Source: Siphonodentalium dalli (taxonomy: Eukaryota; Mollusca; Scaphopoda; Gadilida; Siphonodentaliidae). Taken from it: a stretch of DNA of 64,000 bases. The notes beneath the pieces were generated by a model that saw only the letters and a list, made by a program, of their open reading frames with translations, ran no database searches and was not told where the DNA came from. The stretch spans positions 53,962,025 to 54,026,024 of the forward strand of contig CP136068.1 in NCBI GenBank assembly GCA_032622095.1, in the 5' to 3' direction. The position numbers and the translations under genes are program-made. Below, in pieces: positions 1 through 64,000 of the stretch (positions are counted from its first letter, which is position 1; every line of letters begins with the position of its first letter).

Positions 1-190
1 AGTATTAACGTTTTTATGGTGAAAACAATGGCAGAAAAAAATACCATATAATTCTTACTTATATGAGTGGTAACTGTAGCCAGGGTCATACCCGAAATAC
101 AAACATGCACATACGACTGATATTATGGTAGTATTAACGTTTTTATGGTGAAAACAATTATAAATGTTGTTAGTGTGAGTCTAACCAGAA
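1..190 (-). repeat. Left arm: ~172-bp satellite, inverted
   Basis: This sequence is the reverse complement of the tandem repeat at 2500-3020, sharing blocks such as 'actgatattatggtagt', 'ttatggtgaaaacaat' and 'gttgttagtgtgag'. The block 'agtattaacgttttta' occurs at 1 and again at 130, so at least part of a second unit is present. The arm continues past the window start. Confidence 0.7.
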
Positions 191-1810
191 TATGGGTACA
201 CTTATCCGTTGTGGTCCATCAGTTTATATATCGGGAATTCAAAGTGAGAGTTAATATGAGGCATGGCCATAATAGTTATATAAGCCATAGACCCAGACAG
301 CTAGCTGAGTTATATAATGTAAGTCACGGACCAACTCTACTATATATGAAGAACATAGCTAGGGTCAGCCACCAATATGTTAGCCATGGCCCTCGCCTAC
401 AATAGTTAGGTTAGGAACCCAGGCACATATATACTCACAGGACCCATGTCCATACATATAGGATATGTACGTAGTATATGTATAGTCCATGAACCAGACC
501 GCTTCATATAACCATACATGTATGATATCTATGATCATGACCATGACACTGTTACATGGTGCAAATAACCAAGTGCCCACAGATAGACCATGTACTAAGA
601 TACCATAGACCAAGTCCGATGCACAATAGATTAGTGCACCATGGATTCAGGAACCTATATATGGTATGAACATATGAGACAGTTTTATGACAGACCAACC
701 TATATATAGATATTGGACCGATGTCACATAGACGAAAGTTAAGGATGGGGGGGGGGGCCTTATAAATAGCCCATACACATATGGCACTGTAGGTTGGCCA
801 TGGACACATATCCATACGTGTATGCCATGGACCAAGGCCGATATAATTATGTATGCCATATTGAATTATACACAGGCATAAGCAGGTGTCTGTCTATATG
901 TAGGATATGGACCCACCCCTTGTACGTGATATATCTACACCAAAGACCCAGGTAAGGTTAAATAGTGTTAATACACAAGTGACTGTAATGATGTATGCAG
1001 TGATACAGGTGCATATATGTAGGACATGGACACATATGTCCCTAAATAAAAGCTACGGCACCGGCGTTATCAATCATTTCATAGATTCACATATATGCTG
1101 GTAGGCCATGGACTGATCCACATATATAGGAGACACGTGGACCCCATGCCTACGGGTAAGTCCATGCATGTGCATGGATCCACGTCTCTATACTATATGA
1201 ATACCGTATACGTACGTCCGTTTTCAGCCATTCGACCAACGCCCTATAGCATGAATGTCCCTATCGATTGGTCGTGTGCACCACCATAGCTTGGCTATGG
1301 ACCCAGGCTCATATAGGTAGGAAATTGAGACGGGCCACTATGGACAGCCCATGTATCCAGGCTGATTTAGTTATGACTTTATTACAAGACATTTGTATGT
1401 AAAACATGATCCCATCCCATGAATGTACATGTGGCACGACTATCTAGGTTATAACCACAGCCACGCATACGCTATGGACCCATATGAACACCACATGTAG
1501 TGCAAATACACAAGTGTATATCGTTATGTACACATGCCATGTACCCAGGCAAATCAATAGAACGAATCCTAAATAGTATATCATCGGCCCAGGCCCCTTT
1601 CTATGACATGGACACATGCAGTAGTTAAGACACGTCATCGGGTGCTGTTCCTTAGTAACTGTAGGTTGGTAATGGGCCCATGGCTGCCCATGTAAATGGT
1701 TATTGGTCACCGGTTCCAAAGGGTAGTTCATGGTATCTCAATCTGAAGAAAAAAATATATATAGGCCACGCTCATGTACGAGCTCCTATAGACTTGTAAA
1801 TGACCCATGA
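190..1810. repeat. Degenerate satellite built on 'ccatggaccca(ggc)..atata'
   Basis: Variants of 'gccatggacccaggctcatata' recur every ~35-60 bases (for example near 283, 384, 415, 640, 823, 1106, 1292, 1340, 1470, 1533) with much divergence. No coding signal; short open frames here reflect the repeat. It lies between the inverted satellite arms. Confidence 0.55.
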
Positions 1811-2112
1811 CCATGTATTGACATATATGTAGTTATGGCATGGATATGAAAGAAAAACAGTTATTTCATACAGTATAGCAACTGGTATGCGGATGCTACC
1901 ACACCGTGATAGGGTGTTCTGCATGGATGCCATTATCAAATGTAGTGCGAATGTCGGATTCCATGGAGGGGGTTCAGGTGGTATCGACATAAATGTGGGT
2001 CAATATTTTTACATGTCTCATCAAAATGTATTCCAACAATCGAATCATGGAAGAAACAATAGTAAACTCCACACAGGTATGTGATTCTGATAAAACTAAC
2101 TGAATAGTCTAG

Positions 2113-2222
2113 ATATGGCAAGAAACGTAAGCTTCTGTAACGCTTGTCCCGCTCTGTATCAAGGCTTTCTACATGGGACAAAAACATACCCCTTAACTTT
2201 TTGCTCACGTTTCTTGCCATAT
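2113..2222. repeat. 110-bp hairpin with 16-bp perfect inverted ends
   Basis: 'atatggcaagaaacgt' at 2113-2128 is perfectly inverted at 2207-2222. The loop contains no obvious repeat. It may be a small MITE; I see no clear target duplication. Confidence 0.6.
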
Positions 2223-2269
2223 ATGTAGATAGTCTGTCAGTTTAAAGAAGATTTGTCAATGGTAGGTGG

Positions 2270-3030
2270 TTACCTAGCAACAATGAAACCTCAATACCAA
2301 TTTGCCACACGAGAATGCGTCAGTACACAACACAACAACCTTTAGTTATGCATTATTGTCAATATAAGCATAATATGGCATATTATGAAACAATTATATC
2401 ATGCAAATTTCCCAAAACTCATACCATATCATGAAACAGTTATATCAGTTAAATTACCAGAAAATCATACATAGGGTATGCTTTCAAATGTGGGTATGTC
2501 CATAGCAACCACTACACACCCGTTAGGTAACGAATGCGGCAACTTTACTGCCATGTTCACTCTAACAACAATTATAATAATTGTTTTCAATATAAAAATG
2601 TTACATGACGTAGTTTAGTTTGTTAAAACTACCATAATATCAGCCATGTGTGCATTTTTCGATGTCTGGTATGTCCCTAGCAACCGTTACCAGAAATATA
2701 TAGTAATTTTAAAGTCGAACCCACACTAACAATAACTATTACAATTGTTTCACCATAAAATGATAATGACGTAGTTTATATTAGTTTGTCAAAACTATCA
2801 TAATATCAGTCAGCTCGGCATTTTTCGATTTCTGGTATGTCCCTAGCAACCGTTACCACCCCTGTAAGTAAGAACTATGGTAATTTTCCAGCCAGATGTA
2901 CTCGAACAACAACTAATATTACTTTTACCATAACAATGCTGCATGACGTAGGTTAGATTGTTAAAACTGCCATAATATCAGTCATATTTGTATTTCTTCG
3001 ATGTGGGATAGTTGCCTAGCAACCGTTGTC
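2270..3030 (+). repeat. Right arm: ~172-bp tandem satellite, 3-4 copies
   Basis: The block 'tagcaaccgttacc' or a close variant recurs at about 2501, 2676, 2848 and 3016, with 'ccataatatcag', 'gacgtagttta' and 'tggtatgtccc' in each unit. Period is ~169-175 bp and the units are diverged. Reverse-complement copies at 1-190 make this one arm of a large inverted repeat. Confidence 0.75.
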
Positions 3031-4358
3031 AAGGACGGACCTGCCGCGACGTCTATACATCTGAAAATGATTAATAGTGTATAAGGAACCTATGTGCCAA
3101 GTTTCATAGTGTTATCACCATTTGTACAATTGTTACGTCATACGCCAGGACTAGTATGTGGTATTTTGCCTTTCAGATACTCAAAGCCATGGGGTACGTT
3201 TTAAGGGGTAGTGTTATGTTTCCGGCTATAAAATCTTAAAGATGGTGATGGTTCGATATATCTCATCACTTTCCTGTTCTGAACTAACTGCTCTTCTAGT
3301 ATAATGGTTCATATTTTAGCTCATTGTCGTCTGAATATCTTTACTCGCCCTCTTTTGTTAGGAAAATTTTGAATCACCATGCGATTTATATGCTCTCTTC
3401 GCCAATAAATGTCATCACAATTATGGAATATCGACTGTTAGTAAGCTCTAGCACCAATTACGCATATCTATCGACACATGCTTCATGGTGGACGGATATG
3501 TGTGAAGATTGAGTCCATAAATTAGCCTACATATGACTGCATTCGCATATGGTCTAATGGAATTTCGTCAGAAATTGCACCATTGCGAAAAAATCATGAT
3601 ATCTCAAAAAGCTCAACTCGGATTCTAGGGCACTTTTGCCAAGTTGTTCATAAACATGTTCTTATTAATCCCTGAAAAATTCAGCTTTCCGGGATTTTTT
3701 GCACTAGTGAAACCTAATGTGCCTAGACTAATAACACCAAGCTTCGTGAAAATGGCTTCAAAATCACTATTTTTCAAAATACCAAAATGTGTTGACAGGA
3801 TTGCCCCTTCCATAAATATTATAATAGTCTTCAAAACTAACATCCATAAAATAGGATAAAGCAAAACAAGTTTTAAAAATCTATTCCCAAATTCCAAAAA
3901 ATTATCGATTTTTAAAAAAACTGCCGATCTGCCCGTCCGTTTGATCGCCTATATATAGCAAAAGTTATAAACATTATTAGCGCCCTTAATCCCCGGGTTA
4001 CGTGCATGATATGACCCCATGTACACATTTCCAGAGGGGTTCAGTCGTTTTGTCGCCTTTTGTCGGACAGACACACGAACTCAATTTATTTTTATTAGTA
4101 AAGTTTAATGCTAATGTCACTATATATTTGCACCCGTGACACCCCCGTCAACAACCCCGCCATCGCCAGTGTACGCCCCTGGCCTCGGCACATAAACTGG
4201 CCAACATCCCGCGACTGGACGTCGCCTTGGTATGAATCAAGCATAATTCCGAGTTTTACTATACGAGTAGGTTGCACTTTCAAGAATGAACAGTCCGTAG
4301 GTAAAATAAAGTCCATCCTGATTACGATACGGCAAACTAACTTCATTTTTATTATTCG
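3031..4358. other. No gene seen; unclassified AT-rich sequence
   Basis: No exon-like reading frame or recognised repeat. The stretch 3900-4090 ('gtcggacagacacacg' near its end) resembles the tail of dispersed invertebrate repeats, but I cannot assign it. Confidence 0.4.
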
Positions 4359-4837
4359 ATTAAAGGTACTCAATCCGATAAAACTCCTCTCAATTACTAT
4401 TTCAATGGCTTCGGGGGTCAAACATATTTGATTCGAGTCGAGGAAGTCACCCATCAAAGCTCAGATTTGTTAGATATCGATTTTAGAAATCTATTATTTT
4501 TCATTATCGGGAATACTATCTGGCCCAGAACTCAGTCAAAATTGCGTTAAAATTACCACTTGATTTTAGAGTTATCCACCCTTGTCTGTTTGAATAGATT
4601 TGGAGTACACATCCAGAGCAGATTACGGCAGTTGTTAGTACTCATCTCGAGTTAACAACAAATTTCAAAAATCAATAGCTAATAACTCTGAGCTTTGTTT
4701 GATGGGTTCCTCGACTCGAATCAAATATTTTTTACCCCCAAAGCCAAAGAAATAGTAATATAGGACCCTCTGATCGGATTGTTGTTGTTGGAATCTGTTG
4801 AGATGGGGACCCTCTTTCCGGATTGAGTACCTTTAAT
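4359..4837. repeat. Inverted repeat, arms ~130-180 bp
   Basis: Left arm 4359-4488 and right arm 4660-4837 are reverse complements over blocks 'taaaggtactcaatccg', 'ttactattt', 'atttgattcgagtcgagga' and 'cccatcaaa', with indels. The spacer is ~170 bp. Open frames on opposite strands of the two arms are mirror images and not evidence of genes. Confidence 0.8.
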
Positions 4838-4932
4838 ACAAGTCGTTACTCTTTTCATCATTACTATCAATAAAACACGAATTATGCATGCACGCAAGAA
4901 ACAGGTCTGTTGTGACAAACGCATGGCTAAAT

Positions 4933-5015
4933 AGCCTGTCTCTTTGAAAAGCCGACGAAATTCCTAACAGATGTACATCGTTTATGAATTTCGTCTGCTT
5001 TCCAAAGAGACTGCT
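4933..5015. repeat. Near-perfect palindrome, ~41-bp arms
   Basis: Arms 4933-4974 and 4975-5015 share 'gtctcttt', 'gacgaaattc' and 'gatgt' in inverted orientation with only a few mismatches and essentially no loop. It abuts the larger inverted repeat at 4359-4837. Confidence 0.8.
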
Positions 5016-5880
5016 ATATACACATCGTACTCTGGTACCAGGCGATAGGAAGGCAATGCAGTTAGCCCGTACTGTGATAAACACACTCGATTAATTATCT
5101 TCATCCGGGCACTCTGAACCAACGGGGCCCGCGTCTTCGTTATGTCGCAATAATCAAAGCGTCCCTTTAAACATGAATTTGGAAAAACAAATTCACAGCA
5201 TTGGACAAAATCTGCTATCGGCGCTCAGAACCACCCGCTCACCCGGACCTGGATTTTGTCCCTACCCCCCCCCCCGGGAATAAACTGGAAAACATGGGGA
5301 TCAACTCTCCTGAGACCTTATCTGCAACTAATGAGATAACTCCATTGATACTAATCAACAAAAACTTCTCAATATTGGAGTTACCCAACTTTTATACCAA
5401 GAACGACTACAGTACTTTAATATATCATCGTGCGAATAGGTTCATATGGGACATAATCATTGGTTCATATTGGACTTAGCCCATAGTGGACTTATATCCG
5501 TTATTATGTTGGATGGCGCGGGCCACAGTGAAAACACATCTATAGAGTGTACATCTCGTCTGCAAATAGGTTCATATTGAACATAAATATTCACATTTAT
5601 TTTATTCTGAACTTGGCCCATAGTGAGCTTATTTTAATGTGTGTATTAAAAAAATTATTTAAAACCTAACACGTTATAACCTCCACCAGCTGGGTACAAC
5701 AAATTTGGCTGAAATCGGGTCAGCAGTCTGGAAGAAACATCCAGATAGATAGACAGACGGACGCGTACGGACAGATCTTACTATTTTATATTTATAGATA
5801 ATTAATCAAACGTTACAAGTGTTCTTTTCTAATCATCAATTAATATGATTATGCTCTACGGGGTCCACTGTAATGTTTAG
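5016..5880. repeat. Dispersed repeat remnants
   Basis: 'aataggttcatat' and 'cccatagtg(g/a)' blocks occur at about 5434-5487 and again at 5562-5630, a ~130-bp tandem duplication. The end (5695-5810) has a 'ggctgaaatcgggtcagcag' block followed by 'gatagacagacggacg', typical of the 3' ends of common invertebrate repeats. No gene. Confidence 0.5.
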
Positions 5881-8800
5881 CACATACATTGTGGTTTTCA
5901 ATAAATATATTGGACAGGACAGGGCACAGGGCTGAATCTGTAACGAGAATGTATGCGGATGGCACCTGCCTCACGAGCAGCAACTTTGATCATAATATAC
6001 TTGAACATACTATGAATAGCGACTTAGACAAAATTACAGCGTGGTCCAGAAACTGGCTGGTCAGCTTTAACCCAACTACAACAGTTGGCATGTCCTTCTC
6101 ATTATAGTTGCGCCCTCAACAGAGAAACCGAACCTAAATTTTGTAGGAAACTCAATTGACTTCGTGGACAAGTATAAACATTTAGGTCTGGAACTCCAAT
6201 CAAATCTCAAATGGAACGCCCATATTGAAGGCTCAGTCAAAAGAATTGCCTCGCGCCTATCTCAACTCCGGCGGCTTAAATGTCAATTGGCAGGAAAACC
6301 ATTGAAATTATTTACAAAACATATATATTACCCCTATTTGATTACTCGGATGCAGTGTGTGATAATGCTTCGGATTACTTGTTAGAGAAGCTTGACCGGC
6401 TTCATATCGACGCTGGGCGTATAGTCAGTGGTATCACCCGTTCTGCTTCGGACAATATGGTACTACAGGAAGTTGGTTGGCCTTCACTATACAAAAGACG
6501 TCAACTACATAAATTGCAGGCACTCTATAAAATAGTTAATAATTTAGCACCTTCCTATCTATCCACCACACTTCCCCCCAGATCACATGAAGTTGCAGAT
6601 TATAATTGGCGTCGTCCCAGTAAATTTTATTCATACTTTAGTAACACTGAACACTGATTTTCCCCAGTGATAGTCTTAGAATGGAATAAACTTCCCAAAT
6701 TAATCACCGACGCGGACCAATTTTCTACCTTTAAAACCGACTTGAACCAGATAGATCCCACGCTCAGTCCCCCTCAACATTTCTACGCTGGACGCAGAAA
6801 ATACAACATTGTTCATTGTCGCATACGTAACTTCTGGAGTGAACTCCGGTCTGATATGTTCAACAATTTCATCGCTGATAGCCCCGCATGTCCCTGTGGA
6901 AATCGATATGAGGACGCCGGGTAGGGTTCTCTATTACGAAGGTTCATTATTCCGAAGGTTCGCTATTCTGAAGGTTCATTATTCCGAAGGTTCCCTATTC
7001 CGAAGGTTCATTATTCCGAAGGTTTTCTATTCTGGGCGTATTTAACCAGAAATGAATCAAAATTTTCACCCCACCACAAAAACCACACGAGGAATGAAAA
7101 ATACGATATACGCTAGTATTCATATATAGTACATTTATACATCCACTTCTAATTCCCAAATTGTCCTAGATATCGGTTATTAATAGCAAGAAAAGAGTAT
7201 TAGTTTATCGTTCGTTATGGAAAGTTAAAAACACGATAACTGAAATAAACTACATGTAAGAGATATAGATTTTCCGAACTGGCAATCTGTATTTGAAAAA
7301 AAAACACATCAACATTCAAGGCCCACTTAATTTTCGAATCCCCAGATCACATATATAAAATATATGCCACTATATATACCATTTGAAATATGAAGCTCTC
7401 TAACACTGTATTATCAGCTTATCCGGTGTAATAAACTGTGAACATGTTGTTTAACGACTTGTTTTTGTGTTTAAGGTTCATCTGGTTTTGTTGCGCAAAG
7501 TAAAGTGTATTATTTTCAATGGAGAGGGGTAACTCTAAGATAATGTTATTCCCCTTCAATTGAAAATACAGTATAGGTTGAATTCTGTTGCATTCTGAGA
7601 GCCATGACATACCGGGGGGAATCTTTTTATAATTTAAGATGTTTTCTATTTCTCTAGGGGCATCTTCTGATATAGACGTTTGGAATGGTGATGAACTATA
7701 TATAGTGTTTTAATCATATTTTATGGCACAGATTGTGTTTAAACCCTGATATCAAGCACTATAAAAACTAGCTGATGACTCGTTAAGTGGGCCTTACATT
7801 TCAATACAAATTCACAATTGCAGTTAGGTTCAACTCATACCCGTCTATTCAACGACATTCTGCTTCGCAGTATTCATTAATAGTTATAATCCCGCTGTTT
7901 TAATCCCGCCTTTAGCTGGCGTATTGTTGCCTGTAAGATTATTGAGATATAACGCCATACTCGATGACATTAGATCGCATGGAAAGAGCAATTGTGTGGG
8001 CTGCCTGACGTGAATATGTATTGGAAAATAACGTCATACGTAACGACATTAAATCTCAAGGAAACCCGCGAAAAAATCAAAAATAACATTTATTGTTTCA
8101 GTGTTTTAAGTTATTTCCTTCATAAAAAAGAGTCTTTGTGATAAAGAACCCTCTCAATACTTGAATATAGAATTAACCTTTAAAAAAAAAAAATTCGGAA
8201 TAGCGAACCTTCGGAATAGTGAACCTTCGGAATAGCGAACCTTCGGAATAGAGACATGTTCCCGAGGACGCCTATCACTATTTCTTCATGTGTCCATTGT
8301 ACCAAAGAGAGCGCTTCGAATTTCTAGTGAAAATATCGCAATAACCGATACTGCAGAACTCATGTGTGGAATACCCGATGTCTCGTCCCAAAAAAATAAG
8401 AAATTATTTCTCATCACACAGCAATATATTGCAGCGACTAAGCGTTTTGATCCCTAAATGGTCTTATTTGTTTTACTTCCGAATCCACTTAAAATTGCTT
8501 CTGGAATTAAAATTTGTAACGTGGCAGCCACATCACATATGGACAAACCTCACATTCGAACATTTCGTTCTGATTAGTTATCTGTATTGCCTTCCTGAGC
8601 ACAACAGTAACCAAAAATCGAATACAAGTGTTTCATTGTTTCTACCTCATAACACAAATACTAACAATAGCTAATTATATTAACACTCGCGCCAATCGTA
8701 CCAAATACTTCAAATCGTCCTTAAACACAAATTTCCACGGCCAGTAGCCAACCTAGATCTAGCCCGATAACCTCTGGAAGGCAATACATATTACATATTA

Positions 8801-8961
8801 CGTACATCAAAACTTATCACCATGTAAATACGTTTGTATCGTCATCTTGATTTCATGTGTGTTGCTATATTGTGTTGGGAGAGGGGCTTCATAAGTTGTG
8901 AAAACTTGTGCCCCAATCCCTTTTGTATATTATGCAAATAAAATATGTTTCAAGTCAAGTC
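5881..8961 (+). pseudogene. Dead LINE (non-LTR retrotransposon), C-terminal reverse transcriptase part
   Basis: Frames across 5889-6924 and 8264-8330 encode the second half of a LINE polymerase: RMYADGTCL around 5948 (the catalytic YADD box with the second Asp replaced by Gly), HLGLELQSNLKWNAHI, then YILPLFDYSDAVCDNAS. A C-terminal Cys motif (ACPCGNRYEDA) continues beyond the insertion as YHYFFMCPLYQRERF. Frameshifts near 6105 and 6290 and stops near 6655 and 8340 kill it, and the 5' part is missing. The 3' end has a hairpin (ggggcttcataagtt / aacttgtgcccc, 8883-8914), AAATAAAATATG and a short 'aagtc' repeat, typical LINE termini. Clade not assigned; it resembles Jockey/CR1-group elements. 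Confidence 0.85.
6919..8263. mobile_element. Fold-back-like DNA transposon inserted in the LINE (9-bp duplication)
   Basis: The 9-bp 'gaggacgcc' occurs at 6910-6918 and 8264-8272, and removing the segment plus one copy restores the LINE frame. The element starts GGGTAGGGTTCTCTATT and ends as the inverse of GGGAACATGTCTCTATT. Both ends consist of tandem 16-bp units (CCGAAGGTTC.CTATT): about seven on the left (6933-7045), four inverted on the right (8194-8255). The 1.1-kb interior is AT-rich with no transposase. A 9-bp duplication fits Mutator-like elements, and repeat-built ends fit fold-back derivatives. Confidence 0.85.
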
Positions 8962-9316
8962 AGACAGGGCACACCTATCTTTGAATTTATAATTACACCA
9001 ACCAAATTGACGACCTAAATTTCCCCAACACCGATGAAGACCGCCTACTTTATCTGAATCTTTTCCAACCTCAAACATTTCAACTGGCCATTTCAGTCCA
9101 ATAGATTTATTCAAAGTAGGAAAATATTCGAATATCATTGCCCAAACCAAACATATATTACACTAACCTACCTAGCTACCTTAAACAAATACAACAGTAA
9201 ACAGAACGGAAAACGAACTTCTATTCTCGACATCATATATAGTATAGTTATTTGATGCCATAAAAAGTGGCTTTTTTTTTTTTTTTTATAGGTTTTCTGT
9301 ACCCGAACATATAGAG

Positions 9317-9405
9317 TTTTGTGTCTATGAGCCCATTTATTTGAGGATTTGTGTCTATGAGCCCATTTATTTGAGGTTTTGTGTCTATGAGCCCATTTAT
9401 TTGAG
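9317..9405 (+). repeat. Tandem repeat, 30 bp x 3
   Basis: Three near-identical units of 'tttgtgtctatgagcccatt' plus 'tatttgagg' follow a poly-T run (9271-9288). Confidence 0.95.
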
Positions 9406-9697
9406 TTTTGGTTGTCAGGATATATTTTCAAAAGAGCCATCGTTTCCACATTTTATGCGCCCAAATTTCAGCATATCTGACCGGATCCAAGTGTTTGTCC
9501 AACCATGTACCTTTATCCAGATTATCTGGATTAACGTACTTGGTCCAATCAACTAACACGAGAGCAGGATATCTGTATAAAACAAAATTTAACCCCGACG
9601 AACTCTCTGAAATTACTCATTCGAGAATTTGAATACGATATAAGTCGTATATATTGCAATGAACTCCCGACGATCTGAACCATTTCCAACTCGAGTT

Positions 9698-9720
9698 GGG
9701 GGGGGGGGGGGGGTGGGGGG
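9698..9720 (+). repeat. Poly-G tract
   Basis: Sixteen G, one T, then six G. It could form G-quadruplex DNA. Other C/G runs in the window are near 747, 5267, 22192, 37453 and 58158. Confidence 0.9.
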
Positions 9721-9921
9721 CCCAATCTGAGATTCCGCAAACCAGTCCCAAGTTCATGAACAAATATACGTAATATAACTTGCATAAAAAATATATATAA
9801 ATGTGTATTCGTGTACGCATACAATGTTATTAATATACCAATGTGTGTGCAAGGTGTGTGTGAGTTGTGTACGAATGTCCACCCCCCTCCATCATTCCCG
9901 TCTATATATGTATATATTCAA

Positions 9922-9978
9922 TCGTTGTTATCAGATATTGTTTCTGTATAATACAGAAACAATATCTGATAACAACGA
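9922..9978. repeat. Perfect 57-bp palindrome (28-bp arms, 1-base centre)
   Basis: Arms beginning 'tcgttgttatcagatattg' are exact reverse complements around a single A at 9950. A third partial copy ('cagatattgtttctgt') follows at about 9994-10010. Confidence 0.95.
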
Positions 9979-10569
9979 GTATAATAAAATATAACAGATA
10001 TTGTTTCTGTGTAATAAAATAAAAAAAGTAAAAATGTAAAAAAAAAAAAAGAAAAAAAAAGGAACACAGGTGTGACAAATATCATTAGCGCGCACTGCGT
10101 GTACACTGTTCACCAAATTCTTGATAGCTGTGGTCCGCTGGGCATTTTGTTTATAGATAATTGTTTTTTCCGGTTTAAAAGTCGAACTGAGCGACCAGGA
10201 GGCCGAGTCCGGTAAAAGGTGTAGTTGGGAATTTCAATTTTGTTTATTGTCCTTTATATTATTATGTCAATAATGTTGATTTTTGGTTTGTGACAAGCTA
10301 TGTCAATTACCAATAAAAGAAATTGAAAAGATAATTTTGTAAGTCTTATATTTCAACTTTTATAGATATTTTTCATTCTGCAGCCCACTGATGGTTGTGG
10401 TCGGAGACGGCTGAGTCAGCCGCCGGTTCGTTAATTAGGTGCTGGTTGTTATTGTTATTTTAACGGAATTCTGAGTTGGTCATTCGCGAAACCAATATAT
10501 TTTATATTCTATAATTACAATCATGGGTATATAATATATGATCTTGAGCGCGTTACCATTTCTGACTGG

Positions 10570-10815
10570 TTTTCTTGTAGTAATATAATCAAAACACTCT
10601 AACATTATATCAGGACCACAGGCGTGTTACATATCCTAGTAATACAAGAACGCCCTCTAACATTATATCTGGATCACTGGCATGCTCCTTGCAATATAAG
10701 CAACACCCCTAACATTATAGAATCACAGGCGTGTTACACATCATAGTAATATAAGCAACATCCCTCTACATTAAAGCAGACCTCAGGTGTGTTACTCAAT
10801 ATAGTCAAGTCAGCA
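10570..10815 (+). repeat. Degenerate tandem repeat, ~55-65 bp x 4
   Basis: Units contain 'ctctaacattatatc', 'cacaggcgtgttac' and 'tagtaatataagcaa', repeated about four times with drift. Confidence 0.75.
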
Positions 10816-13259
10816 GGATCCACTAACATATCAAGACCAACTGGTCAGGCTTATTTACTAATAATTACCTGCCTTACCAAACTTGACTCGTATTTAAATT
10901 AGTGCAGTACTATTTTTCGCTTAGTTTTGAATTCGCGTACTGTGCTGTGCGAACTCAAAACAGCCACAACTATTTTTTTTAAATTCTTGTATCTGATGGC
11001 AGTTTTAGTTTCTGAAGATACATGTATGTGTGCGACCACGAAGGAAATTTACAACAAGCAGAACATAATTGCATCATCATTAAATAGTTCTAATATGGAC
11101 ATGCATCATTGAAATTTACTCAAAAGAAGTAAAACCACAACTGCATATAGGCTGCCGACTTCTGGAAAAATCAACAATGGGCTGCATGTATTTTAAAGTT
11201 GTATAGATGGGTTGACATATAATTAACTCATACTGTATGACCATGCACAATGATTAATCGCTTTTCATGTTAATAATTTCTTTGAGATTGGTTGCCCGCA
11301 TATGAATATTATTGTCTATACAGTCCTCTCTTCTGTAATGTCCCATTTATTAACATAACACTTAAAATACTGCGCCAATTTAAATACGAGTAAGGTACAA
11401 CAACTTATTCAATAACTGAGACTCCAAAGACTACAATAGTCAGTACTTGTCAAAATCACTTAAGACAGTTAATTCTAAACAGGGACACAGCTGGAGGTTC
11501 TGATATGAACAGGGGTCTTCACCTTGAAATTTTTATTTGCACACCACTGACCAATCTCATACCCCGAACCCTGTTTAACCATGACAACCAGACCACAGTG
11601 ACAGAGGCCCTTTTTATACATCGAGCCAGCATAATTAGTGTGAAAATGACAGTCCAAGATAGCGTGACTGGAGCACGACGTATAAAACCAACTGGCTCGT
11701 CAGAATTTCTCTGGCACGACCCTGTGCTGCACGTCTGGTGCTACCCGTCTGTGACACGATGCTGTTTTATACGACATGCTAAACACGGGTTGCGCTAAGC
11801 TGATTCAGGGAACATCACTCCCCATTAGGACCCCTTTGGTGGAGAGCATGCACATTTTAAAGTTTTTGGCGTCATTACCTCATCTCTGTTGCATCCTAGC
11901 GCGACCCGTGTCTGGCACGTATAAAACGGCGTCGGGCCACAGACGTGCTAACTCTTGGCAGTTGTAAATATGCATTGAAGGCAATTGTACGGTACTATAT
12001 ATGGGGACATGCATGTATTGACTGACAATGGACGTTTCGAGAAATCTGGGAATACATATATTGAGGAGATATATACGAAGGTTCAAGGGAGATGAATGAC
12101 CTTACGAAAGCGTAAATTATAGGATTCATGCACTATATAGAAGAATAAATAGACACAGCAAGTTTATAGTACATTGTCAGAGAACACTATCACGGCCAAT
12201 TTTAGTGAACTTCCCAAGGGACATATTTATAGCAGACGGTATTTTGTATCAGAAATGCCGAAATTGTTCGAAATATACGATTACAGCACGTGCTAGCTGG
12301 CTCGAAATATAAATCAAACAAACATAACACAAGCCAGAGACGTGCCAATGTTGAGCCAGGGGAAGATAGCACGACCCGCGTTTGGAGAGACTTATAAAAC
12401 GGGCCAGAGTCCTAAGTTCACAAAATTTCTTTTGCACATCCCTCTCAAGTACTTCAAGCTTTCCAATTCATGTGTACCATAATTCATGTGTGATTCCCAG
12501 GGCTGAATATGAGTAACAACACATTCAACACGAATGATTTAGTCAACAGAGAGGTATAAAAATACATCTAACGTGAATAACAAAATCAATTTCAACTAGT
12601 AGATCAGAGGAGATAGAGGGGCTGGGGTGAACATGAAATCATGTACATGCAACACTACATATTATAGACATGTAAAAATCCTTGCTATATCTAGTAGTTA
12701 GATGATGGAAGGGGCAAATACAGAAAGTGTGCAAAATTTAAACAAGCATTTGTTGATAATTTATTACCATATATTTGACTATTATTTATTTTCAAAATGT
12801 AATTACCAAAATTTGACTAACTATCAAGAACAAGATAAATATAATTTGTTTGGATTCTGGCCGTCTACAGAGAATCACACATCAAAACTCAGCAATATGT
12901 GCAGGAATGGATATCTGTTCTAATCTAGTGGGGAAACTCCTCAAAATATGGGAGTTTATTAAAGTAAAATTTCTTTCAACACCAATCATACATACAATAT
13001 TATGTGACAATCATGTAACATCTTCATACAACAATTGAGTCTTAATTTTAAACATATTTAGTAGAGGCAGCAGAAACAGTGAAGGGCATGATGGGGGTTT
13101 CAATTTTCAGACAATAATTTTTCCTGATATAAATACATTAATACATTTGTACAGATGCCAGACAAGGGTGCTACATCAGAGTCCACTCATGCCCTCTTAT
13201 TCCACCGCCCCTGGTAATCATATTCGGAATTATAAACAAAAAGATAAAGGGAAAACATA
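10816..13259. other. No gene seen
   Basis: No exon structure recognised. 'cacgacccgtgtct' and 'tataaaac' variants appear near 11717, 11770, 11900-11925 and 12371-12400, suggesting an old dispersed repeat. Longest open frame is under 100 codons and looks like chance. Confidence 0.4.
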
Positions 13260-13261
13260 AC

Positions 13262-13756
13262 AATGGAGCCATAGCAGAATGTGGACAGTTGTTATCAGTT
13301 GTAACTGTCCCATAATCAATTGTAATAGTTAACAGTCATGAATCAGTTATAATAGGTAACTGTCCCGAATGTACATGACAGCAGTGAATCAATTGTAATA
13401 GGTAACTGTCTCGAATGTGATAGCAGCGAATCAATTGTAATAGTTAACAGTCATGAATGTGACAGCAGCGAATCAATTGTAATAGTTAACAGCCATGAAT
13501 GTGACAGCAGCAAATCAATTGTAATAATTAACAGCCATGAATGTGACAGCAGCGAATCAATTGTAATAGTTAACAGACATAAATGTGACAGCAGCGAATC
13601 AATTGTAAAAGGTAACTGTCTCGAATGTGACAGCAATGAATCAATTGTAATAGGTAACTGTCCCGAATGTACATGACAGCAGTGAATCAATTGTAATAGG
13701 CAACTGTCTCGAATGTGACAGCAGCAAATCAATCGTAATAGTTAACAGTCTCGTAT
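13262..13756 (+). repeat. Minisatellite, ~42 bp x ~11
   Basis: Units of 'gaatgtgacagcagcgaatc' plus 'aattgtaatagttaacagtcat' repeat across the segment. Because 42 is divisible by three, one frame stays open on the minus strand as a 14-residue periodic peptide; this is not a gene. Confidence 0.95.
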
Positions 13757-14940
13757 GGGATAGCAGGCCTTGAAATTGACATTTCTCTTCTACAACATTG
13801 CTATAGAATTGAATGAAATTCTATAATGGCTTCTACGGCTTTTTCAACAGCCTTATTCCATATCTAATTTTGAGAGCTGTGATAGGAAAGTCTAGTTTTT
13901 TGAGGCCTTCCAAACAGCATGTGACACACGTTTCCTCCCTCATCACGTAATTAAACATAAGCGGTAATGATTATTTGTGAACGGCAAGCAATCCATGTAA
14001 TTCACCACTGCCTTTGCTGCCATTTAGCTGGCTTTCATAATTTGGCAATGTGAATTACATGCGACTAGTGTGGTCAGGTAATACTGTCTTTTGCAATGAT
14101 GAAGACACAAAAAGAATAACCAATATAGTCAATATAATTCAATAGACATGCTCAGGCAATATTTCCAATGAAAAAATAACTATCAATAAAAGGACTCGAG
14201 ATTTCAGAAAATATTATCTGTCAAATGGAATTTAATTTAAAAGCCGCCAGCAGTATATATCCGAATATCCAAAGAGCTTCAGAGACTTGAGGTGCACGTG
14301 GCTGAGACGCCATTGTCATGTAAATTACAAATTTTTTGCACGTCATTTGGAAAGACTTTTACAAGTAGTAAACATTAAAAGTAAACCAATCTTCTCATTC
14401 CTGTGATGATGCATGTTGAATAACCTCTTCAATTTGAAGAATAGAGCACAATGCATCAACAAGGAATATGCAAAGAAATGACTCAGCATTTACAAAAGTA
14501 TGAGACTATTTTGGAAAAAGAATAGCTTTTTCTGCACATCACACTGTTATCCCAAAATCATACCTGTTGACAATGATGGTTTTAAATGGGCAATGTTATT
14601 TGAAGATGAATTCATCATTGCATGTATATCATTGCATATATGCAACAGTAGCTGTATATTTATTACTATATAACACCTCCACATGCTTAGGCTCCATGTT
14701 AGGAGGAATGTGGTTTGAATAGCACTTCAATAAGATAGTCAAAGCTTCCGCTTCTTGTTCAACAGACATTATAAGTGACATTGCAGAGAACATCAACAAT
14801 TACGATAACCCTCTCATTACTCAATGACAAGTAATTATCTCTTTGGAAATGTTCAGATAAAAAGTTCAACAAACGACCATAATGTAAGCTGAGAGAGAAT
14901 GACTTGAATACATTTGTAAGGATGCTCAGCTAATACGTCC
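13757..14940. other. No gene or clear repeat seen
   Basis: AT-rich sequence downstream of the NFX1 terminator side. No open frame of note. Confidence 0.4.
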
Positions 14941-14949
14941 TGTCACTAA

Positions 14950-15148
14950 CTCACGGCCATATTGGATCCACCAGACCCGGTTCCGTAGTTTTAGTGCTAC
15001 AGGTCAAAGTTCTGGAGTAGCATTTCCAAATATGGAAGTCATGAATATTCAAAAGTTCCATAAATGGAAATGCTGCTCCAGAACTTTGACCTGCAGCACT
15101 AAAACCATGGAACCAGGCTGGATGAATCCAATACGGCCGTGACTCAGT
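14950..15148. mobile_element. MITE-like palindrome, ~90-bp arms
   Basis: Left 'ctcacggcc.tattgga' and 'ttttagtgctacaggtcaa', 'gttctggag.agcatttcc' are mirrored on the right to 'ggccgtgactcag', about 85-90% identical with a ~25-bp loop. No certain target duplication. Confidence 0.8.
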
Positions 15149-16046
15149 GATCTCGCTAATAATATCAACAGTCTATGACAGTTTGTCAACTTATTAGCTT
15201 AATATCTCTACAAGTGAATCAACGGGAATTTAGTAACCACTCATCAAAGAGTATTCAGATATCAAATGTTTAAGAGGGTCAGTTTGTTGACATCCCGCAC
15301 TATCTAGAATGTGACACATAGAGCTCAGGTCATAAGACAATTTGGATATAATACAAATGTTCATATTTTGGAACTGTTAATTGCTGGAATCTCTCAAAGG
15401 CAGACTGTACGCCAATTTCAATACTTTCCTCGTGGTAACAACGATCTAGTATCGATAATATATTTTTTAAAATAAGTAATTTGAGTCGAAGATGTCTGCT
15501 GAAAACATTCTGGTTAACAATCGGTAAAAAAAATCAAATTTAATTATTTAATATAAATTAATTTATGGCTGGAGTCAAAACTAATTTCCGCATACAAAAT
15601 TAATTAGCAGGTGTGGATTGGGTTACATTTAGCACACATTGTGTAAAAATATATGTCGAGACGGATGCCAACTCAAGACATCCGCCGACTACAGAATAAA
15701 ACTAATAAATTTCTGAGACAAGCATGCATATAATGTAACATTTTATTTGATACATTTGCATGAAAATTGTATAAGAATATCTCGATGACGAGCATTCAAT
15801 TCATTGCATTCCAGTTTTGCTGCCATCCGTAAAATAGTTTATTCCCATTTTATTCAAACTCCTGTCATACTCAGTATTCAACACAGTGAAAGTAGCCAAT
15901 ATTTTGTCGACAAACATGTTTTATTCCAGAGAGATGTTCATTTCCATTTATACTCACACTTGGCATATTGGTAAAATTCTTATTATTACTTCAGGCTAAA
16001 CTAATCCCTCAAATACAGGAAATTTGAGTACAGTCCCCCTTTAAGA

Positions 16047-16300
16047 GAACCCTTTCATGACGGGTGCTGCACTGGTGCAGTATTAAAGACCCTGTGCCAG
16101 TGCATTCTTTTATATATTGGAGCTCCCATAGGGAGCCTCGCATAAATATATATAAGAGAATGCACTGGCTTACATGGTCAAGGTAAAAATTGTTAGGCCA
16201 ATGTATTCTCTTATATATGTGAGGCTAACTTGCATTTATAAGAGAATGTATTGGAACAGGGTTTTCGCAAAATTTCAGAAGCTCCAGTCATGGAAGGGTC
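16047..16300. mobile_element. MITE with nested hairpins
   Basis: Ends 'gaaccctttcatgacggg' and inverted 'ccagtcatggaagggtc' pair. Inside, 'ccagtgcattcttttatat' and inverted 'atataagagaatgcactgg' form an inner hairpin, and a third inverted copy ('aagagaatgtattgg') lies near the right end. Confidence 0.7.
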
Positions 16301-16967
16301 AACACATAGTAGTTAAAAAGCTAAAACCATCACCCTCCTAATGAAAATTCAATATTTACCTAATTACACGAGAAATAATGTCCAAATAAAGTTGGAGCAT
16401 CAAATGATAAGAGTCACTGGGTACTAATGTATTATTGTGCTTGTCCCTTTCTCATATGATGGCAGTCTTGGTCAAAAACAAAGATTATAATAAAAATAAG
16501 CCTCTCTGGAACAGTTTCTGAGCAATGATGCATCAAACATTTTACGATGCAAAGAATTTAAAATATTCACCACAAATTATCAACAAAGCCAGAAAGATTG
16601 CCAAAAAATAATACTATTTTATTTTTTAACCCTAAATATCAATAGTTGGTCCAGGTTTCCTTCTATTTTGCATTATGTAAGAAATGGCTTTTATTGGCCA
16701 GAAAGATGTCTTGCTGAAGTCTCAGGATGAACAAAAGGAAAACGAAGACAACCGATCTTACCATCTCTTGCTTGACAGCTTCATGTCACTTGTAGAATGT
16801 TATGGAGAACAGGTTAAATTTTACCCTCTGTCTAATGGCCATAAGCAGGACTGCTGGCAGAACACATACAGTATTGTGGTTGATTGACCATAACATGGTT
16901 GATGGCTTGCAGCCTAGGTTTAACTTTGTTGCACTGTTACTTGGTTGATCATAAACTCCAAGCCATC

Positions 16968-17207
16968 AATGGAATATATGCAACAAATGAATGAATTTGA
17001 GTCATGGATGAGTAAATACACTCCTTTACTTTATGAACGATGTAAAACAACATGGTAATTTTAATGAAAATGAGTTTATCGCTTGAATCATTAACTCATT
17101 TTAATTTATAATTACCGTGTTGTTTACATCTTTCATAGAGCACATGAGTGTATTTTCCACTCATCCATGGCTCAAATTCATTCATTTGTTGCATATATTC
17201 TGTTGAG
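16968..17207. mobile_element. MITE-like inverted repeat, ~95-bp arms
   Basis: 'aatatatgcaacaaatgaat' and 'tttgagtcatggatgagt' on the left are mirrored by 'actcatccatggctcaaa' and 'attcatttgttgcatatatt' on the right; 'aacaacatggtaattttaa' is mirrored by 'ttataattaccgtgttgtt'. It lies just downstream of the NFX1 stop, so it may be transcribed in the 3' UTR. Confidence 0.85.
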
Positions 17208-17496
17208 AATAATAGGAGATGGTCCCATAAATGGCTTGATTTATATTACTTTACCCTTTAATAGATTGTGAGTTGTGTCTGTTTTGCACTCATAATACAC
17301 ACACATGGATCATGTGTATAGTGATGGTCATTAACTAGAGCCAACATTTTCTGGACATTCCAATCTCGACGCTGGTAGCCTTGGTATTTGAGACCCTGAT
17401 TTTACATACCAGAACCTGCCTGATAATACCAGCAGAAACAGATAGATCACAATTTCAGTATAAAATAATTCAAAAATATTATTGAGAAAGATTATT

Positions 17497-17608
17497 TCAT
17501 TTCAGTGGTGAAAAGTCGAAATAATCTATATCGGCTTTTGCTGGTTTCTGGTTTGGTTTTGGTTCAGTTTTCACTTCAGTACTCAGCTTTGCTGCCATTG
17601 ATGATTTC
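17497..17608 (-). CDS. NFX1: NFX1 last exon: C-terminal tail and stop
   Basis: Acceptor GTTTGTCTTACAG. Residues 536-572 are Lys/Pro-rich and end with [11 protein letters not shown] then TGA; an IDYFD motif closes NFX1 proteins in other animals, supporting both frame and terminus. No strong poly(A) signal is close by. The first clear AATAAA on the minus strand is around 16623-16618, about 870 bases past the stop, so the 3' UTR length is unknown. Confidence 0.92.
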
Positions 17609-20600
17609 CTGTAAGACAAACAGAATAAGTTAGCATCAAGGCTTAAAACCCATTAAAACAACAAGACATAAAATGCAAATAAACACCAATTGTGTCTTAT
17701 TTGTCTCTGGAAAATGAGTTACTGTTTAAGGAATCAACATGCTACACCTACCAAATTACATCCACTTCAAAAAGCTAATGTGTTTATATTATATATAATA
17801 GGATAATTACATCAAAGCAGATAAGCGTGCTGGTTTTCCAAACAATTAACAATATTGCAACCAAATGATTGTTCAGGATGATACATTTAACTCACGAACA
17901 GGACCACCTGCCATGAGTGAACACGCCCTTCTGCTATTATCTGGGAAGGTTTCGCTCAAATTTGTTGTAATATGTTCTTTGATTATATATTATTAAACTT
18001 TTGACCAATAAACATGTGATTATTCATTTATTATATCGACTGGAATAAAGAATGACATGATGTTTTGACAGCCTAAGGTAAGTGATGACGAATTAAAAGG
18101 GGTGCTTTCAAGACAAGACATTAATTGGTACACAATTTTATTATATGCTTGGCGGAAAATTACTGAAACGTAAATCATCGTATGTATCTCTTAGAAGCTA
18201 CAGTGAAATCGCATTTTGTTGATTCATTGCAGCTTGACAAACAGTGTTCGCCCTGCCGTTAGCAAATTTAGCCAATTGCGAAAAAAAATACGAAGTGGCT
18301 AAAATAAATATGCTTGTGGCTAAAAATATGGCTACAAACATTTTCTATGTCGACAATTAATTGTAAACAAAGAGACTTAACGTTATTAGCGAGAGCTGAC
18401 GAGAAGTGTGAGATTACGGGTGTGTTCGATTAGCTTTACTATCGGGCATTGGTTTCAAGCCCTAGGCAATTAGCTAATGGTCGTTTAGAGGTGGATTCTT
18501 AAGACGCTATCACAATTGAGTAAACATAGGTTTATGAAATGGCTTCCTGTGTAACAAAAGAGTTTTATTTTACGGTGTTTAAAACCGGTGCACGACTGTT
18601 CGTCTTAATCCAGTCCACGCGACATATTGCCGTAGGGACATAATGGCTCAGCGACCTTTTGTCTACGCGACACTTGGGTAATCCGACACTATGTCTATAG
18701 AGTGTTTGTCTTTGTGGGCAACTGGTCTCAATTAGCTCAGTAACTGTGAATTGCCATTACTTTTGGAGTAGACTTTATATTATTGTTTATGGAATTATAA
18801 CGCCAGCATATTGTTGGTGCAAAATTTGTTTTAAGTCCCCAAGCATTCGTCATATATTTTAATGAGTGGGTGGCGTAATTAAATCCCCCAATTAACTGAG
18901 TGTGTATATGAGTGGTCGTTTTCCAAATGACTTCATAAGTTCACAATCATGATGGAACCTAGCACATATACCGCTAAAGTCATTCTCTCTCAACATAGAT
19001 GGAAAAACTTATTCATAAGGGCTATTCCTATTCCGTAAGTTACACACGTAATTCTTCAGTATATTGGAGATGCCAGGACTGAACGTGCAGTGGGCGACTT
19101 ATTCGAAATGGCGAAAATGTTCCAAATTACATTTGCCAAGTGCGTATTTTCAATATTCATAATTATAAAGTTTGTCTTAATTTTGTCTAAATAATAAGAC
19201 ATGTTGTCTTACGACTTAGTGACGTGAAGACCAGGTGTGCCTCCGGCAAATTGTCGTATAGACAGCCTGTCGTTGAAGACATTTTGTCGTAGCTGCAAAG
19301 TGTCAATAAGACGAGTTGTCATAAGACGAGGTGTCATACACCCTTTTAAACTGATTGCAAAAGAGTGAAGTCATATATGCGCTCAATTCAATAGCTTCTC
19401 ACATTTCCCCGCAATGGATACTGTTGAATGGGACGAGACTCGCGCCTGTTATGAATCATGATAGGCTTTAGGAGCAAAAATTTGAATAGACCAATGCATT
19501 CAGGCTTTGTTTAACTAATTCGGAAGTGTGGATGCCACTCCAGACGGTTTTATGACAGCGCCCGATACCATGACGTATGTTGTTTTAAGACTCCTTTAAA
19601 TGTGGAGAGTTTGAGGAAGGCCCACATTCAGGGTGAAGGGAATTGCACAATGAGTTCCGACCATCCTACCCGGCCTGCGGCATGGAAACTACCCAATCAC
19701 CAAGGTCCACATTCTGAATTTTCACAATGAATCGCAAACGTAAATCCGATTTCGGCACCAGTGAAAATGACCAACCGTGCAAAGTTAAAAAACTTACTGA
19801 TTTCTTTGGAAAATCCACAAATGTTGATATTGTGGATAGACCATCCAAACCCACAACAGTTTATATCGTATTACATCTTGAGCTAATTTATCCCACAATA
19901 TGTGGCTAAACTTTTTTAAAAGTGGCTAACAAAATTGCACAAGTGGCTAAAAAAAATGGCTACAAACAATTTCGGGCCAGGGCGAACACTGTTGACAAAT
20001 GACATCATCATTTGAAAGCAGTTTTCTACCTATCAGTTGATCGGTGTCAGAAATTTGGTCCAACCAGGTGTTGCTTAAATTGTATAATTTGTTGTGCTAT
20101 TAAAAATGAAAATGCTGCATAATTTATCAACTTTAAGCATTAATAAGGCATTTATAAAAAGAACACCTACAGTTTTTGTTTGAATACCTGAAATATCTCA
20201 TTCGTGTCTGGAAAAAAATGTAGAATTTTCAACTCGCGGCTCAGCTTAATTGCACATCTGATAATCCCTTCACACATCATAATTACCATTATCATTTTTA
20301 GGTAGGCGGGTTCGCCTGCAGCAAAATGAGCGGGTTCACTCAAGGGCGAGTAGTAATGGACACATTTCACTCAAGATGTAATAAAAGTGTCCCCCGACAA
20401 TGTGGCAAGTCGATGCCGCTTTGTTAAAGAAATTAAAAAAAATGTTGAAATGTTCTAAGTTGAAAGTGTTAATAATTCTGTAAAAAAAAACATCTCCAAT
20501 ATGTAGGTAAGAATACTCTGAAGTTTCAAATATCTACGATCAAAATTGTAGGAGGAGTTGATTACACCATGAAGGTACCCTCATACAGAAAATTATAAAA

Positions 20601-23600
20601 AATGTTTTTCAAAGTCGAAAGGCCCATAACTCTGGGAAAAATCATTGGATCAAACTCAAATTCGAACTTGACCTGTATTTTGATATGAACCCACAAAAAA
20701 ACAGAAACAATCCGAACTTGAGTTATCATCCGGAAACCAAAGAAAAAAGAAGAAAATTGAATTTTCCAAGTCGAAATAAAAGGTCGGTAGACCTCATGTC
20801 CGCCTCTAAGCGTCGGCTTGATACGACCGTTGTTTGCGCATAAAAACCTGTCTTTAGTGCTAGTAAACCTACATACCAAATTTAATTTCATTCAGTACAC
20901 ATTTACTAAAGTTATCATCCGGAAACCTCAAATTGACAAAAATTCTAAGTAAAAAAGGGACATAACTCTGGTGAAAATTGGCGGGCGGAACCCGAATTCG
21001 AACTTGATCTGTGTTTTTGCTGGGAGAAAGACACATACCAACTTTGGTTCAGATCAAATAATCCAAACTGGAGTTATCGGTCGGAAACCAAAATTGTTAA
21101 CAGACGCTCAAATTCTAAGTCGAATAAAAGGTCGGTAGACCTCATGTCCGCCTCTAAGCGTTGGCTTGATACGACCTTTGTTTGTGCATAAAAACCTGTC
21201 TTTAGTGCTAGTAAACCTACATACCAAATTTAATTTCATTCAGTACACATTTACTAAAGTTATCATCCGGAAACCTCAAATTGGCAAAAGTTCTAAGTAA
21301 ACAAGAGCTACGCTGGGCGTGCAAAATACTGGGGAAAATTGGCGGATGGAACCCAAATTCGAACTTGAGCTGTCTTTTCTCCTAATAAATCCACATACCA
21401 AATTTGATTGAAATCGGTTCACTCTAACTAAAGTTATCATCCGGACAACAAATTTCAGGGATTTTCTAAGTCAAATTACGTCAAAAAAGGGGCCATAACT
21501 CTCGCAAAAATTATCGGATTAAAACGAAATTCGGACTTGAGCTGTATTTCGATATATGTAATCCACAAAAAAAAGGGTTTTGCGTATAAACATTCCAAAA
21601 TCGAGTTATCAACCGGAAACCAAAAAACATAAGAAAAACTGAATTTTCTGAGTCGAAAAATATAATATTTATAAATAATATTACTTTTTCCTTAAGGGAA
21701 GCCCGAAACTGAACTATATGGATTACGTCTCCGGCCTTGTGTCAATCAGGAGGGTTAAAATTTTATTGCTGTGCCGATCCCACTCACACCCGTGTCCGGA
21801 TTAGTCTCGCATGAATACACCCGCATTCTATCTATTGTCTAGTCAGTTTTTTATTTCCGACTTAATCATGAGATTTGCGAGTCGCGGGGTTGGGAATGGC
21901 ACCACCATGATAGTGATAGTTCAGTTTCGGGCTTCCCTTAAGGAAAAAGTAATATTATTTATAAATATTATATTTTTCCGCCAAGGAGAAGCCCTCAACT
22001 GAACTATATGGATTAGAATGCAAGCCCAGGAGGAGGCACGAGCAATAAAGTTAATTAATATCCAAATTCGATGGGAATGTACTCTTCCGAAACAGGATTC
22101 ATGTAAATGTGATTTAGTCATGAATAAGATATGATTATGTTACGTGAAAGAGCTCCCAATTCAGATTACGACATTGCTCAAATGTGTACCGCCCCCCCCC
22201 CCCCTTGTTTTTGGAATAAACATCCCAGGTAGTGCCATATAATTCATGCTAGCGAGACAACCGAGCAAGTATAACTTTGCTGCATCCTATTCTCTTTGTT
22301 ATCTTCTTCGCTCTCTTGACAGTTCACATTATGAACTGATGTTGCATGCAGCCATTGTGTATGCCATAAGATATCAGAATGCTTATGATACACCAGGGAG
22401 CAAATTAACTGGAATCGCATCGCGATTTGCCACTGAAATGTGGATACCGGTAATAGCGAGGAATTTTTTATACATGTATGATGTTATAAAAATGCTATCT
22501 AATCATGTCAATGTGAGATTATTTGCTAATCAGATATCGAAAGTAAATTGCTCCCTGTGATACACAAACCAGATATAAAAATGATATGCTGCAGATATCA
22601 TAGCGAGGTATGAGGTTTCATTATATCATGCCACACATCTGTACTCCAGCCTCGTATAATGTAGAGAGCAGGGAACGCCATCATGATCCAAGGTATCATT
22701 GCATACCAGTATATATGGGATTAGAGAACACCACTGAGGACTTGATGAACAAGCATAGAAGCATCAGTGATCTATGATGGCGCACATAACGAGTGTCGGG
22801 TACATTTCGAAATGATCAAATGTAGCAGAATGATCAAAATTGCAAAATGACCGGTGAAGGAGTGGCCTGGAGGTATCCCGAAGGTATTACGATTCCAGGA
22901 GATTGGACCCCATCGTGTGGAGATGTGGGCCACTGCACCGTGGGGAAGAGATAGAAGGCTGGTTGGTGCAGCTCTTGGAGGCACGCAACAAGTCTTCCCC
23001 ACCCAGATCATTCAGCCTTTCTTTCCTACCGGTGAAGGAGTGGCCTGGAGGTATCCCTAAGGTATTACGATTCCAGGGGATTGGACCCCATCTTGTGGAG
23101 ATGTGGGCCACTGCACCATGGGGAAGAGTTAGAAGGTTGGTTGGTGCAGCACTTGGAGGCACGCAACAACAAGTCTTCCCCACCCAGAACATTCAGCCTA
23201 CCGGTGGAGGAGTGGCCTAGAGGTATCCCGAAGGTGTACGATTCCAGGGGAGTGGCTGGACTCCATCTGTGGAGATGTGGGCCACTGCACCGTGGGGAAG
23301 AGGCAGAAGGCTGGAGCAGCTCTTGGAGGCACGCAACAACTCTTTCACTTCCCCACCCAGAACATCCTCCAAAGGCTACAGTGCTGGATCTTTCCTGACT
23401 GAGATAAATACTTGTACTTATCGCAAATTGTTGAATTAAATGAAGCAATATAAGATATCAACCTGTATCCTCATCCTGTACAAAATCACTTACCAGCGGA
23501 ACATCAGAATCCTCGTCCGACAGTGTGCCTGGTGACCCACTGTCGACCCACGATTCTTGCTCATCGTCGTCAAACCTGCCGACGCCACGCGATGCAGAGA

Positions 23601-26600
23601 AGCATGTCAAGATCGACGCCAGCCAACAGAATTGGCTGCATCAGGTTGGGATACCAGACTGTGGAAGAGGCCTACTCTGAAATGGTTCGACGCAAGACAA
23701 ATGCTCTTGCATTTGGGATAAGTAGCTATGTCCTGTCCAAGGTCACCCCCTCAAATTCTGGGGCATCATCAAGCTGCGACCCCAAGGCCAGAGGGAATAA
23801 GTTCTGAGGAGCCATTTGATCAGAGGAAGCCCCTTCCATGGAATCCCCCAAATGCAGGTGGTCCTGACCAAACTGGAATAAATGTCGATGACATACCACT
23901 ATGATCACATGACGGCGGAGGAGCAGGCCCGGATGTATCCCGAAGGTATTACGATTCCAGGGGATCGACTGGACCCCATCTTGTAATGATGTGGGCCACT
24001 GCACCATGGGGAAGAGACAGAAGGCCATTTGGCTGGTGCGCTATGTCTATGAGAGCAAGAGCGTCACGTGACAACGAGTCTTCCCCACCCAGAACAGCCG
24101 CCAAAGGCTACTCCCAGGTGCCCAATAATTGTGGTGGCCTATAAACAGATCTTCGTGGCAGGAATCCAGGCCGAAATCAAAATACTGATGGAAATTTCAC
24201 TCTATGTGGAATAATAGTATATCGATGTGAATTTTTTCGAAATTTAATAATCGTATTGCCACCACCATTAGGCACCTGAGAGAAAGGTGCCGGAGCAATC
24301 GCCCGTGAAGATTGGTTTCCCGAATCAACCACTTGCAGCACCCGCCTACCATTGGTTAACACTGCCGTAGCAGGACCTGGGGGGCCAGAACTGGTCCTGC
24401 CCGAGGTAAAGACTGGTACGGTTGCTCAAAGTAGGTAATCATTGACTAATATGCCCTTACCCAACAATAACAAGTAATACACCCGTGAATGAGCAACCTG
24501 CACGGTGTGTGGCCATCAAATTCGAATCATGTTCGACTGCAAGACATGCTGTTAGTTATAACAAAACAAGGTTAATATACAAAGCAACACAATACAACCT
24601 AGGTTATTGAGTATAAAGTAAGGTTAATATAAAATCACGTTATACCCCTGGCCACGTGATCTTACCTGCTATGACAGGTAAGATACTGTCTTTTCTCGTA
24701 TATGAGGACGATGAGTTCCGAATGCACATAGGCAAGAACTAGGCGGTTTCCGTTAGGAAAGTGCGCTTACAGCGGACGTGAAGATACGAATGCCTTCATT
24801 TTCGTCATGATTGTATCGAATCGTTTTGTCACATAATCAGTGGATATGTGACAATAGACGAAGAGCCATGTCTTGGCCGGTTTCGGAAATATATTGGCAG
24901 TAGATGTGCGCAATATAAACGCTGCGCATGTAAGCTCGCTTTAGACATGTAACAATACAAATGCAGTCCTTTCTGATATTCTGCGCAATATAAATGTGTT
25001 GCATGTAACTGCGCATCATACACGAGTGAAAGCTATTTGGCAGAATATCGTTTTGATATATGTGGAAATAGAAGTTAGTGAGCCAAGTGATGGTCTCTAC
25101 TGGAAAGACTATTGGCAGTGAATCTGGAGCACGTGACAATATGTATTCTTTCTATTTCGCTGTTTGCCGTTATCATTCACTGATGAAACTGCAAAGTATG
25201 TCAGTATTGGGATGAAAACTGTTCACCATATGTAAGCATACTAGTAGTCAGTTCTGACAGCATACATGAGGCCCTGATACCATATGATTGTCATGTACAA
25301 TGTATGGAACTATTACGGCATGCAATACATTATTGCAAGCTCGCCCATGCCGAGGCATATTAGAGCCTACGGTAAGATGGCTTAGTGTCAGGCTACAAAG
25401 TTTTCACTTCATTGCAGTTGGTGAACAATAGTTCGTAGTAACCCAAACTGTACATACATGGATGTAAAGAATGCAAAACAATATTTAGAATGTCAGACAA
25501 CACATCAATTTGAAGTGTGGTTATATATGTGATAACGAATACCATCCCCCTGTTACGGAGTGTTAGAAACTATTGTACTGATGATACAATGAGTAATATG
25601 ATATTTAATCGTGATAGACAAGGCAGAATTTTCTAAATACCTTGAAGTCGATGTAATGTGTTATTACATTTGCCATGTGTCTAACAAGACCACGCGCTCA
25701 TACATACTGGCGGGTGTAGATTCGCAGGTATTGATCGTTAAAACAATGTTACAGATCGCTCAGTCGAAAGAAATGTGAATTGTCATCTGATAGTGATAAC
25801 AAGTACTATCTTTCGTATTTATTCATGTAAAGTATTACAAAGGAGGATATGGCTGTCCTGTGCAACTTTCTGCGAATTAACAGAGCAGTGCCATGTATGA
25901 TTTGGCAGTATACATTAGGATACAAAGCAACGGAACTTACGAAAGAACCGAAGCGAGTCGACGGAAACTTATGTAAAGTGAAACACGTGTAGCACGAAAT
26001 TAGGAGATATCGCATACCGTACTACATTGCGTCCTCAATTGTAAGTCATGATAGTCATCACGCCGTATGTGTGGCACAATATGCACTATGTGGTTTTGCC
26101 ACAAGTAAGCTATGTGCTTCTTTAGTCATTGTCAAGATGGCCATCTTAATTCCAATTGTTGGAAGATAAAGCCGTCTTGAGGAAAACAGAAAACACGGAA
26201 ACAAATTACGGATACAGTGAAACGAAAAAAGTTCCCGTTTCGGATGTGAGAAATATTAATTAACTATCGGGTACAATAAATTGCAAGTTTGTAATATCAA
26301 CAATAAATATTGAGTCGATAAACTCGCAACACAGAAAGATACAACCTTGAGAAAATAGAAACGATCCTGTCCTGGCGAGGAGGAATAAAAACTGACTAGA
26401 CAATAGATAGAATGCGGGTGTATTCATGCGAGACTAATCCGGACACGGGTGTGAGTGGGATCGGCACAGCAATAAAATTTTAACCCTCCTGATTGACACA
26501 AGGCCGGAGACGTAATCCATATAGTTCAGTTGAGGGCTTCTCCTTGGCGGAAAAAGGGGCATAACTCTGCCAAAAATGGTCGGACAGAACCCCAGTTCGA

Positions 26601-29600
26601 ACATGACCTGTGTTTTGGTGGGAGAAAGTAATATACCAAATTTGGATTCATTCCGATAAACTATACTAAAGTTATCATCCGGACAACAAATTTCAAGGAT
26701 TTTCTAAGTAAAAATACGTCAAATAAGGGGCATAACTCCGGTGAAAATTGGCGGGCGGAACCCAAATTCGAACTTGAACTTACTTTTCGGCTAATAAACC
26801 TACATACCAAATTTTATTAAATTTGGTTCACTCTAACTAAAGTTATCATCCGGAAACCAGGTTAACGGATGCCCGGACGGACAGACCAATACTATAATAC
26901 GGCCGTTTTTTCAAACGGGCGTATAAAAAGGGACATACCTCTGGTGAAAATTGCCGGGCGGAACCCCAATTCGAACTTGACCTGTGTTTTTCTGGGAGAA
27001 AGACACATACCAACTTTGGTTCAGATCAAATAATCCAAACTGGAGTTATCGGTCGGAAACCAAAAATGTTAACAGACGGTCAAATTCTAAGTCGAAAAAG
27101 GGCCGTAACTCATGTAAAAATTATTGGACGGAACTCATATTCGAACTTGGCCTGTATCTTTAGCTGGGAAATACACATACCAACTTTGGTTCAGATCAAA
27201 TAATCCAAATCTGGAGTTATCGGTCGGAAACCAAAAATGTTAACAGACGGTCAAAGTCTAAGTCGAAAAGGGGGCATAACTCTGGTGAAAATTGGCGGAC
27301 GGAACCAGAATTCGAACTTGACCTGTCTTTTCTGCTAGTAAACCCACATACCAAATTTAATTTAATTTAGTTCACTCTAACTAAAGTTATCATCCGGAAA
27401 CCTCGGACGGACGGACGCACGCACAGGCTGATTATAATAGTCCTCCGAACCTGTTGGGTCGGCGGACAAAAAGGGGCATAACTCTGGTGAAAATTGGCGG
27501 ACGGAACCAGAATTCGAACTTGACCTGTCTTTTCTGCTAGTAAACCCACATACCAAATTTAATTTAATTTGGTTCACTCTAACTAAAGTTATCATCCGGA
27601 AACCTCGGACGGACGCACGCACACACGGACGCACGCACAGGCTGATTATAATAGTCCTCCGAACCCGTTGGGTCGGCGGACAAAAAGGGGCATAACTCTG
27701 GTGAAAATTGGCGGACGGAACCAGAATTCGAACTTGACCTGTCTTTTCTGCTTGTAAACCCACATACCAAATTTAATTTAATTTGGTTCACTCTAACTAA
27801 AGTTATCATCCGGAAACCTCGGACGCACGGACAGACACACAGACATGCTGATTATAATAGTCCTCCGAACCCGTTGGGTAGGCGGACAAAAAGGGCCATA
27901 ACTCTCGCAAAAATAGGCGGAGCAGACCCATATTCGAACTTGACCTGTATTTTGGTCTGATAAACTCACCTATGAAATTTGCTTTTGATCTAATAACCGA
28001 AACTAAAGTTATCATCCGGAAATCATTTCCGGACAGCTCGACGGACGGACACCGGCTATTTTAATAGTCCCCCGAAGAAAACAAATTCGGGGGACAATAA
28101 CTCTGGACAGACGGACGCACGGACGGAGCTGATTACAATAGTCCCCCGAAAATAAATTTTACGGGGGACAATTATGAGCCATGAGGAGCCAGAAGAGGAA
28201 AAAAATATGTGTAGAATAACTTACTTGAGGTCCTTGTCACTGTGATCTATAGATATTGGTGGTGGTGCCAAGGGATAAAGGTCACGCTGGACCTGTGATG
28301 TCAATGTATTTGATGGCTGCACACACTTTTCTCTGGAAAACATTTGACAAATCATTTAATATTTCACCTCAGGTAGGAAAGATCTTTCGATAAACTGCCT
28401 TGTTTTTATTTCTGTACCTTTTCTCTTACAACCTACATACATGACACACTATATGGTTCTTAAACTTCAAGCTGAAGTCGGTGTATCGCATGGCAATAGT
28501 GTAATTTGAGTGTAATTTGCTGTTACCGGTTTGTCAATTTTTACGGTATAAAGTGTCTGTGTTGACCATGAATGCTTTGTCCCTGGTCACTATTACTGAT
28601 TTCAGTCTGAGTTGACTGTGAATGCATTGTCGTGGTCCCTGGTCACAATTACTGATTTCAGTCTGCATTGACTGTGAATGCATTGTCGTGGTCCCTGGTC
28701 ACAATTACTGGTTTCAGTCTGCATTGACTGTGAATGCATTGTCGTGGTCCCTTGTCACTGATTCAAAACAAAATAGCTTTGGGTACATCTCTGAACTATA
28801 TAGTACATAGTGATATCGTCTTTACATCCGGCCAATGCATAATTGTTTGAGAACTTGAAAAATAGAATACCTGCGATGGCATTGAATGCATATTGAATGA
28901 AATTCCTGAATCACTAGCATAGTTACATGTATACAAATAGCATGGTGATTGGATATCCATGTGAGGCATTGTGCATTTGATTGGCTATCCATGTGATGCA
29001 TTTGGATTTGATTGGCTATCCATGTGCGGCATTGTGCATTTGACTGGCTATCCGTGTGAGGCATTGTGCATTTGATTTGGATTCCTATCACGGACACATT
29101 CGTTATAACATACTAGTAAGTTTTACTGATTATTCTCTTGTGTTACTTCTCCCTCACCCTCTATCTCTCTTAGTATTTCTCACTGTTTATTCATCTACAA
29201 TGTATCCTAACCCTCCTGTTTACTTGTCATGTCTTTTGACCTGCCTTTCATTCATCTACACTATCACTGAACCCTCTGTTCATCCAATGGCAATATGCAC
29301 AGTAACTTTTATCTAACATTTATAAATGGCAGCCAAAAAAATGGTAATTTTTTTTTTAATTTAAGATAACAATCAGGAATACCTCTAGAATGAGAAATAA
29401 AATGAGCCTAAAAAGAACCCTTCAAAGTAGACAAACATGAATTAAAAAGTCAATCCAGTACATCCTACCCATGGGAGGCTTAAATAACTGGAAACTGATG
29501 ACTAACTTACAAACAGACTACAATTTTACAACATACCTGTAAGCCATGACAACTACATTGCGCTTGGGCTCACTGTCATAGCTCTGAGTATCGCATCCAT

Positions 29601-32600
29601 ACAACTCTCCGAGCTCATGTATAACCTGCCTCTGTGTCCGATTCATTGGTTGGAATGCATGTGATTTATATTTCTGTTTCGACTGGAATGTTAAAGCCAT
29701 ATGTTATGTTTGAGTCTGAAAACTATGTTGTATTTTCCCAAAATTGTTGATTTTCGACAATTCAAATCAACTGTGCAAAATTTTAAAGCAATGTATGTGC
29801 AGAGTGCATTGTGAACAGAAAATTCATAGAAGAAAAGACATCAATTAGAAGTGGCCAAGCATTTAGCAAAAATCTATGTTCCATCTCTGACATTAGTGAA
29901 ACCTAATGTCACATGACATTGAAAGCCATTAGAGATGGCATGCGATGTGCATGTTGCGAGCATCTAACATCAAATTAGAACAAAAAGATGAAATTGTCAA
30001 TGACACTGTAGATCAACTTGGATGGGGGATAATTTCATGTGTTACAGTAAATTGAGCGATTAGGAATGCGAAAAGTTTAAATGTTTAAGTAATATTATAT
30101 CTCAACATGAAGCGATATATATAAAGTAAAATCCAAGACGGCTGCTGGTGGCCAAAATACATTTGATAGCTCCCATCTAGTGGTCACCCCGATGATCAAT
30201 ATGAAGTTCGGTGATAAACGAATGAGGGATGTGGTCTGAACGGTGTGCCAAAGGATTTAGTCATGCAAAGATGTTCATCAATGACATTCAGAAAAATTTG
30301 ATGGCTCCCATCTAGTGGTCACCGTACAAAGTTTGGTTATGTTTGAATGTGGTCTGTAGGGTGTGCAATAGGATTTAGTCATGCAAAGAGTAAAATACAA
30401 GATAGCCCATGGTGGCCATGTTTATCAACGAAATTTGTAAAATTTGTATGACTCCCATCTAGAGTTCGTCCTGAAGATCCATAGGAAGTTTGGTGATGAA
30501 TTTAGTCATACAAAGAGTAAAGTCCAAGATGGCTGCCGGCAGCCATGTTTTACATCGAAAAATGTTCACATCTAAAGGTGATCCAAAACATGCCTGTAAA
30601 TTTTCATAACAATTCTCCAATAAATGAGGGCAGCGGGATGTGCAGATGGATTCAAATTTGAAATCGAAGTTTGGTGACGATCGGATGAGAGATGTGACCT
30701 GTAGGGTGTGCTAACATAAATTGTTGCTGGACAGACAGACGGATGGATGATGGATGCCAAACCATGGCAGTAACTCAAACTTTACAAAGTAAAGTTGAGC
30801 TAAAAATGATTGGAGCTTCGTCATGAACGGTGTGTGCTGCAATTTAAGCATGAGAAGGAGTTTAACAACTTGCTCAACTCCTTCTCATGCTTAAATAGCA
30901 GCACACACCGTTCATTTTTAGCTCAACTTTACTGTGTTTTAATTTGGCATTGCACACAATGTTTTTACTTGGCAGTTTCCAGTTTTCACAATAGCGGAGA
31001 AGACAAAGATACTGGAAATCAATCATGATATTTAATTAAACATGATGGTCACTTCAAATCAAATAACGCTACAAGGTCAGCGCATCTAAACAGTAATCTG
31101 AATGTAAAAGAAGCCTGCATTATGACATAAATAACCAACAACGAACTTGATGCTTTTTATAGATACCATTAATGCTGGCAACACACCATGCAGATGTCAT
31201 GACCCATGCATTGCAATGTTTAACAACATTTACCTGTTTGGATGATTGTATGAGATCCAACAACACTTTTTCAACACTGGATACAAAGTGTGGGTTTTGT
31301 CTGAAAACAGAAACAGGAAAATGAATGAATTAATAGAGAATATTTGGATTGGGATCATAGTAGTTTCCCCTCGTCCTCACAGCAAGTATATATCGGTCCA
31401 CATAGATCAGACCTTCCATTTTGGAAAACTGACTCTGCACTGTGTTGAGTGCACATAGTTTAAACATTGCTCACACATCTTTCATAAACAGGATCATGAC
31501 ATACTATACATTTTTCACGAGGACTATAAATCGTGATAAAAAATGCAACTTTTATGCTAAGAATAGTATCATACAATGTTATGCAACTGAACGTGAACAA
31601 GTTTAGGCACAGTGAAAACTATTGAACTCTCAGCCTTCTATTCCAGAAAAATTAAATAAGGTAGAAATTTTAATTGGAATAGATCTGGAAATAGAAATTT
31701 AGCAATAAATAATCTTGTATTATTATTGAAACTTTATATATATGTTCTAAATATACCTTTAGCTAAAACGTTTCTAAGTCAAGAATATTATATATAAAAC
31801 AATGCATGTAAGTGGTCAAACACGATAATTAGTACATTTGTAAAGAAGTAGGACAGTGTCCGAATGCTTTTTTCTACTATTAATGTTGATTCAAGCTTTC
31901 AATTGTTTTTCCAAAAAATTAAATAAAAATCAATCTCATCCAGGATTGTAGTTCAAACCTTTCTTTCAAGAAGTTTATAAATGTTAAATATTGTCCTGAA
32001 ATAAAATTTTAATCATATATGTTGGTTTTTGATAGAAACAATAATTAATTTCCTAGTCATAGATTTTAAATGTAGACAAAGATTTGATATTCTACAAATT
32101 CTGGCTGTGACACTATCAATATATCAGAGTACATAATGTGTGAAGTATCTGCAATGTAAGTTTTTTGTAACTGCGACTTCCAGTGTCACAGGACAGAATA
32201 TTTTATGTTGAATTCTGATTATCTATGGGCATATCTGTTTATGTTCTCATCCGCTGTGAACCCATTATGTCCATGTAACCAATATACTGCATTATATTCT
32301 CACTTGACATTATCTTTGAGGAATTGTGAATATAAAATTTTGCAATGATAACTAGTCTACCACAGTATATTCTTACTTGGCATAATCTTTAAGGAATTGT
32401 GAATATATAATGTTGCCATGGCTTGTCAGCGGTGGCTTTCTATCTGGGTTGATATCCAGGGCTTCAGCAAACCTCCGATTTCTCTCAGCAACGGCACATA
32501 ATTCATCACAATCTAATCTATAATACAAACAAATGAAAGAGACATGGTCATTATTAATTATTCCAATAAGCTGAGGACTTAAATTATATATGTGATAAAC

Positions 32601-35600
32601 CCTTCGATTCTTGAATGAATTTTTTTAAACATACACCAGAATGGTTTAATAATCATTTGTAGGGATACTTTAATAATATGAGGCCTGTTTTATACGACAT
32701 GTAATACAAGTGTAACGTTAACTCGTCGTCAACACGAGTTTTTAACGTTTGATTTATATGACGTGTTAACTTTACATGTGTAATCTAGACTGGCGTCAAG
32801 GGACGTATTGATTATTCTTTCGCATCTAATTGTATTTATAACTATTTCTAAACACACTACGATTCTCACACACATTTACTACGCCAATCCGACTAACTCA
32901 AAAGGGAGTTAACCCATCGTAAACAAATAAAGTCATGTCGTCCGCTATAAATCTACAACATCTTGTCCTTCTAAAACTGTTACGGATGCGCGCTGAGCGT
33001 ACAACCAAACGCAATGGAATTCTTCTCATGCTTTTGCAAGAAATCAGTTATCAAAGTGTTAATTTAACTTAATATTTCTTGTGGTGATAAATGGCAAAAT
33101 ATCTGAATAATTGACATGTTTTGCATAAAGAACTACTACTGATAAGAATTACAAATAGCTTTTATTAGTCGTAAATTTTTCGACAAGTCCGAAAACCTTT
33201 TCGAAAAATTGACAACTACGAGTCTGTGGGAAAATTGTGTCGTTTAAACTCATAGCAAAAGTGATATAATTCTGTTTGCCATGATTATTTTGTTCTGAAT
33301 TATGTTGCTGTCAGGTCATAGTCAGCTGTAGGCTCGATGATTGCATGAAAAGCTTGCGTGCCCAAGCTTGGCTTATTGAGAACCGTAATCATAACTACGG
33401 ATATGGCAAAATGACAAATGATAGAAAGAACACAAATTCTAGTGACGTAGTACCCTATTCGTAACTGTTATCAGTAGTAGTCCATTAAGTGAAGAGATAG
33501 AAATGAACTAACTGTCTCTTAGCAGACTTCTTGGCAGACAGCTGAGATATATCTACACTGCTACCATCACTCATTCCAAAAGCCATCTTCTGTATATTGC
33601 TCCTGAGGGAGGAAAATAATAAAGATATGTAATATATCTGGAAATCAACATTTTAAATACTAGTTAAATAGTCCAGCTATGATTCTGTGATGCTGGTGTG
33701 TCCTGCTGATTTACTCCCAAAGTATGTCACATCTGGTCCCCTAGTCCTGCAGCTTTGCTGCGGTGTCAGTGGGGTTATTCTGACATAATAATAATATAAG
33801 GCCACTCGAAATCAAATTCCCGTTTCTCAGACTCACGTGCATGATTTTTGACGACATAAATTATATGGAATCTGTCAACTAACATTTATGGAACAAGATT
33901 AAAGTTTAGCAAGGGAAGCCTAACTATCTTAGTAGATAGTTTGTCGGTATGAGTTCTCGTAAGTTGCTTGTCAAGTATAAAACTTAGGAAATAAGTATTT
34001 GGTATACTAGCACTATGTTTATAGTTTAGTGGGTTTACTGATTTCGCTTGGGTTAAGCCAGGGTTTCCGCCAGGGGGGAATAAATGAGTCCGTATTGGAG
34101 AAACACATAACGCGATGGGACGACCATGGTTCGTCCTGTCGGGAGAAAATTTTGTTATTTGACAATTAAAAGTAGCCATTTCCTTGCACCTGAGTGTCCC
34201 ACAAAGCAATCCAAAGCTACGTATATTATGCAAGTCGATCATTTCCATGGGTGCATTAATTCTGTTGATGGTATACAAATAATTAATCATGTAATTACGT
34301 ACGTACATGTATAAGACTGCCGTCTGATTGAATACTATATAAATAATGAGCTACGAGTTACAGTGTTTACACATTTATAACTTACAATAAGATATAATGA
34401 ATATAAACACTAAAAAGCATCTACGCATTGACCAATAATACCACGCAAGGAGAATTGAATAAAGTATTTTTTAGAATTTCAAGTAGCGTCCGTGGAAATT
34501 AAACTGACAGGATTATGTACATGTACTCTGTCAATCGTAAAACTCTTTGTGCGCTGTGACGTCATACTGCAGGGTTTGTCTGGAGTATATTTTTATAGCA
34601 GCGAAATACGAATGGTAGCGAAGTCTTTCACTCGGAACGCGTATCTTGTTCAATAGTCTGTATAGGCCAACAACTGACGATCGACCGCAGCTATAGAACA
34701 GAGTTTTAGCCAACGTTTTATAAAATATAATTGAGTTTCGGCTGGAAATGTGAACATGTGCGTCGTTGACTGCTTGGGGACCCAGGCGGGACAACGAAAC
34801 TATTATTGACTGTACTTTGACTTTATCTCCATATTGGGGGGAGGGTATGTGTTTGTGTTTATCCTCCATGCGTGTAATATGGCTCAAATGAATGGTGTTG
34901 TCACTATGAATTCGCGCTATAACGACAGGACAGGTTCCTTATTATTGTGAAATAAATCACTTTGGGATTTTGTTTAGTATGCATGGCAATATACGCATAA
35001 TAATCAACACATGTAGAGAATCACATGTTTTTTTCAGGAACTTCACTGACATCGAACTCAAAACAAATGATAATACAGCAATAAGATAAATGATCAACAT
35101 TGAGTAGTTTCATCCACGAAAATCCCGTGCATAAAAATGTCCCGACTCAGCAATTGGGTGTTCTTTGATCCAATTATGTAATTGTACGATAGGACGGGGT
35201 CTTCGAGTCTGAGTAGTTTCATCCATGGAATCCCATGCACAAAAACATCCGTACTCAACAGTCCGCATTCTTTGATGTTACCGCGACATGTATTACGCTG
35301 TATCTAATGTCGCTGTTTGACCCGCTTTTTCACCAGTATTCTGTTTAACCCCCGAACTCCCATTGCAGCCGGAATTTTTTTACGACATATTTGCTACTGA
35401 CATTTGGTACATGCATGAATCAAACAGATCATCTGCGAGGGGAACGGGTCCGTGTGACGGACCCGCAGCCGGCCTGGCGGAAACCCTGGTTAAGCTCTTC
35501 AGGTGTTTGAACATTTATGGACGCCTCTTCGGGTAAAAATGGCCATGTGTAACAGAAGGTTAAACCCAGAGATTGCCGATTCAGAGGTGGAATGCTTCCT

Positions 35601-38600
35601 TGGTGGGTGCCCGAGAAATAAAAGAAATTAAATTACAAACCAGAAATTTTGCACGGTTTTTAATCATTTTTGGCCTGATAATTAAGAAATGAACTTTGCA
35701 TGGCATTATTTCTCTAAAATAATGGATAATGATTATTTCCATAGACAAAAAAACCAAGATAAACATTTGAAAATTATTTAATAACATCTGCATATTGGGC
35801 AAATGGGATAAATGAATGCTATATGATTTTTTTGTAAGACTGTATATATACTTTTGGTATTGCTGATAGGTCTCGCTGTTGCCTCCGAGCAAACATTGAC
35901 TTGTCATGCTCCTCCTTCCGCAGGAACACTTAATTACCACCTAAAACAATGGAAAAAAGTAACAAATGCTCTTTCAGAATACCTGCGGTATTTTGTCAAC
36001 ATATCACCAATTAATTCAAGGTTGTGATCAAAACTATAGAGCCCTTCAAAATCGAGAAATTTAGTAGGTTGAATCAAATCTCGAATCAGTGCCATGGTTT
36101 CGATTATTGACTAAAGAAAATTTTGAATGATTTTTTAAATAATTCTGTTTTGTTAGTAAAATGAACTGTACATGCCATTTTACTGAAAAAATTATAATGG
36201 ACATGGTGTAAAAAAAAAAAAATTATTGATAAAATGGAGTGCATGAAATCAACAGCAAACTTTCTGTTAAGATAATCTATCAGATGATTTCATTTATGAA
36301 TTGTGTTAGAAATTACACAGCCTGGTCTATAGTCTCTAATTTTACAGAAGTGAAGACACTATGGACACAAGTTGTTAACATATAACTCGGTGACCGGTTG
36401 TAAGAGACTATGGACACAAGTTGTTAACATATAACTCGGCGACCAGTTGTCCCCATTAATAACCTCATATGGTGTGTCTGTATTTAATTTATTCCACAGC
36501 GTTCGAGGGGGATGAATTGAATATCAATGGAAATTACTGAGCTGTTTTTACCAATTGCCTCGGTTCATTTTCCCGATATTACTTTAGAACTGATACGGAT
36601 TGATAATTCCATTTTACCACCCAATCTCTACCTCCACAATCATATTTAGTGGATATCACTTGGTTGGTTTGATATTAGGCCCGATATAAGCTCAAGGTAA
36701 CTTTATATCAGACTGCTGATACAAGGTTACTGAGGGCTGATATCCTCAGTAATACCCTGTTAATTACATAGCATCTTAGTAACTGACAACTCTTTCAAAT
36801 GAGTGACATAAAAAAATTGATATCTACAAATTAATTTAGCAGTGAAGTAGATTTTCGGCATATCGTAAAATGATATTACTCGGATTTGTGATGTCGTAAA
36901 ATATAATTTTTTAAATTAGTTTTTCCTCAAGGGAAGCCCGAAACTGAACTATATGGATTATTATCCTCGGCCTTGTGTTATCAGGAGGGTTAAAATTTAT
37001 TGTCCGTTTTGTTGCCTACTCCGGTCAATCAGCGATCGGATTAGCTCACGCATGAATGCGTCCCGTGCAAATCCCGCGCTCTTAACAATTCATCTAGCCA
37101 GTTTTATTTCCGACTTTTAATAATAAGATTTGCGAGTCGCGGGGTTGGGAATGGCACCGCCATGGGAGGGATCTATGATAGTTCAGTTTCGGGCTTCCCT
37201 TGAGGAAAAACTAATTTTAATTTTAAAAATTATATTTTTCCGCCAAGGAGAAGCCCTTCAACTGAACTATATGGATTAGAATGCAAGCCCAGGAGGAGGC
37301 AACGAGCAATAAATTTAATATTCCAGTTTGGCGGGAATATACTCTTCCAAAACAGATGTCATGTAAATGTGATTTAGTCATGAATCAGCCTTGATATGTT
37401 ATGTGAAAGAGCTCATAAATTCAGATTCCAGTATTGCTCAAGCTTGTACCTGCCCCCCCCCCCCCCCTGGTTTTAGGAAGAAACGTCCCAGGCAGTGCCA
37501 CACCATACGCGCCAGCTAGTAACCGAGCAAGTAGAGACTTCTTCTTCTGCTGCTGACTTCACTGCATCTTCTTCTTGTTTTCATGTGATGAGAGTGATTT
37601 CTGTAGATATCTTCCAAAATAGAAAGCGCTATTGACAGTATGCGACATCGAGTCGTCCCCACACAGAACAGCCTCCAAAGGCTCGGGTGCGATTGTCCTG
37701 GAGGATTGGTTGCCCGAATCTCCGAGAACGGCACCCCGCATGCCACGGACTGCTGGTGCAGGACCATGGGGCTCGAACTGGTTCATCCCGAGGTAAAGAC
37801 TGGTACAGTTGTGCAAGTTTGTGTAAGTCAGTTGACACATATCCTGTGATGAAGTTTTGTACAAGAGATCGACCCATGTCGTTTCCATACGCAAAGCGAG
37901 TTCCTTAGGAACGACAGAATCCCGTGATTCTTGCCCATCGTCGTCAAAGCCATCAGACGCCATGAGAAGTATAGGAAGCATGTCAGTATCGACCACAGCA
38001 ACAGAACACCCTGCATCAGGTTGAGATAAGGTACTATAGGGAAGCCCACTCGGGGAATGGCTCGAACGAGGTATAAATGCTCTCGCAGTGGAAGTTAAGG
38101 TGCTTTGGCCCACCCCAATGCCAGGTCAGCAAAAAGATAAAATTAGAAGGATCCATTTGACCAGAGAAAACCCCCCCACCGAATCTCCCGATTACAGGTG
38201 GTCCAGACAAGCTGGAATAAACGTCGATGACATACCACTAGGATCCCATGACGGCAGAGGAGCCTGGATGTATCACGTGGGATGACGTTTCCAGGGGGAC
38301 AAGACCGACCCTCGTAATGGGGTGGGCCACAGCGCCGTGGGGAAGCGTCAGAAGGCCTTTTGGCTGGAGCGCATTGAGCGGCACGGACATCGAGACTTCC
38401 CCACCCAGAACAGCCTCCAAAGGCGAGTGTGCGGGTGTTCTGGAGGATTGGTTGCCCGAATCTCCGAGAACTGCACGCTGCCACCCAAAGTCTGCTGATG
38501 CAGGACCAGGGGGGGGCCGAACTGGTCCTGCCCGAGGTAAGACTGGTACGTTTGCTCAAATTGTTTAACCATGGACCAACGGGCCCTCATCCAACAATGA

Positions 38601-41600
38601 CAATACCGCATATTGCCGCGTTTATTTCTTGAGCAACCCGCACGGTGTGTGGCCATCAAAGTTGAATCTCGTCGACTATAAGCAAGACAAGACATTCTGT
38701 TAGTTATTAGCAAGCGTAATACACAAAACATTTTGTTAGTTAATGCAAAATAATGTTAATAAGGTAAATTCCGTTCATTATGTGGCCACGTTGTCTTACC
38801 TGCTAGAAATTAAACTGCAGGTAAGATACTGTCACTTCTCGGTGAAGAGGACGATGAGAACCGATTTCTCCTGTGCAAGAACAGTTTTCGCGGTGCCCTT
38901 GCTTACGGTGAGGAGAATGTTTTATACGCGTACGGAAAGTCCTTCGAAGGTAGAGCAGGCCTGGACATATCCCGAGGGAGAATGATTCCAGGGGGACAAG
39001 ACCCACTCTCGTAATTGAGTGGGCCATGGACCGTGGGGAAGAGTCAGAAGTCTCAGTCCTTCCCAGATGACAGGAGCAATTGTACTCGCACCCGTATGCA
39101 CTTGTAATTCTCTAATTCACGAGCATTAAACTTTGCACTCTCCCTCTTGACAAAATGTGCATGGTTACAGTAACCGTTGATTCAATATTAAACTATTGGA
39201 GGTATATTTAAAAACCGGTCCCATCGCAGTTAAAGTATGGGAATGTGAAAGTGCAACTAAACATGCATGTATCGAGGTCTATCCCACAAAGACATTTAAT
39301 TTGAGAGAAACACAACGAACGATTATATTACGGATGCAATTACATCCGTCTTCTGGATTGTGAGAGAAAATGAGAGCTTGAGCTGCATTTTCATCTGGGA
39401 AGAACTGAAGGCTGGTTGGCTGGTGCGCCGTCAGCGGCACATGACGAGTCTTCCCCACCCTAAGGCTCAGGTGCTGAGGCGTGCGCCCATGAAGATTGGT
39501 TTTCCGAATCAACGATAGTAGCACCCCGCCAGTCACTGGTACTGGGCAGTGGTCATACACAATATAGAGGCTTCTTGCGGAACGGCGCTGTATATATGAT
39601 GATACAAAAGCTGTCATTTGTGTTAGTCATTTAGGTATTCTATTCACCAGATAATCATATGGATATTTAGTAATAGAAGGAGAAGAGATATGTTTTGGAC
39701 TCTTCTGAAATTGGCACTGGCAGGTCTGCGGAATGCAAAATATGCGCAAGCCACAACATACTAGTATGTGTCAGCTGTCTGGTTGTCCTTAGGTACCCAT
39801 AAGTTACACAAACAGTTATAATCAGTATCGCGAGAACCTCACACAACCTTGGCGCAACCTAGATTTCACAAACCGTCATGTGAACCGAACTGTCGTGTGC
39901 CTCCAATACGTAGGCCTGCAGTGGTCGTGCGCAATATAAACGCTGTTCATGTAACTGCACTTTATATGTGTGACAATACAAATGCTGTCCTTTCTGTTAT
40001 TTGCCTGATAATCAATTGGATATGAGGCAATAGAAGGAAAAGAGCCATGTGTTGGTCTCTGATGGAAATTATAGTGGCAGCAGCCCTGCACAATATAAAT
40101 GCATTGCCTGTAACTGTGCTTAATACGTGAGTGAAGGCTATTTGACATTTGATCTTTTCTATATGTGGAAATAGAAGGTAGAGAGCCAAGTGATGGAAAG
40201 GCTATTGGCAGTGCATCGGGGCACATGACAATATAAATGCATAGTAGTTCACCGTGACTATTCACGGATTGAAAGCGCAGAAGTATGTCGGTATCAGTGA
40301 AAATTGACGCACGCCATATTGATATAGTCAGTTCGTATGTCATTGAGCCTTTGAGGCACTGACACCCTTGTACTAGTATGGAACAATTATGGCTCGCCAT
40401 ACATGTTTTTAAGCTCACCATTTTGTATCATGTTAATTCATAATTTGAATGTATCGAAAACACTAATGTCTGAGGATAACAGTTCAGATGTTGTCTATTT
40501 GTTACAGTGAACACATGGAAATGTGAAACATCAAAATCATCAAAAGTATAAACATTGATTGACTGAAAATTTATTGAGACACTGGCTAGCCAATGAATCA
40601 TTTCAACACTGCGACCATGCTAGGTCACACGGGAATGGTGACTTGCCACAAGTAGGCCAGCCAAAGGCTCTCATCCAAAATATCTCCAAAGAGTTCTGAC
40701 CACGGACGGAAGTATCCTTGGATATTTAAGCAAAGTATAGCTGAAGGTTCAGGCTACTGTACTTGCATATTTGTGTAGTCATGGAAGAGGGAAGCCCATT
40801 CAGCAAAATACATTGAGTGATTGCAAAGAAACAGACACAATTGTCGCCGAAATAGCGACAGAGTACCGGTATGAATTGATGGAGATCGCCATTCGACAAT
40901 GGGAACTCAGGCTTCAAGATTCGACGAGAATCACCGAATCGATTCCCGTAATGATTCTCACAAAACTTTACAATTTGCAGTGCTTTATGACTAACATGAT
41001 TCAGCATTTGATTATCGTAAAATTAAATGTATTTTGAGCCCTGGAACTTGAAATGAAAATCCTTGGTGCCCAATCTTGTGTCAGATAATCCTAGTCCCCA
41101 ATCAAACCAGTTGCACGATTCGTAGCAACCGGACACTGTCAGTAATACTGGACAGGCATGTAAAGAATGAGACTATTCAAGAGACACGGCATTATTTGAA
41201 CACATGCCATATAATACTGTATGTTATAACAAACATAATCTCATTGTTTCTAACGATTGTTCCGATGATACAATGAGGGAAAGAAAATGGAATCGCAAGA
41301 ACAGGGTCAAAATTTCAAATAAATTTCTTGAAGTCGATGTAACGTTCGCGACGTTCCAAGTATCCAAATACGAGCCCACATGTTAATAGTAATACATTCG
41401 GGCTAGCTAAGATTTGCAAATATTAATCGGTAAGCACAATTAATTATAACGACATGTTGTATATGTACAATGATGTTCTGTGATAATCATTATCCAAATG
41501 TCGCTCAACTTCAACTTACAATTAGTTGAGGCAAAAGAAATTTCATTGGATTACAAGTTCTATCTTGTTTATGAATACATGTAAATTATCGTCAAAGGAG

Positions 41601-44600
41601 ACATTTCTGTCCTGGCCAACTTTCTGCGCACTAACAGAGCTGTTGCATATACGATGAGGTAGTGTACATGAAATGAACGTAGCGAGAAGTCGGCTTCATG
41701 AAATAGTTAGCACGAAATTAGGAGACTTCGCATACCGTACCATGTGGACTCCGAAATCGGACGATTCATGCCACCGTATATGTTGCACAATAATGCAATA
41801 TAGGTTTGCTACAAGTAAACGATGTGCGTCTGTAGTCATTGTCAAAATGGCCATCAATGGCGAAGTTCTCAACGTGATTTTGTCGATTCCAATCCCAAAA
41901 TTTTCGAGATAAAATGTGTCGATAAAAACACGGAATTATTATAAAGTGCGTTGCGCCTACTATGAAACGAAGAGTTTCTGCGCGTACTTAAAAATATTAA
42001 ACGACCGGGTAAGCAACGGATAAATTGCAAGTTTGTTATCAACAATAAATATTGAGTTGATAAACTCGCAATAGAGAAATACTTCCTTTAGTTAAAACCA
42101 CGTCTGATAGGTCCAAGGAGAGAAATAAAACTGGCTAGATGAATTGTTAAGAGCGCGGGATTTGCACGGGACGCATTCATGCGTGAGCTAATCCGGTCGC
42201 TGATTGACCGGAGTAGGCAATAAAACGGACAATAAATTTTAACCCTCCTGATAACACAAGGCTGAGGATAATAATCCATATAGTTCAGTTGAAGGGCTTC
42301 TCCTTGGCGGAAAAACAATATTACTCGGATTGGTGATGTCGTAATATGATATTACTCGGTTTAAGGGCATATTAAAGCGATATTCATAGTTCAACAACAG
42401 GCTGTTCTGGACAAAAATGTCATATCTAATTATTTATTAATAATCACCTATATATACTTGCCTGAGAACAAAGATAGTTGTCTTCAACAGCTAATATTTA
42501 CCTCAGTTTTGCAGGAGACATCAGGACATTCTGTGCCAACATGGCACTTCACTCCACAAGGGTGGCTACATAGCTCCCGGACTTTCTTACAAGGCTGAGA
42601 ACATGACTCGTCTTCAGATAAACAGTCGCCCTGGTAACAGAAAAACAGAAAGTGTCAGCAGAAAATTTTATATTGGTTGATCTGGTGCAATTTTAGGGAC
42701 AGATATGTGGTTTGGGTATGTCAAAAGCCATAAAATATGATTTCATGATCCCCAAACCTTACAACATTAACTTTCCAAAAGCCATTTAAGAAGATAAACC
42801 CTTCACCTTATTACCAATGTCAGATGACCTCATAAAGCACTATCAATGATGTCAGTGTTTTTGACTTTGATGAGATAATCCCTTCAGTGGGCAATTTCTT
42901 AGAGGGAGAAGTTCACAATACAAGTTTACAATGTGAGAATTATAAAAAATCTTATAACTTGGAATATTATAAATCTGAAATTGGTGGCGGATATATATAC
43001 ATTGATAGGGGGGGACAGCTTCCAGACAAAGTCAATCAAGTATATCCCTCAGTGTACTGAAGAGTTGGGCTATAATTGAAATATAGACATAAACTAAATA
43101 CTGCCCAGCATAAACCAATATCTTTCTGGCAATGCATCTAGGGCACTGCAAAGCTGAGAGTTTCAATTTGATTCGCTAATCGGGCTGCCGATATGATATG
43201 ATTAGATCGCTAATCGGGCTGCCGATATGATATAATTAGATTGGATCGCTAATCGGGCTGCCGATATGATATGATTAGATTGGATCCAATCATAGAATTT
43301 AAATATTTTTGAAACACCCTTCTTGGAATTCTTGTAGGGGAAAAAGAACATGAGGTTTAAGATGCCTTGTTCTAAATCTCACCTGATCATGCAAATGTAG
43401 GGAGTCATATTGACATTTTGAAAACATTTTACGAATGCAAACAATCTGAATTAATCAGAGATGTGTTGATCTAGGCATTCTTGAAATGTACTTGCAGACT
43501 TACACAGTTCATGATTTTGAATCAAAAACTGTAACTTTTATAATTTGAAGATGAGAACATTTTTTGCGACGAAAACTTTCAGCAGTTCGCAAGTGGTCTT
43601 ATATGTTGTAACACGCTCCATCATCCACTCGACGTCCTTGTAGTTGCATACCCCATTTTGCCCCAGTACAAATAGTGATACTGTAAGTCCTTGATTCGCA
43701 GGGCCCTAAATGCATCAGACTAATTTTGACCTATTTAAGAAATTCAAACCAGGCATGCTCTATTAACTTACCTTGTGACATATTTTCTGACAAATGTGTT
43801 GCTTGCATGGCAACGGTTTGCCACATGCCAAACCACAGGAGATCTCAGTTAGATAGCAAGGCACATTCTTCCTCAACTATAAAGTAGAACAAAGGATGTT
43901 TCAGACATGATGAAACAATCTTTCACAACTGTCAAGTAGTAATGATGATGTTATCAGTAGAGTGTCAAAAATGAATGCGTCTTATCATGATACGTATTAT
44001 AGCATGGGGTTCATATCATGAAGAGATGTATCATTGCATCAGAATCCCTGTTATGTAAGTTAAATTATGCCATACAGTGAACACGAGAAAACTTTTTAGT
44101 GGCTCTAAATATGCTTATTTTCTTATTCAGTGAAATTAAATTACATATACAGAAATCCTAAAATTTCATAAAAATAAAAAAGGGTTGCGCATCGAAGATG
44201 GCTCGTGATATTTGTTCGAAGATCCATATGTCAAATATGAATGGAATCGATTGATGTTCATTCAAGTTATTGTGCTAACGGTCTTAAAATGGAAAAAACA
44301 AAGAGCCATAACTCAAGTAAAAAATTTAACATACCTAATATTTTATCTTGATCGTGATATTGTTGTGGATGACAAATATACCAATTAAGAATCGAATAAG
44401 GGTGCCATGTTTAATCATATAATCGATAAACTATCGATAAAGCCAATAATCGATTATTATTTCCATCTGTGTTGTTTCATATGTCAGAAAATGCCAGGTA
44501 TTATTGAATACCGTGCTTATTTCACACAGTTTAGTCTACAACCGAGGGGTTAACAACCTTTGATCGCTTTTCAAAGAGATTCCGACAAAATGAGTACTAC

Positions 44601-47600
44601 CAATATGTTGCAAACAGTACACAGTCCATTTGATGATGCGACATGGTTACTCTTCGGGTTTTTGAATATTCTACAAATTGGCGGCACTGCAGCTTTGAAC
44701 TTATGGCGACATTGTATATTTCTAAAAGAAAGGCGACACTACGTCTTTGAAATGTGCTGACTGTCATCGTATTCAATGAACTGAATGCACTCGCCCTTGA
44801 TTGGAGTGATGACTGGTGAATGAAACTTACAATTATCAAATACTTAACTTGTTCTGAGTTTTGAAATTTGCAGGTGGGGGCCCACCCTTGTGATTGTTGT
44901 TATCCACACTCTGGAAGTTTGCTGAAACTTATAGTTTCCGTATCATTAGATTCCTTTTTTAGGAACCGCCGGCATGCATTTCCATGTTTTGCAATTCATA
45001 ACACTGAAATTAATCACTACGTTCGTTCTAATGAACTCACAAATATTATAACCATGACATCGCAGAGAACTGTGCTGGTATTGAATTGTGCTCATTAGTC
45101 ATTACCGGTGGTACATGATCCGCTTTACTAATATAATAATTACATCAGCCAATGCCTGAAACAACCAATCAGCACCCAATATGCCATATTACGGAATACT
45201 TATGATGTTATTAATATTAGGTACGATAAATCGATTATAGTCTATTATCGATGACCAATTATCAATTATCAAAATCAATAATCGTGGCACCTCTAGAATC
45301 GGTTGATGTTTGTTCAAGTTATTGCGATAACAGTCTTAAAATTGCATAAAGATAGACAAACTAAGGGTCATAAGTCAGCTAAAACCAAATCAAACTAACC
45401 TGGTTTTCGAACTCTATGGAGAAAAAGCAACTAAAGTCTCAAATGACGGTAAAACTTTCCCCAAACAATTTTAATTCTCTTTGGCCTTACCTCATGGTTG
45501 CCATGGCACAATTTCTCTGTCAACATAGTGCAGGGAGGACACTTATCGTCACTGTTGCAGGAGTGTTGCTGGAGGTGGTTACACGAGTGAGTTTTGGCAC
45601 ATGGGCGATGACACTCTGGAGGTCGTGTGCCACAGGGAACTGGAGGAAATAAGACCTCCGCACCACAGTGGCATGTCAACTCCTCAAAGCCTGCAACAGG
45701 AAGAATATCAACAACTCAAGCTCTATTTCAAACATTTGTTGTTTTTTTTTTATATAATATAATTTATGCATGAGTCATATCTGAAGTCATGGCTCAGGGT
45801 AAATTTATGCTTTAAAAACGTCTCCAAATTTATTTTAATATTTCGTATTTGGATCTAAAAATATATTAATTTTATAACAACATACATGTATATATGTGTA
45901 AATCAAATAAAGGTTGTATACATTTCAAATCTAAATTATTCAGTTAATTATGTGGGGGAGAGGGGAATTGTCTAGTGGTACCCTATATTTGCTTAATTTC
46001 TTTGGAATGTGATGTCATTATTATTAATGTACCAGAATATCCTAATTGAGATAGATAGATAGATCTTTATTTGCACAATAATAGGACTGGCATTAAATGA
46101 GATTTTTGTTATTTGTTTTGATGTCATGAAAACTATTTATTAAATGACATTAGGGCAGCTATAAGATCACATCTTGCTAGAAATAATCGTTTTTTTTGTT
46201 GCGAATGAGTTTGAAAAAACTTCATCAATTTGTTTATAAAACAAATTGGTTCTTTTTATTAAGCCTCTAAGAGACAGAGTACATGTTTTAAACTTGCAGG
46301 GTTAAACATAACTTTTATAAAGAAGTAGGCATAATAATAGCATATCAAAATATAGCTGCAAAGCTTTCCGACCCAAGTCATCAATATATGATATATAACA
46401 TATTTTGCATGATTCTTCGCACCTAGCTATATAGATACTGGCTAGCAGACAGAGGACATTTGCCGCAATGACACAGCTCTTAACACCTGGCTATATCAGT
46501 ACTTAGTGGCTAGAAGACACTAGAAGACACATGGCTAGAAGACACGGAGGGTATTTGCCGCTATGGCACAGCTCTCAACACCTGACTATATCTGTACTTA
46601 CTAGCTAGCAGCAACATAGGTCTTTTACCATGACACCATTCTTTGTAGCTGACTATACTTACTAGCTAGCAGACATTTGCCATAACACAGTTTTTTCACA
46701 GCTGACTATACTCACTAGCTAGCAGATATGTCAGACTTTGACACCACAAGGTTGTTAGTCGCTGACTATACTTAATAGCTATCTGACAAGGTGGAAATTG
46801 GCCACAACACGGTTCTTCACAGATAACTATACTTAATAGCTTGCTGAAAAAGGTACGCATTTGCCACAACACGGTTCTTCACAGCTAACTATACTTACTA
46901 GCTAGCAGACATGGCGGACATTTGCCACGATGACACGGTTCCTCACACCTGTGTAACTGACAGCTCAGCTTAGCACCACAGATCAGCTCACAGATATGCT
47001 CTTCAATCTGAAGAAGGTTATTCAAGTTTCATATAATATTATAAAGTTATTATACAATGTTGTGTACAGTATGTGTTTTTCTTGTACGAGTCCAGGTTGT
47101 GGTGAAAGTTATATTGGACGTATATCGTATCGTATCGTAGCGTCGAGTCCAATATGACTTTTCACCACAACCTGGACGAGTACAAGAAAACATACTGTAC
47201 AGAACATTGTATAATGACATTTTTATTATCCATCGCAATTTCACTGATTCACTTTCCAATAGAGTTACTGCATTTTGATTAGAATTACTTTTGACATCAC
47301 CCAGAGTCCCGATAACTTTTATAAAAGTCATATTTGACTCCAAAAGTCATATATTGGACTTGATTCGTGTCTAGTATGACCTTCGGGACTCCTGTGATGT
47401 CAGGTACTATATTCTTGATACTTTCAGAGTCCAATATAACTTTTCCCGGTGTATCGTTTGACGGCTATTGCACATTCAGAAATAGTGTAGGCAAAGGGAT
47501 GGATAATAAATACATAATATATAGTAGTAGTCGCACAGAAAGAATATAGATTTATTATGAAGAATTTTGACAGAACTTCTGAAAACATGTTCCTAAATTA

Positions 47601-50600
47601 CAATTTACCATACTTTTTAAATGGTTGCTGTCCGCCGCCATGTTAAAAATTTTGATCTGCCTTTCTTTCTGTTCTGGATTAAGAATACATGTTGGTGTTC
47701 ACGGAGATAAAAGTAACTTCTAATTGATGTATTTGTGCTGTCTCATCTATAGGTATCCTCAGAAACAGTAGAGAGCCCAATTGCGTCTAAATATAGAACC
47801 TGTTGTAATATTTGAATTCTAATTTACATGGGACATATGTAAATTCTGAGGTAATATATTTTTTTAAATATTATCTTTTGTCAAATTATAGAAATAAATT
47901 GAGGTCTGAGGTGGGCATTCTTCCCACGAGATAATTAAATGATGGGAAAGGGAGAAAGTAAAAGAAAAAACTCTGAAATTATGTATTCTGCACCACTTGC
48001 TTAATATTTTAGAAACCATGAACATGAAAGTGTCAATGACACTGTAGCTCAACTTAGGTAGGGGAATAATTTAATGGTTGACAGTAAATGGAGGGATGTG
48101 GTCTGTAGGGTGTGCCAAAGGATTTAGTGATGCAAAGAGTAAATTCTAAAATGGCCACCAGCGGCCATGTTTTTTTTCCGAATGACTCGTTCCCATCTAC
48201 ATGTCAATGTCAACATCCATGACAAATTTCATGAAGATCAAACAAACAGATCGGTCTATAACCCATGCTAATGGATTTTGTAGAATATTTAGTCATACAA
48301 AGAGTAAAATCCAAAATGGCCATTGGTGGCCATATTTTTTTGCCGAATGACCCCAAAATGACTCGTTCCCATCAAAAGGTCACCCCGATGAACCATATGA
48401 AGTTTGGTGATGATCAGATCAGGGATGTGGTCTGTAGGGTGTGTCAAAGTATTTAGTGATGCAAAGAGTAAAATCCAAGATGGCCGACGGCGGCCATGTT
48501 TTTAGGCCAAATGACCCCAAAATGACTCGTTCCCATCTAGAGGTCGCCCCGATGATCCATTTGAAGTTTGGTGATGATCGGATCAGAGATGTGGTCTGTA
48601 GGATGTGTCAAAGAATTTAGTGATGCAAAGAGTAAAATCCAAGATGGCCACCAGCAGCCATGTTTTTTGGTCGAATGATCCTAAAATAATATTTTTTTTA
48701 CCCAAAATATGTATCTCCTATGATAAATATCTTGGACACTGAAACTAATGGTTATATATTCTTGCTTGCAAGAAATCTAGAAGTCGTAAAAAAAAAATCG
48801 GTACACAATACCTCGAGTACGCGCACTTGTCAAATGCCAATTAATGGCGATATATTCTTTGGACCAATCATGCGAGTCCTTTCACTATAACAGCGATGGA
48901 AAGACAAGACCTCACTCATTTTAATTTCTTCCTCCTGTGTGTTTAATGCGTTTGACCGAGTGCGCGGGGCGGGAATGTTGATCCCAACTGGGAGGGCCCT
49001 CTATGTTCAGTGTCCAAGATATTTATCATAGGAGATACATATTTTGGGTAAAAAAATATTATATCTCCTTCAAATATATCTTGGACACTGAAACTAATGG
49101 TTATAATTATAATTCTTGAAGAGGAGGAGGCCACAAGGCAGATAATCCGACTATGTCCATGAAACCCACCTGCTGAAGCAGAAAAGACCTGCATCCTGTA
49201 CCAAAAAGATTTCTTGGTAGACATGTGCCAAAAAATAGATCATTGTGTCCCATATGTAATAGTTCAGATAAACTCAAAAACAACTGAGCATCCTAAAAGG
49301 AAACACCACGTACTTCATGTGTCCTACTAGTAATGATCACAGGGTGAAGGTGTCCAGGATAAACATTGGTCATAGGCAAGGGGGATAACTCATTCATTCA
49401 TGTACCTAATAGGATAAAGGAACCTACCCCACCCCCCTCCTTAGAGGATGAAGCAGCACTAGCACGACATCCAGAGGATGCTGACTGGCCCACAATACAT
49501 GCAAAAGGTGCACCCAGGGGAAAACACGTTATGACATGATGAAATCCCAGTCCTTCGATCTTGAGGCGCGCAATTGCGCTTGCGCGCCTTGGCGCGCGCG
49601 GATCTAAAAACCAGCGAGTTATTAAATGCGTACGCCGAAAATTTCAAATGCGCGCCTCGGAAATTGCAACCAGTGAACGAGATTTTAACAAACAACACAG
49701 CAATGGTTAAACGCCGACAAGACTATTCACCATGTATCTTTCTCAGCAGGGATGACGTTGATTACGAACCTGGTAACAAAGATCAAAGCGGCGTCTTTCG
49801 CACTCAATGATTGGGGTGACACCTCATCACAACTGCTGCACGTGCGAGTTCCCGCAAAAAGCGTGTCAATTCATTGGCGGCCTCGTTTGATGTTTCGGCA
49901 TGCGGGATTCGCCGATTCATTTGAATATTAGATTAGGGTTTATACTGTATCATCATTCATGTCGGATAGTGATGGTGACACTGCCTAAAAGGGCAAAAGT
50001 GTGCAATCTTAAAAGCGCTAATTCTAAAGATAATATGTGACAAATTAGTCCCAGACAAGCTGTCGCGTGTGCTCACTGGGACGTAATTCACAGGTGTGAC
50101 ATTATTACTTTTAATTCACCGAGATATTAGGCCCATAAAAATAGCTATTCAATTCGGAATGGATGCTATTCAATTACAATAATTGACTAGCTATATACTA
50201 ATCAAAATTTTAAAAGTAGTTTGCTCCCTGGCAATCTGATTCCGGTAGCGATTCGGATTCCACTTCCGAGTTTGAAGCTTTAATCGAGTCTGATGAGCAT
50301 GCGCTCTCAGAGGCGGAAGTCGACTAATTACCGTGATCAGATTCACCGGGATTGTTGATGTTATTATCATGTGGACTATTGTATAATATAAACATGTTTT
50401 TATTTCTGTTTCTGTTGCCACACTTGGAATTATACGTGTGTATCATTATACTTGAGTTTGTATTTATTCAGTAATCATTTCATCGATGATAATTTGAATT
50501 GTGCTCCCTCAAAAAAGGCGCGCGCAAATCCCAAAAGCTCCGAGCGATATATCGCGCACCTACGTTTTCCAAATTCGAAGGACTGAAATCCTATGGTGTT

Positions 50601-53600
50601 AGGTGGTCACTGAAAGATACATCCCAAATCTAGAAGTAAAATTGAAAATGAGCGTAGTTCAGACGATAGTGTCTATGGAGCTGAACGGTCGATATTCATG
50701 ATATGTTCGGCGAAGTGAGTAGAGCGCCAATTTCCCCTGTGAGATATAGCACCCGCATACTAACTTATCAGGTTCACTCACACGATCAAGTCCATAATAC
50801 GTCTAGGTTTGTCTCATAAAAGCGGCCTAATTGTTGAATAAAAATCTAACAGATTAGAAGGCCAAAAAACTATAAAGACAGGTCTCAACAACACCTGGAA
50901 TACCCCGACGGGATAAGAACGGAGGTGAGAATTGAGGCGAAAGAAACTTATTCAGGAGCAGTTCCTGAATGCGGCACATAGCCAGAGCAATGCGATATGG
51001 CAGAAAGCAGACTGACCGAGGAAACCTCAGAGTACAAAGAATGAAGGTAATATTGTACAAAACACTCAGTCGAATGAATGCCACTTGTCGGCGACTAGGA
51101 ACAATGAGGTAGCCAAGGCAAGAAAGGGTTCGGAAAAACCGCTATGTGCCGTGACAGCATGAACCTGGATGGACTGAGACAGAACCAGCGGTAGATGCTG
51201 CAGAACCTCCATCGCTGCTCGTCGCTGCGAAGGTTGTGGGAGCCGCGACTACAAATAGAGGAGGCATGACCACCAACAGATTCCGAGCCTGCAGCGCAGG
51301 CTGTACCGAGTTGACAGAGGAAAATTCATTGTTGCCCATCTTGGAGAAGGTTGTGGAAGCCGCGACTACAAATAGAGGAGGCATGACCACCAACAGATTT
51401 CGAGCCTGCAGCGCAGGCTGTACCGAGTGGACAGAGGAAAATTCATTGTTTCCTGTCTCTGCGAACGTTGTGGAAGCCGCGACTACAAATAGAGGGGGCA
51501 TGACCACCAACAGACTCCGAGCCTGCAGCGCAGACTGTACCGAGTTTGGCAGAGGAAAATCCATTGTTGACCGTCTCTGCGAAGGTTGTGGAAGCCACGA
51601 CTACAAATAGAGGAGGCATGACCACTAACAGACCCTGAGCCTGCTGCGCAGGCTGTATCGTGTTGGCAGAGGAAAATCGTCACACGTTGGTTTTTGTTCT
51701 TGATATGTGGGCCCCATGCAGTCCTTCGGTTGTGGAAGACAGGCGTACTCAGGAGGCCGCGACCAATAAGGAGGAGGCATGTCTCGCAACCGACTCCAGC
51801 GGAGGCTCCATGTGAATGGAGGAAACAAGAGAATGGCGCTGTTTGTTCTTCCTTTTTCTGTGCTGTTAGTATCGTGCTGGTAATAGTCCAGTGCATTTAT
51901 GGTTTTACCCAGAACTAATTGCAACAGAATTTTTTTTTGCTGGAATTGGTACATATACCCTCCGTAAATAACATAATAAAAATTGGCATAAATCGGAAAA
52001 AGAGAAATTAGTGAATTTCGTGAAAAAACAATTGGGAAAATTTGGTAAAATCATCAATATATGGATTTTCATGAATGTATATACAAAATTCAAATTTACA
52101 AGTCCTACAAATATCATGCCTATTTTGTCGACCACATTTTCCTGAATCCAGAACTGGAAACCATTCCCAGATTCCTTAAGTATTTTTCGAGTTGTGTGTT
52201 TTCAAAAACGCGAGTTTACCTGATTTTGGAGCCTTAATTTCGCAGAATGAGCCAAATGCCGTATTATATGGTTAATTATTTAAAAAACTAGTGCCAAATT
52301 AATGACTTTTTCACTGTTTTAGTAATTTCCTCACTAGATTAAACACAAAATATGATTAATATGTGCATCTATGAATAAGGAGAATAAAATATTCTCAAAC
52401 TAAATGTGTGTTCCATTGTATGGACTTAGCCAAATTTGCCTTGACACAGAATTTGTGTGATGAAATGCCATATTTGAGGTCATGTAACTCAATAAATTAA
52501 TATCCATATGCTCTGCTTTTCTCATAACATTGTGAGAATACTAGATTGAAGAAATTGTGAAGTAATTTCCAAATACATTGGTGAAGAAAATAAAATTATG
52601 GTCCTATGAACTCTTAGTCTAGCCTCTTTTCCGAAAATGCTATTGTGGGGCGTTTTTGTCTATTTTAAAAGGATTTTAGGCATATTCAGAATAATTAACG
52701 AAAGTTTATTGTGTAAAATGATGTGATCTGTGTCCTCTTAAATCATTTTTTTTGTTGAGAAAATAGCATTTCAATGGTTATACCAATGAATGTCACTGGA
52801 TTTCACTCATCATTATGGAAAATTTGAACGGCAGAACAATGGGGTAGGGGAAAGCATATCAACAAAAACTTCAAAATTATGCATCTTGAAGCATAAAACT
52901 TTATATTAACAGCTTCTGCTTACATGGTTCTTTCATGCATAATTTCATATTTCCTTTGTTTATGTTTATTGACAGAGCTATGTCATAATTTGGCAGTGAA
53001 ATGTCAAATTGGCATTTTGAGATTGTTTTTATACAACATAACCATAAAATTCTAAATCAACGTCGGATAAAGTATTAAGCAGTTTATAATGCAACAGGAA
53101 TGTACACAAACTGGAAGAAAACAACATTGTGTCTGAAATGGCTGTAATTTGGTGATAAGATTGCATTTTGTGATTTTTCCTACCCCTATACCAACGTTAA
53201 AATTTGGAGTCAGTTTCCTGAAAAATGAAAGAAATCTAGTGACATACTATGGCATAACCAATGTAAGGCTAACTGTTTATCACTTAAGTGTTGTGGGAGG
53301 AAAGTTCAAATAATTTTACACATTAAAACACCCATTGTTTTTTGTTTTTATGGCCCAAAACCTTTTAGAATGGACAAAAAAGCCTCAAACTGGCATCTTT
53401 GGAAACAAGCTAAGACTAAGTATTCAAAGGGCCATACGTTGATTTTCTTAAATAATGTCCTGTTAATACCTTTACAATTTGTTCAATCCAACATACTTAA
53501 AAGGTTATAAGAAACGCATGGCATATGGGTATTAAATTATTGAGTTACATGACCTCAAATATTGCATTTCATCACACACGTTCAGTGTCAGAGGCAAAAT

Positions 53601-56600
53601 TGGCTTAGTCCATACAATGGAACACACATTTTGTTTGAGAATATAATCTTCTTCTTAATTATAGATGCACATATTAATCATATTTTGTGTTTAATCTAGT
53701 GAGGAAATTACTAAAACAGTGAAAAATCCCTTCAGTTTGCTCTATTTAAAAAAAATAATTAATCATAAATAAGGCATTTTGGCTCATTCTTCGAAAGTGA
53801 GGCCCCGAAAATGGGCCGAAATCAGGTAAACTTGCATTTTTGAAGGCACACAGCTCGAAAAATACGTAATGAATCTGGGACTGGTTTTCAGTACTGGGTT
53901 CAGGAAACTGAGGACGACACAATACACATCATATTTGTAGGATTTGTGAATTTGATTGTTTTTATAAACATCCATGAAAATCCATAAATTGATGATATGA
54001 CCAAATTTCCCCAAATTTATTTCACGAAATTCACCAATTTCCCTTTTTCCGATTTTTGCCTGTACAAAGCAAGGCCACACTGGTGGAGGAAAGAACACAG
54101 GTGAATAATAGGGATACATACCCACCCCAAAACTGGGAGGGACGGATGCCGGAAAGACGTTGACGAATGGAGAACAGGTCAGAACCCGTGCGGTCAAATC
54201 CCCTGGAGTGGAAGCAGTGGCAGTTGACACATTGAACTGCGTAGGCAGGTAATGTGCTAAACGGACCACTGATGTGGTATAGCTGTAGCAAGTGGCCGGC
54301 TGGTGCAGCGATGGTGCGAACCCGGCGGAACCGGAGGCAGGACCAAGGGCAGCTGCACTTGGACCACCATCGCTGCCCTTCTCTGCGGGGGCTATGGACG
54401 CTGCGACCCTGAGGGAGGAGGCATGTCCACCAACCAACTCCAGCGGAGTCTCCAAGTTAATGGAGGATGCAAGAGAAGGTGCCACGTCAGCAGAGGTGCC
54501 ACGATCATTGAACTTGATAATCGATAGTCAATACTAGATTAGAATCGATGAAGCGTATCTAATAGCAAGGACAGAGGAAGTAGTGCATAATATTCACATG
54601 TGCATAATTTGTATCAGAAACCACAGAGACTGTCCTTCCCATGACAAAAAATATAGTTTCGTTGATTAGAAGGGTGTAATTGCACCGGTAATATAATTGT
54701 AAGTTGGGGTTATCTCAAATCAAAGGTCATTGTGTGATATACCCAAGTCCACTGACAATTTCACATGCCCATAAATTAACGGAGATGGGAAATGTGCTAA
54801 ATATATCTTCGCATATTTTAATATTGATGGTGACCAGGTGGACAAGTGCAAATGGTGAATACCCGTGAATAGAAAATTGCGAGAGCAATCGTTACTGACT
54901 CGTGGGAAGGAAAGCCGGTAATTAGTAATGAGCACAATGCGTTACCAATATCTTTGCGCGATCAATGATCGTTAACCTGTCCGTTGGATATTAAACTGTA
55001 AAACAGGGTATCCAAATATGTCCGTTACTTTTCGACATCCGAAATAAAGAACTCAGAGTAATCGCAGCCGAAAATGGTCATCGAATATCGGCCGTATCAA
55101 CATTTCATCGATTATACGCTTAATCGTGGCACCCCTACCTGTCGGAGGGAAATAACATTACGAAGTTTTCATCGGAAAAGCATTGAGCCTTATGTTCAAT
55201 GTAGAGAGAAGAGGCAAGCCACACTGTGGCTATTTTATCTAGCATCCGTGAGGAAAATTATTGTAATGTAAAATATTGTAAATTATTACTTCCAATACAT
55301 TTGGATAGGATTTTGTCAGGGACCAAACTCCAAACTGGAGCTTAGTGGAGACGACAACACGATATTGCATCCGGTGCAGTGTTAAAAAACCCCGATGAGA
55401 ACCCGAAAGACTCGAAAGAGCATCGGTTTGTTTTATTGAGTATTGTTTTATGCAAACAAAAACGATATTTGTTCGAAGTGATTCTCGTAAATAAAACAAA
55501 ATTGAAATATTTGTTAATGAAAATATCCACCCACGGACTACTGTCATTAATAAGACAGTATTGTAGAATAAAAGATTGTTGAACAATTGTAAAACTAAAT
55601 TGCGAAAATTGGAAAACACGTGCGTAGTGCACGAAATTAGGCAACTGCGTGTTGTCGTTCGCAATAGCATAAAGAGAAACGTTCATGAGAAATGAACAGA
55701 TAAAAAATGCGACTTATCTTGCGTCTAGAAGAATTTAAAATGAATGAGGTCTTGTCTTTCCATCGCTGTTATAGTGAAAGGACTCGCATGATTGGTCCAA
55801 AGAATATATCGCCATTAATTGGCATTTGACAAGTGCGCGTACTCGAGGTATTGCGTACCGATTTTTTTTTTTACGACTTATAGATTTCTTGCAAGCAAGA
55901 ATATATAACCATTAGTTTCAGTGTCCAAGATATATTTGATGGAGATATGACTCGTTCCCATCTACACGTAAATGTCAACATTCATGACAAATTTCATAAA
56001 GATCAGACCAAAGATACGACCTTAGCCCGCGCCAAAGGAAATTGTTGACGGACACACGGACGACGGATGCCAACCCATGGCAATAGCTCAAACTTACAAA
56101 GTAAGTTGAGCTAATAAACCAAGCAATAAGAAGTTTAAATATTTTTATGAATATAGGGAAAAAGTTGTATGATGGGGTTCGTAAATTGATGTTTCCTATT
56201 ATGCCTGTTGCCTATTATGATTTAAAACACACAAAGAGCTTTAATTAACTCTTATATGTTGTATATTTATGTCATCTGTGTATTATATCAATTGTTTGGA
56301 TTTGGAAATAAAAATATGTTTACATCAAAGAGCTTTAATTGATACATGTCATACATATATCTTCGGATACTTACCACGCAGCAGTTTTGATTGCATTTAT
56401 GCCGACCACAATGTTTTTTCTTGTTGCACCTCTTATCACAAGTGAACGGCTTATCACCTAGGGGGAAAAACAGGAAATTCTATCCTAGTCATTTAACCAT
56501 TCATACAATATTTTAAATTCTTATAAGTTTATTAATGACTACATGGTACTGTAAAGAGGGATTATATAAAGCGACTCCCCATCTGATCCATTCTAGATTG

Positions 56601-59600
56601 TATACTGTATGTAGCTATTTATTTTAGTGACCTTAAACTAATGTCTCATATATCATGTCCATGTATACAGTAAAACTGAAGTCATTTAAATGTTCACTCG
56701 AAGTCCTCAGTCACATATTGGTACAGATGCCCAAAATCTCAGGTCACCAATGATACTTTCAATATTGATTGTCCGATGTAGATATTGTGCTTACAAATTA
56801 TAACTCACCATATAAGGCCTTTGCCTCTTGACACAAAAACTCTCGATCTATGTTTCCACATCTACAATTGATTGTTGTCATCCCATCACACGTGTCACAC
56901 TCTCCCTCGTGACATGTCTTCTTACATCTGTGCTCGTTTCCTGCAAACCGCCAGAACAGACAACATCTTGATAAATAAAGAACTCAGAACAAAGATGCTA
57001 CTTAATGTTTTGTGTGTTTTTTTATGCACAAATTAAATAATACAACAACAAAAATAATAAGTTGTTAACTCATTCACTCTACTCCATGTTATGTCAGTGT
57101 CTCATAAAAGACAAATTTTCCAACTCTGTAGGCATCTAATGCATCATTGCAGCTGTCTTCTTCTACCCGCAAAATAAATATCTTAATTGAATGCTACATT
57201 GATTTTTTGTGCGGAGTTCAATCTGATTTATAGTAATAGCAATTGAATGTTCTAAACTTTACTGTATAAACTAAAAGCAACAAAGTGACTGTTATCTAAA
57301 ATGATATGTCTCTTAATTAGGCATGAAATGCATACTTTTAATTTTGTGGCCTATTACTGGCAGAAAATGTACTATTGTGTTATATGATATGCATTTTATT
57401 TAGGGATGAAACAATATTTTCCTAAATAAGTAAAATATATATCTCCTAGAAGTATCTTGCCCACTGAACTATATGGTATATTATCCCAAGTAGGAGGGGT
57501 TAACTCTCTGAGTTGAAAAAAACGTACGAAATTCTATGGTACATATCTTCTGTCATGTTCATGACCCGTGTAATCACGTGATTTCTGACACGTAGTGAAG
57601 GAATCGCCATATTTTTTATCCCCAGTAGGATATTCCTCGTGAGCGGGGTGGGTGCGAAACCCTGGGAGGGAGCTCAGCGTTCAGTGGGCAAGATACTTCT
57701 AGGAGATATATATTTTACTTATTTAGGAAAATATTGTATCTCTGTCAAAGGTATCTTGCCCACTGAACTATATGGTAAAGCATAGAATTTTCTAACAGGT
57801 GGAGGCCACGAGGAAACAAAAACACCGCTATGCATCTGAATCAAAGAACTGGATTGACCTGATAACCTACAATATATACATATACATTGCACAGACATAT
57901 AGATATATATGTATATACATATATATAAATATATACACACATGCACAATAGGACCATAAGCCAATGTAATATTCCATCCTAAAACTAATACCTGTCAGCA
58001 AGCTCAAACGAACAAAAAGTGGCCACTTAAGAGTTTAAGACCCCTGCAAGTAAAGTAAATAGCTTCAGAAGACATGGAGATGGATACGACATTCGCATCG
58101 GAACTTAGGGCTAATAATGTATCAGCCGAGTACTTGCCGGGAAAGGTACAGGTAACACCCCCCCCCCCCCCCCCCCCCCCCCCCCCGAAAGGGGAGAAGC
58201 ATCCATGTTCTAAGGAAATAGAAATAGAAAAATACCCGTTGACAAGAAATCCCCAACCGGGTATTATAAACCCAGGGATGGCTAAATACTAATACCGCAC
58301 CTAACAGGCTAACCCAGGCAGCAAAAGCCGCAAGTAATAACGAAGACCCCCCTTCAAAAACAATAGAACCAACCCCCGAACCAAATCTTGAGTGGGTTGG
58401 GCCGTGTCCCAGTACACGATGAGAGCCCGATGAAAAACCAGCTGCAAGCTCCCAAGAAAGGGCCCGACACCAACTACTTGGAGACATGCCATTGTCGATA
58501 AGGAGGAGGTATCATTGACCAATAGTCTGACCGGGAAGCGAATGGGTATTACACAGACATACGTTGCAAGGCTCAGGCCGTATGAAGAACATGGCTCAGA
58601 ATTGGAGTTTCACAGCAGAAAACTTAGTTTGAAGCCTGGAGTTAGAGATATGACCGACTAAGATGCAATAAGCCATGTCATTTTTCCCTGATGACATTCC
58701 CAAATGTGGAAATGCCCACCTACACAGTTAAACCCAACTGACCAATCACAGGCTACTGAATCCATGACAGAAAGGCAGCCAGGAACCGAAATTCCAATGT
58801 CGTTAAGGTGGAAATCCACAAAAACAAAAATTGGACTAACGATGCATCAGGATTGTGGCACAAGCCCAAACCAGCAGAAACTGACGGCAGGTATGTAATG
58901 AAAAGCAGACCAAGGGCCACCGCGCCCCAACTGTTCGAGCTCTGCTGACTGGTCCCCGACGAGTCGATGGCGCAAGATATCCCTTCTGGTAAGGATGGGG
59001 TGCCCTTTCAATGGGACCCTGTTCCGGAGACAACCATCGCCCGAAGTGCGAATCGAGAGGGCGGATCATATGATCTGGCATCCGACACCCAATGCTAATG
59101 AATCTCGCACGAGGAGAAGCATCTGGCAAGAATTTTCATCCGGCTTTATGAAGTGTGCCCAACACGATTCATATGCTGCCCCACAGGTGCAACATTATCC
59201 TGCATTGGCAATCGCTGAGGTCAGCAAAGGACCTGGCTTAGTATGTTAAATGAGCACTAGGCGAATCAAGCACTATCAGGGAAAACAAAACCATTATGTA
59301 CCGACAACCGAGCCCATAAGAAGAATGACGTATTAGACGCAAAGGCCGATATCACAAAAGCCATTTCGTTCTTCTTTTCCATGCTGCTAATACGCCGTGT
59401 TGCCCATTAAGCCCGAGTGGGGTGCTGAACTAGACCTCATGTCAACAGTGTTCTGAAATTGAGCATATGTCGAACCATGGATAATGGACTCATCTATGTA
59501 TGACTGGACAACAAAAGTGAAATCCATGTTGAGTTAGCACTGAAAGCAACCTGAAGACAAAATATATGTCATTCGTATCTATTACGGAAACACAGCGAGG

Positions 59601-62600
59601 TCGGAGATAAAGCATGTATGCTTGTTTATCTCTGATTCTTGCGTCCCAAATCGAGATGTAAATATTTACCCTATCGAGCACCCGAACCAGTCCAGAACAC
59701 GTCTTAAAAGTCAGGAAAATGAAAGGGCGAGAGTCATATACTAATCTAGTGATATGAATGACTATAGACATTCTCCATCAAAGCCCGTGACCATGAAAGA
59801 GCTGGATGGAACATGGAAAGAAGCAACAACTTATAAAGTAAGAAGTTGAACACATCCCAACCCGAGAACAGTAAAATGGTTGAATACCTCTCAGGATGGT
59901 CGAACCCAGGTCGCCAAGTGTGCAGTCCGATGGCATAACCACCCAGCTCTGACGACGTTAGGCAGGGTACAAATTGACCGGCATCACAGGGCAAGTTGCT
60001 ACCCAAATGCTAACAAAAGCCATGCAACTTGGATCCTATTTCCTCATTTGACTGTCCTAGGGTATGCCAACAGTCGTCCCGTAGTATCCGACTTGGAGTC
60101 CCTGTTGATAGTCCAGAAAGCCCACCAAATGCGGCCAATGGGTTCGATGGGTAGCCCCAACCCGCGACCTGTTTGGTGGGACTATCATCCTGAGTGCTAA
60201 TTACGCCAATGAAGGGAACTCTATACATCGACAAGTGACAGTGTCCTGGTCGTAAAGGTTTCTATCTCTTCCTTGGAAACACTTGAAACAAGGGAAAGCA
60301 CTCTGATGTTCTGTTAAATTGTAAATGATTGTAGAACAATGCTATCAAATCATGTCAATCTGAGGTTATTTGCTAATCAAAATTCGACATTAATTTTCTT
60401 CCTGCGCTTGGCTGCATCAGTGAACACTGAACAACTAACTGAGCTCCCTCGTAAGCGCATGTAAAGGTGACCCGAAAGGAATGTCGAAAGCCCTTTCACC
60501 TCGTGCTGGAGCGACTGCTCGATTTGACCCTGATCTCCATCCGTCGATGGGGTGTTAACATCACAATACACCACGACAAGCTTCATTTCTAATTGCATGT
60601 GAGGTCTGGTCATTGGGGACCCCGGAGGAATGTCCAGAGCCTATACATCTCGGGGTGGAGCAGCAGCAGGACCGATCCCGATATCCAACCGACCGAACTG
60701 GCGATGGGAGGTTAGTAGGTACCAGTTCCCAAGCAAGCTTCCTGCTATAATGGCGTCAGGGAATAAGATCTTTTGTTTTCATTTAAAATCAAACCCGAAG
60801 TTACTGGCAGCTGTTGGCCAGAATGCGGCCAGTAACCTGTCTGCCAAGCCCCCGGAAGTGGTGACTTATAATAAGGAGGAAACAAGCCTGTGAACTGTGA
60901 TCCCATTCCAAGCCCAGCTGGGGCAGAAGGCATGGAGGATAAACTTTCAGGTGCCAAATAATTGCGTAAATGTAATAATTTGAGAAAAAGTCTCCTAATT
61001 TGAATTGAGACAAAGTAAAATGGCCATTCGACTAGTAATTTTAGCCCAAATTTCCACACACTATGATCATAAGGCACCGGAGAGCATGGTCAGGGACCAC
61101 TGTGGGTGTATCCCCCAGCCGCGCTGACCCCGAGATGACGACTTGTAGCGATGGACGGCGTGTGTCGAGTGTTTTAGTAGAGCTCAGTGGTCACGTCAAC
61201 AGCCAACGGTCGACCCGCAGAAGCAGATTGACGTCCCGTTCGATAGTCCAGGGAGCGCACCAACGTGACTAATGGGTTCAATGTGTAGCCCCAACCCGCG
61301 CCCTGTTTGGTGTGACTATCGCCCCGAGTGCTAATTACGCCAATTAGAGGAACACGATATATCGGCAAGTCAGAGAAGGATACAGGGATGTTTTGATACC
61401 TGTTACAGGTTTGGGTGCCCAAACTATAGAGACCCAAATGTCCCCAAATTCCATGTAGATAGTATTTATTCCAGTTGGATCTTCCATATTTTCAAGGAAT
61501 TTTTCTACAATTCAACAAAATGTCCTAGTAATGCAAATCATCAGCCCGCAGATGATATTATAGTCTATAATATGGAGCCTTTATTTGCACAATCAAGTAT
61601 CCAGTACTGAATATTTTAACATCCAAATTTATATGGGCACATACTCAAATACAGAACAGGTGTCCCCAAACAAAAATTCTCTGGATCCTTCCCCGCGAGT
61701 TTGTCCGTGTCCTAGGGGAAGCAACTCGTGTGAGCTACGGGTTCGATGGGTAGCCCCAACCCGCGTCCTGTGTGGTGTGACTATCGCTCCGAGTGCTAAT
61801 TACGCCAATTAGAGGAACCCTATATATCGACTTTCGTTCTCTATTCTTGGGACCTCGAAACGAGGGAAGCGACGTCAAGGGGAGCTACGGGGAAGGCGAT
61901 TCATGAACCTGTTCTTACCTCGATGAGCAGTCCTGTGAAAGTAATTAATGAGATTACGAACAATCACAAATACACCTGTTGTGTTATGTTACCATGTCTG
62001 TGCCAACCAAGGCAGTAACAGCTCCATTGTTGGTTAAAAAGGTTCAAATTGACATTCAGGATTTTACAATCCTATCAGCGTATTCCACAAGCGTTAAAAC
62101 AGTGCTTTTGTCTTCAGTTTTACACCAGACGATGTTATTGTTAACGTCTAAAGAAAGCCGTAAAACGAAAAAATGAACTTGAAAGTAAGTCACCTAATTT
62201 CGTGATACCTTTAACCACCGTCAACGAACGTGGTAACTTAAATTATACGTCACCTGTATGCCATAGATTTGTTATAAAGAAAACGATCAGCGTCTTTAGT
62301 CATATCCAATGGTGCCTCGAATGTTCTGTCGTTAATAGGCCAGAAATTCTTACATTGTCGGCATAAACAACGGATATTACTTGATTTGACCGATTAAAAT
62401 TATGGAAGACAAAGTCCGTTAAAACGAAACGAGTCATCCATTTCCGATCTTATATTCGGAACAAAACCGCGTAATCTTTATGTGAATTGTTACATAATTT
62501 TCAACTATAAGCAAAGAAATAATGTTGTTTGTATAAAACAAAAACAAAACTGATTTTGCTATACAAACTGCAACTTAGCTTCGTATTCTTTGTGAGAGAT

Positions 62601-63257
62601 TTCTTTTTGCACCCGTCCTGGTGAGGAGGGAAAAAAATATGGCCATGATTACACGAAGATATGTACCATAGAATTTCGTACGTTTTTTTCAACTCGGAGA
62701 GTTAACCCCTCCTACTTGGGATAATATACCATATAGTTCAGTGGGCAAGATACCTTTGACGGAGATATGCATAATTTTTTTGCATCGGAACAATATTAAA
62801 TGTTCATCATAATCACTCACTCATAAGAGCTTTATACAGATTTAGTCAATGTTGAATGCTTATGCAAGGGTAAGTTGAAAGTAAGATAATTTTTAAGTCT
62901 GAAATGCTCAAATTAACTTAGAATAATACCTGAGTTTACCAGAATTTTGCTATTTTTAATTAAACTAATTCTTTATTGTTTTTTGTATAAATTGCTCTTA
63001 CAAATTCATCAAATTGATTTGCAGCCAGATCTAATGACATACTCTTACCTTCTGTTCCACAAGTCAGGATTTTATCACAGATAGCCTCGCAGGTCGATAT
63101 TGGGTCTGTGCATTTCTCTCGTGGCGTCTTTTGCAGAGAGGTCAGTAAGCTCCGCCCACAAGGGCAATGAGTGACAGTTTCAGGTAGTAAGTTGCATGGT
63201 GAGCAAACACCAGGATGACAACTTTTCTGGCAGCTATGGTTGCCGCATCCAAGCTGC
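17497..63257 (-). CDS. NFX1: NFX1 orthologue, 3' part of gene (14 exons, 5' end outside window)
   Basis: Spliced minus-strand gene. Exons in coding order: 63257-63049, 56940-56809, 56457-56375, 47007-46899, 45690-45491, 43876-43772, 42630-42502, 35940-35852, 33602-33513, 32517-32377, 31300-31234, 29682-29537, 28332-28225, 17608-17497. Together they give 1720 nt: one base completing a codon, then 572 residues and TGA, with matching phases throughout. I number residues from the first whole codon. Residues 4-327 hold NF-X1-type Cys/His fingers, about 455-505 an R3H domain (R469-x3-H473), and the tail ends in IDYFD. NFX1-family proteins are nuclear factors that bind X-box DNA or, through R3H and PAM2 regions, RNA/poly(A)-binding protein; vertebrate NFX1 also has a RING-type ubiquitin-ligase finger upstream. 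The R3H domain separates NFX1/shuttle craft from NFXL1. The N-terminal part is missing only because the window ends. Confidence 0.95.
18242..19991. mobile_element. hAT-type element, non-autonomous, with 8-bp duplication
   Basis: Perfect 8-bp 'ttgacaaa' at 18234-18241 and 19992-19999. Ends CAGTGTTCGCCCTG and its inverse (with one change region) are typical hAT termini. Subterminal GTGGCTAA motifs are clustered at both ends, as expected for hAT transposase binding. The interior lacks a full transposase; only one exon-like remnant remains (19727-19917). It lies in the last NFX1 intron. Confidence 0.9.
19727..19917 (+). pseudogene. Remnant N-terminal exon of a hAT-like transposase
   Basis: Begins [15 protein letters not shown] and continues ...[15 protein letters not shown] basic nuclear-localisation-like start and a K-x2-DFF motif are common at the N-terminus of invertebrate hAT/ZMYM-type transposases. 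The similarity is lost after about residue 45. It reads outward toward the element's right end, so the remnant is rearranged. Confidence 0.5.
20540..21660 (-). repeat. Tandem array of dispersed mollusc-type repeat ('gggcataactctg')
   Basis: Units of ~200-300 bp hold 'cataactctgg.gaaaattg', 'attcgaacttgacctgt', 'acataccaaatttaatt' and 'aagttatcatccggaaacc'. About four diverged copies. Element E1 is inserted in this array: the same family resumes at 26556. Minus-strand open frames here are repeat-derived. Confidence 0.85.
21661..21972. repeat. E1 unit A: 312-bp palindromic left end
   Basis: Perfect 56-bp inverted ends with CTGAACTATATGG inside. The centre holds the X arm (matching the far end of E1) and a unique part with GCGGGGTTGGGAATGG, a motif with counterparts in E2, E3 and E4. 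Confidence 0.9.
22853..23400 (+). repeat. Tandem repeat inside E1, ~172-180 bp x 3 (fourth copy 23920-24110)
   Basis: Units contain 'gaaggagtggcctggaggta', 'gagatgtgggccactgcacc', 'ggcacgcaacaa' and 'tcttccccacccaga'. Related copies occur in E2 at about 38255-38420 and 38955-39060. Mirror open frames on both strands arise from the repeat. Confidence 0.9.
26556..28170 (-). repeat. Tandem array of dispersed mollusc-type repeat, right of E1
   Basis: Continues the 20540-21660 family. The best part is three ~205-bp units starting near 27268, 27471 and 27683, over 95% alike, each ending in 'cggacggacg...gctgattataatagtcctcc'. A more diverged unit follows to 28075, and the array ends 140 bp before NFX1 exon m. 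Confidence 0.9.
28225..28332 (-). CDS. NFX1: NFX1 exon m: post-R3H tail
   Basis: Acceptor TGTTTTCCAG, donor CTCAA|GTAAGTT. Residues 500-535 hold a proline-rich stretch (PLAPPPIS) matching the proline-rich C-terminal tail of NFX1 proteins. Phase 2 at both ends. The following intron is 10.6 kb and holds E1 plus a hAT element. Confidence 0.9.
28561..28765 (+). repeat. Tandem repeat, ~57 bp x 3.5
   Basis: 'gactgtgaatgcattgtcgt' with 'ggtccctggtcacaattac' recurs at about 28613, 28670 and 28728, with a diverged copy from 28561. Confidence 0.9.
28945..29085 (+). repeat. Tandem repeat, ~39 bp x 4
   Basis: 'tgattggctatccatgtgag' plus 'gcattgtgcattt' repeats; the 13-codon period keeps a minus-strand frame open, which is not a gene. 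Confidence 0.85.
29537..29682 (-). CDS. NFX1: NFX1 exon l: R3H domain core
   Basis: Acceptor ACATTCCAG, donor TACAG|GTATGTT, phase 0 in and 2 out. Residues 452-499 contain the R3H signature R469-x3-H473 followed by LGELYG and [11 protein letters not shown], nearly identical to other NFX1 proteins. R3H domains bind single-stranded nucleic acid. This exon fixes the gene as NFX1 rather than NFXL1. Confidence 0.95.
30008..30932 (+). repeat. Dispersed 'gatgtggtctgtagggtgtg' repeat with terminal hairpin
   Basis: Several internal copies of 'aagtttggtgat', 'catgcaaagagtaaaatcca' and 'agatggc(t/c)gc', ending in 'ggacagacagacggatgg' and 'ccatggcagtaactcaaac'. Ends carry inverted 'gta.gatcaactt' and 'aaagttgagcta'. 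After it, arms 30823-30860 and 30874-30912 ('gaacggtgtgtgctgc...') plus outer 30788-30809 / 30911-30932 form a strong hairpin. A second copy of the family at 48036 is split by E3. Confidence 0.75.
31234..31300 (-). CDS. NFX1: NFX1 exon k: start of R3H region
   Basis: Acceptor CTGTTTTCAG, donor AAACAG|GTAAATG. The 67-nt exon encodes residues 429-451, a helix-forming segment ([18 protein letters not shown]) that in NFX1 proteins leads into the R3H domain. Phase 2 in, phase 0 out. Confidence 0.91.
31460..32289. other. Intron of NFX1, no other feature seen
   Basis: AT-rich intron sequence between exons j and k without recognisable repeat or exon. Confidence 0.5.
32290..32345 (-). repeat. Diverged second copy of NFX1 exon j 3' end and donor
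   Basis: On the minus strand this segment reads TATTCACAATTCCTCAAAG then a donor-like AAGTGAGAAT, matching the last bases of exon j and its AAGTAAGAAT donor with several substitutions. It lies ~75 bases downstream, so it is a tandem duplicate of the junction. Confidence 0.8.
32377..32517 (-). CDS. NFX1: NFX1 exon j: linker (LDCDELC segment)
   Basis: Acceptor GTATTATAG, donor GCCAA|GTAAGAA. Residues 382-428 carry [20 protein letters not shown], the most conserved part of the NFX1 linker. A diverged second copy of the last ~45 bases of this exon with its donor lies just downstream at 32290-32345. Confidence 0.92.
32560..33500. other. Intron of NFX1, no clear feature
   Basis: AT-rich sequence between exons i and j. 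A short hairpin ('aactcgtcgtcaacacgagtt', 32719-32739) is the only structure noted. Confidence 0.5.
33513..33602 (-). CDS. NFX1: NFX1 exon i: linker
   Basis: Acceptor TTCCTCCCTCAG, donor AGACA|GTTAGTT, phase 2 at both ends. Residues 352-381 form a Ser/Lys-rich linker (motif [10 protein letters not shown]) corresponding to the stretch between zinc fingers and R3H in other NFX1 proteins. The +3 T and the A at the exon end make the donor weak. Confidence 0.87.
34059..35487. mobile_element. hAT-like element, non-autonomous, 8-bp duplication
   Basis: CAGGGTTTCCGCCAGG at the left and its inverse at the right (35474-35488) are hAT-type ends. 'ggttaagc' at 34051-34058 and 35488-35495 is a perfect 8-bp duplication if the right end's last G is shared with it. 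Interior ~1.4 kb holds a ~107-bp tandem duplication (35100-35275, 'gagtagtttcatcca') and no transposase; a 118-codon minus frame (34887-34531) has no recognised domain. It lies in the intron between exons h and i. Confidence 0.8.
35852..35940 (-). CDS. NFX1: NFX1 exon h: terminal CSCG turn and linker
   Basis: Acceptor TTGTTTTAG, donor CAAAA|GTATATA (the last exon base is A rather than the usual G). Residues 323-351 start with a C327-x-C329-G turn that closes the cysteine-rich region, then a polar segment ending ETYQQYQ. The donor was chosen because it alone gives the phase (2) needed by exon i; reading on only adds lysine-rich intron codons. This boundary is a little less certain than the others. 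Confidence 0.86.
36356..36451 (+). repeat. Tandem duplication, ~49 bp x 2
   Basis: 'actatggacacaagttgtta' with 'acatataactcgg' occurs at 36357 and 36407. Confidence 0.9.
36902..42315 (+). mobile_element. E2: two-part fold-back element, same family as E1
   Basis: Unit A (36902-37234) has ~50-bp inverted ends with a small indel. Unit B runs from 37235 ('tttttccgccaaggagaagc') to its inverse ending at 42315. The X arm 36945-37112 is a near-perfect inverted copy of 42095-42280 (about three differences), yet both differ from E1's arms at many sites and small indels. Poly-C of 15 at 37453, 218 bp from the B start as in E1. Interior segments 37640-37850, 38100-38580 and 39880-40350 are related to E1. 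It lies in the intron between exons g and h, flanked by a ~36-bp tandem repeat ('gatattactcggat'). Confidence 0.85.
37559..38113 (-). pseudogene. 184-codon open frame inside E2, possible decayed element protein
   Basis: The longest of the open frames inside the four E elements. It contains an acidic stretch ([14 protein letters not shown]) aligned at the DNA level with [15 protein letters not shown] in E1 (minus strand near 23560). E1 has a two-base indel just before it and a GTAAGTG donor-like site after [10 protein letters not shown] shared acidic peptide hints at an ancestral coding exon, but the rest of the frame has no domain I recognise and overlaps repeated DNA. It may not be a gene. 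Confidence 0.25.
42502..42630 (-). CDS. NFX1: NFX1 exon g: last NF-X1 fingers
   Basis: Acceptor TTCTGTTACCAG, donor ACTGAG|GTAAATA, phase 0 at both ends, 43 codons (residues 280-322). An acidic segment (SEDES) precedes C289, C293, C300, H302-P-C304, C308-H309, C313 and C319. The next 6.6-kb intron contains element E2. Confidence 0.92.
43170..43286 (+). repeat. Tandem repeat, ~43-48 bp x 3
   Basis: 'gatcgctaatcgggctgccg' plus 'atatgatatgattaga' repeated three times. Confidence 0.95.
43772..43876 (-). CDS. NFX1: NFX1 exon f: NF-X1 finger
   Basis: Acceptor CTTTATAG, donor CACAAG|GTAAGTT, phase 0 at both ends, exactly 35 codons (residues 245-279). Carries the conserved PCYL and ISCGLACG segments, then a finger core with C268, H271, C273, C277-H278 that is completed in exon g. 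The acceptor has only a weak pyrimidine tract. Confidence 0.91.
44397..45295. mobile_element. hAT-like element (GGTGCCACGATTA ends)
   Basis: Ends 'taagggtgccatg' and inverse of 'tagaggtgccacg', with ATCGAT-rich subterminal sequence on both sides. 'gaatcgaa' (44389-44396) and 'gaatcggt' (45296-45303) are a diverged 8-bp duplication. The flanks belong to one ~155-bp tandem host repeat ('gttattg.g.taac.gtctta'), which the insertion splits. No transposase frame. Confidence 0.75.
45491..45690 (-). CDS. NFX1: NFX1 exon e: NF-X1 fingers
   Basis: Acceptor CCTGTTGCAG, donor CATGAG|GTAAGGC. Residues 178-244 contain a CHCG turn (185-188), a [10 protein letters not shown] stretch strongly conserved in the family, and a finger with C204, C208, H212, C214, H216, H220, C222, C228 and C231. 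Phase 1 in, phase 0 out; it joins exons d and f with no missing residue relative to the usual NFX1 order. Confidence 0.94.
46050..46062 (+). repeat. Short GATA microsatellite
   Basis: Three 'gata' units in an intron. Confidence 0.7.
46430..46898 (-). repeat. Tandem copies of NFX1 exon d 3' end plus its splice donor
   Basis: About seven imperfect units of roughly 60-80 bp lie in the intron right after exon d. Read on the minus strand, each resembles the end of the exon (ACCGTG...GGCAAATG...CTGCTAGCTA) followed by GTAAGTATAG and a short intron piece. At least three further copies, near 46597, 46655 and 46713, keep a usable GTAAGT or GTGAGT donor; others are mutated. The array ends at the real exon, so it grew by tandem duplication of the exon-intron junction. 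Confidence 0.85.
46899..47007 (-). CDS. NFX1: NFX1 exon d: NF-X1 finger, followed by decoy donor array
   Basis: Acceptor CTTCTTCAG, donor CTAGCTA|GTAAGTATAG, entering in phase 0 and leaving in phase 1. Residues 142-177: H145, C147 and C151 finish one finger; C157-x2-H160-x-C162-x3-C166-H167-x3-C171-x2-C174 is a complete further one. The exon's 3' end plus donor is repeated several times just downstream in the intron (46430-46898). Reading through the true donor meets TAG within four codons, so use of a downstream copy would truncate the protein. Confidence 0.93.
47055..47209. mobile_element. MITE-like palindrome, ~60-bp arms
   Basis: 'gtacagtatgt.ttttcttgta' and 'gtccaggttgtggtgaaa' on the left are mirrored on the right, with a loop of 'tatcg' repeats. 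It lies 50 bp upstream of the NFX1 exon d acceptor. 'agtccaatataactttt' fragments reappear near 47429, so relatives are close by. Confidence 0.85.
48036..48687 (+). repeat. Dispersed 'gatgtggtctgtagggtgtg' repeat, left part split by E3
   Basis: Four ~120-bp internal units ('gatgcaaagagtaaaatcca', 'gcggccatgtttttt', 'aaaatgactcgttccc'). The sequence stops in 'gatcctaaaat' at the E3 boundary and resumes at 55947 with 'atgactcgttcccatctac', exactly continuing the unit. Confidence 0.85.
49548..50583. mobile_element. hAT-like element nested in E3
   Basis: 'cagtccttcga' at the left is mirrored by 'tcgaaggac(tg)' at the right. 'tgaaatcc' occurs at 49540-49547 and 50584-50591, an 8-bp duplication overlapping the last two bases of the right end. 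GC-rich 'gcgcgc' subterminal motifs are near both ends. Confidence 0.75.
50235..50327 (+). pseudogene. Remnant acidic C-terminal tail of a transposase
   Basis: Inside the nested hAT-like element, a frame reads [20 protein letters not shown] and ends in TAA. A Ser/Asp/Glu-rich end fits transposase or zinc-finger protein tails, but no other domain of the protein survives. Low certainty. Confidence 0.3.
51229..51700 (+). repeat. Tandem repeat inside E3, 117 bp x 4
   Basis: Units start 'gaaggttgtggaagccgcga' at 51229, 51346, 51463 and 51580 and include 'gaggaggcatgaccaccaac'. The 117-bp period is divisible by three, so frames stay open on both strands; they are repeat artefacts. A related unit lies at 54390-54480. 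Confidence 0.95.
51985..54060. mobile_element. ~2.1-kb palindrome nested in E3
   Basis: Arms 51985-~52760 and ~53270-54060 are reverse complements over nearly 800 bp at roughly 75-80% (blocks 'aaatcggaaaaag.gaaatt', 'gtgttccattgtatggacta' variants, 'ttgaggtcatgtaactcaat'). Spacer ~500 bp, AT-rich, no coding frame. Related 117-bp-type E3 sequence flanks it on both sides in direct orientation. Confidence 0.8.
54491..55137. mobile_element. Short hAT-like element nested in E3
   Basis: 'cagaggtgccacgatca' and the inverse of 'taggggtgccacgatta' are near-identical ends, matching the element at 44397-45295. The flanking 8-mers agree at only five positions, so the duplication is weak. Confidence 0.6.
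55947..56114 (+). repeat. Dispersed repeat, right part split by E3
   Basis: Continues the 48036-48687 repeat and ends 'gacggacacacggacgacgg' and 'gtaagttgagctaa', the inverse of its start ('tagctcaacttag'). Confidence 0.85.
56375..56457 (-). CDS. NFX1: NFX1 exon c: NF-X1 finger start (CGRHKC motif)
   Basis: Acceptor CCCCCTAG, donor GTG|GTAAGTA, ending in phase 0. Residues 114-141 include C120, C124 and C130-G-R-H133-K-C135 followed by C139-C140. The CGRHKC motif is a hallmark of this position in NFX1 proteins. The 9.4-kb intron after it holds element E3. Confidence 0.93.
56809..56940 (-). CDS. NFX1: NFX1 exon b: NF-X1 finger
   Basis: Acceptor GGTTTGCAG, donor TATG|GTGAGTT, phase 1 at both ends. 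Residues 70-113 complete a finger (H73, C75, C79-H80, C84, C87) followed by the family's typical C-x-C-G turn at 95-98. Separated from exon a by a 6.1-kb intron that is almost entirely element E4. Confidence 0.92.
57868..57940 (+). repeat. TA/CATA-rich microsatellite in E4
   Basis: Irregular 'tatacata' and 'tatata' runs. Confidence 0.7.
58158..58186 (+). repeat. 29-base poly-C tract in E4
   Basis: Uninterrupted C run, preceded by 'gtacaggtaaca' and followed by 'gaaagggg', so C-rich and G-rich stretches could pair or form an i-motif/G4. Confidence 0.95.
63049..63257 (-). CDS. NFX1: NFX1 exon a: NF-X1 fingers
   Basis: Acceptor TTTCTGTACTCAG and donor GAAG|GTAAGAG. The first base completes a codon begun upstream; the last base G is carried into the next exon. 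Encodes residues 1-69, with the finger C4-x2-H7-x-C9-x3-C13-H14-x3-C18-x2-C21, then a CPCG turn (31-34) and the start of the next finger (C56, C60, C66). This spacing is that of the NF-X1 zinc finger. Upstream coding exons must lie beyond base 64000. Confidence 0.93.
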
Positions 63258-63800
63258 CTGAGTACAGAAAGCAAACAGAATGTCATCCAAAATCACAAGA
63301 ATACATACTTAACTCTTGTTCAACTAACAAAGTCCAATATCAAGTATGGCCAAAAATAGAAAGAAATGTATCATATTTTATTTTAATCAGTATACATGGT
63401 GCGAGTAAAAGAAATAACAGCCTAGCCAACTGTGCACCTACAGCCAAACCAAGGCTTCTACACAGAACAACATACAGATACAGATAGATTGTACGTTCTT
63501 ATAATGAGTGTATTCAATGATGTTGTTATGAGATTTTTGCAATTTTCTAATTATAAACAAAAGCTCCAATTTTTAACAAAATTTTGGATAGCCAAAATCT
63601 CATAATTGAAACTTAATAAACACAATGAATATCGATATTACAAATATTGGGTAAATTGTATTTTGTGCATGTTCATGCTCTTTCCATCAATGACATCCCC
63701 CAAATGTTCTCCATTTTATCATTTCCCAATTTTGATCCCAACTTTGTTATTTGTTTTCCAATGCTCATTTCTAATCAGAGTTGAAAATCAGTTCTGCGAC

Positions 63801-64000
63801 ACTGACCTGTCACATAGTGTATTATACTGACCTATCACATAGTGTATCATACTGACCTGTCACATAGTGCATCATACTGACCTATCACATAGTGTATCAT
63901 ACTGACCTATCACAATAGTGTATAACACTGACCTGTCACATAGTGTATTATACTGACCTATCACATAGTGTATCATACTGACCTGTCACATAGTGCATCA
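63801..64000 (+). repeat. Tandem repeat, 25 bp x 8, running off the window
   Basis: 'actgacctgtcacatagtgt' plus 'attat' or variants repeated about eight times in the intron upstream of NFX1 exon a; the array continues past 64000. Confidence 0.95.

What the first reader, a model, noticed from the sequence alone, without database searches (positions are those of the whole stretch)
21661..62766. Four elements in one gene share an unrecognised two-part fold-back architecture
Seen directly: E1, E2, E3 and E4 each consist of a 312-373-bp left unit with its own near-perfect inverted ends, joined with 0-2 bases to a 4.6-6.9-kb unit with its own inverted ends. The left unit's inner sequence is an inverted copy of the far right end. 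Three sequence families (E1/E2, E3, E4) keep this plan and a small set of motifs (CTGAACTATATGG, GCGGGG.GGG...TGGGAGGG, AGGAGGC.ACGAG, a poly-C tract). That suggests a conserved mobile-element class rather than chance nesting. I know no named superfamily with this layout.
Basis: partly seen in the sequence, partly recalled or inferred. Interest (0 to 1): 0.88.

Follow-up and report, generated by a model that had tools for sequence, protein, structure and literature searches.

The report
Non-coding DIRS-type jumping elements
Four stretches of DNA in and next to one animal gene have the complete ends of a known kind of jumping element (DIRS retrotransposons) but no recognisable genes, so they look like passengers copied by another element's enzymes.

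Summary
Each of E1-E4, read on the minus strand, is left inverted repeat - interior - left and right internal complementary region (ICR) - right inverted repeat - right extension, the layout published for DIRS1-like retrotransposons (PMC3266345). The ICR is the reverse complement of the element's two ends joined as a circle: 100/100 (E1), 95/95 plus 6 gap columns (E2), 99/100 plus 1 gap (E3), 98/99 (E4). Joined host flanks recreate neighbouring repeat units for E1 and E3, with nothing duplicated beyond a short shared core (AAAAA, AT).

What is unusual: 255 open fragments gave no reverse transcriptase, RNase H, methyltransferase or tyrosine recombinase, and E1/E2 differences have no codon rhythm. 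E1's conserved inverted repeats still match 143/143, so E1 is young and was probably non-coding when it inserted. Best reading: non-autonomous DIRS1-type elements, three sequence families, copied in trans by an unseen helper. E2-E4 lie between exon pieces of an NF-X1-like gene; E1 lies beyond its R3H exon. Related genomes could not be searched.

The parts
21655..26555 (-). E1: whole non-coding DIRS1-type element, 4.9 kb; 5' end at window right
21655..21851 (-). E1 right terminus: right extension (outer AT-rich about 29 bp), divergent and conserved right ITR
21916..21978 (-). E1 right ICR, complementary to the right terminus, 63/63
21973..22015 (-). E1 left ICR, complementary to the left terminus, 43/43
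22028..22037 (-). E1 motif GCCTCCWCCT before the ICR
26387..26555 (-). E1 left terminus (left ITR)
36898..42315 (-). E2: whole element, 5.4 kb, same family as E1 (67-80% in the five longest shared blocks)
36898..37110 (-). E2 right terminus
37140..37170 (-). E2 C-rich motif between ICR and right ITR
37178..37238 (-). E2 right ICR
37235..37278 (-). E2 left ICR
37291..37300 (-). E2 motif GCCTCCWCCT before the ICR
42122..42315 (-). E2 left terminus
48688..55948 (-). E3: whole element, 7.26 kb including the nested palindrome
48688..48931 (-). E3 right terminus
48964..48996 (-). E3 C-rich motif between ICR and right ITR
49006..49062 (-). E3 right ICR
49061..49105 (-). E3 left ICR
49122..49131 (-). 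E3 motif GCCTCCWCCT before the ICR
51985..54060 (.). Imperfect palindrome (arms about 0.84 kb, 79% alike) nested in E3
55728..55948 (-). E3 left terminus
57411..62767 (-). E4: whole element, 5.36 kb
57411..57550 (-). E4 right terminus
57643..57670 (-). E4 C-rich motif between ICR and right ITR
57679..57737 (-). E4 right ICR
57737..57777 (-). E4 left ICR
57797..57806 (-). E4 motif GCCTCCWCCT before the ICR
62655..62767 (-). E4 left terminus

Best explanation
E1-E4 are coding-less, non-autonomous retrotransposons with complete DIRS1-type termini, read on the minus strand. Inferred cycle, using the published DIRS model: an RNA starting in the left inverted repeat lacks parts of the ends; a helper DIRS1-like element's reverse transcriptase copies it; the missing outer ends are restored on the ICR, which is an antisense copy of the end-to-end joint; the product closes into a circle, and the helper's tyrosine recombinase inserts it at a short T/A-rich core shared by target and joint. 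Shown here: the anatomy, the ICR equal to the reverse complement of the joint, insertion without further duplication for two elements, homogenised ends within each element, and absence of recognisable DIRS protein domains. Inferred: the RNA step, the helper, the circle and the recombinase.
For: ICR against the joined ends: 100/100, 95/95 plus 6 gap columns, 99/100 plus 1, 98/99. The order lITR-lICR-rICR-rITR-rE and a sequence of about 10 nt shared by both ITRs and both ICRs match PMC3266345 section 10 (read whole). Sizes fit: ICRs 41-45 and 57-63 bp, against 46-67 for LgDIRS2 of L. gigantea; E1, E2 and E4 4.9-5.4 kb, against a published mean of 5160 bp. Joined flanks of E1 and E3 align across the joint to neighbouring repeats (5 and 2 spanning alignments). 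Ends of one element resemble each other far more than the other element's: E1 98.7%, E2 95.5% within, 71.7-75.5% between. No RT, RNase H, methyltransferase or recombinase family in Pfam (E up to 0.1) for 66 fragments of 80+ aa (64, 2), 95 of 45-79 aa on the minus strand and 94 on the plus strand. Mismatches 193, 203 and 204 in the three phases and 12 of 59 gaps a multiple of 3 over seven E1/E2 blocks. E1's conserved ITRs 143/143 identical.
Against: No helper element or protein was seen, since no genome is held, so DIRS origin rests on anatomy alone. Fragments under 45 aa were not scanned, Pfam may miss very diverged DIRS proteins, and no positive control was available. Weak Pfam hits to other families appeared: 10 families (best DUF3860, 5e-05), 6 (best DUF3270, 0.005; one Transpos_assoc, 0.037), 1 (0.08, below its cut-off), 8 (best 0.0049); I take them as chance. 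Short direct repeats do flank the elements (AAAAA at E1, AAAA at E2, AT at E3, at most A at E4); I read them as the recombination core because the ICR carries them once, but a 5-base duplication at E1 alone could not be told apart. E2 and E4 gave no spanning empty-site alignment. Terminal trinucleotides of E3 and E4 do not clearly fit the usual NTT.
Confidence: 0.87

Rival explanations
1. Decayed autonomous DIRS elements: each inserted with working genes that have since mutated beyond recognition.
For: Sizes are those of complete autonomous DIRS elements (table in PMC3266345).
Against: Conserved end pairs still match 143/143, 164/167, 189/193 (plus a gap) and 86/87, too young for a coding region to vanish; E1/E2 interiors show no codon rhythm.
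Confidence: 0.06
2. A new class of DNA transposon or fold-back element, moved by an unknown recombinase acting on DNA, with no reverse transcription.
For: No coding content was found, so reverse transcription is inferred only from resemblance; short direct repeats flank E1-E3.
Against: The main features of the termini have published DIRS counterparts, including the right extension and the 10-nt four-way shared sequence; the flanking repeats vary in length (5, 4, 2, at most 1) and the ICR carries them once.
Confidence: 0.05
3. Chance side-by-side insertion of two independent inverted-repeat elements (A next to B).
For: None found.
Against: Same end and same joint in 4 of 4; A and B overlap by 1-6 bases; the joint equals the reverse complement of the outer ends joined; none in 10 shuffles.
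Confidence: 0.01

Closest known systems
DIRS1-like retrotransposons (DIRS-1 of Dictyostelium; LgDIRS1-3 and AcaDIRS1-2 of molluscs; PMC3266345)
   Same: Inverted terminal repeats with divergent and conserved parts; right extension; two ICR halves near the 3' end overlapping at the joint; about 10 nt shared by all four; insertion without further target duplication (E1, E3); total size.
   Different: No RT/RNase H, methyltransferase or tyrosine recombinase domain detected, and no long open frame.
[quoted passage not shown]
   Same: A non-autonomous partner of a recombinase-type retrotransposon.
   Different: SIRE is a few hundred bp, in kinetoplastids, from an element with split direct repeats; these are about 5 kb with inverted repeats and ICR.
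LARDs (large non-coding derivatives of LTR retrotransposons; recalled, named in passing in PMC8498967)
   Same: Kilobases of non-coding interior between functional ends.
   Different: LARDs have direct LTRs (recalled); these have DIRS termini.
Fold-back transposons such as FB or Galileo (recalled, not tested by sequence)
   Same: Long inverted ends.
   Different: As recalled, those duplicate their target and have no ICR equal to the end-to-end joint.

Membership tests
DIRS1-like retrotransposon | Inverted terminal repeats | tested here: met
   Conserved part 143/143, 164/167, 189/193 plus a gap, 86/87
DIRS1-like retrotransposon | Two ICR halves near the 3' end, complementary to the two element ends and meeting at the circular joint | tested here: met
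   4 of 4 elements; '3' end' follows from the layout itself, as no coding strand is available
DIRS1-like retrotransposon | Right extension matching only the ICR | tested here: met
   Outermost part of the right end, roughly 30 bp, has no counterpart in the left end
DIRS1-like retrotransposon | About 10 nt shared by both ITRs and both ICRs | tested here: met
   ACTGAACTAT in E1/E2; GGACACTGAA in E3; CCCACTGAAC in E4
DIRS1-like retrotransposon | Insertion without target-site duplication | tested here: met
   E1 and E3, apart from a short core that the ICR carries once (AAAAA, AT); no spanning alignment for E2 and E4
DIRS1-like retrotransposon | Terminal trinucleotide NTT equal to the joint | tested here: inconclusive
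   TTT fits E1 and E2; E3 has a 2-base AT core, E4 unclear
DIRS1-like retrotransposon | Genes for RT/RNase H/methyltransferase and tyrosine recombinase | tested here: not met
   None in Pfam scans of 66 + 95 + 94 fragments; hence filed as a non-autonomous derivative, not as a full member
DIRS1-like retrotransposon | Circular DNA intermediate and recombinase-mediated insertion | not testable with these tools
   Needs DNA or RNA from the animal
Ngaro/PAT-type elements | Split direct repeats A1-B1-A2-B2 | tested here: not met
   Termini are inverted, not split direct
TIR DNA transposon or fold-back element | Target-site duplication of fixed length | tested here: not met
   Flanking direct repeats are 5, 4, 2 and at most 1 base

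The most novel reading that the evidence does not exclude
A long-lived, purely non-coding lineage that lives on DIRS retrotransposons: three families with largely unrelated interiors but full DIRS size share the termini, the ICR and two short motifs on either side of it. If so, those motifs would be cis signals that DIRS replication needs, and the 5 kb length itself may be selected.
Probability: 0.4. Interest if true: 0.6.

Novelty: new variant of a known kind. Interest (0 to 1): 0.42.

Why it matters
A 2017 review (PMC5633606, passages) calls the DIRS-1 replication mechanism not fully proven and proposes testing an element that lacks the ICR; a later paper on its cDNA intermediates is known to me only by recall and was not held. 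Coding-less elements that move anyway strip the element to what must be present in cis, and comparing three families points to the joint, the termini and two flanking motifs. Surveys that rely on RT or recombinase domains would miss such copies.

Tried and rejected
Side-by-side insertion of two elements: rejected by the joint identity and shuffles. Fold-back or TIR DNA transposon: disfavoured, since flanking direct repeats vary in length and sit once in the ICR. Decayed coding copies: disfavoured by end identity and absence of codon rhythm. RNA genes: no tRNA in the window, no Rfam family at gathering score in 20000-64000. One scan of viral contigs for an E1/E2 terminal sequence gave 0 matches.

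Literature: ten searches listed no paper whose title or shown abstract start describes coding-less DIRS1-like elements with intact ITR and ICR; two searches listed 20 of 22 and 20 of 29 papers. 'Non-autonomous DIRS' as a phrase gave 0 papers. Passages were read in PMC3266345 (plus section 10 whole), PMC9210276, PMC5633606, PMC5753468, PMC8498967, PMC6681497, PMC3783388 and PMC8969392; others were seen as listings only. Most subscription journals and Repbase are not in the library, so such elements may already be catalogued there.

Rows left out: one search printed only alignments that span the joint. Of 66 fragments of 80+ aa found in the elements, 64 went into; the two missed were scanned, and the plus-strand fragments of 45-79 aa, both while checking this report; neither changed the reading. 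The host scan used 106 of 330 fragments of 45+ aa outside the elements, those of 66+ aa; further exon pieces came from motif searches by script.

Full report
What was checked. The four structures were located by repeat search and read directly. Each has an inverted pair at the window-left end, a second pair spanning the rest of the element, and a long arm of the left unit repeated inverted at the far right. An ungapped detector finds the joint in E1, E3 and E4 and none in 10 shuffles; E2 is missed because its left end has six gap columns against its ICR.

What it is. Read on the minus strand the order is left ITR, interior, left ICR, right ICR, right ITR, right extension. PMC3266345 (section 10 read whole; [quoted passage not shown] Its five mollusc elements have ICRs of 39-46 and 67-88 bp; here they are 41-45 and 57-63, the second somewhat shorter. 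PMC8969392 (passages) gives the same diagnostic features and the lack of target duplications. The strand is deduced from this layout, not from genes.

The strongest test. If the ICR templates the closing of a circle, it must be the reverse complement of the two outer ends joined. It is: E1 100 of 100, E2 95 of 95 with 6 gap columns, E3 99 of 100 with 1 gap column, E4 98 of 99. For E1 and E3 the ends are fixed independently by host repeats: the joined flanks align through the joint to neighbouring repeat units, 5 spanning alignments at 69-74% for E1 and 2 at 79% and 90% for E3. Nothing is duplicated beyond a short core, AAAAA at E1 and AT at E3, which the ICR carries once. E2 and E4 gave no spanning alignment; E2's joint (AAAA) lies in a short local tandem repeat that looks restored by eye, E4 (at most A) is open.

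Within-element homogenisation. E1's two long arms match at 98.7% and E2's at 95.5%, while E1 against E2 arms match at 71.7-75.5%. A 34-base stretch of the right end and its ICR copy are identical within E1 and within E2, but differ at 2 of 34 positions between them. Ends and ICR are therefore renewed together, as expected if one templates the other in each cycle.

No genes found. Pfam scans of 66 stop-to-stop fragments of 80+ aa and 95 plus 94 of 45-79 aa on the minus and plus strands gave no reverse transcriptase, RNase H, methyltransferase or tyrosine recombinase at E up to 0.1. Scattered single hits to unrelated families appeared (best DUF3860 5e-05; one Transpos_assoc at 0.037) and are taken as chance. 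In seven E1/E2 blocks mismatches fall 193, 203 and 204 in the three phases and 12 of 59 gaps are multiples of three. Because E1's conserved ITRs match 143/143, E1 inserted recently and most likely without genes. E1 and E2 are alike at 67-80% in their five longest shared blocks, so the non-coding form itself seems to have been propagating. Movement in trans by a helper is inferred.

Shared motifs. E1/E2, E3 and E4 have mostly unlike interiors, yet the alignment around the ICR keeps a CTCGTGGCCTCC-like motif before it and a C-rich stretch between it and the right ITR. GCCTCCWCCT lies before the ICR in 4 of 4 elements, with one further match inside E3, 0.04 expected in the window. The C-rich pattern matches 3 of 4; E1 has a shortened version. 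Their role is unknown; promoter, priming or packaging signals are possible. The patterns were chosen after seeing the alignment, so the chance figures flatter them.

Host context. Minus-strand fragments carry NF-X1 zinc fingers at 62963-63292, 56801-56983 and 46888-47028, and an R3H domain at 29521-29703 (E 1e-13). Cysteine-rich pieces at 45434-45715 and 42487-42654, and pieces at 32376-32624 and 31123-31329, look like the same gene but gave no Pfam hit. E2, E3 and E4 thus lie in introns of an NF-X1-like gene on the minus strand, in its orientation; E1 lies about 3 kb past the R3H exon, in a last intron or outside.

Verdict. Real, and explained by a known layout. The coding-less, full-size form is the point of interest. 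Searches list no paper that by title or abstract start describes it, but Repbase and subscription journals were not searchable.

Noticed in passing
window 51985-54060: A 2.1 kb imperfect palindrome (arms about 0.84 kb, 79% alike) sits inside E3; I saw no target duplication at its ends by eye.
   Followed up: partly
window 51216-51677 and 22850-23344: Tandem arrays of 117 bp (E3) and 178 bp (E1) inside the non-coding interiors; part of the E1 unit recurs at two places in E2.
   Followed up: no
window 29521-63292, minus strand: Exon pieces of an NF-X1-like gene (NF-X1 zinc fingers and R3H domain); all four elements have its orientation.
   Followed up: partly
window 20618-28002: A repeat family with the motif AAAGGGGCATAACTCTGG surrounds E1; E1 inserted into it.
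   Followed up: partly
window 58158-58186: A run of 29 C in E4 (poly-G on the element's sense strand); E1 has a shorter C run near 22192.
   Followed up: no
window 26364-26386 and 62610-62630: E1 and E4, of different families, share a CCTCCTCRCCAGGAC-like stretch just inside the left terminus.
   Followed up: no
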